A DNA stretch of 46,438 bases from a virus: positions 1-46,438 of IMG/VR virus record IMGVR_UViG_3300050138_000073, one strand, 5' to 3'. The translations under genes and the position numbers were made by a program. The notes beneath the pieces were generated by a model. That model searched no databases. It was not told the DNA's origin and worked only from the letters and a program-made list of their open reading frames with translations. This document shows positions 1 through 46,438 of this stretch, one piece after another (position 1 is the first letter of the stretch; each line of letters begins with the position of its first letter).

Positions 1-129
1 ATAGTTATACAGTTATACAAATTTGACCTTCCATGGGTCTTAATGAGAGGTAAAACCGACCGTCAAATGCCCTGTTAAATAACGTCAAATGCCATCGCAG
101 AACGTTAACTTGTATAACTGTATAACTAT
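1..129. repeat. 20-bp inverted repeat carrying GTTATAC boxes
   Basis: Bases 1-20 and 110-129 are perfect reverse complements (20 of 20). Each arm holds two GTTATAC boxes in tandem. A further GGTTATACAG lies at about 163-172. Inside the loop, GTCAAATGCC occurs at 62-71 and 84-93. Because the left arm begins at base 1, the repeat may continue beyond the window. The arrangement suits an operator array or replication iterons; which one cannot be decided from sequence. Confidence 0.7.
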
Positions 130-198
130 TTAATCTATCTTATTGAAAACACACACTAATTTGGTTATACAGTATTAATAACTTGGATATATAATAAG

Positions 199-590
199 TA
201 AGGTTAACAGCAGCGGACGTTTATTAACGGACGTGGTTAACAGGTAAGGTTAACACGTTTGCTTGCTTGCTTGGCGCCCTTAACCTTAATTTGTAACATT
301 AACAGACAGTCATTATTACGCGGGCGTTAACGTTAATTGATAACCCTAACCCTAGTTAATACCTGTGTCCTTAGTTCCATAAAACCCGTTATGCGAATTG
401 GCGTTAAGGTTAATGGTTATTTGATAAGTAAGGTTACGAATTAAGGTTAACGCACGCGTCATGTGGAGCTGGCGTTAAGGTTAATGATTAACGCTAACGG
501 GATACCGGCATTAAGGTTAACTGTTGACGCTACTTATTAACGGTAACGACCCGCCCCATACCCGGTTAACAGTTAACCCTACCGGCCGGC
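199..590. repeat. TTAAGGTTAA-type repeat cluster (left), non-coding
   Basis: This AT-rich stretch has no convincing gene. It carries many copies of a short motif in both orientations: TAAGGTTAAC at 199-208 and 245-254, the reverse form TTAACCTTAA at 280-289, GTTAAGGTTAA at 403-413 and 474-484, TTAAGGTTAA at 441-450 and 511-520, plus looser GGTTAAC and GTTAACG units up to about 580. The same motif recurs at 41.8-42.0 kb. Density, AT-richness and lack of coding suggest a replication origin or partition-like protein-binding array (inference). Confidence 0.7.
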
Positions 591-625
591 CCCGACCGCC
601 ATCAAAATCCGCTGCAAAAAATCGG

Positions 626-654
626 TTGACACAAAAACACGCCCGTGCCACACT
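626..654 (+). promoter_or_regulatory. Putative sigma70-type promoter of the rightward gene block
   Basis: TTGACA at 626-631 is followed after 17 bases by CACACT (649-654), a weak -10. The predicted transcription start is about 661, the A of the first ATG, and no Shine-Dalgarno sequence precedes that ATG, so the first message may be leaderless. It is the only promoter-like site I see before the long rightward block. Confidence 0.5.
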
Positions 655-660
655 CCCCAT

Positions 661-882
661 ATGAGCACCAAAGGCCAATTTATCAACGCTGCGATCAACC
701 GTCGAAAGATGGCTGATCTTCCTGTTAGACCAACTGACAAAGAGCGATCGAATTGTAGGCGGCGATTGGCAACTTTACAAACGGAGCTGGCAACCGTTCT
801 CGCGGATGTGAAAACGCTTCACTTCCCTTACGAAACGTTGAACCGTATCAGAGCCGCTCTCGCAAGGTCCAAACAGCCATGA
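661..882 (+). CDS. Small hypothetical protein, first gene of rightward block
   Basis: A 73-aa basic protein with no family I recognise. The middle (residues about 28-60) is rich in Leu, Arg and Glu and is probably helical or coiled. It starts immediately downstream of a TTGACA promoter, with no Shine-Dalgarno sequence, so translation may be leaderless. It ends in an ATGA overlap with the next small gene, which supports it being real and translated as part of a chain of short phage genes. Confidence 0.6.
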   Translation: MSTKGQFINAAINRRKMADLPVRPTDKERSNCRRRLATLQTELATVLADVKTLHFPYETLNRIRAALARSKQP

Positions 883-1013
883 CGCCCCAACAGGCCGCAA
901 TCAGATCGATCAATGACAGGATCAAAACGCTCAAAGTCCGGCGCAACGCCGACTTGGCGGAGATCAAACGGCTGGAAATGCGATGGCGCCAGATCAAGAG
1001 GATTGGGGTGTGA
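879..1013 (+). CDS. Tiny basic helical protein (44 aa)
   Basis: Starts at ATG 879 in an ATGA overlap with the previous stop and ends TGA 1011-1013. The 44 residues are rich in Arg, Lys, Ile and Leu with heptad-like spacing (LAEIKRLEMRW), suggesting one amphipathic coiled-coil helix. No family is recognised. Its perfect start and stop overlaps with both neighbours are the main evidence that it is a gene. The function is unknown. Confidence 0.55.
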   Translation: MTPQQAAIRSINDRIKTLKVRRNADLAEIKRLEMRWRQIKRIGV

Positions 1014-1396
1014 GCAACAAGCCGGAATTCAGGAACATATTTATTCTAACGTCGGCTTCGATCGCGGAGCTAGGCGTGCCGGACGTTGCGTTTTGCCTTG
1101 AGCAAGACCCGATGATCAGGATTATGATTTGGCGGCGGCTGGACCCGAAAGACCAATACGTTGCCATCGCGTTGCATCTCATGAACACGGGAAGCATTTA
1201 CGGGACAATCTTGCATCCCAAAGACGTGTTCGGATGGTTTGACAACACCGAAAACGTCGAGTATTCATGGGAGGCGAGCGACGCTCCATATTCCAAGCTC
1301 GGGGAATGGGCGTGGCAAGTTGTGGGCAGCACCGTAGTTGCTCTTGGTAACCTCGAAGATCGGGACAAACTCCCGACATATCAGCAAAGGAATTAA
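1010..1396 (+). CDS. Hypothetical protein (about 128 aa)
   Basis: I choose GTG 1010, which overlaps the preceding TGA (GTGA) and sits 8 bases after AGAGGA. An upstream in-frame ATG at 983 would add nine residues. The protein begins MSNKPEFRN, contains a mixed hydrophobic region (residues about 8-50) and a Trp- and acid-rich C-terminal half (FGWFDNTEN, GEWAWQVV). It has no signal peptide or clear membrane segment and no recognised family. It is followed within 3 bases by the next gene. Confidence 0.6.
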   Translation: MSNKPEFRNIFILTSASIAELGVPDVAFCLEQDPMIRIMIWRRLDPKDQYVAIALHLMNTGSIYGTILHPKDVFGWFDNTENVEYSWEASDAPYSKLGEWAWQVVGSTVVALGNLEDRDKLPTYQQRN

Positions 1397-1398
1397 CG

Positions 1399-2022
1399 AT
1401 GAAAGAGCTATCGATGACACCCGGCGCGATCTATACGCGGAACCGGCGTGCGGCGGCGAAGGCCAAGGTTGCTATTCCCTACGGGCGGGAAAAGGAACCT
1501 CACTACAACAAAAAGCAGCGAGCCGCCAACAAGGCCATTGATAACGCACAATCGCCGGCAGTCGAGAAAGCGATGGGTCAGTTCAAGGCCAAGCTTATTG
1601 ACATCAAGACGACGCCGCTCAATCGGGCTCGCAAGTTATTTGCGGCGAAGCTTGCGCAGGCATTCCCGGTCAAGAAGCGGCGGCGGCGTGACAACTATAA
1701 GTCCAAGGGGCACATGCATTACGCCGAATTGCTCTTGGCGTATAACGATATGCTGGGACAGAGAACCAGCTACGTCGCGGAAATGGAACGGTTGCGCGCG
1801 GAGAACGATGCGAACCGCAATGTCATAGATCACCAGCGGGCGGCAATCGAGGGTCGAGATCACGCCTATAAGGCGTTGACGAATGACTTGCAGCAAATGG
1901 CCAAGGGACGCACGGAGCTGACAATCCAGCTCGCGTCGGCTCACGCCGCCGCCAAACGTTGGAAGTTTACGGCTCATTTCATGGTCGGGCGCAGCGTTTC
2001 CGATTGGGACGAAACTTTGTAA
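1399..2022 (+). CDS. Basic coiled-coil protein of unknown function
   Basis: A 207-aa protein. The N-terminal half is strongly basic (an RRAAAKAK stretch near residue 18, KKRRRR near 92), suiting nucleic-acid contact. Residues about 120-190 form a predicted coiled coil (EMERLRAENDANR, then a run of Q, L, A and K). No catalytic motif is visible. The start ATG follows AAAGGAATTAACG, a reasonable ribosome site. It ends overlapping the ATG of the next gene by one base (TAATG). The function is unknown. Confidence 0.65.
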   Translation: MKELSMTPGAIYTRNRRAAAKAKVAIPYGREKEPHYNKKQRAANKAIDNAQSPAVEKAMGQFKAKLIDIKTTPLNRARKLFAAKLAQAFPVKKRRRRDNYKSKGHMHYAELLLAYNDMLGQRTSYVAEMERLRAENDANRNVIDHQRAAIEGRDHAYKALTNDLQQMAKGRTELTIQLASAHAAAKRWKFTAHFMVGRSVSDWDETL

Positions 2023-2195
2023 TGGGCGATCGGAAGAATGGTAATCGGCTGACCGAACCGTTGGGCCTCGTCAATTTCGAGGCTCAACGGATGGCCAAGC
2101 TACGATCGGCCAAGCTCTCGCCGGCTCGCCGTAGCGAGATCGCCCGCAACGCTGCGATAAAGCGATGGTATGACAAATACGTCAGAGATTACTAA
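2022..2195 (+). CDS. Small protein with SPARRSEIARNAAIKRW motif
   Basis: Start chosen at ATG 2022, which shares one base with the preceding TAA; a start at 1959 would overlap the upstream gene needlessly. The 57-aa product carries the pattern LSPARRSEIARNAAIKRW (residues about 32-49). Variants of this short helical basic motif recur in many alphaproteobacterial and phage mini-proteins and may bind DNA. The next gene starts in a TAATG overlap. The role is unknown. Confidence 0.6.
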   Translation: MGDRKNGNRLTEPLGLVNFEAQRMAKLRSAKLSPARRSEIARNAAIKRWYDKYVRDY

Positions 2196-2383
2196 TGAAG
2201 CGGGCCGTTCTCAAAATGGAAGCGACCGTTTATGATGACATGACGTTTCGGATCATGATGCATCAAGACGAAGCGGTCCCGTTTAACGTGTCTTTGCGAG
2301 CGACGGCTGTAATTATCAAAGATTTGGCGCGCCAGATCAATGAACGTGAGAAGTGTCCATTTTATACGAAAGCCAAGAAATGA
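2195..2383 (+). CDS. Hypothetical protein (62 aa)
   Basis: A 62-aa product starting at ATG 2195 overlapping the previous TAA. It has alternating hydrophobic and polar residues suggesting a small alpha/beta fold (KMEATVYDDMTFRIMMHQ, then a helix around residues 32-50). No family is recognised. The C-terminus is basic (FYTKAKK) and ends in an ATGA overlap with the next gene. It belongs to the cluster of short accessory genes ahead of the nuclease. Confidence 0.55.
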   Translation: MKRAVLKMEATVYDDMTFRIMMHQDEAVPFNVSLRATAVIIKDLARQINEREKCPFYTKAKK

Positions 2384-2568
2384 AGATTAGCGATTTGCTC
2401 ATTAAACTTGACGATATTGCCCGCGAGCACGGGCAAGGCGTGGAAGTCTTCATTGAGCTTGACGATCCCGGCGCCGAGGGTTTACAATCCTACCTCGTGG
2501 ACGAATTTGAGGTATTGGTCGGCCCTACCAGCTTGACCGATCCCAAGCGAAAGGTCGTGCTGCGATGA
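2380..2568 (+). CDS. Small acidic protein of a common phage type (62 aa)
   Basis: Start chosen at ATG 2380 (ATGA overlap); a GTG at 2353 would add nine residues. The sequence opens MKISDLLIKLDDIAREHG followed by a beta-strand-like VEVFIELDD. This matches the general pattern of small phage proteins that begin with a Leu-rich helix and then a strand ending in an acidic loop. Function is not established for that type. It overlaps the next gene by ATGA. Confidence 0.6.
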   Translation: MKISDLLIKLDDIAREHGQGVEVFIELDDPGAEGLQSYLVDEFEVLVGPTSLTDPKRKVVLR

Positions 2569-2780
2569 CGCGCGAAACTACAACATACAACATTTACACT
2601 TGCGACCGTTGCGAGATCGTCATGAAGCGGGCGCCAAACGATCGCAAGTGGGGCACGATCAACGGCCAATGCGACAACGGGACAAAGTTACTTGTCGATC
2701 CCGATTGTTTTTACAAGATGGCGGACATTTGCCCCGATTGCGTCGCCAGCTTTCAATCATGGTGGAAGGAAGTAATATGA
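2565..2780 (+). CDS. Putative zinc-binding small protein
   Basis: A 71-aa product with cysteine pairs CDRC (residues 14-17) and CPDC (56-59), plus further Cys at 36 and 48. The two CxxC knuckles at opposite ends suggest a single zinc ribbon. The start is fixed by an ATGA overlap with the preceding stop and the end by an ATGA overlap with the next gene. Binding to nucleic acid or protein is possible, but no family is recognised. Confidence 0.6.
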   Translation: MTRETTTYNIYTCDRCEIVMKRAPNDRKWGTINGQCDNGTKLLVDPDCFYKMADICPDCVASFQSWWKEVI

Positions 2781-2932
2781 ACCTCGATCAAGGAACGGTT
2801 AACATCGTTTTGCTCATATCGTCGGTCCTGGCGATCACGGCCGGCGCCTTTGTGCTGTGGGGCGTCGGCGGCGCATTGATTACTTTTGGCGTCTTTGGCC
2901 TTGTCGGCATGTGGATTGCTAACGGGATATGA
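2777..2932 (+). CDS. Small membrane protein (51 aa, two hydrophobic segments)
   Basis: Start chosen at ATG 2777, preceded by a strong GGAAGGAAG ribosome site and overlapping the previous stop. After a short polar N-terminus, almost the whole 51-aa protein is hydrophobic and breaks at a GVGG turn into two candidate membrane helices (residues about 8-28 and 31-49). It could be a small holin-like or membrane-modifying protein. Its distance from the lysis genes makes holin only a guess. Confidence 0.6.
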   Translation: MNLDQGTVNIVLLISSVLAITAGAFVLWGVGGALITFGVFGLVGMWIANGI

Positions 2933-3420
2933 TCAAGGCGGCTGTAGCGGCTTACGAGGACCGCGTTGTGGCCAAGATTGCTAAGGCGATTTCACCAGAG
3001 CACTACGCCGCCAGTGGCACGGAGCACGGGCAGCAAGTCGCGCTGTTCATGTGGGCATCGCCTACCGGCGAGGGCGGCAAGTGGTATCCGCAGCTCCGGT
3101 TGATGCACGCCATACCCAACGGCGGCCTTCGCGATAAAATCACGGCGGGCCGCCTCAAAGCCGAGGGTGTCAAACGGGGAATTCCCGATATATTCCTGCC
3201 GTGGCCAGTAAATGGCTGGCACGGGCTCTATATTGAGATGAAGCGGCCAACAACGCGAACGGACGGCAAAGCGAGGCGCCGGCACGGATTGACTAGCGAG
3301 GAACAAGACACGATTAGGGCCGATTTAATGTGGGCCGGCTATGGCGTCGCTACGGCTTACAGTTACGAGGAAGCCAAAGAGATAATTGTCGCTTATTTAA
3401 CGTGGAAACCAACATGTTAG
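2929..3420 (+). CDS. VRR-NUC domain nuclease
   Basis: A 163-aa protein of the VRR-NUC branch of PD-(D/E)XK nucleases, often found in phages and related to junction- or flap-cutting enzymes. Visible signature residues are E32 with Gln at 35-36 in GTEHGQQ, the substrate loop AIPNGG and then RLKAEGVKRGIPD with catalytic D87, and YIEMK with E103 and K105. The C-terminal helix carries LTSEEQDTIRADL. It probably processes branched DNA during replication or packaging. Overlaps at both ends keep it in the rightward chain. Confidence 0.85.
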   Translation: MIKAAVAAYEDRVVAKIAKAISPEHYAASGTEHGQQVALFMWASPTGEGGKWYPQLRLMHAIPNGGLRDKITAGRLKAEGVKRGIPDIFLPWPVNGWHGLYIEMKRPTTRTDGKARRRHGLTSEEQDTIRADLMWAGYGVATAYSYEEAKEIIVAYLTWKPTC

Positions 3421-3680
3421 ACATGCCAACGGCCCCAACTCCGCCCGATGACGATAGGCCGGCTGTCCAAATAATACGAATGCGGCTTAATACCGCTATT
3501 GCGATCGCCAAAGGCGACGGTTTGATTTATAGTTTGACGATCGATAATGATTATATGCTCGATTGCCCACAATTGCCGGTCAGAGTTAACATTGCACAAG
3601 CTACTGACGATGAAATTGCCACTTGGGCGGTCGAATTCGCGCTTCCGAACCTGATTTCACGAGCGCAGAAGCCCAACTAG
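3414..3680 (+). CDS. Hypothetical protein (88 aa)
   Basis: I use ATG 3414, which overlaps the nuclease stop; GTG 3402 is an alternative. The start of the product is Pro- and Asp-rich, followed by an alpha/beta-like pattern with NTAIAIAKGDGLIYSLTID. The C-terminal part ends DEIATWAVEFALPNL. No family is recognised. About 30 bases separate it from the terminase gene. The function is unknown. Confidence 0.5.
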   Translation: MLDMPTAPTPPDDDRPAVQIIRMRLNTAIAIAKGDGLIYSLTIDNDYMLDCPQLPVRVNIAQATDDEIATWAVEFALPNLISRAQKPN

Positions 3681-3711
3681 ACGCCATTAACCAATTCTGC
3701 TAAACCGGGGC

Positions 3712-4170
3712 ATGGCGCCCGGCGATATTCAGCTCAAGGAACGCTTCGCAGAAGCCTTTTTGCGTGATCCCGAACCTATGCGGGCCGCCATCGCCGTGGT
3801 CGGCGCCCTGGACATGGGCGTAGCGATCGGGATTGCCACGAATTGGCCTCACGATCCCTATGTGCTCGACGTGCAAGCGCAGCTCATTTCCGAGTTTGGC
3901 GCAGATCATTTCCTCCCCGACAAGTTGCAGCTCGCTAGAGCGATTTGGGCTCACGCGGAGAACACCCGCGATCCCGACGCCAAGACGAAGGCGTTGAAGC
4001 TCTATGGCGAAGTTACCGGAATTCTCAATCGTGACCCGCGCGGCTCTACCAACATTGTTGACAACCGGACGATGGTTATTGTCAGCAAAGGTAGTGGGGC
4101 CGAATGGGAAGCGGGACTACGCAAGCAACAAGATCGCTTGTTCATTGAAGCCGAAGAGGCAATCAAGTAA
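3712..4170 (+). CDS. Terminase small subunit (probable)
   Basis: A 152-aa product lying two genes before the large terminase, the usual place of the DNA-recognition subunit of the packaging motor. The N-terminal part (LKERFAEAFLRDPEPMRAAIAVVG, residues about 8-31) looks like the helix-turn-helix entry of small terminases, which typically refer to a block of missing or successive helices. The middle has the helical LARAIWAHAENTRDPDAKTKALK pattern, common as an oligomerisation segment in phage small terminases. Identity rests on position and general pattern rather than a catalytic motif. Confidence 0.7.
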   Translation: MAPGDIQLKERFAEAFLRDPEPMRAAIAVVGALDMGVAIGIATNWPHDPYVLDVQAQLISEFGADHFLPDKLQLARAIWAHAENTRDPDAKTKALKLYGEVTGILNRDPRGSTNIVDNRTMVIVSKGSGAEWEAGLRKQQDRLFIEAEEAIK

Positions 4171-4181
4171 AGGAACTGGCC

Positions 4182-4358
4182 ATGTCACCGCTAGGTCTAA
4201 TTCTATTGGTTATCGTGCTTGTTGCCATCTTTGGCGGCGGCGGGCATTACGGAGGATGGGCCGAGAGTTGGCAGTGGGGCGGTCAACGCGGCTATTACGG
4301 CGGCAGTGGCCTCGTTATCGTCGTTATCGTCGTGTGCGTTCTTCTGTTTTTACGCTAG
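4182..4358 (+). CDS. DUF3309-type small membrane protein
   Basis: A 58-aa gene in the gap between the terminase subunits, with AAGGA seven bases before ATG 4182. It has the layout of DUF3309 mini-proteins: an N-terminal hydrophobic helix (residues 3-18), a Gly-, Trp- and Tyr-rich middle (GGGGHYGGWAESW, then GGQRGYYGGSG) and a C-terminal hydrophobic helix (43-57). DUF3309 proteins are widespread in Alpha- and Betaproteobacteria and their function is unknown. In a phage, a holin-like role or a host-derived passenger are both possible. The next gene begins at the base after its stop. Confidence 0.75.
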   Translation: MSPLGLILLVIVLVAIFGGGGHYGGWAESWQWGGQRGYYGGSGLVIVVIVVCVLLFLR

Positions 4359-5996
4359 GTGTCACGTCTCAATCAACCGCTGACAAACCCGGCGCATTCG
4401 ATCCCCTCGATACATGCGCCTTGGGCGAGCGCCGATCGGTCAACGCCGATTGGCGCCGCTCAGCGGCCGACTGTGCATAAAGCCGAGGAAGTCAAGAAAC
4501 CCGTTTGGCAAGCGATTGAGGGCACGAGCCAAGAATTCGCGATAACGTCGGATGCCAATCACATTCTCTACACCGGCACGAGAGGCGGCGGTAAGACGGA
4601 TGTGCAGCTCATGCGCTTCCGTAGTCGCGTCGGGCAAGGCTATGGTCCGTTTTGGCGCGGTATCATCTTTGACGTTGAATACAAAAACCTTGACGATATT
4701 GTTGCGAAGTCTAAACGATGGTTCCCGCAATATAACGATGGCGCTCGCTTCTTAGAAAGCAAGGGCGACTATAAGTGGATTTGGCCAACGGGCGAAGAGT
4801 TGCTATTCCGAACGTTTGAGACGGAAAGTGATTACGACAAGTATCATGGCCACGAATACCCGTTTATTGGCTGGAATGAGCTTTGCAAGCAGATCAAGAG
4901 CGTCGGTTACGATGCCATGATGTCTTGCAACCGATCAAGCTTTACGGTCGAAAAAGACGCGCCGTTTGATCCGAAAACGCGCAAGCGAATTGACCTTCCG
5001 CCGATCCCGCTTGAATGTTTCAGCACAACTAACAGCTTCGGACCCGGCAGGTTGTGGGTAAAGCAACGTTTCATTGACCCGATTAAGATTGGCGACGTTT
5101 TACGCGTTGAAGTCAACATCTTCAATCCGCAAACGCAGCAACGGGAGAAGATTACACGTTCCCAAGTGACGATCTTTAGTCATTGGAAGGAAAATCGGCA
5201 TTTGTCGCCGCAATATATCGCGGAATTGTCGCTGATTACGGACCCAAACAAGAAAGCGTCATGGTTCGGCGGCTCTTGGGATATTGCCAGCGGCGGAGCT
5301 ATCGACGATCTATGGCGGCCGGCTTTTCACGTTGTGCCGAGGTTCAAAATCCCTGAAAATTGGTTCCTTGACCGATCGCTCGATTGGGGTAGCTCAAAGC
5401 CGTTTGCAATCGGCTGGTGGGCGGAAGCCAACGGCGAGGAAGTCACGTTGCCCAATGGTCGGCGTTGGGCGCCTCAACCGGGCTCATTGATCCAATGCGC
5501 CGAATGGTATGGCTCGCCGGCTATCGGCTCTCAGGAAGGCTTGCGCATGTCTTCCAAGACGGTTGCAGAAACCGTCGTTAAATTCGAGGCGGATATGCAG
5601 CGGCTAGGATGGTTCGCAAAACGTCCGTGGGGCGGCCCGGCTGACAATCAAATCCGCCAAGTGTCCGATCCCGGTTCCGACACGACTGAAAAGTTGATGG
5701 CGGAGGCCGGTTGCCATTGGGGCGAAGCTGACAAGTCGCCAGGATCACGAGCGATCGGTTTACAGGTTATCCGTGATCGGCTAGAAGCGGCATTGAAGCA
5801 TGAAGGTCCGGCGCTCTATTTTATGGACAATTGCCGGGCGTCAATTTCGACAATTCCTAATTTGCCGCGAGACGCCGACAAGCCAGACGACGTTGATACC
5901 AAGGCGGAAGATCATGCGTATGACATGGTGCGCTATCGGTGCTTGGCAGGATCATCGCGCATAGCCGGGAGCATTCCGGCGAGCTGGCCAACGTAA
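4359..5996 (+). CDS. terL: Terminase large subunit
   Basis: The 545-aa packaging ATPase/nuclease. Walker A is GTRGGGKT (residues 73-80). The Walker B region reads YPFIGWNE (167-174), with Asn where Asp is usual and the catalytic Glu kept. A C-terminal RNase H-like nuclease is indicated by the acidic strand LDWG (D342) and the C-terminal EDHAYDMVRY (D518/D522). The start is probably GTG 4359, directly after the preceding TAG with no clear ribosome site, implying translational coupling; an in-frame GTG near 4470 is a weaker alternative. It pairs with the upstream small subunit and downstream portal. Confidence 0.9.
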   Translation: MSRLNQPLTNPAHSIPSIHAPWASADRSTPIGAAQRPTVHKAEEVKKPVWQAIEGTSQEFAITSDANHILYTGTRGGGKTDVQLMRFRSRVGQGYGPFWRGIIFDVEYKNLDDIVAKSKRWFPQYNDGARFLESKGDYKWIWPTGEELLFRTFETESDYDKYHGHEYPFIGWNELCKQIKSVGYDAMMSCNRSSFTVEKDAPFDPKTRKRIDLPPIPLECFSTTNSFGPGRLWVKQRFIDPIKIGDVLRVEVNIFNPQTQQREKITRSQVTIFSHWKENRHLSPQYIAELSLITDPNKKASWFGGSWDIASGGAIDDLWRPAFHVVPRFKIPENWFLDRSLDWGSSKPFAIGWWAEANGEEVTLPNGRRWAPQPGSLIQCAEWYGSPAIGSQEGLRMSSKTVAETVVKFEADMQRLGWFAKRPWGGPADNQIRQVSDPGSDTTEKLMAEAGCHWGEADKSPGSRAIGLQVIRDRLEAALKHEGPALYFMDNCRASISTIPNLPRDADKPDDVDTKAEDHAYDMVRYRCLAGSSRIAGSIPASWPT

Positions 5997-6005
5997 GGAA
6001 CCGAC

Positions 6006-7598
6006 ATGGCTGTAGCAGGTAAGCCCGGCGCGCTCGCACGTAGCAAAACGGCGGTCAGGGGTAACAACAAAGCAGCGGCCGGCGCAGCGGCCGGACCAAA
6101 CGTTGAGTTTGTCCGCAATGAACTATCGACGTTGATCATGTCCTATGATCTCATTCGCGATTGTCTCGGCGGCGAGGAAATTGTCAAGAAAGCGCAAACG
6201 AAGTATTTGCCGATGCCTAATCCGTTGGATCAAGGCCAAGAGAATTTACTTCGTTACGAGAATTACTTGCGTCGAGCGATCTTTTACAACGTCACGGCGC
6301 GGACCCTATCGGGCCTTGTTGGCCAAATCTTCCTTCGGCCGCCGGTCGCCAAGTTACCAACAAATCTTCAAATGGTGTGCGACGATTGCACGGGTGAGGG
6401 TGTGCCGGCCGATCAGCTCGCCAAGTCAACGGCGAATTACGTGCTTGCCTACGGTCGAGCTGGCTTGATGGTCGATTATCCCGACATGGCGCAGCCGGCG
6501 TCGGTAGCGGAGATCACGGCCGGCACGATCCGCGCGACGTTCAAGCTCTTTGCCCCTTGGGACGTGATCAACTGGCGCACGATCAAGCGTGGCGCCGAAG
6601 TAATTCTTTCCCTGGTCGTGATCGAAGAGGGCTTTCACGCTCGCGATGACGGCTTCGAGGTCCAGCTTGGCGTTCAATGGCGTGTCTTGCGGCTCTTGCC
6701 CCAAGGCGACGATCCTACGGCGCCGTGGACGGCACAAATCGAGATTTGGCAGGGGAGCGCGCAAGGCGGCTATACCAACACACAGATATTCTACCCGCGT
6801 GATGTCAACGGGCAGCTCCTAACCGAATTGCCGTTCACATTTGTAGGTAGCGAGAACAACGCCAGCAATCCCGACAATCCGCCACTGTCGGATATGGCGC
6901 ATTTGAACATGGGCCATTATCGCAATTCAGCCGACTATGAGGAAAGCTCCTACATGGTCGGTCAGCCAACGCCGTGGGTTTCCGGCGTTACCAAACAATG
7001 GATTGACGACGTTTTCAAAGGGAGAATTCAGCTTGGCTCAAGAGCAATCATTCCACTTCCAATTAATGGTGCGGCCGGCTTACTACAGGCGTCCCCTAAC
7101 ATTATGCCGAAGGAAGCAATGGACGCCAAAGAAAGGCAAATGGTTGCCCTTGGCGCTAAGCTTATTCAGCAAGCAACTGTCCAGCGAACCGCTACTGAGA
7201 CTGACATTGAGAACACGGCAGAAAGCTCAACGCTTGGCGCGTCGGCTAAGAACGTCGCAGCGGCGTTCCAATTCTGTTTCAAATGGGCCGCTCGTTTCAT
7301 GGGCGGGGCGGTTGACGGGATTAGCTACTCGCTAAATACCGAATTCGATTTGACGTATATGGATTTCAACGAACTGTTGGCCATCGTCAAAGCTTGGCAA
7401 GCTGGCGTGCTCACCGATCCTGAGATCAGAGACAATCTCCGCCGGGCTGGCCTTGCAACAGAAGACGACGCCACGGCGCTTCCGGTCATGAAGGCCAAGG
7501 CCGCCGCCGCTCTTGAAGCATTGAAGCCGGCCGCGCCGGCTCCCAACTTGGGCGGTGATCCCGCCAAGACAGGCCATCCCGCCAACAACGCCAACTGA
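6006..7598 (+). CDS. Portal protein, DUF4055 type
   Basis: A 530-aa portal with AAGGA seven bases before ATG. The N-terminal Ala-rich tail is followed by an alpha/beta body, and the recognisable DUF4055 block PPLSDMAHLNMGHYRNSADYE lies near residues 295-317, followed by GQPTPWVSGV. The C-terminal segment after about 440 is helical and ends in an Ala/Pro linker. It should form the dodecameric vertex that docks the terminase and the connectors. Position right after TerL and before scaffold and capsid is canonical. Confidence 0.85.
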   Translation: MAVAGKPGALARSKTAVRGNNKAAAGAAAGPNVEFVRNELSTLIMSYDLIRDCLGGEEIVKKAQTKYLPMPNPLDQGQENLLRYENYLRRAIFYNVTARTLSGLVGQIFLRPPVAKLPTNLQMVCDDCTGEGVPADQLAKSTANYVLAYGRAGLMVDYPDMAQPASVAEITAGTIRATFKLFAPWDVINWRTIKRGAEVILSLVVIEEGFHARDDGFEVQLGVQWRVLRLLPQGDDPTAPWTAQIEIWQGSAQGGYTNTQIFYPRDVNGQLLTELPFTFVGSENNASNPDNPPLSDMAHLNMGHYRNSADYEESSYMVGQPTPWVSGVTKQWIDDVFKGRIQLGSRAIIPLPINGAAGLLQASPNIMPKEAMDAKERQMVALGAKLIQQATVQRTATETDIENTAESSTLGASAKNVAAAFQFCFKWAARFMGGAVDGISYSLNTEFDLTYMDFNELLAIVKAWQAGVLTDPEIRDNLRRAGLATEDDATALPVMKAKAAAALEALKPAAPAPNLGGDPAKTGHPANNAN

Positions 7599-7609
7599 GG
7601 AATTGACAA

Positions 7610-8347
7610 ATGGCTCTCCGTCGCAAGATCACGAAAACGGCTTTCGATGCATTGTCGGAAGACTTGAAAAAGGAATACAAGATCAACACTAAAAACGATC
7701 AAGAATACTTTCTTGACGTTGACGACGCATCCGAATTGACGAGGGCTCACGATCGCGAGAAAGCGCGGGCTGACGGCTTGGCGGAAGAGTTGAACAAGGC
7801 CGGGGAAAAGGTCGCTAGTTTGACGACGGAGCTTAAGGCCGCCAACACGCGATCGCCCGACGTTGCAGAGCTGGAAAAGTCGTGGACGGCTAAGCTGGAA
7901 AAGTCGGAAACCAAGTCGGCGGCAACTGTCGCTAAGCTTCAAGGTGCCATCAAGACGACGTTGGTTGACGGCACGGCATTGACACTGGCGACCAAGATCA
8001 GCAATTCACCGGAGCTTATGTCAAGAGCTATCAAGGATCGGCTCGCCGTCGAATACGATGGTGAAACGCCAATTCTGCGAATTCTCGACAAGAACGGCAA
8101 GCCTTCCGCCGGCACTTTGGCGGAGCTGGAAACGGAGCTATTGACGGATAAGGCATATTCCGCCATAGTGATCGCAAGCAAGGCGTCTGGTGGCAGTGCC
8201 CCAGGTAAAACGCCTTTGCAAAGGCCGGGCAGTGCGATGGCCGATGGAACGCAACCGCCCGTCCCTTTGTCTGCTTTGAAGCCTAAAGACTTAGGCGTCT
8301 CACTTACAGCAGCAGTAGAAGCCAGACGGGCCGCAAGACAAGGATAG
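7610..8347 (+). CDS. Capsid scaffolding-like protein
   Basis: A 245-aa protein between portal and capsid, the usual scaffold site. Residues about 40-130 form a charged coiled coil rich in Lys, Glu and Ala. The C-terminal part (SALKPKDLGVSLTAAVEARRAARQG) ends with a basic helix, as scaffolds often do for capsid binding. No protease motif is visible, so a non-cleaved scaffold is more likely than a prohead protease. The start ATG follows GAGGAATTGACAA. Confidence 0.75.
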   Translation: MALRRKITKTAFDALSEDLKKEYKINTKNDQEYFLDVDDASELTRAHDREKARADGLAEELNKAGEKVASLTTELKAANTRSPDVAELEKSWTAKLEKSETKSAATVAKLQGAIKTTLVDGTALTLATKISNSPELMSRAIKDRLAVEYDGETPILRILDKNGKPSAGTLAELETELLTDKAYSAIVIASKASGGSAPGKTPLQRPGSAMADGTQPPVPLSALKPKDLGVSLTAAVEARRAARQG

Positions 8348-8351
8348 TCAA

Positions 8352-9317
8352 GTGGCTCTTTCCGATCTTTCCGTATTCAGCGAGTATGCTTATCTCGCCG
8401 CAACCGAGGTCTTGGCGCAGCAAATTGACTTGTTCAATGCTGCGTCCGATGGCGTCATTACGTTGACGGTCAAGGGCCGCCAGGGTGATTTCAGCGACGA
8501 GATTTATTTCGCCAAGATCGCCGGCATTGTCCGCCGACGCAATCCCTATGGTTCCGGCGCCGTCACGGAAAAGGTTCTCAAGCAACTTGACGACGTGAAG
8601 GTGAAGGTTGCGGCCGGCACGCCTCCGATCCGCCTCGATCCCGCTCAGTGGCGTTGGATCATGATGGACCCGGCAACGGCTGGCGCCGCGATGGGTCAAC
8701 AGATCGCCGTTGAGACGTTGGCGGACATGCTCAACACGGCAGTCGGCGCCACGACCGGCGCTCTTATCAATGAGGGCGCGACCGTCACCAACGATATGTC
8801 GGGCGTCGGCACGGGGATCGTGGCATTTTCCGATTTCGTGACTGCGCAGCAATTGTTCGGTGATTATTCGTCGGCAATTCGCGCTTGGATCATGCATTCG
8901 AAGCCGATCGGTGACTTGTGGAAAAATGCAATCACCAACTCGGAATTTCTGTTCAATTACGGCAACGTCGCCGTGACGCGCGATCCCTTCGGGCGTATCT
9001 TTGTCGTCTCGGATATTCCGGCGCTCGTGATTGCCGGCACGCCAACGTATGCAACGCTTGGTCTCGTGCCGGGCGCCGTTTACGTCGAGCGTTCCGACGA
9101 TTTCGACGACAACTATTCGACGCTCAACGGCAATGAGAACATCACGCGGACCTATCAGGCCGAATGGAGCTATTCGCTCGGCATCAAGGGTTACGCATGG
9201 GACAAGACCAACGGCGGTCACGCGCCCACGGACGCGGCTCTCTTCACGGGAACCAATTGGGATAAGATCAGCACGTCAATCAAGGATACGGCTGGCGTTG
9301 TTCTGATCTCGAAGTAA
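8352..9317 (+). CDS. Major capsid protein
   Basis: A 321-aa protein after the scaffold gene, with start GTG 8352 set by AAGGA at 8340-8344. It has a composition and layout suiting an HK97-fold shell protein: helix-rich N-terminus, an extended DFSDEIYFAKIAGIVRRRNPYG loop, helical LADMLNTAVGATTGAL, and a beta-rich C-terminus (VAVTRDPFGRIFVVSDIP). The family of the fold is inferred from position and pattern, as I see no diagnostic short motif. It is expected to be the most abundant structural protein. Confidence 0.85.
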   Translation: MALSDLSVFSEYAYLAATEVLAQQIDLFNAASDGVITLTVKGRQGDFSDEIYFAKIAGIVRRRNPYGSGAVTEKVLKQLDDVKVKVAAGTPPIRLDPAQWRWIMMDPATAGAAMGQQIAVETLADMLNTAVGATTGALINEGATVTNDMSGVGTGIVAFSDFVTAQQLFGDYSSAIRAWIMHSKPIGDLWKNAITNSEFLFNYGNVAVTRDPFGRIFVVSDIPALVIAGTPTYATLGLVPGAVYVERSDDFDDNYSTLNGNENITRTYQAEWSYSLGIKGYAWDKTNGGHAPTDAALFTGTNWDKISTSIKDTAGVVLISK

Positions 9318-9334
9318 CCAACGGAGCGTTATCA

Positions 9335-9682
9335 ATGGCTGGCAGGAAACCGATCAGAGTTCTCTATTGGATTGACGGCATTTCGCCGTTGCCGGGAGAC
9401 AGGATAGCGGCCGACAAGATTGTGGGCACTGTCATGTTTCGCAACGCTCAACACGTTCCGGTTGACGGCGCCTTAGAGGACTTTGACGATCTTGCCGGCC
9501 CGGCTATCCCGGCGCGTTATGCGGCGGAGCTGACGAAGCGATCGGAAACGATGACGGCTGATCTTCAATTAGTGGCGGATTTGCCATTAGCTGACGTGAA
9601 GGCAATCGCCGGGCCGGACGCTGAAACGGGAAGTAACCAAAAGCCGGCGCCCGAAGCCGGATGGGGCGCTCCCAAGGTATAG
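9335..9682 (+). CDS. Small capsid-adjacent protein, paralogue of next gene
   Basis: A 115-aa protein directly after the capsid gene, with GGAGCGTTATCA before ATG. Its N-terminus (RVLYWIDG) and the segment GPAIPARYAAEL resemble KVLYWIAG and GAAIPAAYSG in the next gene, suggesting an old duplication. The C-terminal part is an Ala/Pro/Asp-rich linker ending GWGAPKV. Location suggests a head decoration or stabilising protein, but this is inference. Confidence 0.6.
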   Translation: MAGRKPIRVLYWIDGISPLPGDRIAADKIVGTVMFRNAQHVPVDGALEDFDDLAGPAIPARYAAELTKRSETMTADLQLVADLPLADVKAIAGPDAETGSNQKPAPEAGWGAPKV

Positions 9683-9701
9683 CAGCAAAGGATAATCAAC
9701 C

Positions 9702-10283
9702 GTGGCCGCAGCAACGAAGAAAGTTCTCTATTGGATCGCCGGACAGACGCCTTCGGCGAATGAAGCGAAGGACATTCAATATCTCAATGATGGGAATGTC
9801 CCGAAGTATCAGGTTCATATCCGGTCGAAATTGACGGTCGGAAACCAAACCTACGGCAGTGGCGCAACCACGAGCCCGGCGGCCGATCCAACGCTTGGCA
9901 CTCTCGAAACGGCGGACTATTGCGCGTCCTATTCCGGCGCCGCTATTCCGGCGGCTTACAGCGGCGTCGCAACGTTGAGCGTTGGCGCGGCCGATGAAGT
10001 GTTTGGCCCCGGCGCTCAGCTCGTAATTGGACCGGCGGCTCTGTCGTTTGTTCACACGGCTAAGTCGCAGATGTCAGCGTTCCTTGTGGACGATGACGGC
10101 AACGTTACCGATGTCACGGCGGACGCCGGCATGGCGTGGACTTCCGCGACGGGCGCAACGGCAACTATTGGCGCCGGCACGGGCGTTTTGACGGGTGCCG
10201 GGGCTGGAACAACGGTTGTCACGGCGACGCTGACCAAGAGTGCCAAGACGATAGTTGCGACTGAGTTGGTGACGTGTTCCTAA
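9702..10283 (+). CDS. Putative head decoration protein with Ig-like (Big_2) domain
   Basis: A 193-aa protein starting at GTG 9702 with AAAGGA upstream. The N-terminal module (residues 1-95) is related to the preceding gene. The C-terminal 75 residues have the pattern of a bacterial Ig-like group 2 domain: a DDDGNVTDVTADAGMAW strand pair, then TATIGAGTGVLTGAGAGTT and TVVTATL. Such domains decorate capsids and tails and may bind cell-surface sugars weakly. Placement after the capsid gene favours a capsid decoration role. Confidence 0.65.
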   Translation: MAAATKKVLYWIAGQTPSANEAKDIQYLNDGNVPKYQVHIRSKLTVGNQTYGSGATTSPAADPTLGTLETADYCASYSGAAIPAAYSGVATLSVGAADEVFGPGAQLVIGPAALSFVHTAKSQMSAFLVDDDGNVTDVTADAGMAWTSATGATATIGAGTGVLTGAGAGTTVVTATLTKSAKTIVATELVTCS

Positions 10284-10284
10284 C

Positions 10285-10881
10285 ATGCCTACGTCACTGA
10301 TAGTTGAAGACGGCACGGGCGTTACAGGCGCCAACTCATACGTTGCTTACAACGATGCGTTGACGTGGTGTAATGCCCGTGGCTTTGTCATGGGCGCCGA
10401 TCAGCCATCGTCTGAAAAGGCTTTGATCATGGCGACCGATTATCTGGAAGCGCAACGCAATCGCTACCAGGGCCGGAAGACAAACGATCCGACGAAGTTC
10501 ACGCTTCCCATTCAACAGCCGTTGCAGTGGCCACGCGACGGCGTGTTTATTGACGCCAAGTCGCTCGTGTCATTCCAAGTATTGAACGGCTTTGACAACT
10601 TGGTGCAAGCGATCGTCAACGCTTCATTTCCCAAGAATGCAATTCCCGTTGAGCTGATCAATGCACAGATCATGCTTGCGAAGAACGTTGCCGATGGCGT
10701 AACGTTGTTTCCGACGCAAAACGGCCCCTTCGTCACGATGAAGAAACTTGGCCCGCTTGAAAAGCATTTCAGCGAGATTATCAACACGTCGATTGAACCG
10801 GACATGCTCGCAGTCAACGCGTGGCTTGCTCCGCTTATGCAAGATCAGTCCGGCTATTCATTGTCATCGGTTCGCATATGA
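10285..10881 (+). CDS. Head-tail connector, DnaT-like family
   Basis: A 198-aa protein resembling the DnaT-like (DnaT_2) phage adaptor family. It opens LIVEDGTGVTGANSYVAYNDALTWCNARG, then KALIMATDYLEAQRNRYQGRKTN and an LQWPRDGV loop, the usual order in these proteins. They act as the first connector ring under the portal despite the family name. It overlaps the next gene by ATGA. Confidence 0.8.
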   Translation: MPTSLIVEDGTGVTGANSYVAYNDALTWCNARGFVMGADQPSSEKALIMATDYLEAQRNRYQGRKTNDPTKFTLPIQQPLQWPRDGVFIDAKSLVSFQVLNGFDNLVQAIVNASFPKNAIPVELINAQIMLAKNVADGVTLFPTQNGPFVTMKKLGPLEKHFSEIINTSIEPDMLAVNAWLAPLMQDQSGYSLSSVRI

Positions 10882-11282
10882 GCAACCCGTTATTCGACGC
10901 GGACTATAAAGACTATATCGCTATGGCTCACGAGATGCTTATTGGCGATGGGCCGAGCGAAATTATCTCTTGGACGCGTCCAACTGCAACTGCCGGCGCG
11001 CAAGCATGGAATTCTACAACCGGATCACCAACGGTCTACAATAACATCAATCTAAGTTGGGAGCCGTCGCCGTTTCGGGCTTACGCGGCTCTACAGCTTG
11101 ATCCCGCTGATTTCATCGCGGCTGGCGTAAGATTTGCCCACATGGTAGGCGACGTTCCATTTACGCCGTTAATTGGCGACGTAGCAATCCTTAATGACGG
11201 TTCGCACCTTATTGTCAAATATGCTGACTTTCTAGGGCCGGACGGTCGGCCGATCCTTTGGATTGTGGCGTTTGACGCATGA
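10878..11282 (+). CDS. Head closure / neck protein (probable)
   Basis: Start chosen at ATG 10878 (ATGA overlap); the longer reading from 10821 would run inside the previous gene. The 134-aa product is beta-rich with short repeated hydrophobic strands (NINLSWEPSPFRAYAALQL, FTPLIGDVAILNDGSHLIVKYAD). Size, fold and position between the DnaT-like adaptor and the tail terminator match head-closure proteins of siphoviruses. No decisive motif is present. Confidence 0.6.
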   Translation: MSNPLFDADYKDYIAMAHEMLIGDGPSEIISWTRPTATAGAQAWNSTTGSPTVYNNINLSWEPSPFRAYAALQLDPADFIAAGVRFAHMVGDVPFTPLIGDVAILNDGSHLIVKYADFLGPDGRPILWIVAFDA

Positions 11283-11716
11283 CAACATATCCGCAAGCAC
11301 TTGACGCTTTGTTCGGTGCGCTTGAGACCGCATGGGCCGCCGGCTCGACTGCGATCGTGGGGTATGTGCCGGCAATCGAGTGGCCAGATCAGATCAGCGG
11401 CGCCTCGCGGCCGGGTGATAAGTATTGGGTCCGTGTCTGGACACGGCAAGGAACCGACAAGCAACGGAGCGTCGGGCGCCCGGCAGTCTACACGGTTGAC
11501 GGCTTTCTATACGTTCAAATCTTCTCGCCGTTGACAACGGACAAGGGAGCCGGCGCCGTCCTAAGCGCTCTTGCAACACTCGTGAAAGGCGCCTACACGT
11601 CCAAAACCTTAACCGGCGTCCGATGTGTGAGTGCTTTAATTCGTGAGATGGCCTCGGAAACTAAATGGCATTCAAAGCGCGTTGCCGTTGAATACCATTA
11701 CGATTACCTCATGTAA
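11279..11716 (+). CDS. Tail terminator / tail completion protein (probable)
   Basis: A 145-aa protein in an ATGA overlap with the neck gene and directly before the tail tube gene, the usual site of the tail terminator. It has a helix (ALDALFGALETAWAAG), central strands (DKYWVRVWTRQG, VDGFLYVQIF), a second helix (AGAVLSALATLVKGAYTS) and a final strand pair, consistent with the small alpha/beta fold of lambda gpU-type proteins. The assignment is positional. Confidence 0.65.
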   Translation: MTTYPQALDALFGALETAWAAGSTAIVGYVPAIEWPDQISGASRPGDKYWVRVWTRQGTDKQRSVGRPAVYTVDGFLYVQIFSPLTTDKGAGAVLSALATLVKGAYTSKTLTGVRCVSALIREMASETKWHSKRVAVEYHYDYLM

Positions 11717-11730
11717 AGGAAACGAGCATC

Positions 11731-13245
11731 ATGGCCGCCGTAGCAAAACAGGACAGCAACATCACCGGACTTCGTTATGTCCGTGAGCCGTTGGCAGGCA
11801 GCTCCGCCGACGTTTGGATTGGCGCGGAGCCCAACTCCTACAAGAATTTTGGCGGCACATACAAGCTTGTGGCGCGGTCGCCTATCAATGCAAGTCGCCA
11901 GCAGAAGAAAGGCGTTGTGGTTGATCTTGACGCCAGCGGCGGCTTTCAGTCCGATTTGACGTATGACAATATGCAACCGTGGATCGAGGGTCTATTCTTC
12001 GCCGCGTTCCGCAAGAAAGTTGAGTTGACGGTTGCGACCGTTACGGCGTCCGGCGAGGTTTATACGGTCCCGTCCGGCGGCGCCAGCTACAAGGCCGGCG
12101 ATCTTGCATGGGCGAAGGGATTTGACAATCCCGTCAACAATGGCTTGAAGCTTATCAGCGGCTCGCCGGGCGCGACAAGCGTTCCGACTGCAACGGGCGG
12201 CCTCGCAGACGCCGCGACGCAGACGGGTATCATCTCACGCGTTGGCTTTCAGTTCGCGGCTGGTGATTTAGAGCTGACCGACGCTCTGACGTTGCACACG
12301 ACAACCAAAGACTTCACGCAGCTTGGTTTGATCCCCGGCGAGTGGATTTACATTGGCGGCGACACGGCCCCGATGAATTTCGCCACGGCGGCAAATAAGG
12401 GATGGGCGCGTATCGTCTCAATCGTGGCACATGACATCGTGCTCGACAAGACGGAGAATACGCTTATTGCCGAGACTTCCGGCGCGTCGGCGCAGACGGT
12501 TCAATTGTTCATGGGTCGCGTCGTCAAAAATGAGCTGGCGGCGTCGGATGGCGGAGCGGGCATTGTCAAAATCCCGTTCCAATTCGAGCGGACGCTTGGC
12601 GCTCCCGATGATGGCTCGTCAAACGTGCAAGCCGAATACTTGCTCAAGTGTCTGTTCAACGATCTGACGTTGACGATCAACACGGCGGACAAGATCACTT
12701 GGGACACGACGTTGATCGCCGCCGGCTATGAGACAAAGGCGGCCGGTTCGCAGAAGGCGGGCACGCGGCCGGCCAACACGTCGGGCCATGCCTTCAATAC
12801 CACGTCGCACGTTCGGCGCTTCCAGCTTGCACTTGTGGGCACAGAGACGCCGTTATTTGCCTATCTCTCGCAAGGTTCGCTGACGTTCAACAATAACATC
12901 AAGCCCAACAAGGCGGTGTCGGTCTTGGGCGCCTTCGATCAGTCAGCCGGCGACTTTGCCGTTGGCGGAACGGTCGAGGCGTATTTCAACAACGTCGGCG
13001 CCGTCGCGGCAATCCCCGACAATTCGGATTGCACGCTCGACTTGATCATGTGCCAGGATAACAGCGGCATTGCGATCGATCTTCCGTTGGTCGGCCTCGG
13101 CGGCGGCGAGATGAAGATTGTCGCTAATGAACCGATCTTGCTTCCGTTGACGATGGACGCAGCGACGGCGGCGCAGAACAACGCCAATACCAACTTTACG
13201 GCAATTATGTCTTTCTTTGACTATTTGCCGACTGCGGCAATGTAA
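11731..13245 (+). CDS. Major tail tube protein
   Basis: A 504-aa protein preceded by AAAGGAAACGAGCATC. It begins with LRYVREPLAG and GAEPNSYKNFGG, then TYKLVARSPINASRQQKKGVV, the type of opening seen in tail tube proteins of this class of siphophage. The remaining sequence is beta-rich and Gly/Thr/Ala-rich. At over 500 aa it is long for a tube subunit, so extra surface domains are likely. It is followed by the chaperone pair and tape measure, the canonical order. Confidence 0.75.
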   Translation: MAAVAKQDSNITGLRYVREPLAGSSADVWIGAEPNSYKNFGGTYKLVARSPINASRQQKKGVVVDLDASGGFQSDLTYDNMQPWIEGLFFAAFRKKVELTVATVTASGEVYTVPSGGASYKAGDLAWAKGFDNPVNNGLKLISGSPGATSVPTATGGLADAATQTGIISRVGFQFAAGDLELTDALTLHTTTKDFTQLGLIPGEWIYIGGDTAPMNFATAANKGWARIVSIVAHDIVLDKTENTLIAETSGASAQTVQLFMGRVVKNELAASDGGAGIVKIPFQFERTLGAPDDGSSNVQAEYLLKCLFNDLTLTINTADKITWDTTLIAAGYETKAAGSQKAGTRPANTSGHAFNTTSHVRRFQLALVGTETPLFAYLSQGSLTFNNNIKPNKAVSVLGAFDQSAGDFAVGGTVEAYFNNVGAVAAIPDNSDCTLDLIMCQDNSGIAIDLPLVGLGGGEMKIVANEPILLPLTMDAATAAQNNANTNFTAIMSFFDYLPTAAM

Positions 13246-13289
13246 TGGCGGACATCGGCGATCAGTTTGATTGAAAGGATGGTGTAACA

Positions 13290-13682
13290 ATGGAAGTCTC
13301 GAAACTCTACGGCTATAACAAGCAGAAAGCCGAGGAAGGCGTGTGGATTGAATGCGGAGACGACGGGGCAATTCTTTGTCGTTATTACAATCCGCAAAGT
13401 CCACGCGTCTCAGCCGTAGCAGCACGGCGCACGAAAAAGTTTCGTGCGCTGATCAACGCCAAGGCTTTGCCGCCGGAAAAGGATCGTGAGATTGCAATCG
13501 GTATCTTTGTCGAATGCGCCGTGATCAACTGGCGGAATATCAAAGTCAACGGCGAAGAGGTTCCATTCACTGCCGAGAACGCGGAGAAGCTATTTCACGA
13601 TTGGCCGGAATTTCACTTGGACGTTGCCACGCAGGCAATGGACATGAAGACGTTCCGTGATGATGAAGACGTAAAAAACTAA
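13290..13682 (+). CDS. Tail assembly chaperone, short form (G-like)
   Basis: A 130-aa protein with GGATGGTG upstream of ATG 13290. It lies between the tube and the tape measure, the site of the lambda G-type chaperone. Content is mixed alpha/beta, with a helix-rich C-terminus (TAENAEKLFHDW, then HLDVATQAMDM). Its last codons GTA AAA AAC TAA contain a slippery heptamer, so some ribosomes should shift back one base and continue into the following reading frame. The chaperone pair wraps the tape measure before tube assembly. Confidence 0.8.
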   Translation: MEVSKLYGYNKQKAEEGVWIECGDDGAILCRYYNPQSPRVSAVAARRTKKFRALINAKALPPEKDREIAIGIFVECAVINWRNIKVNGEEVPFTAENAEKLFHDWPEFHLDVATQAMDMKTFRDDEDVKN

Positions 13683-13725
13683 TTGACTTGCTTGAATGGA
13701 CGGTGAAGCAAGGCGGGCAAGTCAA
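13673..13725 (+). promoter_or_regulatory. Programmed -1 frameshift site: A AAA AAC slippery heptamer and stem-loop
   Basis: Heptamer 13673-13679 is AAAAAAC in the correct phase (GTA AAA AAC) directly before the TAA stop. Three bases later, TTGACTTGC (13683-13691) pairs perfectly with GCAAGTCAA (13717-13725) across a 25-base loop. The -1 frame continues CTA ATT GAC TTG into an open frame to 14071. This is the classic signal for the longer chaperone product. Confidence 0.85.
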
Positions 13726-14071
13726 CGTTTTAGTGCTTCAACAAATGATCAGAAGTCGCCGGGAAATTCCCGACGATTTTAGCGGCCCCGATCTAAATCT
13801 TGGCTTGCAGCTCTATTGGACGGCGTTTTGGGATTTGTCGTCATGTCGGAATACCGGCGGAATGATCCCTTGGACAGCGGTGCAAACATGGGCAGAGACT
13901 TACAAGCTTGACGAGGAAGTTGCCGACGATCTCCATTATCTAATTCGAGAGATGGATCAAGCGTTCATCAAGTTAGTAAAGGTCAAGGCTTCACTCAATG
14001 ATCAAGGTAGAGGTAAGCCCATTGGCCGCGAAACTGTCCCTGTTAGCCGCCAACATCCGGTTAAACGCTAA
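13679..14071 (+). CDS. Tail assembly chaperone, T-like extension made by -1 frameshift
   Basis: This frame is entered by a -1 slip at 13673-13679 and gives LIDLLEWTVKQGGQ and onwards, to be fused to the 130-aa upstream product (total about 260 aa). A TTG at 13688 could start it alone, but no ribosome site precedes it, so fusion is preferred. The extension has IPDDFSGPDLNLGLQLYWTAFWDLSS and a Trp-rich helix. In lambda, GT-type extensions bind tape measure and tube. The end overlaps the next gene. Confidence 0.75.
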   Translation, partial: LIDLLEWTVKQGGQVNVLVLQQMIRSRREIPDDFSGPDLNLGLQLYWTAFWDLSSCRNTGGMIPWTAVQTWAETYKLDEEVADDLHYLIREMDQAFIKLVKVKASLNDQGRGKPIGRETVPVSRQHPVKR

Positions 14072-14393
14072 CAAGCGTAAGCAGTCGGTCGCGGCGAACC
14101 TCACGGCCGATCTCGTCAGTGCAACGCCGGTTAAGACGGGCCTCGCTCAGTCGAATTGGCAAGTGACTAGCGGAGCGCCGGCCGAAGGTATTGTTGAGAT
14201 TGGCCATCGCGCTTCGATCCCCGATACTCAACCGGGTGATCCGATCTATATCGCCAACAATGTTCCATACATTCAACGGTTGAACGATGGCAGCTCAAAG
14301 CAAGCCCCGGCGGGCTTTGTAGAAGATGCCATCGCCCGCTTTCATTCCAGCGGCGCGACAATCTCGATTGTAGGAGGGCCGGACCTTGGCTGA
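13998..14393 (+). CDS. HK97 gp10-like minor tail/neck protein
   Basis: A 131-aa protein with the usual pattern of HK97 gp10-like proteins: a helical N-terminal segment, LVSATPVKTGLAQSNW (residues about 40-55), IYIANNVPYIQRLNDGSSKQAPAGFVEDAI. Members are joining proteins between head and tail. It is unusual that it lies after the chaperones and overlaps the end of the frameshifted frame by about 70 bases rather than being in the connector block. It ends overlapping the tape measure start. Confidence 0.75.
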   Translation: MIKVEVSPLAAKLSLLAANIRLNANKRKQSVAANLTADLVSATPVKTGLAQSNWQVTSGAPAEGIVEIGHRASIPDTQPGDPIYIANNVPYIQRLNDGSSKQAPAGFVEDAIARFHSSGATISIVGGPDLG

Positions 14394-17382
14394 CCAAACA
14401 GAAAATGTCGTCATCAAGGTTACGGAAACCGGCACCGATGATACGGCCGCAAAGCTTGCTAATCTTGGCGTAGCTGGCGACGCAGCGGGCGCCAAGGTCG
14501 CCGCCAGCCTTGCGGCGGCTGGCGCGGCGCAAGATGCCTTCGTTAATTCGCTCGCCAAGGCTACACAAGCCGCCCAGGCCGCCGCCCAAGCCGACGATGG
14601 CTTGGCCAGTGCCGCCGGCCGCGTCACGGGCGCCACGCAAGCCGCCACGGGCGCCACGCAAGCCAACGCGATCGCAGCCGCCGAGGCAGCGGACAAGACA
14701 CAATTTGTTTCGGCCGCCCACGTCGCGGCGGCCTCGTCAGCAACAGCTCACATCGCTTCTGTAAACAGCTTAACGAATTCCTATTCGGCGCTTGGCAGCA
14801 TCATGAAGTTGACGGCGCTTATTATGTCAGTCAGCATATTTGAGAAAGCGCAGGACGCCGCCACGACAACTAACAATATCCTGCAACGGTTGACCAAGAC
14901 AACCGGCGACTATGATACCGTCTACAAGCGGTTGATGGACACTTCGAATGCAACCGGTCAATCGTTTGAGGTAACGGTTAAAGCTTTCCAATCGCTACGC
15001 GTAGCGACGGCGGGCCAAGGCAAGACAAACGATGAAATTGCCACGTCAATCGACACGATCAGCAAGGCAATGCAGCTATCAGGAACGTCGAGTGAGCACC
15101 AATCGCGGTTATGGCGTGATTTGACGGAAAGTTCGGCCGGCGCCACATTAAGCAGTCGCCAGCTCGTTACGATCTTGGCGCAAGCTCCCGGCGTCATGGA
15201 AGCTATTACGATCGGCGCAGGCAAGACAGTTTCGCAATTGCTCGCCATGTCGTCTGCGCACAAAGCGGCGGGCGGCGTCATCAAGTTGGCCAACACCGAT
15301 ATTACGGTGTCGGAACAACTGCGCATTGACAGCGAGACGCGCCATCTCAAAGTAGCGCAGGACGCCGACTTGAAGCTTTCGCTTAGTGGCACGGCGAGCG
15401 CCAAACAGATAACAGCGGCTCATAAGGTCGTGAAGGACAGCCTTCAAACGTTGGGCGATACTCATACGCGTATCTCGGCAACCATTGACGCCGCCACGGA
15501 AAAGAATTCGGCGGCGATGCAAAAAGGCGCCAAAGAGACGACGGATACCATTGACATCTTAGTCAAGGCCAACGCGCCCATAACGGCGCAAGTTCAATCT
15601 TTCACGTTGACGATTGCACAATCTTTTTCCGTGTTGAACAACAATCTTATCGCCTATCTCAACCCGGCGCACAATGTTGTGGGCGTCAATAAACTAATCT
15701 CGGAAGGCATCATTGCGATCGGCGCGGCGCTTCCGGCTCTTATCCCGATGGTTCTCGCCTTCGGTGCGGCGTGGCTTGTCATTGAAGCAGTGACTATTCT
15801 TAACACGATCAGAAAGGCAATCGTTGAGCTAACCGTTTACTTGGTCACAACTGCCATCCCGGCGGTGCTCGGATTTGTCGCGTCGTTCTTCACGCTCCCC
15901 GGTTTAGTCATCGCCGCCGCCGCCGCACTTCTCGTCTTTGTTATAGGCGTCGATAAAGTTAAGGCAGCGATAGGCTTTGCTATTGATTATGCCAAGACAT
16001 TCGGAACCGAAGCGGTCAAAACGTTCACCGATGCGTTCACAGACGCCACTAAGACGACAAAGGCATTTCAAGATCAAGCTGGTGCGATCAATGGCATGAC
16101 GGCGGCTATGGGCGCCTACGCCAACGTTGCCGGCGCAGCTCTTGCCGGCCAAGGCGGCAGCTCCGTGTCAACCGGCGCGCAAGATTGGACCGGCGGCCCT
16201 GGCTCAAACAATGGTCCGTCGCAAACTTCGGGCGGAATGCCGTTATTCGGTGGTGGTGGCACGGGTGTGTCAACCGTTCCGCAACTCAGCTCGACGGGCG
16301 GGGCAATTCCGCAACTGCGATCAGGCGGTGCGATAACAATACCGGGCGCCGGACCTCCCGATACGCAGCTCGTGCAATTCATGGCATCGCCCGGCGAACG
16401 CATCATCATTCAAACGCCAGCGCAACAGGCCGACAAGATACCGCACTTTCGTAGCGGCGGTCAGCTCAACATCACTAAGAACCAAATTTCAGACGCCGTG
16501 TCGCTTGGCCTCACGGGATTAAACGTTGCTTACGTCGCGTCCGGTTCAAACAGTCTTGTGGGCTATAACGCGCCGGCTCCGTCTGCAAATGCCGTCGCCT
16601 CCGTCCCGGCAACTACAACTCCCACGTCGAGTGCAACGCCGGCAACGGCGCCGACTAACACTTGGACAACTCCCGACACTAATTCGATAACGGCGCCCGA
16701 ATTAGCTTCGATTGCTTACTATGAAGCGATTTACGCGGCGAGAGGCGGTAACGGCGTAACTCCCGGTTCAAGCGACGATTGGGTCAATAACTTAGCTATC
16801 ATGGAGCGGCTTGGTGATCCTGGCGGCCCTCAAGAGTATGCCTATTATCCTTTTGGCGGGACCAACACAGGCGGCAAATCAAAGGTCAACACTTGGACGG
16901 GTGTGCTATCATTGAACCAAGATGGCACTGCTAATCGTGGCGGCCAATACTTAACTTGGCCAACGTCGGGTGCAATCAAGTCAAGCGACACGTCATCGCT
17001 CGGTAAAGCTAAGTTGAATATGACGCCTGTTTCATCGAGCGCCGACAACTACCCGTTTGTTAGCGGCGGAACATCGAATGCACAGCAGATCAACAATTAT
17101 CCGTTTGTTAGTAGCGGAACGTCAGCTTATGCCCGCGACGGGCTTGATCTTACAGTGCCAGGGACGGGCGCGGTTGACAGCCGCGTCCTATCGATGGCCG
17201 TCTCACCGGGTGAGCAAATCAGCGTCAAGACACCAGCTCAGCAGCGAGCCGCCAATGATGGCAGCGGCGGTAAGTCGCTCGTGCAGAATATCACGATCCA
17301 AACGACCGACGCCGATAGCTATGGCCGATCGAGCAAACAGATCATGCGTGATCTGGCCAACAAAATTCAGGCGGCATTCTAA
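14386..17382 (+). CDS. Tail tape measure protein
   Basis: A 998-aa protein, by far the longest helical protein of the tail block. The start is TTG 14386, set by a strong AGGAGGG eight bases upstream. The N-terminal 350 residues are Ala-, Thr- and Lys-rich helix. Hydrophobic segments at about 451-470 and 487-522 may insert in the host membrane during ejection. The C-terminal third is Gly/Thr/Ser/Pro-rich with repeats: SPGE-TPAQQ modules at about 653-681 and 926-953, and NYPFVS twice at about 887-913. Roughly 1.5 angstrom per residue predicts a tail near 150 nm. Confidence 0.9.
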   Translation: MADQTENVVIKVTETGTDDTAAKLANLGVAGDAAGAKVAASLAAAGAAQDAFVNSLAKATQAAQAAAQADDGLASAAGRVTGATQAATGATQANAIAAAEAADKTQFVSAAHVAAASSATAHIASVNSLTNSYSALGSIMKLTALIMSVSIFEKAQDAATTTNNILQRLTKTTGDYDTVYKRLMDTSNATGQSFEVTVKAFQSLRVATAGQGKTNDEIATSIDTISKAMQLSGTSSEHQSRLWRDLTESSAGATLSSRQLVTILAQAPGVMEAITIGAGKTVSQLLAMSSAHKAAGGVIKLANTDITVSEQLRIDSETRHLKVAQDADLKLSLSGTASAKQITAAHKVVKDSLQTLGDTHTRISATIDAATEKNSAAMQKGAKETTDTIDILVKANAPITAQVQSFTLTIAQSFSVLNNNLIAYLNPAHNVVGVNKLISEGIIAIGAALPALIPMVLAFGAAWLVIEAVTILNTIRKAIVELTVYLVTTAIPAVLGFVASFFTLPGLVIAAAAALLVFVIGVDKVKAAIGFAIDYAKTFGTEAVKTFTDAFTDATKTTKAFQDQAGAINGMTAAMGAYANVAGAALAGQGGSSVSTGAQDWTGGPGSNNGPSQTSGGMPLFGGGGTGVSTVPQLSSTGGAIPQLRSGGAITIPGAGPPDTQLVQFMASPGERIIIQTPAQQADKIPHFRSGGQLNITKNQISDAVSLGLTGLNVAYVASGSNSLVGYNAPAPSANAVASVPATTTPTSSATPATAPTNTWTTPDTNSITAPELASIAYYEAIYAARGGNGVTPGSSDDWVNNLAIMERLGDPGGPQEYAYYPFGGTNTGGKSKVNTWTGVLSLNQDGTANRGGQYLTWPTSGAIKSSDTSSLGKAKLNMTPVSSSADNYPFVSGGTSNAQQINNYPFVSSGTSAYARDGLDLTVPGTGAVDSRVLSMAVSPGEQISVKTPAQQRAANDGSGGKSLVQNITIQTTDADSYGRSSKQIMRDLANKIQAAF

Positions 17383-17984
17383 TGGCATTCGACAACATTA
17401 GGCTCCCGGTTGACATTGAGCAAGGCGCTCAATTCGGCCCCACGTTCTCAACTACCGTGCTGCAACTGTCGAGCGGTAAAGAGCAACGCAACCAAAATCG
17501 CGGGCGCCAACTATGCGCCGGCGACATTGCTTATGGTATTCAGAGCAAGACTGATTACATGGCCGTGCGGACATTCTTTTACGCTCGCCGTGGTCGGGCT
17601 CGTGGTTTCTTGTTCAAGGATTGGAGCGACTTTCAGTCGAATGGATTGCAGACGCTTGGCACCGGCAACGGATCAAACAAAGACTTCCCGATTGTCAATG
17701 TCTATGACGATGGGGTGAATGCCTACACGCGAACGATCACGCGGCCGATTAACGACGCTAATTTCCTCGTATTCAACAATGGTTCATTGGTGAGTAGCAG
17801 CGATTACACTGTGGATACAACCGGGCTTCACTTTACAACGGCGCCTGTTACTGCGCACGTCATTACTTGCTCATTTGAGTTTGACGTGCCAGTGCGGTTT
17901 GACGCCGATGCATTCCTGATCACGATGGATCAAGTTGAGGCGGGACAAGTCGGGCAGCTTCCAATTATGGAATTGCTGGAATGA
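17382..17984 (+). CDS. Distal tail protein, DUF2460 (GTA-type)
   Basis: A 200-aa protein of the DUF2460/TIGR02217 family, which occurs in gene transfer agents of Rhodobacterales and in alphaproteobacterial siphophages. It shows the usual FGPTFSTTVLQLSSGKEQRNQNR opening, DYMAVRTFFYARRGRARGFLFKDWSDFQ in the middle, and the beta-rich C-terminus. It should form the distal tail ring that joins tube to hub. The ATG shares its first base with the preceding TAA. Confidence 0.88.
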   Translation: MAFDNIRLPVDIEQGAQFGPTFSTTVLQLSSGKEQRNQNRGRQLCAGDIAYGIQSKTDYMAVRTFFYARRGRARGFLFKDWSDFQSNGLQTLGTGNGSNKDFPIVNVYDDGVNAYTRTITRPINDANFLVFNNGSLVSSSDYTVDTTGLHFTTAPVTAHVITCSFEFDVPVRFDADAFLITMDQVEAGQVGQLPIMELLE

Positions 17985-18952
17985 GGACGGTATCGGGCGG
18001 CCTCGCAACACGGCTGGCGAATGAGACGACAACGCTTTGTCGATTGCTCACGATCATTCTCGCCAACGGCACAACCACGTATAGATTTGTCGATCTTGAT
18101 TATCCGATTACGGTTGCTGGCAATCTCTATTCGGCTGATTATGCATTCGACGTGTCGGCAATCGAAGTCAAGCTTGGCACGGGAACCGCCAGTTCATACA
18201 AGGTCGATTTGGCGTTAAGCGCCGCTTCGATCAGTCGCGATATTGTTGAGAGCGGAGCACTTGACGGTGCGGATATTGAGGTTCGTATTGTTGATTATCA
18301 GAGTTTGTCTGATGGCACGGTTTTATTGCTTAAAGGCACGCTTGACGAGTGCGAATATAAGGACAAGCTTGTGGCGTCGATTGACGTAGCAACGCTGTTA
18401 TCGCAAAGTCTACAGATATTTGTTGAAGCCTTTTCAAGCAACTGCCGTGCTGATCTTGGCGACGCACGCTGTAAGGTTCCGCTCGTGTCGGCCTCAACCG
18501 ACACACACGGCAATCCAATGCACGCCAGCTTTACCGTTACCAGCTCGCCAACGGACTTCCAAGTTCTCGGCACAGATTTAGCGGACGCCGATGGAACATG
18601 GGATAACGGCCTCGTGCTGTTTCTGACGGGCGCCAATGAGGGCTTCGCCTTAGAGATCGGAACGTATGCCGGCGGCGATATTACGCTATCATTGATCACG
18701 CCCTTTCCATCCGTCATAGGTGACACGGGAACGGTCTATGCCGGGTGTAACAAGATACTTGGCGATGGTTCCGACCCGACAACGGGCGGTTGCACCAAAT
18801 ATCAAAACTGGCTCAACTTCCGTGGTGAACCGTTCTTTGCCGATCCCGCAGTGACGCAAGCAACACCGGGCTCAATACCGGGTGTAACGGTAGCAGCTCC
18901 GCCCGCGCCTCCGCCTCCGCCGCCGATCAACGGGGCAATACCAATCGCATGA
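17981..18952 (+). CDS. Tail hub protein, DUF2163 (GTA-type, probable Fe-S)
   Basis: A 323-aa protein of the DUF2163/TIGR02218 family. Four conserved cysteines are present in the order expected for this family: C155 and C164 (SNC then ARCK), C256 (YAGCNK) and C271 (GGCTK), before NWLNFRGEPFF. In the related Rhodobacter gene transfer agent the hub carries an iron-sulfur cluster, so one is likely here. The C-terminus ends in a Pro-rich tail. It overlaps both neighbours by ATGA. Confidence 0.88.
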   Translation: MRTVSGGLATRLANETTTLCRLLTIILANGTTTYRFVDLDYPITVAGNLYSADYAFDVSAIEVKLGTGTASSYKVDLALSAASISRDIVESGALDGADIEVRIVDYQSLSDGTVLLLKGTLDECEYKDKLVASIDVATLLSQSLQIFVEAFSSNCRADLGDARCKVPLVSASTDTHGNPMHASFTVTSSPTDFQVLGTDLADADGTWDNGLVLFLTGANEGFALEIGTYAGGDITLSLITPFPSVIGDTGTVYAGCNKILGDGSDPTTGGCTKYQNWLNFRGEPFFADPAVTQATPGSIPGVTVAAPPAPPPPPPINGAIPIA

Positions 18953-21900
18953 CAATCTCTTACACGTCCAAATTCAACTATATAATGAAGGATTGGTTTT
19001 TCACGTCGTTTTCGCGTGTCAACACGACTAGCGCACTCGGCACGCAAGGCACGGGCTCGGATTTGGCAGCGAGCCCGTATGGAAGCCCGATACCGATCTT
19101 ATTCGGCAAGGCAATTGTTCCTGGCGTTGCGATCTGGTCGGGCGAAATTCTCAACGTAGTAGACGTGACAACTACGCAGACGGGCGCCGTGCTAGAAAAC
19201 CAAGGCGGCGGCGGTCCTATGAACGGCACGCTGGATTGGTTCAAAGAGGGTCCGGTAACAACGTCTTCAACGTCGGCTTTGACCGGCAATCAAGTTGCAG
19301 ACTTGGCCGTTGCATTCGGCACACGGGCGCCAGGGACCAACAAATGCACGATCCTTAGATTGTGGGTAAATAGTATTCTTGTTTACGATCAGACTAACGG
19401 CACGTCGATTGTCGATAGCGGCCAATTCAATTACACGCTGTATAACGGCGACGAAACACAGTTGCCCGATCCGACTATCGTGGCGGCCGAGGGCAACAAG
19501 ACGCCGGGATTTCTCGGCTTGGTCTATGCCGTGTTCAAGGCTTTTCCGTTTGCAGCAAGCGGCGGCGCCTTTCCGAGTATCTCGGCGGAAGTTAGCTGTT
19601 CATCTAAGATGGAAAACCCGGTATTGCCGTTTAATTCTCTCGGCAATTCCGGCACGCCAGTATATACCAGCAACCAATATCTGATTAATTGGGCCAACTC
19701 GGAACTCTATGTTAATGATAAGACAACCAATTGGGACAACTACGATATTGATAATGCTGTTCTCAAATCGAATAACGCTATAGGCGCAGAGATAAGCACC
19801 GATGCAATGGCGCTTTCGTTAGACGGAAAATTTGCCTACACGTTTGACGGTTCGATTGTGTCCAATTCAACGATCTTGTATGTTATGGACGCACAGACGG
19901 GCGCGATATTGTCATCGTTCGGTAACACCGGAGCGTCAACGGTCAATGATGCAGCCGACATTATGCATCCCGCATGGCTCCATGCTGTTCGCGGGACGTA
20001 TGGCGTTGATGAGTATTTAGCGTCCGCTTCACTTCTAAACGGCCGCTGTAGCGCTTGGGAGCGTAACGGCGTTGGTCCGATCGCATTCCATGCGGATTAT
20101 ACAGTTGTCGGCGGCACTGCCGGAATTGCGATCAAAGCTGTTACGAATGGCGTCAACAAGTTCTTTCCGGCCGCTGCTATGTCAGCAGCTCCGCCAATTG
20201 ATCAACAAAACTTTTCATTCTTTTATTTCCTCAAGTTTGGGAATGTCTATTGTGTCACGTTGGCCAAGACAATTCAGCCGACAAAGGGGCTCACTGCTAT
20301 TCAATTTCCGATGCTCTACTTACCGCGTATCGCAACCGGCGGCACTAATCCGCTTACTAACTCTTGGACGATGGCTGTTGGGACCGATGGCATTGAGCTG
20401 ACGGATATTGCCTTTGCAGCAAATGAACACGCAGTCTATGGCATGACGGGGCCGCCCGATGATCCTTGGCTTACAATCCTTGTCGTCAATACCGTTGCCG
20501 GCACAAGCTACGTGCGGCGTTATGACAGCATGTGGAACCGAAAGGATTATACGGCGCAAGCCCTAGAAGTCTTGGACGCCCCGTCGCAAGCCCATATGAC
20601 GCTAGTATTCGACATTCAAATTCCGTTCCATGCGTTCAATGATCAAACGGATTTTATCAGCCAAGATCAGCGGCGCCCTGGAACATACTGGCTCATGAAT
20701 GTGATCTCCGGTCAGTATGTTAAGCTCGTCAATTTCGAGACGGGAGAGCAACAAGCGTATGACGAGGGCTTGCCAACGTATGTCAACGCGCTTGACCTCA
20801 CGACCATGTATGGCTTTGCGTTCTCTCGTCTCGACGTATTTGATCCATTGACCGGGACGGCGATTTATGTAGGCTCGCAAGGCGCTTCAACGCTGGCGCC
20901 ATATCCTGGCAAGGCGGCTCTATGGGTCACTGACGACGGCGGTTTACTCTTGTCGAGCCTCTTGTTGCAGTATTGTCTTGCCGCCGGCTATCTCGCGACT
21001 GACATTGACGTGACCGGCGTTGTGTCTAACGACACGACGGTTACAGGATCAATTATAAATACAAGCGTTGATCTATCAACGTTGCTTGGTCAAGTGTGCG
21101 AGCTGTTCCGCGTTGACGTGGTTGAAAGCGAGGGCAAGATTAAGTTCTCGCGCAAGACGCGTGGCGTTGGTATGGTTGTCGATTTCGATTTGACGGACGA
21201 TGATCTTGCGCAGCTACAGCAGTCTTCTAGCAATGACGGCACGCTTGTTGACAGCGACCGTAATCCGTCGCTATTGCCGTCCATTCTCGTGACTAACTAT
21301 CTCGACTATGACAATCTTTGCGCGATCGGTTCGCAGTCGGCAAAGCGGCGGACGTTCCCATTTGCGACAACAAAGCTCACTGCGCAAGAGACGCTCAATG
21401 TGCCAGTTATTATGACGGCGAGCGAGGCGCTTTATTGGACTACGTTTTGCTTATTTGATCAATGGGCCGGCGATACGCTCAACACGATCCGCACTGGCCA
21501 AGCGAACCTTGCGGCGGAGCCCGGCGACATTGTGAAGCTCACGCGAGCTGACGGCAAAGTCTATGTGATGAAAGCTGAGACGACAACGCTTAATGCTGAT
21601 CTATCGGTGACGATCATCGGCCGCACGTTCAACCAATTCAACAATCCTGTTGTGCCGCCGCCGATCCCTGGCACGCCTCGCCAGCAATTGCTTCGTGCTA
21701 CCGACGTTGCCTTGTTCATGCTTGACAACTTCCTCTATGATCCCGCCGCCGATCCTGGCGATGGGTCGCGGATACCGTATTGTTATGCAGTGAATGCACC
21801 GGCCTCGATACAAATCTTGCGCGGCTCAACCTACGCTGATTTTGCTGCAACTACGCAAATTGCCGTTACCGGCAGTCCTGTGGGCACGCTTGCCGATCGG

Positions 21901-22644
21901 CCGCTCAAGTTCATGTGGCAAACGGATACGGTTAACACGATCGTAATTGATCCGGCGTCGGGTGATCCGGCTGGAATTCAAACAGTATCGGATGCCGAAT
22001 TCTTGGCTGGTGTCAATGCCCTGGTGATCGGTGCGAGCGAGCGTTGGGAGCTGGTCTATTTTAAGACCGTTGTTCACAACGCTAATGGCACGTTGACGCT
22101 TAGCAACTTGTTGCGCGGTCGGCGGGGAACCGACGTGTTCGCAGGAACGCATACCGGCAGAGATACCGTTGTGTTTCTTCCATTCTTGCCGTTGACGTTT
22201 TCAATAGGTGAATTAGGGGTTACGGAAAGTATTCGCGTTGCCAATCTCAGCTCGCCGTTGCGCCCGGCGATCGTCAACACATGGACTTCAAACGGCGGCC
22301 CGTTGAAGCCTTGGGCGGGCTCCGTTCCCAAGGCGGCTTATTCCGGCGGCGACATAGACTTGACATGGTATCGCCGGACCCGGCTAGCGAGCGTGCTTCA
22401 TGACGGCGACGGCTTGACGCCACTTGGCGAGGCGACGGAGGCTTACGAAGTCGATATTTACAAAGCCGGCGTTGTGATCCGCACGATTGCCGGGCTTACG
22501 GCCTCGGCTGCTACCTACACGGCCGCGATGCAGACGACCGACACAAATTCGGGCCTTGCCAGTATCGAAGTCGCCATCTATCAATTGAGCGCAATCATGA
22601 AGCGGGGCTATGCCCGGCACGTAACAGTGGACGTAACGCCGTGA
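18949..22644 (+). CDS. Large central tail tip / baseplate protein (J-like)
   Basis: A 1231-aa protein following DUF2460 and DUF2163, in the position of the large tip protein of gene transfer agents and lambda J. The N-terminus shows the typical SPYGSPIPILFGKAIVPGVAIWSG (residues about 42-65), and about 190-215 the GFLGLVYAVFKAFPF strand. A phage-tail_3-like region lies around 700-900 (DLSTLLGQVCELFRVDVVESEGKIKF). The C-terminal end is beta-rich and probably fibronectin-like. It should form the tip that meets the host receptor. Confidence 0.85.
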   Translation: MTISYTSKFNYIMKDWFFTSFSRVNTTSALGTQGTGSDLAASPYGSPIPILFGKAIVPGVAIWSGEILNVVDVTTTQTGAVLENQGGGGPMNGTLDWFKEGPVTTSSTSALTGNQVADLAVAFGTRAPGTNKCTILRLWVNSILVYDQTNGTSIVDSGQFNYTLYNGDETQLPDPTIVAAEGNKTPGFLGLVYAVFKAFPFAASGGAFPSISAEVSCSSKMENPVLPFNSLGNSGTPVYTSNQYLINWANSELYVNDKTTNWDNYDIDNAVLKSNNAIGAEISTDAMALSLDGKFAYTFDGSIVSNSTILYVMDAQTGAILSSFGNTGASTVNDAADIMHPAWLHAVRGTYGVDEYLASASLLNGRCSAWERNGVGPIAFHADYTVVGGTAGIAIKAVTNGVNKFFPAAAMSAAPPIDQQNFSFFYFLKFGNVYCVTLAKTIQPTKGLTAIQFPMLYLPRIATGGTNPLTNSWTMAVGTDGIELTDIAFAANEHAVYGMTGPPDDPWLTILVVNTVAGTSYVRRYDSMWNRKDYTAQALEVLDAPSQAHMTLVFDIQIPFHAFNDQTDFISQDQRRPGTYWLMNVISGQYVKLVNFETGEQQAYDEGLPTYVNALDLTTMYGFAFSRLDVFDPLTGTAIYVGSQGASTLAPYPGKAALWVTDDGGLLLSSLLLQYCLAAGYLATDIDVTGVVSNDTTVTGSIINTSVDLSTLLGQVCELFRVDVVESEGKIKFSRKTRGVGMVVDFDLTDDDLAQLQQSSSNDGTLVDSDRNPSLLPSILVTNYLDYDNLCAIGSQSAKRRTFPFATTKLTAQETLNVPVIMTASEALYWTTFCLFDQWAGDTLNTIRTGQANLAAEPGDIVKLTRADGKVYVMKAETTTLNADLSVTIIGRTFNQFNNPVVPPPIPGTPRQQLLRATDVALFMLDNFLYDPAADPGDGSRIPYCYAVNAPASIQILRGSTYADFAATTQIAVTGSPVGTLADRPLKFMWQTDTVNTIVIDPASGDPAGIQTVSDAEFLAGVNALVIGASERWELVYFKTVVHNANGTLTLSNLLRGRRGTDVFAGTHTGRDTVVFLPFLPLTFSIGELGVTESIRVANLSSPLRPAIVNTWTSNGGPLKPWAGSVPKAAYSGGDIDLTWYRRTRLASVLHDGDGLTPLGEATEAYEVDIYKAGVVIRTIAGLTASAATYTAAMQTTDTNSGLASIEVAIYQLSAIMKRGYARHVTVDVTP

Positions 22645-23327
22645 GCAACAATCTTAATCTCGATCAACTGACAACTGGTCAATCCTCGAAAGAGGCGACA
22701 ATCAACGCGGCGACGGCGCAGCTCGACGCGGCGTTGACTGAAACTCTGGCACTCGATTTTACGGCCGCTGACATTGTAATCTCAGCCGCCAACTATGAAC
22801 GGAACCTTCGGTTCACGCTGACGAATACGGGCACGCATCATCAATTGACGTTGCTTGCCCAAAAGAAACTTTCACTGCTATCAAATGGCAGTGGCCATGC
22901 CGTTAGTGTGATCCTTGGAACAACTACGCTGATCGTTCCCGATGGCCAGCACAATCTTGTCTATACGGACGGAACCGCCAACGGGCTTTTCTTGATCAGT
23001 GCTTCACCGCTTGTTGTCGGCGCCATCAACGATCAAACAGGAACAACTTACACGTTTGCCTCGGGCGATGCTAGCGTTGGAATGGTGCGAGGCGACAACG
23101 TTGGCGCGCAAACATACACGATCCCGCCCAATTCAAGTGTTCCTTTCCCGCTCTTGCAAACGATCATCATTGCACAAAAGGGAGCTGGTGCAATAACGAT
23201 TGTCGGCGGCGCGGGCGTGACAACGCCGTCATTGGGCGGCCTCTTGGCAACATCCGGTCAGTATGCCGAGATAGCAATCACGCAAACGGTTATCGACGAA
23301 TGGTATGTGTCGGGGGCCTTAGCATGA
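22641..23327 (+). CDS. Tail tip accessory / fibre-related protein
   Basis: A 228-aa protein in an ATGA overlap with the tip gene. It starts NNLNLDQLTTGQSSKEATINAA, an N-terminal pattern common in phage tail-fibre adaptor proteins that bind the tip. The remainder is beta-rich with IPPNSSVPFPLLQTIIIAQKGAGAITIVGG, resembling a small beta-sandwich repeated in other fibre proteins. A role in attaching or forming the receptor-binding structure is likely, but no catalytic motif exists. Confidence 0.65.
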   Translation: MSNNLNLDQLTTGQSSKEATINAATAQLDAALTETLALDFTAADIVISAANYERNLRFTLTNTGTHHQLTLLAQKKLSLLSNGSGHAVSVILGTTTLIVPDGQHNLVYTDGTANGLFLISASPLVVGAINDQTGTTYTFASGDASVGMVRGDNVGAQTYTIPPNSSVPFPLLQTIIIAQKGAGAITIVGGAGVTTPSLGGLLATSGQYAEIAITQTVIDEWYVSGALA

Positions 23328-24280
23328 ACAAGCTACTTATTGGCATTCTGGCAAGCGCGGGCGGCGCATCGCCGCCGCCTCCCCCTCCGCCGCCGCCTCC
23401 GTCAACGTCTTATGCTAACCTCGGTGGCCAAGGGCTTCGCCAAGCTCCTATCACTTGGACTACAAACGCCGTCTCCGGTTCCCAAGATGCAAGCTATTTG
23501 CTTGATGGTGTTCACGGCAACGTCTACTATATTAACGGCGGCCAAACGGGGCGTGAATGGCGTTGGGACTTCGGACAGTCTGTTTTTATCGATGAAGCGA
23601 CTTGGTATCAAGACAGCATCAATTCGCAAGGGACATGGAAATTTCAAGGATCATCGGACGATATTACATACATTGACATAGGAGGCACGTTCAATCTTGG
23701 CGCGTCTGCAACGGATGTCTTAACGTCGCTCAACGGCAACACGTCGGCTTATCGTTACTACAAACTATTGCAGACGGCCGGGGTAACAAGCAGTGGACCC
23801 TATCTGCAAGAGATTGAATTCAAGATCGATGCCCACACGACGGGGTATCTCAATCCGACGTATGGCATGGGCGATCGCTCCGCCAATATCACCGTCTCGT
23901 CAACTGGCGGTCTGTGTGCCGGCGGCGGCGCCAATGAACAACAATGGGTCAAGGATAGTTTCACGCAAGCTAACTACTTCAACAGTCTGTCGAGTGCTTC
24001 GCTGACGTTTGACTTAGGCACTGCGCACAAGATCAATGAAGCTTTCTTTACGATGCTTACTACCCCTACCGCTCAAGGGACTTGGCAGTGGGCGGGCTCA
24101 AATGACGATATAACCTATGTCAGCATAGGATCGACGTTCGCAATAGGAGCCGTTGCCCACCAACGGTTGACTACGTTGAACGGTAACACGACAGCTTACC
24201 GTTACTACCGAATGACGCTAACAAGTGGGAATAGCAACAATACGCCGTATATCGGCGGCTTCCAATTCAGCATAGGATAG
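23324..24280 (+). CDS. Putative receptor-binding protein with two discoidin-like domains
   Basis: Start chosen at ATG 23324 (ATGA overlap). The 318-aa product has a short hydrophobic N-terminus, ten consecutive Pro at 17-26, and two related F5/8 type C (discoidin-like) repeats at about 80-167 and 228-317. Each shows TWxxxGSxDDITY, then TxLNGNTxAYRYY. Such domains bind carbohydrates and occur in phage receptor-binding proteins. Position between tip and lysis genes is consistent with host recognition. Confidence 0.75.
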   Translation: MNKLLIGILASAGGASPPPPPPPPPPSTSYANLGGQGLRQAPITWTTNAVSGSQDASYLLDGVHGNVYYINGGQTGREWRWDFGQSVFIDEATWYQDSINSQGTWKFQGSSDDITYIDIGGTFNLGASATDVLTSLNGNTSAYRYYKLLQTAGVTSSGPYLQEIEFKIDAHTTGYLNPTYGMGDRSANITVSSTGGLCAGGGANEQQWVKDSFTQANYFNSLSSASLTFDLGTAHKINEAFFTMLTTPTAQGTWQWAGSNDDITYVSIGSTFAIGAVAHQRLTTLNGNTTAYRYYRMTLTSGNSNNTPYIGGFQFSIG

Positions 24281-24286
24281 AGGACA

Positions 24287-25282
24287 ATGGCAAAGCTTGA
24301 CTACGCAGCCGCTTACAAGATCATTCGCGTGTATGAAGGCGGCAACGTTGACGATCCGCAAGACCCTGGCGGACGCACTTCGCGGGGATGCACGCAGACA
24401 ACCGACAACGCCTATCGTGCCCGGCATGGTGAGCCGAAGATTGACGTTTACAAGGAAACGGAAGACAACATCGCCGCGATTTTCAAGGAAGGCTATTGGG
24501 ACAAGATGCACTGCGATGAGTTGCTCGCTGGCGTTGACCTTGAGATTTTCGACGCGTGTATCAACAGCGGTCCCGGCAATGCTACCAAGTGGGCGCAAGC
24601 TCAGCTCGGCTTGGAAGTTGACGGCAATTTCGGCGCCAAGACGTTGCAGTCTCTTCGCGGGATCAATGACGCCGAAGAATTCATCAACGGCTTTTGCTCG
24701 CGTCGGCTGGCGACGCTCAAAGGTAGCAAGAATTGGAAGCGGTATGGCAAGGGATGGGGCGCACGAATTGCCAACTGCAAAAAGATCGGCGCAGCATGGG
24801 CAACGGGTGACACTCCGCCGCCGGTCGCCGTTGTCGAGCATATCGGCGGCCATCGCAAGGTGATCACGGCCGATCTCAACACCGCGCCGACGCACGCGGC
24901 CCCGATCGCCGTTGGGACTGTGGGCAGCATTGGTGCCGCCGCCTCACAAGCCGCCGGCAGCGTCGAGGCCCTGAAAGATATCGCCCCGATTATGCTGTGG
25001 TGCTTCATCGGGCTTACGATCCTCGGCGTGGCAGCTACGATGCTCGTCAAGGTGCTACAGGACCGTCAGGCCGCCAGGAACGCGGGCGGCGTGCTGGCGC
25101 CCGTCCTAGACACCCTGGACGCCGGCTTGCCGTCGATCCAAGTGGCAGCTCCGCCTACGGAGGCCGCCGCCGTGACTGTGGCGCCCATGCCGGCGCCGAT
25201 CGTCGCACCGATCGCAGCTCCGTCGCCGGCCGCGATCGTCGCCGCAAGCCAGGCTTCGGCGGCCGTGAGTATGCCGTCATGA
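24287..25282 (+). CDS. Endolysin, GH108 muramidase with C-terminal membrane segment
   Basis: A 331-aa peptidoglycan hydrolase. The GH108 signature VYEGGNVDDPQDPGG places catalytic Glu at residue 17. A PG-binding-3 like segment follows (residues about 75-125: DLEIFDACINSGPGNATKWAQ). After about 170 comes a linker, one hydrophobic helix (about 232-256), and an Ala/Pro/Val-rich tail. The C-terminal membrane helix is unusual for this family. It lies just before the spanins. The first membrane passage step may depend on a holin elsewhere. Confidence 0.88.
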   Translation: MAKLDYAAAYKIIRVYEGGNVDDPQDPGGRTSRGCTQTTDNAYRARHGEPKIDVYKETEDNIAAIFKEGYWDKMHCDELLAGVDLEIFDACINSGPGNATKWAQAQLGLEVDGNFGAKTLQSLRGINDAEEFINGFCSRRLATLKGSKNWKRYGKGWGARIANCKKIGAAWATGDTPPPVAVVEHIGGHRKVITADLNTAPTHAAPIAVGTVGSIGAAASQAAGSVEALKDIAPIMLWCFIGLTILGVAATMLVKVLQDRQAARNAGGVLAPVLDTLDAGLPSIQVAAPPTEAAAVTVAPMPAPIVAPIAAPSPAAIVAASQASAAVSMPS

Positions 25283-25539
25283 TCGGCTGGCTCGTCACAA
25301 CCTTGGGGATGCGCGGCATTCTCTATGGACTTGGCGCCTTGGCGATCGTAAGCTTTGGCGGATACCTCTATGTTCACGTCCGCAACATTGGCATTGCGGC
25401 CGAACGCGCCAGGATCGAACGTGCCAATCAAGAGGCGGAGAGGAAAGCAGACGATGGCCAATCGAACGTTGAGCGTTGCTATAACGCTGGCAATCATTGG
25501 AACCGGGCTACAGGGGTGTGTGACACCGGCCCCGGTTGA
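25279..25539 (+). CDS. i-spanin (Rz-like)
   Basis: Start chosen at ATG 25279 in an ATGA overlap with the endolysin. The 86-aa product has a membrane helix (residues about 12-33), followed by a charged coiled coil (GIAAERARIERANQEAERKADDG), the layout of inner-membrane spanins. The C-terminal 25 residues have two Cys that may form disulfide contacts. The o-spanin gene begins inside it in the +1 frame. Together they should fuse inner and outer membranes at lysis. Confidence 0.8.
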   Translation: MIGWLVTTLGMRGILYGLGALAIVSFGGYLYVHVRNIGIAAERARIERANQEAERKADDGQSNVERCYNAGNHWNRATGVCDTGPG

Positions 25540-25666
25540 CAGACCTTGTGGCGTCATCAAAGACAGTTTGTTTGACGTTTCAGCCACTACCCGCGACGGC
25601 AACCGCCGGCTTGCCGATCACGATGAGCGGGGGATTAAGGCCGGTTGCTGGAAGCGCGGACAATGA
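25454..25666 (+). CDS. o-spanin (Rz1-like lipoprotein), overlapping Rz
   Basis: A 70-aa product from ATG 25454, nested in another frame of the i-spanin gene, with GGAAAG upstream. It has a lipoprotein signal: basic start (MANRT), hydrophobic core, lipobox LQGC with Cys22. The mature part has DVSATTRDGNRRLADHDERG, typical of Rz1-like proteins of this group. The overlapped arrangement matches Rz/Rz1. The outer-membrane anchor is by lipidation. Confidence 0.8.
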   Translation: MANRTLSVAITLAIIGTGLQGCVTPAPVDRPCGVIKDSLFDVSATTRDGNRRLADHDERGIKAGCWKRGQ

Positions 25667-26157
25667 TCAAGTATGAACTCCGCAAAATCCTTGACGAAGT
25701 GTTCTCACTTCGCGGGGAATTGAGAATGGGATTTGAAGCCATGTCAGCTCAGGAAGACGCAGCCCTAGCGGCGGCAACCACGAAGATGGTCGCTGATCTC
25801 GCGACCCTTTTGACGACGCAGCAGACGGCAATGAACGTGCTGCTTGCTGCAATCTCAGCGTCCGGCGGCACGAGTGACCCGGTTGTCGCGCAAGCGGTAT
25901 CCGACATTGGCGTTGCCGATCAGAAAGTGAATGACGCCATTGCAGCGGCGAATGCGATCATCACTCCGCCCGCCAAGCCGGCGGCTCACGGTGCAATGCC
26001 CGTTGGCCCGCTCGTGCCCGTCATGACGGCGGACAGTCCGCCCGTGCCCGTGCTCGATACCATGACGGGGAACGCCGTATCGAGCGATACCAACGGCGAC
26101 AAGTGGACAACCAACGCGGCCGGACAGACCGTGCCGTCGCCGGCCTCGCACGCGTAA
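25663..26157 (+). CDS. Hypothetical Ala-rich protein after lysis genes
   Basis: Start chosen at ATG 25663 (ATGA overlap with o-spanin). The 164-aa protein has a helical N-terminal half (KYELRKILDEVFSLRGEL, then a long Ala-, Thr- and Leu-rich helix) and a Pro/Ala/Val-rich C-terminal half ending with a polar SDTNGDKWTTNAAGQTVPS. No family is recognised. It could be a tail-associated or structural accessory. It is the last gene of the rightward block and is followed by a terminator. Confidence 0.6.
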   Translation: MIKYELRKILDEVFSLRGELRMGFEAMSAQEDAALAAATTKMVADLATLLTTQQTAMNVLLAAISASGGTSDPVVAQAVSDIGVADQKVNDAIAAANAIITPPAKPAAHGAMPVGPLVPVMTADSPPVPVLDTMTGNAVSSDTNGDKWTTNAAGQTVPSPASHA

Positions 26158-26182
26158 GCCACAACCGCGCGCACCGGCAAAG

Positions 26183-26214
26183 CGCCGCCGCCAAAAAGCG
26201 GCGGCGTTTTTATT
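26183..26214 (+). terminator. Rho-independent terminator of the structural block
   Basis: CGCCGCCGC (26183-26191) pairs perfectly with GCGGCGGCG (26198-26206) over a CAAAAA loop, followed by TTTTTATT. It lies 25 bases after the last rightward stop and directly before the convergent leftward gene ends. No T-run exists for the opposite direction, so it acts on rightward transcription. Confidence 0.9.
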
Positions 26215-26671
26215 GACCGAATACCTTTATCGTTGACGGTTTCCAATCCGGCCCATGCTTCTCGCGCATCGCTCTGATATATCGAGCCATGTCCCTTTCG
26301 CCGTAACCTTCCATTAGCTTAGGTGGCAAGCCTTTGGCGATGCGATCGGCCGCAAACTCAGCTTCCTTTTGCCGTTGCTCAGTAAGCGCTAACTGCGCTT
26401 TATTATAGGCCGCGTTTCGCCGGGCATTAACTCGCGTGGACCTTAGCGCCTCTTTCTCTTCGGCCGTTACGGCTTGCTTCATCGTCTTGATCGGCGCCGT
26501 GAGCTTGACGTAATTCTTGGCATACTGTCGGGCGGCATTCTTGGTGCTCATAGAGATGATATACTCGCCATCTCGACTGACAACGTAAAGCGACTTGTTG
26601 CTCGACTTGCGCCTCTCAACCTTGAATGGGCCGATCATCTCTTTCCAGAAGCGACTATATTCCGCCATCAT
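26210..26671 (-). CDS. Hypothetical basic helical protein
   Basis: Start chosen at the ATGATG pair (26671 or 26668) preceded by GAGGGTG; a longer reading would start at 26683. The product of about 153 aa is Arg- and Lys-rich with a central coiled-coil (TAEEKEALRSTRVNARRNAAYNKAQ is typical of its composition) and an N-terminal strand pair (YVVSRDGEYIIS). The C-terminus reads MREKHGPDWKPSTI. No family is recognised. It is the last gene of the leftward replication block, overlapping the preceding gene by about 17 bases. Confidence 0.6.
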   Translation of the reverse strand: MMAEYSRFWKEMIGPFKVERRKSSNKSLYVVSRDGEYIISMSTKNAARQYAKNYVKLTAPIKTMKQAVTAEEKEALRSTRVNARRNAAYNKAQLALTEQRQKEAEFAADRIAKGLPPKLMEGYGERDMARYIRAMREKHGPDWKPSTIKVFGQ

Positions 26672-26903
26672 TTTCACCCTCATAGTAGACTTCTAGCAAG
26701 ACGGGAGGATGCACGGTTCCCATAATTGATAGGACGATGCGACCGCCGGCCATAAGCTTCGTGACCTCTAAAGGCGTCGGCTCCCATGCCGATTGCATGA
26801 AGTTCTTTCCGTGTGCGATAATGTCTCGAATGCACAAGACGTTATATTCCGGCTGGTTTTTTGCCAGCTCTCGCGTTGTTCCAAGTATCCGTTTGCTGAT
26901 CAT
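26655..26903 (-). CDS. Hypothetical protein downstream of DNA polymerase
   Basis: Start chosen at ATG 26903, which overlaps the polymerase stop (ATGA). The 82-aa product has an N-terminal helical region (ILGTTRELAKNQPEYNVLCIRDIIAHGKNF) and a strand-rich end (GRIVLSIMGTVHPPVLLEVYYEGEN). No motif is recognised. Coupling to the polymerase suggests a replication-related role, but that is inference. Confidence 0.6.
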   Translation of the reverse strand: MISKRILGTTRELAKNQPEYNVLCIRDIIAHGKNFMQSAWEPTPLEVTKLMAGGRIVLSIMGTVHPPVLLEVYYEGENDGGI

Positions 26904-28924
26904 TCGATAACTCCCCAATTAGCACCCGTCTTTGCGTCAACCGTTATTGGCACGCGAGCGAGCGTCGAGTGTTCCATAATGTTTTCGAGGTAAGCGAATG
27001 CCTCACGTTGAGCCGGGCCGTCATCGACTTGCGAGAAACCTAGCTCGTCATGAACCTGTAATAACGGATCGCCGGTCGCGGCAAAGACGCCGGATTGTTC
27101 TGCGACCGACATAGCTTTCTTGATCACGTCAGCCGCCGATCCTTGCAGCTTGTAATTGACGCCCTTATACTCGTAAGCTCGCTTGATCCTTGGACCGTAA
27201 TTGAGTATCGCCAGCTCTTGAGGCAGCGGCGTTCCGCGTGTCCCATAGCTGCTAGGTTCCCACAAATTGAAGTGGCAGCGACGGTTGCCGATCGTGGTTA
27301 TAAAGCCGTTCATTTGAACCTCGTCAGCGATCGCTTTCATCGTCGAGCGAACATATGGAGCGCCTTCGTGGTATGCCTTGAAGAAAATGTTAGCCTCGGC
27401 TTTGCCAAGTCCCGCCTTGTAGGCAAGACTATCTTGCGACTGCCCATAGATCAGTCCAAAGTTAATGTTCTTAATTGGCCGGCGCTTATCCATGCGCAAT
27501 GCCTTGTCGGTCAGATCGTAGCCTAGCAGCGGCCCGACGTTGTTATATACTACGTCGTGGTAGTCCGTTTTCGGATTGTTGACGTAGCTTTCGACGAGCC
27601 TCTTGACCGCTTCGATTTCGATCGGGCTGCGACCGCTAGCGAAATGTGCCAACATTCGGTATTCAATTTGTGAATAGTCAATCTTTCGCCAGTAGAGATG
27701 TCCGCTTTCAGCGAGAAAAGCGCTCCTAATCTTTTTGCCGAGAGAAGTTCTAATGGGAATGTTTTGTAAATTTGGTTCACTACTAGCAAATCGTCCTGTA
27801 ACTGTTCCATTTTCGTCGCCTTTCAGTGAGTGAAAGTTGCAGTGAATTCGACCGTTAACGTGACCGTCTAAGATATAGGATTGCAGGAACGTCCCGCGTA
27901 TCTTGTAATGTTCGCGGATTTCATTGACTAGCTCAGCGACAGGATGATTTAGACCCTTGAGGAATTCCTTTTGAAAGCTTGGCGCTCCCTTGACCGTGAA
28001 CGGATATTCAATACCGGCAGCGTCAAAGATCGGTGCTAGTTCTCTTGGGCTGTTGACGTTGGCTCTAATACCAACCAATTCATATAGTCGGTCTTCCAAC
28101 GTTCCGATGTCGCGGCTAATCTCTCCATGCAACTCTTGGCATCGTGCCAAGTCAACTCTAACTCCGTGCCGTCGCATTCGAACAAGTAAAGGGATGAGTG
28201 AACATTCCATTCTAAAAAGGTCGCGCATGTATTGGCGATCCAAAATAGATGCTTGTTGGTCGAATATCCTAATAGGCAAACTTGCGTCCGCTTCTCCATA
28301 AGGACCGACCAACGAAGGCGGAGCCCGATATATATTCGATCGTTGGTCACTTGAAGCAGCTCCGCCGTATGCACTTGCGAGCCAATGATACAACAGATTT
28401 GTTTCTTTGCCGGTCCCGACGTATTTGATGGCAAGATTATCGAGCGCAACTCTAGCTGTTTCATCGATCAATGCCTCTGCAAATTGAACGTCATATAGTT
28501 CCCCCTGGACGTTGATACCTTCCTCACCGAGCCAGCCAATATCATAAACAAGATTTGCCCCGATCTTGGGGATATGCGGGGTTTCCAATTGAGCCTTAAG
28601 CCATGCCAGCGGCAAAGTTGGATCAAGGTTTTGTTCCGGGCAAACTTCATGACGCAGCGGGAAATACCATGATCCGATATTGCCGATCTTATCGCGAGCG
28701 CCAATGCTAAATCCGACAATATGACCTCTAGGGCCGCGCGCCCATCCCGGCCCGCGATCCCAATCATCCTCGCGTGTTTCCACGTCAAGAGAGAGGACGG
28801 CCGCGCTGGCGAGGTTAGGGAAGGCCGTAGGCGCCTTCCAGCCAGTGGCGGGGATCGGCGGCGGATCACGGAGGACGGCGCGCTTGCGCTTAGCGAGGGC
28901 CGCGATCTCGTCATCAAAGAACAT
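26900..28924 (-). CDS. polA: Family A DNA polymerase with 3'-5' exonuclease
   Basis: A 674-aa polymerase without the 5'-3' exonuclease domain of bacterial Pol I. Exonuclease residues are visible: LDVET (D47, E49), N124 and D128 in GANLVYD, and Y209/D213 in YGEAD. Polymerase motif A is DYSQIEYR (D416-R423), motif B is RRPIKNINFGLIYG (R482, K485, F489, Y493), and motif C is VHDE (H624-E626). All catalytic acids are present, so it should be active. It is the phage replicase and lies next to the full-length clamp. Confidence 0.95.
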   Translation of the reverse strand: MFFDDEIAALAKRKRAVLRDPPPIPATGWKAPTAFPNLASAAVLSLDVETREDDWDRGPGWARGPRGHIVGFSIGARDKIGNIGSWYFPLRHEVCPEQNLDPTLPLAWLKAQLETPHIPKIGANLVYDIGWLGEEGINVQGELYDVQFAEALIDETARVALDNLAIKYVGTGKETNLLYHWLASAYGGAASSDQRSNIYRAPPSLVGPYGEADASLPIRIFDQQASILDRQYMRDLFRMECSLIPLLVRMRRHGVRVDLARCQELHGEISRDIGTLEDRLYELVGIRANVNSPRELAPIFDAAGIEYPFTVKGAPSFQKEFLKGLNHPVAELVNEIREHYKIRGTFLQSYILDGHVNGRIHCNFHSLKGDENGTVTGRFASSEPNLQNIPIRTSLGKKIRSAFLAESGHLYWRKIDYSQIEYRMLAHFASGRSPIEIEAVKRLVESYVNNPKTDYHDVVYNNVGPLLGYDLTDKALRMDKRRPIKNINFGLIYGQSQDSLAYKAGLGKAEANIFFKAYHEGAPYVRSTMKAIADEVQMNGFITTIGNRRCHFNLWEPSSYGTRGTPLPQELAILNYGPRIKRAYEYKGVNYKLQGSAADVIKKAMSVAEQSGVFAATGDPLLQVHDELGFSQVDDGPAQREAFAYLENIMEHSTLARVPITVDAKTGANWGVIE

Positions 28925-28927
28925 GCG

Positions 28928-29944
28928 TCATACGGATTGAATTGAGCAAACGGCGCCGCGAATGCTATCGCCCCAAAAGTAAGCTATGCCATTGTCAAAT
29001 CCGAAGTCAGCTTGCGCCATGAGCCCTTGCAGCATTAGGAGCTTGGACGGAGCAAAGCACCAATCCGGTTCAATGCCCGGCACCGCGTATTCGGCGCCAA
29101 CGTCCGCTTCCTTGTGTGACTTAACAACACCCTCGCAGAAGTAGCAGCGATCGAAGTCATTGTGCGGAGCAACGGCCGCGACGGCGGCAAACATTTCAGG
29201 CGGGATTGGCCGGGGTTGAACGTCAGTCTGCGCCAAGATCAAGAAAGCCGACGCCGGCCATTTATCGTTATAGAGTTGCGTCTTGATCCAGCTCCCATCC
29301 TCAAAGTAAAACGTGAAGCTAGTTTCAGAGAAACCAAACCGCGTTAATGACTTGCCGGCGCCGACAATAGCCTTGGTGCTCGCTTTGGGGATCACGAAGC
29401 CATGCGGCGGAAGATCAATGCCGTGCCAGTATTCAAGCATGACGGTTCGATCGGACGCCAGCATTGAATTCGGCAAGAGCATGATAGACGCCGTTAGAAC
29501 GTGCTCCGCCGTATCGCTGGCGAGCCGGCCAATCTTTTCGAAACCTTCCTTGATCTTGTCATTGATCACGCCGGCAATCGGATCGGGCGCCACGTTCGGC
29601 ATTAGATCGGGCATGATGCACGGCACGAAAACGCGGAAGGCACCGGACTTGATCGCAAGCCGACCCTCGTGCAACGTGATTGAAAGGTCGCTGCCCACAC
29701 ACTTCGCCAAGGCTTGCGCGAGCTTGATCGTGTGCGGCGAACAATCCAACTCTTCGGGGATCGGGCAAGCGGCCGTCAGTATCCCGTCATAAGCCACGGC
29801 CCATTTGTAGGCAAGCCGGACGTGTGATTGATATGGTTGCCCGATGTCCCGTTGAGCGCAGCTCACAAACTTAAGTGCGTTTCCCAACGCTTGAACGTTT
29901 GCTGGAACGGCAACAGTTTTCGTGCTTCGTGGACGTTTGGCCAT
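28928..29944 (-). CDS. DNA polymerase sliding clamp (beta-like), full length
   Basis: A 338-aa protein next to the polymerase with AAAGGA nine bases before ATG. It has the length and three-domain rhythm of bacterial beta clamps: a first domain ending GAFRVFVPC, a middle domain with SDTAEHVLTASIMLLPNSMLASDRT and LTRFGFSETSFTFYFEDGSWIKTQLYNDKWP, and a last domain. The match is to the diverged clamps found beside phage family A polymerases, so similarity is moderate. It should tether the polymerase to DNA. Confidence 0.7.
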   Translation of the reverse strand: MAKRPRSTKTVAVPANVQALGNALKFVSCAQRDIGQPYQSHVRLAYKWAVAYDGILTAACPIPEELDCSPHTIKLAQALAKCVGSDLSITLHEGRLAIKSGAFRVFVPCIMPDLMPNVAPDPIAGVINDKIKEGFEKIGRLASDTAEHVLTASIMLLPNSMLASDRTVMLEYWHGIDLPPHGFVIPKASTKAIVGAGKSLTRFGFSETSFTFYFEDGSWIKTQLYNDKWPASAFLILAQTDVQPRPIPPEMFAAVAAVAPHNDFDRCYFCEGVVKSHKEADVGAEYAVPGIEPDWCFAPSKLLMLQGLMAQADFGFDNGIAYFWGDSIRGAVCSIQSV

Positions 29945-30083
29945 CGTGTAATTCCTTTCGTTTTCTAGCTTCCCATTCGGGCTCTAGCTCGCAACCGCCA
30001 TCCTCGCAAGCCATATACTCGCCGTGACCTAGATTGCACTCTGTGCAATAACAGGGCTGACCGTCAAAAGGGGATCGTGTCAT
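29871..30083 (-). CDS. Small Cys-rich protein overlapping the clamp gene
   Basis: Starts probably at ATG 30083 (30098 is an alternative). The product of 70 aa has CYCTEC near the N-terminus and CEDGGC at about 26-31, which may form a zinc site; the C-terminus is basic and contains another CC pair. Its 3' end overlaps the clamp gene by 74 bases in another frame and contains that gene's ribosome site, an unusually long overlap. It may be a real gene coupled to the clamp, or its end may be a by-product. Confidence 0.5.
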   Translation of the reverse strand: MTRSPFDGQPCYCTECNLGHGEYMACEDGGCELEPEWEARKRKELHDGQTSTKHENCCRSSKRSSVGKRT

Positions 30084-30303
30084 AGTATTCGCATCCATTC
30101 ACGATGATAGGGGCCGGCGGCCGGCAACCGTTGAGTTTGCATAGCTCGTGCTTTTCGTCCCAATGAACGCAGTCGATGCACGATGGCCAGCACGCGCGAA
30201 GTGATCGCGGCGACTGCCCCATTTGATCGTATAGAGCCGACGCTATGACAGTGGCAACACGATTGATCGTCTGCTGTCTTGCCTTATCTTGTTCACCACT
30301 CAT
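30064..30303 (-). CDS. Small Cys-rich (zinc-binding) protein
   Basis: A 79-aa product from ATG 30303, nested in the end of the helicase gene by 11 bases. It shows CWPSCIDCVHW (residues about 38-48), LCKLNGC (54-60) and a final GCEYY, enough for one zinc knuckle or treble-clef-like site. The N-terminal 35 residues form a helix. Small zinc proteins of this type are common in phage replication blocks. The function is unknown. Confidence 0.6.
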   Translation of the reverse strand: MSGEQDKARQQTINRVATVIASALYDQMGQSPRSLRACWPSCIDCVHWDEKHELCKLNGCRPPAPIIVNGCEYYDTIPF

Positions 30304-31885
30304 AGGACATTACCTCGGGATATTTCTTGTTGACCCAAACTCTGATTTGTTTGGGCGCGCGGCAATCATTGACCCAATTCATGGCTTCATCGGTTGTCGG
30401 CGGCGGCTCGCTGTGATGGCGTTGGCGCCACCAATCGCGAGCTTTCTTGCCGGCAAATCCAGGGTGTTGAAGTAGCAGCCATTCGTTGAACATGCGAAGG
30501 CCGCAAAAGTAACTAACGCGAATGGAGGGCGGCGAACCGGCTTTCTCGTATCTCGTATAGATCACGCGGTCAACGTCAAATAACTCGAATAGCGGAAAGT
30601 CCCCCTTGATCAATTCTTGTGTGTCAGCCGTTTTAACAATCTTGTTCTGAAAGTGGAATTCAGCACCGCATGAGATGCAAAATCTAACACTCGCATGGTT
30701 ATACGTGCCGCAAGTCTCACAAATCTTAACGGGCGCATCGCCTTGTGCTTCGCCTTTTTTCTTCGGAATGATCGGATCATTGATCGGACCTAAGCGCCTC
30801 GTGTTGCCGGCAAAGTCCATAACCAAACAATTCGCCTTGCCCGTCGCTGGCGACGGTCGCGTGCCACGCCCTAGCATTTGGACCCATAGGCCCGGCGACA
30901 TGGTAGGGCGCAGCATCGGGATCATGTCAATTTCGGGATCGTCAAACCCTGTCGTGAGAACATTGTTGTTTGTTATGCAACGCAGCCCGCCAGCCTTGAA
31001 GGCCCGAATACGTTCATCGCGCAACTCGCCGGGTATCTTGGAATGCACTGCGGCGGCGGCCACTCCCATCCACGATAGAACGGTTGCGACCTTTTCGGCG
31101 TGCTCGATACCGCTGCAAAAGGCCAGCCACTTCCGCCGATTGGAGCCCCACTTGCAAATTTCCTCGCATACGGCTTGTGTGAGGCTATCGGTTCCGACCG
31201 CCTCTTGAAGCTGTCCAAGCGTGTAATCTCCATTTGTGATCCCCACCTTGCTAATATCATATTCGGTGTTAGGCCGCTTCGGGATCAACATGCTAATCCA
31301 GCCTTCGGCTAGAAGCCTATTAAACCCGTCAACATTGCAAGCGTTGAAACAAAGATCAGTAAACAGGCCGCCGTCAGTAATGCGACCATGCCCAAGTCGG
31401 AACGGTGTTGCTGACATGCCAATGACACGAAGATACGGATTGACCTTGCGCAGCTCGTCAATAATGATACCATACATTCCCGTTGCGTTGGGGTTGAGCA
31501 AGTGGCATTCATCGATGAACAACAGATCGATATGCCCGAATATCTCAACGTTATTGTAGACGCTGGCAACGCCGCCAAACGTGATCGGATATTGAGTGTC
31601 TTTACGTTTTAGGCCGGCGGAGAAAATGCCCATTGGCGCCAGCGGCCAAACTTCGATCATTTTGCCGGCATTTTGCGCGATCAATTCCTTGACGTGTGTT
31701 AGGATCATGAACCGCTGCGTTGGCCACATGCGCAACACTTCGGTGATGAACCACGCCGGTATCAGCGACTTGCCGGTTCCTGTGGGCAATGCAATCACGG
31801 GGTTGCCACGTCCGCCGCCGTTGAAGTAATCCCAAATGGATTGAACGGCTGCGATCTGATAGTTGCGTGGGACCGGAGCGCTCAT
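30293..31885 (-). CDS. SF2 DEAD/DECH-box helicase with zinc ribbon
   Basis: Start chosen at ATG 31885, which overlaps the nuclease stop (ATGA). The 530-aa product has Walker A PTGTGKS (34-40), DECH box (125-128), SAT (158-160) and motif VI QMLGRGTR (336-343). Cysteines C389, C392, C403 and C406 form a zinc ribbon after the helicase core. Related phage enzymes are DNA helicases for replication or annealing; a restriction-type helicase is less likely without a methylase. It sits in one operon with polymerase, clamp and nuclease. Confidence 0.92.
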   Translation of the reverse strand: MSAPVPRNYQIAAVQSIWDYFNGGGRGNPVIALPTGTGKSLIPAWFITEVLRMWPTQRFMILTHVKELIAQNAGKMIEVWPLAPMGIFSAGLKRKDTQYPITFGGVASVYNNVEIFGHIDLLFIDECHLLNPNATGMYGIIIDELRKVNPYLRVIGMSATPFRLGHGRITDGGLFTDLCFNACNVDGFNRLLAEGWISMLIPKRPNTEYDISKVGITNGDYTLGQLQEAVGTDSLTQAVCEEICKWGSNRRKWLAFCSGIEHAEKVATVLSWMGVAAAAVHSKIPGELRDERIRAFKAGGLRCITNNNVLTTGFDDPEIDMIPMLRPTMSPGLWVQMLGRGTRPSPATGKANCLVMDFAGNTRRLGPINDPIIPKKKGEAQGDAPVKICETCGTYNHASVRFCISCGAEFHFQNKIVKTADTQELIKGDFPLFELFDVDRVIYTRYEKAGSPPSIRVSYFCGLRMFNEWLLLQHPGFAGKKARDWWRQRHHSEPPPTTDEAMNWVNDCRAPKQIRVWVNKKYPEVMSYEW

Positions 31886-32760
31886 AGTGGAATATCCGTG
31901 ATCGGAACATGCGACGTGCATCCTTTCGGTATCTCGGATGCCGGGATTGTCGCGCTCCATTTGTTGCAGTGCCATTCGGCGTTAGCGATCGGAACGGCAA
32001 ATTTGCACGAGCGGCAATTGTGCTCGACAACGGCGCCGTCGAAACAAATGTCAGAGTGCGGGCACATCTTGCATTTCCAATATGTCTTTTGCTGCGCAAT
32101 CCGTGCTGGCGCGACGGGTGACATAATCACATATTCGGCTCGCCGGGCATATTCGGCGCCAATCGTATGATCCAACGGGACCACTTCAATGTGCAAGTCA
32201 TCGTCATTCTTGTTCACGACCATATAGATTGCAAAGCGAAAGCCATAGAGAACGCCATAGCAGCACATTTGAGCATAGTGTTGCTCGTTAGTAACTCTCA
32301 CCCCGAGTTCACGGAGCTTATTAAATCCCGAGCCAGTAGCCTTTGTCTTAAATTCGCACAAGAGACGTTCGGACACTGCATATCGTCCAGGCGACAAACC
32401 GCGACCATCAAACGACCCGCCGAAGTGCCCAAGGACCGCGCTAACTCTGTGTTGCTTACCGTCTGTATCAACGTCGTGAATTTCAAAACCGATACCACGC
32501 AAATACTCAACAAATCTTTCTTCCTCGCGATGTCCACGGTTGAACAATCGCAACATTCTAGCTTCGAATAATTCATGTTTGACCCATCGGAAAATATACC
32601 AAAGATGACGCGAGCATTCGTGACCGATAAGCGACGCGCCTAAGTGCGTCCGCCGCTCGCCCTGAAAGGTCGCTGTGCAATAAGCGTCAATATCTGTCTT
32701 GATCCACTCCGCCAGGAGCTTGCAAGCCCCTGGCGTCGTTAGGTCGAGCTGTTGACGCAT
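31882..32760 (-). CDS. Cas4/RecB-like PD-(D/E)XK exonuclease with probable Fe-S cluster
   Basis: Start chosen at ATG 32760; a longer reading would extend inside the upstream gene. In the 292-aa product, GSFD (D118), CEFKTK (E136, K138) and QHYAQ (Q164) form the nuclease core of the RecB/Cas4 branch. C49 (HECSRHLWY) plus C230, C233 and C239 (CKMCPHSDIC) match the four-cysteine Fe-S pattern of Cas4 and AddB. A second Cys set follows (C249, C252, C265). It likely makes single-stranded ends for the nearby Sak4-like annealing protein. Confidence 0.85.
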   Translation of the reverse strand: MRQQLDLTTPGACKLLAEWIKTDIDAYCTATFQGERRTHLGASLIGHECSRHLWYIFRWVKHELFEARMLRLFNRGHREEERFVEYLRGIGFEIHDVDTDGKQHRVSAVLGHFGGSFDGRGLSPGRYAVSERLLCEFKTKATGSGFNKLRELGVRVTNEQHYAQMCCYGVLYGFRFAIYMVVNKNDDDLHIEVVPLDHTIGAEYARRAEYVIMSPVAPARIAQQKTYWKCKMCPHSDICFDGAVVEHNCRSCKFAVPIANAEWHCNKWSATIPASEIPKGCTSHVPITDIPL

Positions 32761-32761
32761 A

Positions 32762-33553
32762 TCAGCGAGGGCCAGCGGCCCATGCCGGCGGAGCGCCAGC
32801 GGCAGCCGGCGCAGCACCAGCACCTTGAGCCCATGCACCAGCGGCAGGGGCCGGGGCCGGCTGTAGCGCGGGCGCCGGGGCGCCCCACGCCGGGGCACCA
32901 GCGGCGGCCGGGCCGTTGCCAGCTACCGGAGCGAGGCCGGGAGCCGGGCCGCCAGCGGGCGGGGCTCCCCATGCGGCTGGCGCGGGCGGCTGATATGCCG
33001 GGGCCGGCGGTTGACCCTGCGGGGCTGGTGCGCCCCACGCGGCGGCCGGCGGAGCGCCGCCTTGCGGAGCTTGCGCAGGCATTCCCGGTTGCGGCCCGGC
33101 GGCAACCATCGGTCGAGCGCCAGCTTTGCCGGGCTCATTGCCCATAGCGTCAAAGCGCGTCTTCACGTCATTCTGTTGCCCGTTGGCATCCGTCCGCACC
33201 GTAACGGCAACCATGAGCCGAGCGCCACGAATTGCCGCGCCTTGGTCCCGCATCGTCAAATGCTGAATGTTAACGGCGTGACAAAGCGCCGACAAGTTGC
33301 CTTGAGCAATGCCGACCGCTTGCACACTGTCATTGATAATGTTGAAGCGATCGTGGAGCACCGCGCCAGCGTAAGGCCCTTCGGTGACGGTATAGGATAC
33401 GTCAAAGTAAGCGCCTTTAGTGTCTTTCGTCGGTTTCAGCTCCGTGTTGCTGATCACGACGGGATATGTTGCCGCCGGGATAACCTGCTGACCTTGGCTT
33501 GGTTGCACAAGCGCAGCGTCGAATACCCAATTTGGGGCTTGTGTGATGTCCAT
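32762..33553 (-). CDS. DUF669-type protein, probable ssDNA-binding, with low-complexity tail
   Basis: A 263-aa protein. Residues 1-140 match the DUF669 phage pattern (YPVVISNTELKPTKDTKGAYFDVSYTV, then LHDRFNII). Members sit beside recombinases and are thought to act as single-strand binding proteins. Residues 141-263 are almost purely Pro, Ala, Gly and Gln with AWGAP repeated three times, resembling the disordered tail of SSB. The next gene starts one base after its stop. It probably coats ssDNA for Sak4 and the polymerase. Confidence 0.75.
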   Translation of the reverse strand: MDITQAPNWVFDAALVQPSQGQQVIPAATYPVVISNTELKPTKDTKGAYFDVSYTVTEGPYAGAVLHDRFNIINDSVQAVGIAQGNLSALCHAVNIQHLTMRDQGAAIRGARLMVAVTVRTDANGQQNDVKTRFDAMGNEPGKAGARPMVAAGPQPGMPAQAPQGGAPPAAAWGAPAPQGQPPAPAYQPPAPAAWGAPPAGGPAPGLAPVAGNGPAAAGAPAWGAPAPALQPAPAPAAGAWAQGAGAAPAAAGAPPAWAAGPR

Positions 33554-33554
33554 T

Positions 33555-34229
33555 CTACTTTGTCCCTGTTACTTTGCGGAAGATATAGTTGAGGTCGGCG
33601 GGCTCCCATTCCGCAAGCATTCCCGACCGATCTTTGGCATCGTGTTGATGATCTGGCTTTGTCCGTAATGCGCGATACTCTTGGCCTTGCGCATCCTTCC
33701 CGACGTTAAGTTGAAACAACTCGTCAAAGAAGTAAGGCATTCGCTGCGTTAGAACGCGACCGGGCATAGACGGGCGCCATTTAGTCAAGCCCGTTGCTTC
33801 CTCTTTGTCCCATTCTTGCTGCGCCGTGAAATAAACGTTAGGTCCATCGAGATCGCGGAGTGAACGAAAGACTGCCATGATCTTTTCATTCGTTTGACCG
33901 TAAGCGGCGCGACCGTCTTTGTTCATTTGTTTTTCAGACGTTAAACACGTCTCGGCAATCTCCGTCATACTATCAACGCAAAATGTTCCGAATTGCCGCG
34001 CTTCGGCGCTTCCGATAATCCAGGCGTGAATACCTTGTAATTCTGGAAGCGTCTTAACTTCAACGTAAGGAATTCTCCATCGCCGTAGCGAGAGCAATCC
34101 CTTTTCCGCTGAGATAACAAACGGTGACGGAGCTGTCGCACACAGCACCGTCTTTCCGCTTCCCGCCATCCCGTAAACGCCAGCTTTCACGCCGCGAACG
34201 ACCCAATCGCTGGTTGATTGAATAATCAT
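33555..34229 (-). CDS. Sak4-like RecA-fold ATPase (AAA_24), annealing protein
   Basis: A 224-aa protein with Walker A GMAGSGKT (20-27) and Walker B region FCVDSMTE (83-90), the AAA_24 or Sak4 type. Sak4 proteins are shortened RecA relatives that promote single-strand annealing together with a phage SSB, which fits the DUF669 and nuclease genes around it. The start ATG is coupled to the previous gene by an overlap. It is unlikely to be a full RecA because it is too short and lacks the C-terminal domain. Confidence 0.85.
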   Translation of the reverse strand: MIIQSTSDWVVRGVKAGVYGMAGSGKTVLCATAPSPFVISAEKGLLSLRRWRIPYVEVKTLPELQGIHAWIIGSAEARQFGTFCVDSMTEIAETCLTSEKQMNKDGRAAYGQTNEKIMAVFRSLRDLDGPNVYFTAQQEWDKEEATGLTKWRPSMPGRVLTQRMPYFFDELFQLNVGKDAQGQEYRALRTKPDHQHDAKDRSGMLAEWEPADLNYIFRKVTGTK

Positions 34230-34711
34230 GCTGCTGGCGGCGCTTTGATTTCGAGGGCGGGAAGTCCAGGCTTGACCGTGAGGACACCATCAATCAAGCT
34301 CTTGATCTGCTTGTCGGTCGCGGACGCATCCTCGGCTGACAACTTCCGATATTCGCCAACGGCAATCTGCGGCGAAAACTTCACGAGCCGTTCGCTGATC
34401 AACTTGCCGCGCTCGCCAAGCGCTTCGATCGCGTCGAGAACGGCGCCGATCTTGACCTTATCGAGCGTGTAGTTGAATTTGTTGTCAGCTTTAAGCTCGT
34501 AACCAAGTCCAAGGTCGAGCGTGTTCATGCCTTCCTTGGGATCGGTGAAGCACATTTCGAAGATCAGCCTGCGCAAATTCACTTCCGCGATCTGCGCAGC
34601 CTTCAACGCCATTTGGGCTGTTTGCCAAGCCGTCAACGCATCGTCGCGTGACATTGGAGCTTGGGCGGGCGCGGCCCATTGCGCGCCCGCTACTTGCTCG
34701 ACTTGGCTCAC
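34226..34711 (-). CDS. Phage protein of recombination block, DUF7173-like
   Basis: A 161-aa product whose middle matches a small phage family that co-occurs with Sak4 and DUF669: ALTAWQTAQMALKAAQIAEVNLRR, FTDPKEGMNTLDLGLGYELKADNKFNY. It is mostly helical at the N-terminus and basic. The C-terminus ends in an Ala/Pro stretch. Function is not established for the family. It overlaps the Sak4-like gene by a few bases. Confidence 0.65.
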   Translation of the reverse strand: MSQVEQVAGAQWAAPAQAPMSRDDALTAWQTAQMALKAAQIAEVNLRRLIFEMCFTDPKEGMNTLDLGLGYELKADNKFNYTLDKVKIGAVLDAIEALGERGKLISERLVKFSPQIAVGEYRKLSAEDASATDKQIKSLIDGVLTVKPGLPALEIKAPPAA

Positions 34712-34965
34712 GTCTGACCGTCGCCAATCTTGCCGCTATCGCGGCCCTGGTCCTGCCCGTAGGTTCGCGGGGCGGCCGTTCGCAACGTTTGACCGGACGC
34801 GTTCGAAAGAGACGGCACCTTGCCGCGCTTGTCGAGTTCATCAAGCCGGTTGTCAATCGACTGCATGAAAGCGTCATCGGTATGATCATAAGCGTGACAA
34901 CCGCCAACGTCAGTGACCGCTTGAATGTAGGCACTCCGTAGTCGTGTTCTGTGGGGAGAGGCCAT
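34708..34965 (-). CDS. Hypothetical protein, first gene of leftward block
   Basis: An 85-aa product from ATG 34965 with AAGGA six bases upstream (AAGGAACCTACATG), the first gene after the leftward promoter. It is polar and charged (LDELDKRGKVPSLSN) with no membrane helix or recognised motif. Its small size and place suggest an early product. It ends overlapping the next gene. Confidence 0.6.
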   Translation of the reverse strand: MASPHRTRLRSAYIQAVTDVGGCHAYDHTDDAFMQSIDNRLDELDKRGKVPSLSNASGQTLRTAAPRTYGQDQGRDSGKIGDGQT

Positions 34966-35018
34966 GTAGGTTCCTTGATCTAGGGTTTCAGATAGTGAGG
35001 GCGAAGGCCCTGTTTAGA

Positions 35019-35068
35019 GTGAACCATAGGCGAGTATAGAATGTCAATGGGTATTTTCGCCATTGACA
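35019..35068. promoter_or_regulatory. Divergent control region: palindrome with two opposed TTGACA boxes
   Basis: TGTCAATGG (35042-35050) and CCATTGACA (35060-35068) form a perfect 9-bp inverted repeat with a nine-base spacer. Each arm contains a TTGACA -35 box: rightward at 35063-35068, leftward at 35047-35042. The leftward -10 would be GTTCAC (35024-35019), a weak match, and the rightward -10 is poor. It is placed between leftward genes from 34965 and rightward genes from 35123. A dimeric repressor bound here could control both directions. Confidence 0.65.
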
Positions 35069-35122
35069 CGCGGGCGCCGGCATGGGATCGTTGCGGCCTA
35101 ACTCCCAAAAGGTCAAATCACA

Positions 35123-35302
35123 ATGACGGAACGTTCAACTCGCTTTAGCGAGCGTATCAACGTCAGTATTGACGAGAAACAAAACATGTTACTTGTCGAA
35201 TTGAGGGCCAAACTCGAAAGAGTTTACTGTAAGCGTATGTCCTATGCCGAAGTAATGCGGGAGGCCATACACGCTTTGGCTCGTGCCCACAATCTGATCT
35301 AG
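35123..35302 (+). CDS. Ribbon-helix-helix (Arc/CopG-like) DNA-binding protein
   Basis: A 59-aa gene directly right of the palindrome, with AAAAGG ten bases before ATG 35123. The sequence has the layout of a small RHH protein: a short strand RFSERINVSIDEK (residues about 7-19) followed by two helices, QNMLLVELRAKLERVY and SYAEVMREAIHALARAH. Such proteins bind as dimers to inverted repeats. It overlaps the next gene by one base, so it should be co-transcribed with the primase. It likely regulates this divergent region, which is inference. Confidence 0.75.
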   Translation: MTERSTRFSERINVSIDEKQNMLLVELRAKLERVYCKRMSYAEVMREAIHALARAHNLI

Positions 35303-37650
35303 TGTCGTTTGACAATATCCCTATCGAGCTTAGGGATTATCACCAATGGGTAGTCTGGAAATACGATGAGACGGCCGAAGGTAAACCTACCAAGCCGCCG
35401 TATCAAGCAGTAAATCCGAATAAGCTCGCCAGCGTTACAGACGCTACCCAATGGGCCAGCTACGATCAAGCAGTAACCGCCAGCTCTTGGGCGAACGGTA
35501 TTGGCTTTGTTGTGACTGCGGACTGCCCTTATACATTCATTGATCTTGACGAAAGCACCGATCCGGTTGTGATCGCCAAACAAAAACAGATTTACGAGAC
35601 GTTCCAAACCTATAGCGAATTCAGCCCGTCCGGTAACGGCTTGCATTTGATCGTGCGTGGCAAGGTTCCGCACGGTCGCCGTTACAAGAAAATCGAGATA
35701 TACCCTAGCGGCCGTTTCATGACGGTTACAGGCAACGTCTATCAAATGGCGCGGCCTATTGCCGATCGCCAAGAGATGCTCACAACGTTGTTTGAAGAGA
35801 TGGGGCAACTTGTCGGCGGTCAACCGATCTCGCATCAAGGCGACGCTCCGCAAACAGTGGACGATAACGCCATTTACACGATGGCAATGGCAGCGGCTAA
35901 CGGTGCTCGTTTCGAGGCGCTATGGAATGGCCGATGGTCAGAGACGATAGACGCACGAACCGGCACGCCTTACGCCAGCCAATCGGAAGCCGATCTTGCG
36001 CTAATGAATATGCTTGGCTTCTATTCGCAGAATGCCGAACAAATGACGCGTATGTTCCACACGTCGGGGCTTGGCAAGCGCGAGAAAGCCAAACGTCAAG
36101 ACTATCTCGGATGGATGATCTCAAAAGCATTTGACAAGTTACCGCCGCCGATTGACCTCGATCTAACGTCGGATAAGTTACGCGCTCAAGTCACAGAGAG
36201 CGTGCGGGCGGAGCTGGTCGCCAAGGTCCAGCCGGCGTTGCCAATGGTCGCCGCCGGACCCTACAGCGTGCCGCCGCCGGGCCTTGTCGGCAGGATCGCG
36301 AATTGGTGCTACATCGCCTCGCCTCGCCCCGTGCCAGAGATTGCTCTGGCCGCCGCGATCGCCTTCATGTCCGGCATATGCGCCCGGCAGTATAACGTCA
36401 GCTCGACCGGGCTCAACCAATACATCGCATTGATCGGCACAACCGGCGTCGGCAAGGAAGCGATGGCAAGCTCTATCGATCGGTTGATGTCCGTGTGCAT
36501 GAACCAAGCGCCGGGGATCATGGAATTTCGCGGCCCGGCGGAGATTGCCAGCGGTCAAGCACTCGTCAAGTATCTGGAAGACAAGCCGTGCTGCTTTTCA
36601 ATCATTGGTGAATTCGGTTACAAGCTCCAACTGCTATCATCCGATCGCGCCAACTCCGCCGACATAATGTTGAAGCGTATCTTGCTCGACCTATACGGCA
36701 AGAGCGGATCAACACAAGCTTACTATCCCATGATTTATGCGGACGCGTCAAAGAATACCGGCGTTCTCTATGCCCCGGCATTCACGTTGCTTTGTGAGGG
36801 CACGCCGAAAACGTTCTATGCCAACGTCAATGAGCGTATGATCGAAGATGGATTGTTGCCGCGCTTCACCGTTATTGAATATCTAGGTAAGCGTGTGCCC
36901 ACAAATCCAAACGCCTTTACCGTTGTTCCGTCGCCTGAATTGATACAAGAGATATGCGACCTTGTTGTGACGGTCGGCATGATCTTTGCCGCCAAGAAAG
37001 TTTGCAACGTTGAGCAAACACCGGAAGCCAAAGAATTCACGCATGAGTTTGACTTGTATTGTGATGCTCAAATCAATAATTCCGAGAGTGAAGTCACCAA
37101 ACAATTATGGACCCGCGCCTATCTAAAGGCGTTGAAGGTGGCAGCGATTATTGCCGTTGGCGTTGACCGGCTTAACCCCATGATCACACTCGACATAGCA
37201 CGTTGGGCGAAGGGGCTGATACTTCACGAGGTTAAAACATTCATCGAACGTTTCGACGCTGGCGAGATGGGATCGGCCGCCGCCATCTATGGCCGTAATG
37301 AAACGGCTCAAGTCCGTGAGATTGCTAAGGTAGCTGTCAAGTATCTAATGACCGACTATTCGGAATTGAAAGCGTATAAGACAGACGTTGACTATCATGT
37401 CAACCATATCATACCTTACTCATACTTACTGCAACGGTGCTCGCGTCTGTCTGCCTTTGCAAACGATCGTCTGGAAGTCTCAATTACAATCAAGCGCTCG
37501 CTGCAATACCTCGTGGACGTTGGCGTGATCGTCTTGCTCAACACCCGATCGCCAGCATGGCGGGCGCAATGGGGAACTAAAGGCGCAGCCGCGACACTTT
37601 ACTTCGTGGCGGACTTTGACAAGCTCAAGGAAATGGCCGGCAAAGTCTAG
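35302..37650 (+). CDS. Primase-polymerase fused to DUF3987-like helicase ATPase
   Basis: A 782-aa protein from GTG 35302. Archaeo-eukaryotic primase (AEP) motifs are FIDLDES (D81, D83), SPSGNGLH (H115) and IEIY (E132). A helical-bundle domain like that of phage NrS-1 PrimPol spans about 228-280. A DUF3987-type ATPase follows: Walker A GTTGVGKE (379-386), Walker B FSIIGEF. This makes primers, and perhaps DNA, and probably unwinds the fork. The stop shares a CTAG with the convergent membrane gene. Confidence 0.88.
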   Translation: MSFDNIPIELRDYHQWVVWKYDETAEGKPTKPPYQAVNPNKLASVTDATQWASYDQAVTASSWANGIGFVVTADCPYTFIDLDESTDPVVIAKQKQIYETFQTYSEFSPSGNGLHLIVRGKVPHGRRYKKIEIYPSGRFMTVTGNVYQMARPIADRQEMLTTLFEEMGQLVGGQPISHQGDAPQTVDDNAIYTMAMAAANGARFEALWNGRWSETIDARTGTPYASQSEADLALMNMLGFYSQNAEQMTRMFHTSGLGKREKAKRQDYLGWMISKAFDKLPPPIDLDLTSDKLRAQVTESVRAELVAKVQPALPMVAAGPYSVPPPGLVGRIANWCYIASPRPVPEIALAAAIAFMSGICARQYNVSSTGLNQYIALIGTTGVGKEAMASSIDRLMSVCMNQAPGIMEFRGPAEIASGQALVKYLEDKPCCFSIIGEFGYKLQLLSSDRANSADIMLKRILLDLYGKSGSTQAYYPMIYADASKNTGVLYAPAFTLLCEGTPKTFYANVNERMIEDGLLPRFTVIEYLGKRVPTNPNAFTVVPSPELIQEICDLVVTVGMIFAAKKVCNVEQTPEAKEFTHEFDLYCDAQINNSESEVTKQLWTRAYLKALKVAAIIAVGVDRLNPMITLDIARWAKGLILHEVKTFIERFDAGEMGSAAAIYGRNETAQVREIAKVAVKYLMTDYSELKAYKTDVDYHVNHIIPYSYLLQRCSRLSAFANDRLEVSITIKRSLQYLVDVGVIVLLNTRSPAWRAQWGTKGAAATLYFVADFDKLKEMAGKV

Positions 37651-37997
37651 GTGTGCAGCGGCGTTCGCTCGCGCCGCTTCTGGCGTTTCAGATCGGCGGC
37701 CTCAACGGCGTCCGCGATCTCTTGTCGGCGTTGCTCAGCGTCATAGCGTTCTCTAAGAAACTTGTTGATGTCTACCTGCGCAGCGGCGCCCGCCTCTAAG
37801 GCTATGGCAACCCGAATGAGTATTGGCATCGCAACTTGCATCGGCAAATCGTGACCTTCGATCGCGAGTGCATCGCCTTTAGTCTTGCTGAATAGCGAGC
37901 CGGCAAATCCCCTGGCGCCGATCAATCCGGCTCCTAGCAGGACACCAATCGAAACAAGGATTTGCAACCACGGCGGAAGGCCCGTCAGGCTTTCCAT
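37647..37997 (-). CDS. Small membrane-anchored protein
   Basis: Start chosen at ATG 37997, preceded by AGGAT; ATG 38012 is an alternative. The 116-aa product has a membrane helix at about residues 9-28 (WLQILVSIGVLLGAGLIGA) and a basic, coiled C-terminal half ending DLKRQKRRERTPLHT. An inner-membrane protein with a cytosolic tail is likely, possibly lysis- or exclusion-related. Its stop overlaps the primase stop in a CTAG. Confidence 0.6.
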   Translation of the reverse strand: MESLTGLPPWLQILVSIGVLLGAGLIGARGFAGSLFSKTKGDALAIEGHDLPMQVAMPILIRVAIALEAGAAAQVDINKFLRERYDAEQRRQEIADAVEAADLKRQKRRERTPLHT

Positions 37998-38479
37998 CGG
38001 TTTATCCTGCATTCAATCGCTCGCGAATAAACGTTGTTCATTTCGAGGACAAGCAGGACTGCCCATGCCGCCGTGCTTGTGGGCAATGGTCTAAAGGTTC
38101 CGTATCCCATTAGAATGTTCAACCAAAACGGAACGGTAATAATTGACAAATGCATCCGAGCTAATGTTACGCCTTTGATATGCGGGAATGCGCCATCGAT
38201 GAAGAGCGCCGTTAGTCTTGCAACGCCAACGGCAACGGCTAGGATCAACCAAATAAAGGGATCGATAACCTGCGTTAATAGACGCAGTGTGTGAGCCGTG
38301 ATTGGATTGTTGCCAGCCGCCGCACTCGGGGTAATGTCGAGTGCGCTATACACGAGCGCACTAGCAAGACACCAATCTGTTAGTCGCGACCGTAAATGAT
38401 CAGTGATCCCGCCCGCTATTCGATTAGCGATCGAACGTTTTATGAGGGGATCACGGGGCGCCATTGTCGAGGGTGACAT
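37985..38479 (-). CDS. Multi-pass membrane protein of unknown function
   Basis: Start uncertain: ATG 38479 is used; GTG 38497 lies inside the preceding terminator. The product of about 164 aa has candidate membrane helices near residues 75-95 (FIWLILAVAVGVARLTALFI), 108-125 (LSIITVPFWLNILMGYGTF) and 129-145, with a more polar N-terminus. It could be a holin or an exclusion protein, but no family is recognised and the lysis genes are elsewhere. Confidence 0.55.
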   Translation of the reverse strand: MSPSTMAPRDPLIKRSIANRIAGGITDHLRSRLTDWCLASALVYSALDITPSAAAGNNPITAHTLRLLTQVIDPFIWLILAVAVGVARLTALFIDGAFPHIKGVTLARMHLSIITVPFWLNILMGYGTFRPLPTSTAAWAVLLVLEMNNVYSRAIECRINRWKA

Positions 38480-38493
38480 GGGAGGCTTGTAGC

Positions 38494-38523
38494 ACAAACG
38501 AAAACGCCCGGCTAGGCCGGGCG
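38494..38523 (-). terminator. Rho-independent terminator, leftward
   Basis: CGCCCGGC (38505-38512) pairs with GCCGGGCG (38516-38523) over a three-base loop. Read leftward it is followed by TTTTCGTTTG. It lies 57 bases past the stop of the 38580-39308 gene. The same tail sequence follows the hairpin at 42211-42247. Confidence 0.8.
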
Positions 38524-38579
38524 CTTCGGGGTTAAAGGGGTGTGGCCGCTCGCGAGCCGGGCGCCCCGCTCCCTACCGC

Positions 38580-39308
38580 TTACGCGGTTCTCAGGATCAC
38601 CGCGCCGGCCCCAAGGGCGTCGGAGGCGTCCACGGCATAGATCACAAAGCGCTTGGTGTATTGGAGCGCCGGGCGGCTCTCCGTGACACTGTGGCGCACG
38701 AGCTTGCCATCGGCTCCCTTCATCACATTGCCGGCGGGATCACGCTGCGCGATGCTCACCGTCTTGTCCTCCATGATCACGGCGCCGTTGGCGTCTTTCT
38801 TTTCGACGGCAAAGCGAGTGTTGGCGGAGCTGACCGTTGACTGCAACGTCTTGGCCGGATCGGGCATTTCCGCTGAATTCGGAATGTGGACCCATCCGTT
38901 GATTTCCATCGTCGAGAACGGATAGCGCTCGCTGCGTCCGCGACCCGTGGACTTGCGGGGCGGAGGCGTCCGGCCGCCAACACCCGACTTGAAGGTGACA
39001 GGCGACGTTGAAGCCATCGCGGCGACTGTCACGCCAGGAACCAACGTTGAAGCCGCTGGCGCCGGCAAGCCGGCCGCTGGCGTGTTGGTTGTGAGATAGC
39101 CGACGCCGGCCGCCGTGGCGCGAGTTGCGCATCCGCCGGTATCGTTGGTCATCGCTGCGTTCTGCTCGACCAAGGCGCCGAACGTGACGGCCTGTGCCGG
39201 CGTGATATAAACGAGCGTGCCCGACTGCGTTCCGTCCACGATCGCCTTGAGTAATGCGAGATCAATCGCGGGAGCACCGGCCGGCTTCGAAGTTCTGCGA
39301 GATGCCAT
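38580..39308 (-). CDS. Hypothetical protein (242 aa)
   Basis: A 242-aa product with AGAGGA ten bases before ATG 39308. The N-terminus is a basic tail (ASRRTSKPAG) followed by a helix and an Ala/Pro/Thr linker; residues about 110-128 are basic and Pro-rich. The C-terminal half is beta-rich and polar (DGKLVRHSVTES, KRFVIYAVDAS). No family is recognised. It has its own terminator and possibly its own promoter, suggesting separate and strong expression; a nucleic-acid binding role is a guess. Confidence 0.6.
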   Translation of the reverse strand: MASRRTSKPAGAPAIDLALLKAIVDGTQSGTLVYITPAQAVTFGALVEQNAAMTNDTGGCATRATAAGVGYLTTNTPAAGLPAPAASTLVPGVTVAAMASTSPVTFKSGVGGRTPPPRKSTGRGRSERYPFSTMEINGWVHIPNSAEMPDPAKTLQSTVSSANTRFAVEKKDANGAVIMEDKTVSIAQRDPAGNVMKGADGKLVRHSVTESRPALQYTKRFVIYAVDASDALGAGAVILRTA

Positions 39309-39348
39309 TGAGATAAATCCTCTTCACTGTTTGATTGACGATAATCCT

Positions 39349-39377
39349 GGCTTACACGTGCCAAGAGCCGATGTCAA
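39349..39377 (-). promoter_or_regulatory. Possible leftward promoter
   Basis: Read leftward, TTGACA (39377-39372) is followed 17 bases later by TAAGCC (39354-39349), a weak -10. It would serve the separately placed gene 38580-39308. Only the -35 is convincing. Confidence 0.3.
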
Positions 39378-39652
39378 CAGTTAGTTCGCTCAAACGCACT
39401 GACGGCCGTTTGAGCAAGCGACGCTTGGCTTTCGGCAATGCTATCGAGCCGATCAAAGAAAGCCCAAACGATCGTAATGCCCGCTTGCATCATCTCGGAT
39501 ATGATTTTTGCCTCTTCCTTGTCTTTCGCCCGCTGTTCCGGCAGGTTCAATTGACGCTGGCGCTCTCTGTTCTCTGTCTCTTGAGCGTCCATAGCTTTGA
39601 TCCGTGCCGAGAGTGTCTCGAATGCAGCGGTAACGTTGACTGCCTCAATCAT
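39374..39652 (-). CDS. Coiled-coil hypothetical protein (92 aa)
   Basis: A 92-aa product from ATG 39652 (overlapping the previous stop by eight bases). Residues about 10-60 are a charged coiled coil (SARIKAMDAQETENRERQRQ), followed by a mildly hydrophobic segment (ITIVWAFFDRL). No family is recognised. It continues the chain of overlapping genes from 41165. Confidence 0.55.
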   Translation of the reverse strand: MIEAVNVTAAFETLSARIKAMDAQETENRERQRQLNLPEQRAKDKEEAKIISEMMQAGITIVWAFFDRLDSIAESQASLAQTAVSAFERTNC

Positions 39653-39929
39653 TTAACATCCTCCATTTGCACCGTTCCAACAATCCAATAACCGGCAACA
39701 AGTTATTGGTTACTTTGCTCGCTACTTTGAATGACGTGCAAACACAATCCTCGTCATCAAGCCAGCTAAAGCAAATGACTAAGTTTTCGAGAGGGTGACA
39801 CTTGCCGCTGTCAATCTCGCGTAGCATTTGGATCAATGCATCACGCGGCGTCCATGCCGAGGCGCGATCCTCTTTCTCGGCGCGAAACTCCGTTATCGAG
39901 ACGGGCGCGTCTTTGAACTCGTCAGCCAA
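39645..39929 (-). CDS. Hypothetical protein (94 aa), TTG start
   Basis: I choose TTG 39929, which overlaps the MazG-like stop (AAGGTG about ten bases upstream); the longer reading from 40010 lies inside that gene. The product has DAPVSITEFRAEKEDRASAWTPRDALIQMLREID, a pattern I associate with small phage proteins of unknown role, then LVICFSWLDDED and a C-terminal VTNNLLPVIGLLERCKW. No motif is catalytic. Confidence 0.6.
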   Translation of the reverse strand: MADEFKDAPVSITEFRAEKEDRASAWTPRDALIQMLREIDSGKCHPLENLVICFSWLDDEDCVCTSFKVASKVTNNLLPVIGLLERCKWRMLND

Positions 39930-40302
39930 GTTGGTTATACACCTTATGACGTTTCTTGATCTTGGCGTAATTGAGATTGGCCAACTCTTCCAGCCCGATC
40001 CCAAACTCACGGGCGAGAGCTGTTATATACCAGAGACAATCTCCCATCTCGTCAATGATTTCAGCCTTGCGCTTAGTGACGGCAGGATCAACCGGCCGTG
40101 TGCAAGTGAATGAGTCGCCGCAGATGTCAATCTTTTCATCGCGCAACGCTTTCTTCCACTTGTTGCAATTCTCGCCAGCTTCGCCGGCAAGTGCGACAAT
40201 ACAGTAGTTGACGCCTTCGTTACTGCCGATGCCAGGATAGTAGGCTTGCGGAAACGTCTTGTCTTCGTATTCAGTCAGCGTCGTTATACGCGTCGCACTC
40301 AT
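39922..40302 (-). CDS. MazG-like nucleotide pyrophosphohydrolase
   Basis: Start ATG 40302 follows GGAG by seven bases. The 126-aa product has the MazG pattern: ALAGEAGENCNKWKKALRD (residues about 37-55, ExxE) and EIIDEMGDCLWYITALAREFG (ExxD, about 84-104) joined by a loop. MazG enzymes hydrolyse NTPs or modified nucleotides; phage forms are thought to adjust the host nucleotide or alarmone pools. It is part of the leftward accessory operon. The only GANTC I found in the window (40112-40116) is in this gene. Confidence 0.85.
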   Translation of the reverse strand: MSATRITTLTEYEDKTFPQAYYPGIGSNEGVNYCIVALAGEAGENCNKWKKALRDEKIDICGDSFTCTRPVDPAVTKRKAEIIDEMGDCLWYITALAREFGIGLEELANLNYAKIKKRHKVYNQLG

Positions 40303-40558
40303 TGACAATCTCCACTGCTTTGTGATTGTGAAATGCCCACAGACTGACTTTGTTGATATGGGCCTTGTCTTCGCGGCTCATGTAATTGAAATTGAGCGTG
40401 CGAATTCGCTTGTTGGTATCGAGATCATAGACATAGACAATCACGGGCAAGGGCTTATGTTGATGCCCTTCCCGTTGATTGGCCTGTCGTTGGCGGGCTC
40501 TGAAATTACGCTGGCGGTTTACTTCCGCCGGGTAAGGTGAGCTGTCAATCGTCGCCAT
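40271..40558 (-). CDS. Hypothetical basic protein (95 aa)
   Basis: Start chosen at ATG 40558 (40561 is an equal alternative), with GGGG close upstream. The product is basic at the N-terminus (RQRNFRARQRQANQRE) and then strand-rich (LPVIVYVYDLDTNKRIRTLNF), ending with an acidic tail (ECDAYNDAD). No family is recognised. It overlaps both neighbouring genes. Confidence 0.55.
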   Translation of the reverse strand: MATIDSSPYPAEVNRQRNFRARQRQANQREGHQHKPLPVIVYVYDLDTNKRIRTLNFNYMSREDKAHINKVSLWAFHNHKAVEIVNECDAYNDAD

Positions 40559-40664
40559 CATCACCCCATAAGTCTCTGTCGGCTCGTTTGCCGGCTGCGA
40601 CCGCTGGCCAAACAATAGCAACGCAGCCGACACAAATAATAGTAAGGCCGATAGCGAGCATCAT
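40545..40664 (-). CDS. Tiny membrane protein (39 aa)
   Basis: Starts at ATG 40664 in an ATGA overlap with the preceding stop and ends at TGA 40545-40547. The product opens with a hydrophobic helix (MLAIGLTIICVGCVAIVWPAV) and a short polar, acidic tail (KRADRDLWGDDGDD), a single-pass mini-protein. Overlapping starts and stops on both sides support it. The function is unknown. Confidence 0.5.
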   Translation of the reverse strand: MMLAIGLTIICVGCVAIVWPAVAAGKRADRDLWGDDGDD

Positions 40665-40945
40665 TGGCAACGCCGCTCGCCAGCTTCCAGGCGCGTGAGA
40701 ATATGGATTTGACCGGGGCCGCAACCGTTGGGACCGGCCGGCCGATCAAAGCTGTTGATACTAGGGATAGGGGTATGCTCAGCTTCATCGTCCAAACCCC
40801 TAACTACGGACCATGAATAGAAGCCGTAGCTGGTGAACCGTAATTCGGCGGAGTGTGCCGGCCATGTCAGCAGCATTCCGAAGATCGTAATTGCGAAGGC
40901 AATTATGGCGCCGACAAGACAAAGTTTGCTGCTAGGTGCTGTCAT
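40661..40945 (-). CDS. Membrane-anchored or secreted protein (94 aa)
   Basis: Start chosen at ATG 40945. After a short polar start, residues about 7-31 are hydrophobic (LVGAIIAFAITIFGMLLTW), followed by AHSAE, which could be a signal peptidase site (AHS-AE). The rest is polar with two Cys. A signal-anchor or a secreted protein is possible. It is followed by the 39-aa membrane gene in an ATGA overlap. No family is recognised. Confidence 0.55.
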   Translation of the reverse strand: MTAPSSKLCLVGAIIAFAITIFGMLLTWPAHSAELRFTSYGFYSWSVVRGLDDEAEHTPIPSINSFDRPAGPNGCGPGQIHILTRLEAGERRCQ

Positions 40946-41165
40946 GTTCAATATCCTTTCCAACGTCGCGGAGCATTCCGCTCAACGCGTCTCGTATCTC
41001 GGAAAAGGATTGACGAACCGTTAAGAATTCCTTGTGACCTTTAAGCGTTATGATGCAACGCGGTTCCTTGCTAGGACCAAACGCTTTAATCTCGCCAATA
41101 TATAGAACGTTGGGCAGGACAACTAGGACATTCTCGCCGTCAACTGTTGTCAATGCTAAGATCAT
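40932..41165 (-). CDS. Small FlbD-like protein
   Basis: Start chosen at ATG 41165; a longer reading from 41351 would translate the GGGTTTT repeat and is less likely. The 77-aa product follows the pattern of FlbD-like small proteins: MILALTTVDGENVLVVLPNVLYIGEIKAFG, CIITLKGHKEFLTVRQSFSEIRDAL. FlbD-like proteins occur near flagellar genes and in phages with unknown roles. The first gene of this chain, its leader contains a guanine-quadruplex motif. Confidence 0.55.
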   Translation of the reverse strand: MILALTTVDGENVLVVLPNVLYIGEIKAFGPSKEPRCIITLKGHKEFLTVRQSFSEIRDALSGMLRDVGKDIEHDST

Positions 41166-41219
41166 TTGGCTTTGCCGATCGTTGATAGTAGGGATACCGG
41201 ATACCGGATAGGGGATGCT

Positions 41220-41251
41220 AAAACCCAAAACCCAAAACCCAAAACCCAAAA
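41220..41251 (-). repeat. GGGTTTT tandem repeat, G-quadruplex motif in a leader
   Basis: Read leftward, this is GGG-TTTT repeated four times, a perfect four-tract G-quadruplex pattern, telomere-like in sequence. It lies about 55 bases before ATG 41165 on the coding strand, so the RNA leader could fold it. Nearby are short direct repeats TACCGGATACCGGATAGG. Confidence 0.75.
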
Positions 41252-41418
41252 GGTAGTCGAGACGTTTGATCGTAACGTCAGAAAAGTAGCCCGGCCATTG
41301 TCGCGAGCGTCGCAGATTAGCCGGGCCAAGTGCTTCTTGCGTCGGGGTCAAACAGGCGATCGGTTCGGACTGAAACCCTGCGTCGGGAATGCAGCTCTAA
41401 GCCTTTGCCTGCGATCTG

Positions 41419-41447
41419 ACGATGCGCCTTGCGTGCTAGTATGTCAA
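41419..41447 (-). promoter_or_regulatory. Putative leftward promoter of the accessory operon
   Basis: Read leftward, TTGACA (41447-41442) is followed after 17 bases by CATCGT (41424-41419), a weak -10. It overlaps the stop of the 41436-41702 gene. It would drive the chain from 41165 to 39374, with the G-quadruplex repeat inside the leader. Confidence 0.45.
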
Positions 41448-41702
41448 GCGTGAGGCGTGGACGAATGGCGACCTCGGCGTCAATCTGTAGGCAGCATACA
41501 GACCGCGCTCGCGACCGCTCAGTCGCTCCATTTTTGCTGCGTCGATCGCGCCTTGCAATCCGATCTGGATTATGGAGCTTGCGCGCCGCTGCGCCTTCAT
41601 GGCATCGGCCATTAGGAGCTGATCGGCCTTGGGAAGTGTGACCCTCCTTTTTTGTTTTTTGGCTGGCGATTTGGCTGGCTTAATTTTTCTGGCTTTTTGC
41701 AT
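41436..41702 (-). CDS. Small basic protein (88 aa)
   Basis: From ATG 41702 with a strong AAGGAAAG ribosome site. The N-terminus is strongly Lys-rich (KARKIKPAKSPAKKQKRR), resembling histone-like or DNA-binding tails, followed by two helices (KADQLLMADAMKAQRRASSIIQI, then ERLSGRERGLYAAYRL). A nucleoid or host-takeover protein is possible but unproven. It is bordered by the repeat region on its upstream side. Confidence 0.6.
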   Translation of the reverse strand: MQKARKIKPAKSPAKKQKRRVTLPKADQLLMADAMKAQRRASSIIQIGLQGAIDAAKMERLSGRERGLYAAYRLTPRSPFVHASRLTY

Positions 41703-41769
41703 TTTGCTTTCCTTTCCTGGCTGGCCATTTATCAGGTTTTCGAAAAAAGTTGGAAATGTTTTTTTGCGC

Positions 41770-41998
41770 GCGGAAAAAATCGACCGTTAATTATTAACAG
41801 GTCAAATGCCGGACGTTAATGGTAAACGAGCCGTTAGGGTTAATAATTAAGGTTAACGCGGCGTTAAGGTTACTAATTAAGGTTAACGCCCCAGGAGCTG
41901 CGCCGGCGCCCGTTAACCTTAACGTCGCTGAGCTGGCGAGCGCCGCCGTTAACCTTACCTTTTTACCATAGACGTTAACTCGGCCGTTAACCATGTTT
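41770..41998. repeat. TTAAGGTTAA-type repeat cluster (right), non-coding
   Basis: Copies at 41847-41856 and 41877-41886 (TTAAGGTTAA), 41863-41872 (GTTAAGGTTA), inverted TTAACCTTAA at 41913-41922 and TTAACCTTA at 41949-41957; GTCAAATGCC at 41801-41810 matches 62-71 and 84-93. The surrounding 41703-42210 carries no convincing gene: it is AT-rich with long T and A runs at 41750-41780 and 42000-42110. It mirrors the left cluster. Confidence 0.7.
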
Positions 41999-42210
41999 GT
42001 TAAGAGCTAATTTTTGCAAACGTCAATTTTCGTATAGTGAATTTTTCGTTAACGCAAAAACTGCAATTCGATTTTTTTGCAAACGTAAAATTTGTAGCTT
42101 TAATTTTTTCGAAAAAACCGGCCCGTAGTCTTGTAAAAGGCGATCGATCCTAAGCCCATTGCGCGGCTCACTGGCGCCGATCGGCCGGTCAAGCCTAGAT
42201 TGTCCCTGGC

Positions 42211-42247
42211 GCAAACGAAAACGGCGCCTAGCATGGCAAGGCGCCGT
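42211..42247 (-). terminator. Rho-independent terminator of leftward early operon
   Basis: ACGGCGCC (42221-42228) pairs with GGCGCCGT (42240-42247) over an 11-base loop; read leftward it ends in TTTCGTTTGC. It lies about 20 bases after the 42269-42448 gene. The tail matches the terminator at 38494-38523 (CAAACGAAAACG). Confidence 0.8.
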
Positions 42248-42268
42248 CTCTTGATCCTGATCGGCCGA

Positions 42269-42448
42269 TCAGCCTAAGCGATAGCAATCCAATGCATCGC
42301 GCGCATTGTGCGAAAGCTCGCCAGCGATCGCTTCACACATTGCGAGTTGCGCAAGTAGCGGTCGCACTCGGCGCCGAGCTTTGCGACCGTCAAACGCTCG
42401 CTTGATCGCGCGCATAGTCGGCAACGGCTTGTGATGCTTGCATGTCAT
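42269..42448 (-). CDS. Small basic protein (59 aa)
   Basis: Starts ATG 42448 in an ATGA overlap with the previous stop and ends TGA at 42269-42271. The 59-aa product is Arg- and Lys-rich in the first half (HHKPLPTMRAIKRAFDGRKARRRVRP) and helical in the second half (LLAQLAMCEAIAGELSHNARDAL). It may bind nucleic acid. It is the last gene of the operon, just before the terminator. No family is recognised. Confidence 0.55.
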   Translation of the reverse strand: MTCKHHKPLPTMRAIKRAFDGRKARRRVRPLLAQLAMCEAIAGELSHNARDALDCYRLG

Positions 42449-42987
42449 GACACGTTATCCCTGTTGAGTGCGACCGCAACGCGTTGCGCCGCTTGCCTTG
42501 CCGCGTTCAATCGTTCCTGGCGCCGTGCTTCCATGCGGTCGCGGAAGGATCGGCGCCGATCGCGCATCTCGTCAAGCTGGCGCGACGCTGCTAGCGAGCG
42601 GTCAAGATCGCGCGCCATGTGTGAGCCGCTAGCAAGATCGCGATGCACGGTCGCGGGGCTCCAATCGTCAGCCGTAATCCACGCCAGCAAATGAGCCGGC
42701 GGAGTGATCTTAATCTCGCGGACTTGAAACGGTTCAATCCAGCGAATGTAGGCAAACGTTAAGTCTTCCGCGAGTTGCGCAACTTCCAGATAGATCACGC
42801 CTTGACATGTCACCCGACAAATAACGCGGCCGACGTTTTTGTGGTTATCGATTTCATACATAATCCAGCGACCGCATTTTGCCGTAATCACATTGAAGGC
42901 GAGCGTTGACGCGTTGCGACATACGGTCGCGATATTGTCGCGCTCGCAATCTAGACGCGTTGCCGAGTTTTCGATCCTGATAGACAT
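42445..42987 (-). CDS. Hypothetical protein (180 aa)
   Basis: Start ATG 42987 with GGAGTTAGGGAA upstream. The first 120 residues are mixed alpha/beta with several Cys (LDCERD, AKCGRW, CRVTCQG); then residues about 135-180 form a basic coiled helix rich in Arg (RSFRDRMEARRQERLNAAR). No family is recognised. It follows a GGCGCC hairpin and lies in the leftward early operon; function is unknown. Confidence 0.6.
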   Translation of the reverse strand: MSIRIENSATRLDCERDNIATVCRNASTLAFNVITAKCGRWIMYEIDNHKNVGRVICRVTCQGVIYLEVAQLAEDLTFAYIRWIEPFQVREIKITPPAHLLAWITADDWSPATVHRDLASGSHMARDLDRSLAASRQLDEMRDRRRSFRDRMEARRQERLNAARQAAQRVAVALNRDNVS

Positions 42988-43023
42988 TTCCCTAACTCCG
43001 TTTGCTTTCCCCGTTCCCATGTC

Positions 43024-43048
43024 AACGGCGCCTCGCACTGGCGCCGTT
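43024..43048 (-). other. Intercistronic GGCGCC hairpin
   Basis: AACGGCGCC (43024-43032) and GGCGCCGTT (43040-43048), loop of seven. It lies between the stop of the clamp-like gene and the next gene's ribosome site. No T-run follows in the leftward direction, so it is not a standard terminator. Confidence 0.75.
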
Positions 43049-43061
43049 CCCATTGGAGCGA

Positions 43062-43913
43062 TTAGAATTCCAGATCGGCCGCGACCGCTGGCGCGCTCGC
43101 CTTATAGCAATCGAAAGGCGAAACGGTTTCCGGCTCTTGTGCTGGCGCGCTCGCTTGCATGTCGCGGTCGCGCTCAATGGTATCGTGCAAGTCTTGCGCC
43201 GTCCCAACGCCGCACACACTGTCAAGCGCCTCGTCTCGATCAGCTTGCGTTGCCTCGACCGCTTCCGGCTCGACCGCTGGCGCGCAAGCCTTCGCCCATG
43301 CTGGCGGAGTTGTCACGGCTTCAGAGCCTTTCTTGGACACGCCAAACGGCATAACAACGCCGAACGTATCGTCAGAGGGGAAAGAGACAAGAGCCGGTCC
43401 CGGCCCATTGGGCGAAAGCCTAGTGCGGCTCTTGACGCCCTTACGTTCATTCGTCAGGATCAAAGCGGCTCGCTCAAATTGCATAAGCTTCGCAGGGTTG
43501 AAATGTGCGACCGCCAAATCAACGCTTGTTGGCACAACTCGGCGCCAGTCGGGGAACGTCCCGTCAATGGGCTTGACGATAAGCTTGCCGTTATCAATGC
43601 TCGTCAAGATCAAATCCGAGCTTGACGCGTCAAGCCGTTCAAGCTCGCCATAGTCCGAAAGCTTGTGTTTGATCTTGGCGCAAAACTCCGCCGGCAATAT
43701 GAATGTGCCGACCAGCAAATTTCTATCATCATCCTTTGCAAGCGGGGCGTGATGCGCGATCATGACTTGCCCATCCGTCGCAATATATGTAGCGCCGTCA
43801 GCCGTAAGCTCAACACACACACCCGCGAGATAATATCTTGCCGCATTCGAAGCGGCGCAATTGACCGCATGAAGCGCTCGCAAGCTGATCGTAGCATTGT
43901 TAGTTGTTCGCAT
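43062..43913 (-). CDS. Truncated beta-clamp-like protein
   Basis: A 283-aa protein with CGGAG nine bases before ATG. Residues 20-190 follow E. coli DnaN domains 2-3: RYYLAGVCVE (27-36), ATDGQVM (45-51), DGTFPDWRRVVP (117-128), FERAALILTNERKG (146-159) and the C-terminal FGVVMPF (184-190). Domain 1 is missing and domain 3 is much shorter than in DnaN. The peptide-binding pocket positions are largely kept. A disordered tail with repeated SAPAV follows. It may bind clamp-interacting proteins as a decoy, or form a different ring. Confidence 0.75.
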   Translation of the reverse strand: MRTTNNATISLRALHAVNCAASNAARYYLAGVCVELTADGATYIATDGQVMIAHHAPLAKDDDRNLLVGTFILPAEFCAKIKHKLSDYGELERLDASSSDLILTSIDNGKLIVKPIDGTFPDWRRVVPTSVDLAVAHFNPAKLMQFERAALILTNERKGVKSRTRLSPNGPGPALVSFPSDDTFGVVMPFGVSKKGSEAVTTPPAWAKACAPAVEPEAVEATQADRDEALDSVCGVGTAQDLHDTIERDRDMQASAPAQEPETVSPFDCYKASAPAVAADLEF

Positions 43914-43951
43914 GGCAGTTACTCCGTTAGATGCTTCCCCGTTCCCCGTGA

Positions 43952-43975
43952 CAAGGCGCCAGGATCGGCGCCTTG
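43952..43975 (-). other. Intercistronic GGCGCC hairpin
   Basis: CAAGGCGCC (43952-43960) pairs with GGCGCCTTG (43967-43975) around a six-base loop. It separates the 43989-44201 gene from the clamp-like gene. The surrounding sequence resembles that around 43024-43048. Confidence 0.75.
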
Positions 43976-43988
43976 CTTCATGGAACGA

Positions 43989-44201
43989 TTAGAGCTTGCC
44001 GGCCGCTTTCAAGCTATCGGCCGCTTGCACCGCTTGCCAGATTTTATGATCAGGAACGCAAGCGTTCTTAATGCGCAAGCGGACCATTTCAACATTGCGC
44101 ACATAAGCACGCAATTTGTCACTCGTCAAATTTACCTCGACCCGATACCCCGCGTTTGCCAAACGTAACGCCGCAAGTGATACATGCACATCGTGAAACA
44201 T
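43989..44201 (-). CDS. Hypothetical protein (70 aa)
   Basis: Starts ATG 44201 with GGGAG eight bases upstream. The 70-aa product opens MFHDVHVSLAALRLANAGYRVEVNLTSDKLRAYVRN and has an alpha/beta pattern with a basic C-terminus. It overlaps the previous gene by 83 bases in another frame, which is long, but its ribosome site is strong. No family is recognised. Confidence 0.55.
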   Translation of the reverse strand: MFHDVHVSLAALRLANAGYRVEVNLTSDKLRAYVRNVEMVRLRIKNACVPDHKIWQAVQAADSLKAAGKL

Positions 44202-44541
44202 TGTTTTCGCTCCCGTTGGTTTCTTCCGCTTCCGATATGGGCTCGATCGCTGGCGCCGTCAATTGCGCATTAGTAAACGACGTTAGCAAACGCTTAATCC
44301 TTTCGGTTTCACTCGCCAGATTGAAAGCCATCTCGCTAAGGCCATCGCGCCTAAAATCGCGCCATATCTTAGCATAAACGGCGATCGCAATTCGCAAGGC
44401 GTTTGCAATGGTTGCCGTTTGCGCCTCGTCAATTATCGCGGCCGGTTTGACCGGCTCGACCGCGACCGCTGGCGCGCTAGGCTTGTCGAGCTCTAATAGC
44501 GCGCGATATTGCTTCGCACTGATCTTGATATGATCAGCCAT
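44119..44541 (-). CDS. Hypothetical protein with SAPAV repeats (140 aa)
   Basis: Start chosen at ATG 44541 (ATGA-like overlap with the previous gene). The 140-aa product has a short N-terminal helical domain, then KPSAPAVAVEPVKPAA and TAPAIEPISEAEE, short motifs shared with the tail of the clamp-like protein, flanking a helix-rich middle (residues about 45-100). Its C-terminus has CACITCG. The 83-base overlap with the next gene is unusual. No family is recognised. Confidence 0.5.
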   Translation of the reverse strand: MADHIKISAKQYRALLELDKPSAPAVAVEPVKPAAIIDEAQTATIANALRIAIAVYAKIWRDFRRDGLSEMAFNLASETERIKRLLTSFTNAQLTAPAIEPISEAEETNGSENNVSRCACITCGVTFGKRGVSGRGKFDE

Positions 44542-44731
44542 GAAATTGACTGTTAGCTGATCGCTGATCAAAGCAAGTCGAGCCGTTCCATCGATAGGCT
44601 TGCGCAAGCTCTTGGCGTGAGCATGTGGCCAGTGCAAGCCTTGCCGTGCTGGCGTGGCTTGCCGCAAGCTCTTGCGCCTCTTCGCGGTCGCGGAAGGCGT
44701 CTAAGATCCATTGAACCATTGACTTGAACAT
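44534..44731 (-). CDS. Small helical protein (65 aa)
   Basis: Start ATG 44731, with CGGAGTTATTCAC upstream, the same ribosome-site pattern as other genes in the operon. The product is mainly helical (MFKSMVQWILDAFRDREEAQ, then ELAASHASTARLALATC). Its N-terminus could sit at a membrane surface. No family is recognised. It follows the hairpin at 44758-44778. Confidence 0.55.
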   Translation of the reverse strand: MFKSMVQWILDAFRDREEAQELAASHASTARLALATCSRQELAQAYRWNGSTCFDQRSANSQFHG

Positions 44732-44757
44732 GTGAATAACTCCGGTTTGAGAAACCA

Positions 44758-44778
44758 TCGGCGCCACTATGGCGCCGA
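44758..44778 (-). other. Intercistronic GGCGCC hairpin with competing outer stem
   Basis: TCGGCGCC (44758-44765) pairs with GGCGCCGA (44771-44778), loop ACTAT. A second, competing stem joins AACCATCG (44753-44760) and CGATGGTT (44788-44795). It lies between the DUF932 gene and the 65-aa gene. Confidence 0.7.
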
Positions 44779-44805
44779 GGTATTAAGCGATGGTTGCCGA
44801 CCGCC

Positions 44806-45915
44806 TTAAAATGCTAGCTCGACAATCTTGCTTGCAATGCGCTCCATCGCCACGCGGTCGCCAGCGTTTGGCAAGTCCCGTGCAATTTCCGTCAAGCCGT
44901 TGGAATAGCCCCATGCCGAACGTGGCGAGCCATACCACTCGGAATGTTCCTCCGCGATTGCGTAGGCGCGTTCTGCCGTCTTTTGGGGAAGTCCAAGCTT
45001 GGACATTGAAAAGATAGCATCGAGAACGGAAGCCTTGTCGGTTCCGAGATTGTAATCCATCGCGCGTTGGATTTTAAGCTCGTCGGTCGCGGCGGAGTTG
45101 TTCGCGTAGCTTATCAGTTTTCCCTTAAGCTGGCCAAAGGCGCGGCTAGCAGCATCACCTACATGTCGCACGCGTAACTCGCTAACGTTCTCGGCATTCC
45201 ATACCATATGGTTGCCGCAAATGTAGCTGTATAGAAACGTCATGAAACCGAAAACGCTTGATCCGACTTCGCTATTCCACGCGAAGAAGCCGCGCGACAT
45301 TCCGCCAGCTTTCTTTTCGAAAATGCGCCGATCGTTATCGACGAAGAACGAAAAGCAATCGCGATCGCCAGCATATTGACCGCGCGAGCCGTCAAACGCC
45401 GCTGGCGCTTCCTGCCATCCGGTCCCGTTGTTCTTAAGCTCGACAAGTCGAGCCGTAATATCGGAATTCCAAATCCGATCGTAGCGATCGGACGTGATAG
45501 CGCGAATTGTGGGCACAGCTTGAACGCCGCTGATCATTTGCGCCGTCAAGCTAGGCGCGTCTAATCCGGCTCGCTGTATCAAGAGCCGTGACGTTCCCGT
45601 GCTGGCTTTCAAGCCATTGTTCAAGCAATCGGCCGCGAGCGTTGCCGGCAATGTGCGCAAGTAAGCGGCTGGGGCGTCAGCACGGTTTGCGAGTTGCCCA
45701 AAAGCCCAATTGGTAAGCATGGCTTTCGAAGTCTTGCCGTTCAACAAAACGGCGCCGTCAACGGCTTCTGCATGTAAGCTCTTGTCTTCCAGGGTAGCGG
45801 CGCCGCACAAGGCGCGCTCGCCAGCGCAAAAGGAATGCATCGCCTCGATCGAGGGGAAGCGCTCGTCAGCCGGCCGCGAAGCCCATTGATTTGATGCTTT
45901 TGTTAGAGTTGTCAT
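44806..45915 (-). CDS. DUF932 (TIGR03299-like) phage/plasmid protein
   Basis: Start ATG 45915, preceded by AGGAG; a longer reading from 45948 is less likely. The 369-aa product matches the DUF932 pattern found in phages and plasmids: YLRTLPATLAADCLNNG, VPTIRAITSDRYDRIWNSDI, then DRDCFSFFVDNDRRI and the C-terminal YGSPRSAWGYSNGLTEIARD. Function is unknown. It is the first gene of the leftward early operon and is probably made early. The message leader holds a GCGGCAA hairpin. Confidence 0.8.
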   Translation of the reverse strand: MTTLTKASNQWASRPADERFPSIEAMHSFCAGERALCGAATLEDKSLHAEAVDGAVLLNGKTSKAMLTNWAFGQLANRADAPAAYLRTLPATLAADCLNNGLKASTGTSRLLIQRAGLDAPSLTAQMISGVQAVPTIRAITSDRYDRIWNSDITARLVELKNNGTGWQEAPAAFDGSRGQYAGDRDCFSFFVDNDRRIFEKKAGGMSRGFFAWNSEVGSSVFGFMTFLYSYICGNHMVWNAENVSELRVRHVGDAASRAFGQLKGKLISYANNSAATDELKIQRAMDYNLGTDKASVLDAIFSMSKLGLPQKTAERAYAIAEEHSEWYGSPRSAWGYSNGLTEIARDLPNAGDRVAMERIASKIVELAF

Positions 45916-45930
45916 AGCGAATTCTCCTAA

Positions 45931-45946
45931 GCGGCAACATTGCCGC
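45931..45946 (-). promoter_or_regulatory. Leader hairpin upstream of DUF932 gene
   Basis: GCGGCAA (45931-45937) and TTGCCGC (45940-45946) form a seven-base inverted repeat a few bases before the AGGAG ribosome site at 45924-45928. It could tune translation of the operon. Confidence 0.4.
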
Positions 45947-45948
45947 AC

Positions 45949-46438
45949 GCCTTACGTAGCAAGAGGCAATCGATTTGACAAGCCCAAACTTTTCAGAATT
46001 AACTTATGGTTGACAGATCATTAATTCCCACATTAGGATTGCTCGGATCGATTGTAAGGCCATTAGGAGCCTCGTGGACGGCTTTTTTGCTTTTGCGCTA
46101 GGTAGCTAGCTCGGAAACAATGTTGGCTTTTCGTTCTGTTTATTATAGATGTTAGGTAACGTTTTGTTAACCATGCGCGATTGTGTAAACATTGTGCAAT
46201 TTGTTGTGTGCAATGTGCTGGCAATTCGAGTTGTCTGCATTAACCGTCATTAATATCGTGTTAATTTGTTGTCAATTATTTGATTTGTTCATTTTACTTT
46301 TATTTGACGGGATTTGTTCGGGATTTGTTAACCGATTTGATTAGTGGCTTTTTACGCTAAGTCATTGAAAAGTCTGTATAACTTTTTTCTTCTTTGTTTA
46401 CAGTCGGTTAACCTAAGCAGTTCAAAAGTTATACAAGC
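45949..46438. promoter_or_regulatory. AT-rich non-coding control region with terminal GTTATAC inverted repeat
   Basis: No gene is supported here. TGTATAACTTTT (46375-46386) and AAAAGTTATACA (46424-46435) form a 12-base inverted repeat that continues the GTTATAC theme of bases 1-20 and 110-129. Plus-strand TTGACA boxes occur at 45975 and 46010, exactly 35 bases apart. A leftward TTGACA near 46270 could begin the early operon. If circular, this merges with bases 1-660. Confidence 0.5.

Follow-up and report, generated by a model that had tools for sequence, protein, structure and literature searches.

The avoidance of restriction sites is well known, and CcrM is usually viewed as an orphan enzyme, a regulatory methylase that has no partner nuclease. 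The GANTC motif is the recognition site of HinfI and GTAC is that of RsaI, while GcrA recognises methylated GANTC. A shortage of GANTC in the genomes of CcrM bearers has already been published (PMC3973325), and GANTC depletion in pelagiphages is also known (PMC9516812). Phage GANTC methyltransferases were earlier read as regulatory mimicry (PMC5537653). Rhodobacter blasticus 28/5 has an RsaI restriction-modification system at GTAC together with GANTC methylation (PMC6256690).

The sequence analysed here (the window, 46,438 bp) is the virus record of a lytic-type siphophage, a distant relative of Kilunavirus KL1 and Septimatrevirus. An exact count gave a single GANTC, a GAGTC within a MazG-like gene, which bears out the near-total absence described in a preliminary description of the sequence. 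The random expectation of about 180 given there agrees with 178.8 from base composition and 188.9 from a first-order Markov model; a maximal-order Markov model gives 125. The count is thus far below the Markov background, and GANTC ranks lowest among the 256 motifs of the form xyNzw, with a ratio of 0.012 against 0.51 for the second lowest. As a strict null, synonymous codons were shuffled 300 times within 48 genes (39.4 kb), leaving the proteins and codon usage unchanged. GANTC falls far under this null (1 vs. 85.2 ± 7.6, range 67-108), as does GTAC (0 vs. 84.4 ± 7.1; Markov expectation 89.8), and the two are the lowest words among the 256 gapped words and the 256 tetramers. Apart from the single site, GANTC is missing in all three codon phases. 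Serine codons that follow Asp are AGY rather than TCN (18 vs. 1), whereas TCN prevails at other serines (547 vs. 283). The loss of GANTC acts at the nucleotide level. The preliminary description was right that GAATTC and GATC remain frequent (29 and 403, the latter over-represented), but wrong in calling the loss specific: besides GTAC, 22 of the 57 hexamer palindromes with an expectation of at least 4 are near-absent (~40%).

The main features of the window are listed in Table 1. The best matches of its DNA polymerase are to Paracoccus R3 and the Sphingomonas phages Birtae and Kimi. A profile search of the window found no match to PF01555, PF05869, PF02086 or QueC, and hence no methyltransferase or deazaguanine genes were detected. 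One relative, L017, carries an m4C-type methyltransferase gene directly before the AAA_24 ATPase gene, where the window has none. The ResIII-domain gene is a phage replication gene that is likewise annotated in the relatives, and not a restriction enzyme.

Table 1. Features of the window, with the evidence for each.
Feature	Position	Strand	Basis or remark
Terminase large subunit (TerL)	4359..5996	+	Basis for tree of relatives
Probable portal protein	6006..7598	+	67% identity to relative L006; portal position in relatives
Major capsid protein	8352..9317	+	~60% identity to KL1 and Septimatrevirus phages
Family A DNA polymerase	26900..28924	-	PF00476, E=7e-72
Superfamily II helicase (ResIII and Helicase_C domains)	30293..31975	-	Domain matches; annotated in relatives too
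AAA_24 ATPase, Sak4-like position	33555..34229	-	Domain match
Primase/helicase (NrS-1-like polymerase domain)	35302..37650	+	Domain match
MazG-like nucleotide pyrophosphohydrolase	39922..40308	-	Pfam PF03819, E=7e-7; contains the single GANTC
Sole GANTC site (GAGTC)	40112..40116	+	Within the MazG-like gene, across GAC-TCA (Asp-Ser) on the minus strand

We consider it likely that selection by type II restriction in the host purged both GANTC and GTAC from the window. The hosts would be CcrM-bearing Alphaproteobacteria with their own GANTC methylated, and the phage DNA would arrive unmethylated. Because CcrM methylates the host's sites, a nuclease for unmethylated GANTC would hurt invaders and spare the cell, and an RsaI-type system would act alike at GTAC. 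Every remaining site would carry a risk of cutting, and site-destroying mutations, mostly synonymous, would be fixed until none were left. As the window lacks methyltransferase and deazaguanine genes, the loss of sites would itself be its defence. We infer here an alphaproteobacterial host, restriction as the agent and the existence of a GANTC-cutting enzyme, perhaps a lone nuclease from which CcrM shields the cell. The preliminary description had offered three causes: a restriction enzyme, CcrM methylation-dependent control and SOS-like sensing. The first fits best, since the loss is just as complete at GTAC, a site outside the reach of CcrM, since methylated GANTC appears to be tolerated in phages with methyltransferases, and since palindrome avoidance is much less extensive in relatives that carry DNA-modification genes; avoidance of CcrM methylation is less likely.

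At least three mutually unrelated groups of phages from CcrM hosts have lost GANTC. RDJL1, RDJL2 and RDJL3, alphaproteobacterial phages unrelated to the window, have lost both GANTC and GTAC, and pelagiphage HTVC011P has lost only GANTC and keeps GTAC (38/54). Total GANTC loss was found in 10 of 13 alphaproteobacterial phages without a GANTC-type methyltransferase and in 0 of 9 with a known or likely one, a comparison that, like the others made here across phages, is not fully corrected for relatedness. Phages with a demonstrated or predicted GANTC methyltransferase appear mostly to retain GANTC at a level equal to or higher than that of the host, with ratios of 0.73 in OC, whose GANTC methyltransferase activity has been verified (PMC7139368), 0.80 in DSS3-P1, 0.71 in V16 and 0.51 in pCB2051-A, so that methylated GANTC seems to be tolerated. 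Both pCB2051-A and RcSalem keep GANTC and have lost GTAC. In the sampled phages total GANTC loss never accompanies a verified or predicted GANTC methyltransferase, and protection and avoidance would exclude each other. An apparent exception is L017, which has a methylase yet no GANTC, but this methylase carries a TSPPY motif, matches cytosine-N4 methylases and is not likely to be a GANTC m6A enzyme. Some phages do count against restriction. GANTC is near host level in phiLM21, which has a verified GANTC methyltransferase (0.13), and in R6L, which has a CcrM-like domain (0.18), and GANTC persists in EE36P1, HTVC010P and, in part, phiCbK, for which the search used detected no methyltransferase.

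Instead of evading a nuclease, the phage might escape CcrM methylation or GcrA binding and hence be free of host cell-cycle control over transcription or replication. The loss does track CcrM-bearing hosts, and depletion affects half of the published pelagiphages in a survey that saw no restriction-modification system among the hosts (PMC9516812), a result that also counts against restriction. However, such an escape leaves unexplained the equally complete loss of GTAC and the loss of many hexamers, and the self-methylating phages OC, DSS3-P1, V16 and pCB2051-A retain many GANTC sites. We regard this explanation as unlikely.

In the TerL tree the window falls in a clade of 15 rows (support 96/88) or 17 rows (100/98), and by this clade and its replication genes it belongs to the KL1/73-like siphophage group with Sphingomonas and Paracoccus phages. 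All six relatives with Sphingomonas or Paracoccus hosts and no 7-deazaguanine genes have lost both GANTC and GTAC. QueC, absent from the window, was found in VPv64, Baskent_P4_1 and a Stenotrophomonas phage, and palindrome avoidance is far less widespread in QueC-bearing relatives (Mann-Whitney p=0.001; kinship not fully corrected for). QueC carriers are poor host controls, so the Variovorax, Pseudomonas Baskent_P4_1 and Stenotrophomonas phages were dropped and the non-alphaproteobacterial comparison rests on the unmodified phages KL1 (Burkholderia), 73 (Pseudomonas), phiAxp-1 (Achromobacter) and Langgrundblatt1 (Xanthomonas). None of these four has lost GANTC or GTAC, and the phage that is sister to KL1 in the TerL tree, Paracoccus R3, has lost both. 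The proposed link to CcrM-bearing Alphaproteobacteria is thus backed by relatives with known hosts, and these relatives and the word signature suggest that the window's host is probably alphaproteobacterial. A megablast of the window's first 25 kb against phages resulted in one 73-base match only. Scanning genomes with TerL for a host gave a single match, a contig of a phage within a MAG labelled as Gammaproteobacteria; it groups with the Lucius phage in the TerL tree and, judging from this placement and its alphaproteobacterial signature, is probably misbinned.

The avoided words (GANTC, GTAC and many hexamers) are palindromic sites of known type II enzymes, and they could reflect the general avoidance of palindromes by lytic phages that face many restriction systems, GANTC and GTAC being merely its most conspicuous words, without a special link to Alphaproteobacteria. 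Near-absent hexamer palindromes are numerous not only in the window but also in the Sphingomonas and Paracoccus relatives (22-42 of 44-54), the subclade L009/L013/L022/L030 has lost GANTC and kept GTAC, and GATC differs between phages of one host strain (0 in Kimi, 451 in Birtae). The four unmodified non-alphaproteobacterial relatives, however, keep GANTC and GTAC with equally strong hexamer avoidance (15-30 of 47-51), which argues that host lineage matters for these two words, and we find general avoidance quite improbable. That the window simply inherited a mild GANTC shortage and codon or dinucleotide habits from alphaproteobacterial genomes, with no selection, is very improbable, since CcrM-bearing chromosomes, although GANTC-poor (median 0.28), are not poor in GTAC (0.88) and have some 50 times the GANTC level of the window, and since codon usage and protein sequence are ruled out as the cause by the shuffling of synonymous codons.

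Host enzymes for the proposed restriction were also sought. We did not find a GANTC-cutting enzyme via CcrM-like methylases in 398 Pseudomonadota. The ~128 CcrM-bearing genomes hold one CcrM-like gene each at E<=1e-60, and operons of HinfI type that include a CcrM-like methylase of their own would thus be uncommon there. The weaker CcrM-like matches that were inspected look, as judged by eye, like DpnII/MboI-type (GATC) systems or small uncharacterised systems rather than HinfI. A search for the PabI family (GTAC) gave no matches, and its controls were likewise silent. Of the alphaproteobacterial plasmid homologues of the phage methylase, the one in an annotated record had no adjoining nuclease gene, and the other lies in a record that carries no annotation.

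The loss in unrelated groups and the methylase contrast suggest that something in CcrM hosts attacks unmethylated GANTC. A broader and tentative idea, which we think possible but doubtful, is that nucleases for unmethylated GANTC are widespread in Alphaproteobacteria, with CcrM protecting the cell in an anti-phage defence that spans the lineage, and that phages either erase GANTC or carry their own methylase. The erasers would then be the window phage and the Sphingomonas, Paracoccus and Roseobacter phages. The reason for the frequent presence of GANTC methylases in alphaproteobacterial phages becomes addressable by direct plating, and a joint loss of both words might serve as a host signature for metagenomic viral contigs. 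Neither this joint loss nor the methyltransferase contrast was found in the literature searched.

The closest known phages to the window are Sphingomonas Lucius, Kharn, Eidolon, Kimi and Birtae and Paracoccus vB_PmaS-R3, whose main modules have their genes in a similar order, whose TerL proteins are 54-58% identical, and which have 0-8 GANTC and 0-2 GTAC in 42-46 kb. They differ in that GATC is absent from five of the six, being in excess in the window and Birtae, and the first 25 kb of the window has no DNA-level similarity to them at megablast sensitivity. KL1 (Kilunavirus) and 73 (Septimatrevirus) share with the window the siphophage type, the lack of deazaguanine genes and strong hexamer avoidance, but retain GANTC (83/152, 86/130) and GTAC (147/94, 106/103) and avoid GATC instead. 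Restriction-site avoidance in prokaryotic viruses (PMC6286503) is the same genome-wide, nucleotide-level loss of short palindromic type II sites in phages without their own methyltransferase; in a word search its main text mentions none of GANTC, GTAC or Alphaproteobacteria, and the window differs in that a gapped 5-base site and a 4-base site have together disappeared almost totally and in that the cutter is putative. In pelagiphages and a Pelagibacter prophage region GANTC is, as in the window, nearly missing genome-wide in a CcrM host, by clade, but mainly in SAR11 podoviruses (PMC9516812), whereas the window is a siphophage related to Sphingomonas and Paracoccus phages and has lost GTAC too. 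Rhodobacter blasticus 28/5 is an alphaproteobacterium that methylates GANTC and GTAC and cuts GTAC; it may resemble the window's host, and no GANTC nuclease is reported for it (PMC6256690). OC and phiLM21, and by prediction DSS3-P1 and pCB2051-A, have like the window a means of survival in CcrM hosts, but they methylate GANTC, whereas the window has neither a methyltransferase nor the sites.

An exact count gives a single GANTC in the window, within a GAC TCA Asp-Ser pair of the MazG-like gene; base composition would predict 179 sites, and a first-order Markov model 189. The near-total absence claimed in the preliminary description is correct and strong. Because most of the window is coding, we also permuted synonymous codons inside each of 48 genes, retaining proteins and codon usage; 300 shuffles gave 85.2 ± 7.6 sites, with a minimum of 67. 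At an observed:expected ratio of 0.012, GANTC is the lowest of all 256 gapped words of its form (next-lowest, 0.51). It is depleted in every codon phase, and the Asp-Ser pairs, which form GANTC with a TCN serine, have an AGY:TCN ratio of 18:1, vs. a TCN:AGY ratio of 547:283 in the remaining serines. Thus, the depletion is a nucleotide-level effect, not an amino acid or codon choice effect.

The same description took the loss to be specific to GANTC, which did not hold up. GTAC is absent (84.4 ± 7.1 in the codon shuffles) and is the lowest-ratio tetramer, the next being at 0.42, and 22 of the 57 hexamer palindromes with an expectation of at least 4 are near-absent. These additional losses weaken an explanation based on CcrM, the GANTC methylase of Alphaproteobacteria, alone. 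GATC is in excess (403 vs. 215 expected), as are CGATCG, GGCGCC, and GCCGGC.

The window spans an entire IMG/VR virus record (46,438 bases). A one-strand block of terminase, portal, capsid, and tail genes is followed by DNA polymerase A, clamp, helicase, exonuclease, annealing ATPase, and primase. This arrangement resembles that of phages KL1 and 73 and of the Sphingomonas phages. The window yielded no tRNA genes, no integrase was seen among the proteins searched, and searches for the N6/N4 methyltransferase, Dam, D12, and QueC families found none.

Coordinates of features in the window and in compared regions (L-numbers)
Region	Position	Feature
Window	40112-40116	GAGTC, sole GANTC
Window	1-23 and 107-129 (within 1-129)	Inverted repeat pair, left end
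Window	429-453/41865-41889	Far-apart direct repeat, 25-26 bases
Window	1645-1670/33064-33089	Far-apart direct repeat, 25-26 bases
L104 (contig of L017, IMGVR_UViG_3300025875_000047)	2648-3424	Cytosine-N4-type (TSPPYN) methyltransferase gene, inserted in replication module
L115 (Pseudomonadota genome)	1669-3066	CcrM-like methylase and adjoining gene
L118 (Pseudomonadota genome)	1929-3394	CcrM-like methylase and adjoining gene

The closest relatives are a pair of short contigs that share a source metagenome; L006 (TerL 72%) and L078 (DNA polymerase 67%) lack both GANTC (0/32 and 0/28, observed/expected) and GTAC (0/14 and 0/12). Counts of 0-8 GANTC (expected 91-246) and 0-2 GTAC (expected 68-165) were found in the phages of Sphingomonas (Lucius, Kharn, Eidolon, Kimi, and Birtae) and in the Paracoccus phage R3. 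Three of the initial non-alphaproteobacterial comparators retain both words but have 7-deazaguanine genes, and their DNA is probably modified; we therefore added the unmodified phages KL1 (Burkholderia), 73 (Pseudomonas), phiAxp-1 (Achromobacter), and Langgrundblatt1 (Xanthomonas). All four retain GANTC (0.55-0.83) and GTAC (0.89-1.75), and 15-30 of their 47-51 hexamer palindromes are near-absent. We infer that the window's host is alphaproteobacterial.

Two changes on the TerL tree are needed for the 16 rows that lost GANTC, which are a 15-row clade that includes the window and, separately, R3; the sister of R3 is KL1, and site regain in KL1 or a separate loss in R3 fits alike. GTAC status is more changeable, and the subclade L009/L013/L022/L030 has GTAC while missing GANTC. 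GATC is nearly missing in Lucius, Kharn, Eidolon, Kimi, and R3, opposite to the window. Kimi and Birtae, both isolated on Sphingomonas strain LR55, have 0 and 451 GATC, so missing sites seem to record past host range rather than isolation host. Phage contig L097 (NZUN01000056.1), from a MAG labelled Gammaproteobacteria, groups with Lucius on the tree (GANTC 1/84, GTAC 0/46) and is probably a binning error; contigs of this sort could be flagged by the word signature.

Among unrelated phages of Alphaproteobacteria, Roseobacter phages RDJL1 (GANTC 0/255, GTAC 1/62), RDJL2 (1/113, 0/30), and RDJL3 (3/109, 0/39) lost both words, and pelagiphage HTVC011P only GANTC of the two (0/45). About half of 33 pelagiphages are GANTC-depleted (PMC9516812). 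HTVC011P is also missing GATC (0/38), and HTVC010P, from the same host strain, is missing different words (CTNAG 0/128, GGCC 0/24).

Ochrobactrum phage OC, whose methylase was demonstrated to shield GANTC from HinfI (PMC7139368), retains GANTC at 0.73. Relatives of this enzyme are present in Ruegeria phages DSS3-P1 (0.80) and V16 (0.71) and, at 53% identity, in Loktanella phage pCB2051-A (0.51); RcSalem has a CcrM-like gene (0.57), and DSS3P8 (1.01) and 7-7-1 (0.56) are listed as carriers of GANTC-type methylases (PMC5537653). GTAC is absent from pCB2051-A (0/63) and RcSalem (0/20), both of which keep GANTC. Total GANTC loss occurred in 10/13 alphaproteobacterial phages without a GANTC-type methylase vs. 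0/9 with one (Fisher p = 0.0005), or 7/10 vs. 0/8 with close relatives merged (p = 0.004), in a small, hand-picked sample with statistics that ignore tree kinship. Exceptions in strength are phiLM21 (0.13) and R6L (0.18), near host level, which carry or probably carry such an enzyme; EE36P1, HTVC010P, and partly phiCbK retain GANTC, and a methylase search detected none in them. QueC, a 7-deazaguanine pathway marker, offers a within-family test of DNA modification against palindrome avoidance: the near-absent hexamer fraction is 0.03-0.24 in carriers and 0.10-0.78 in others (p = 0.001). Little hexamer avoidance is seen in QueC relatives L008, L025, L026, L037, L039, and L040, and QueC-less relatives often avoid. 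Phages able to protect their DNA tend to leave it unpurged, which is what selection by restriction would predict. L017 retains GTAC (15/36) and its TerL sister Birtae has none; the predicted L017 methyltransferase may protect GTAC, like M.RsaI (m4C). The only further contig found with this gene type, L127, has GTAC at 20/19.

Avoidance of restriction is the best explanation of the window's word loss, and a probable one. That the window avoids CcrM methylation itself is unlikely, as this would leave both the GTAC loss and the methylase-carrying phages unexplained. Inheritance from the host is very unlikely, since 16 stretches of 20 kb from CcrM-bearing chromosomes have GANTC at 0.28 (0.16-0.63), in agreement with the mild shortage already published (PMC3973325) and ~50-fold above the window, and host GTAC is not short (0.88, 0.19-1.44).

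If restriction is the cause, a solitary GANTC nuclease could use CcrM as its shelter. We found no GANTC-cutting enzyme; about 128 CcrM-bearing genomes had a single CcrM-like gene each at E ≤ 1e−60, and HinfI-like operons that include a CcrM-like methylase are therefore uncommon among them. In L115 and L118, a methylase of 285-305 aa adjoins a ~180-aa gene; its opening GGIGGG is common to both regions, and the L118 gene also has an EVK-type motif. Such a pair may be a small restriction-modification system not yet described. The combined word-loss pattern and its implications for CcrM hosts are worth follow-up. Site avoidance is a known kind of phenomenon. The GTAC half of the pattern is documented in an alphaproteobacterium, Rhodobacter blasticus 28/5, in which both GANTC and GTAC are methylated and the GTAC cutter RsaI is produced (PMC6256690).
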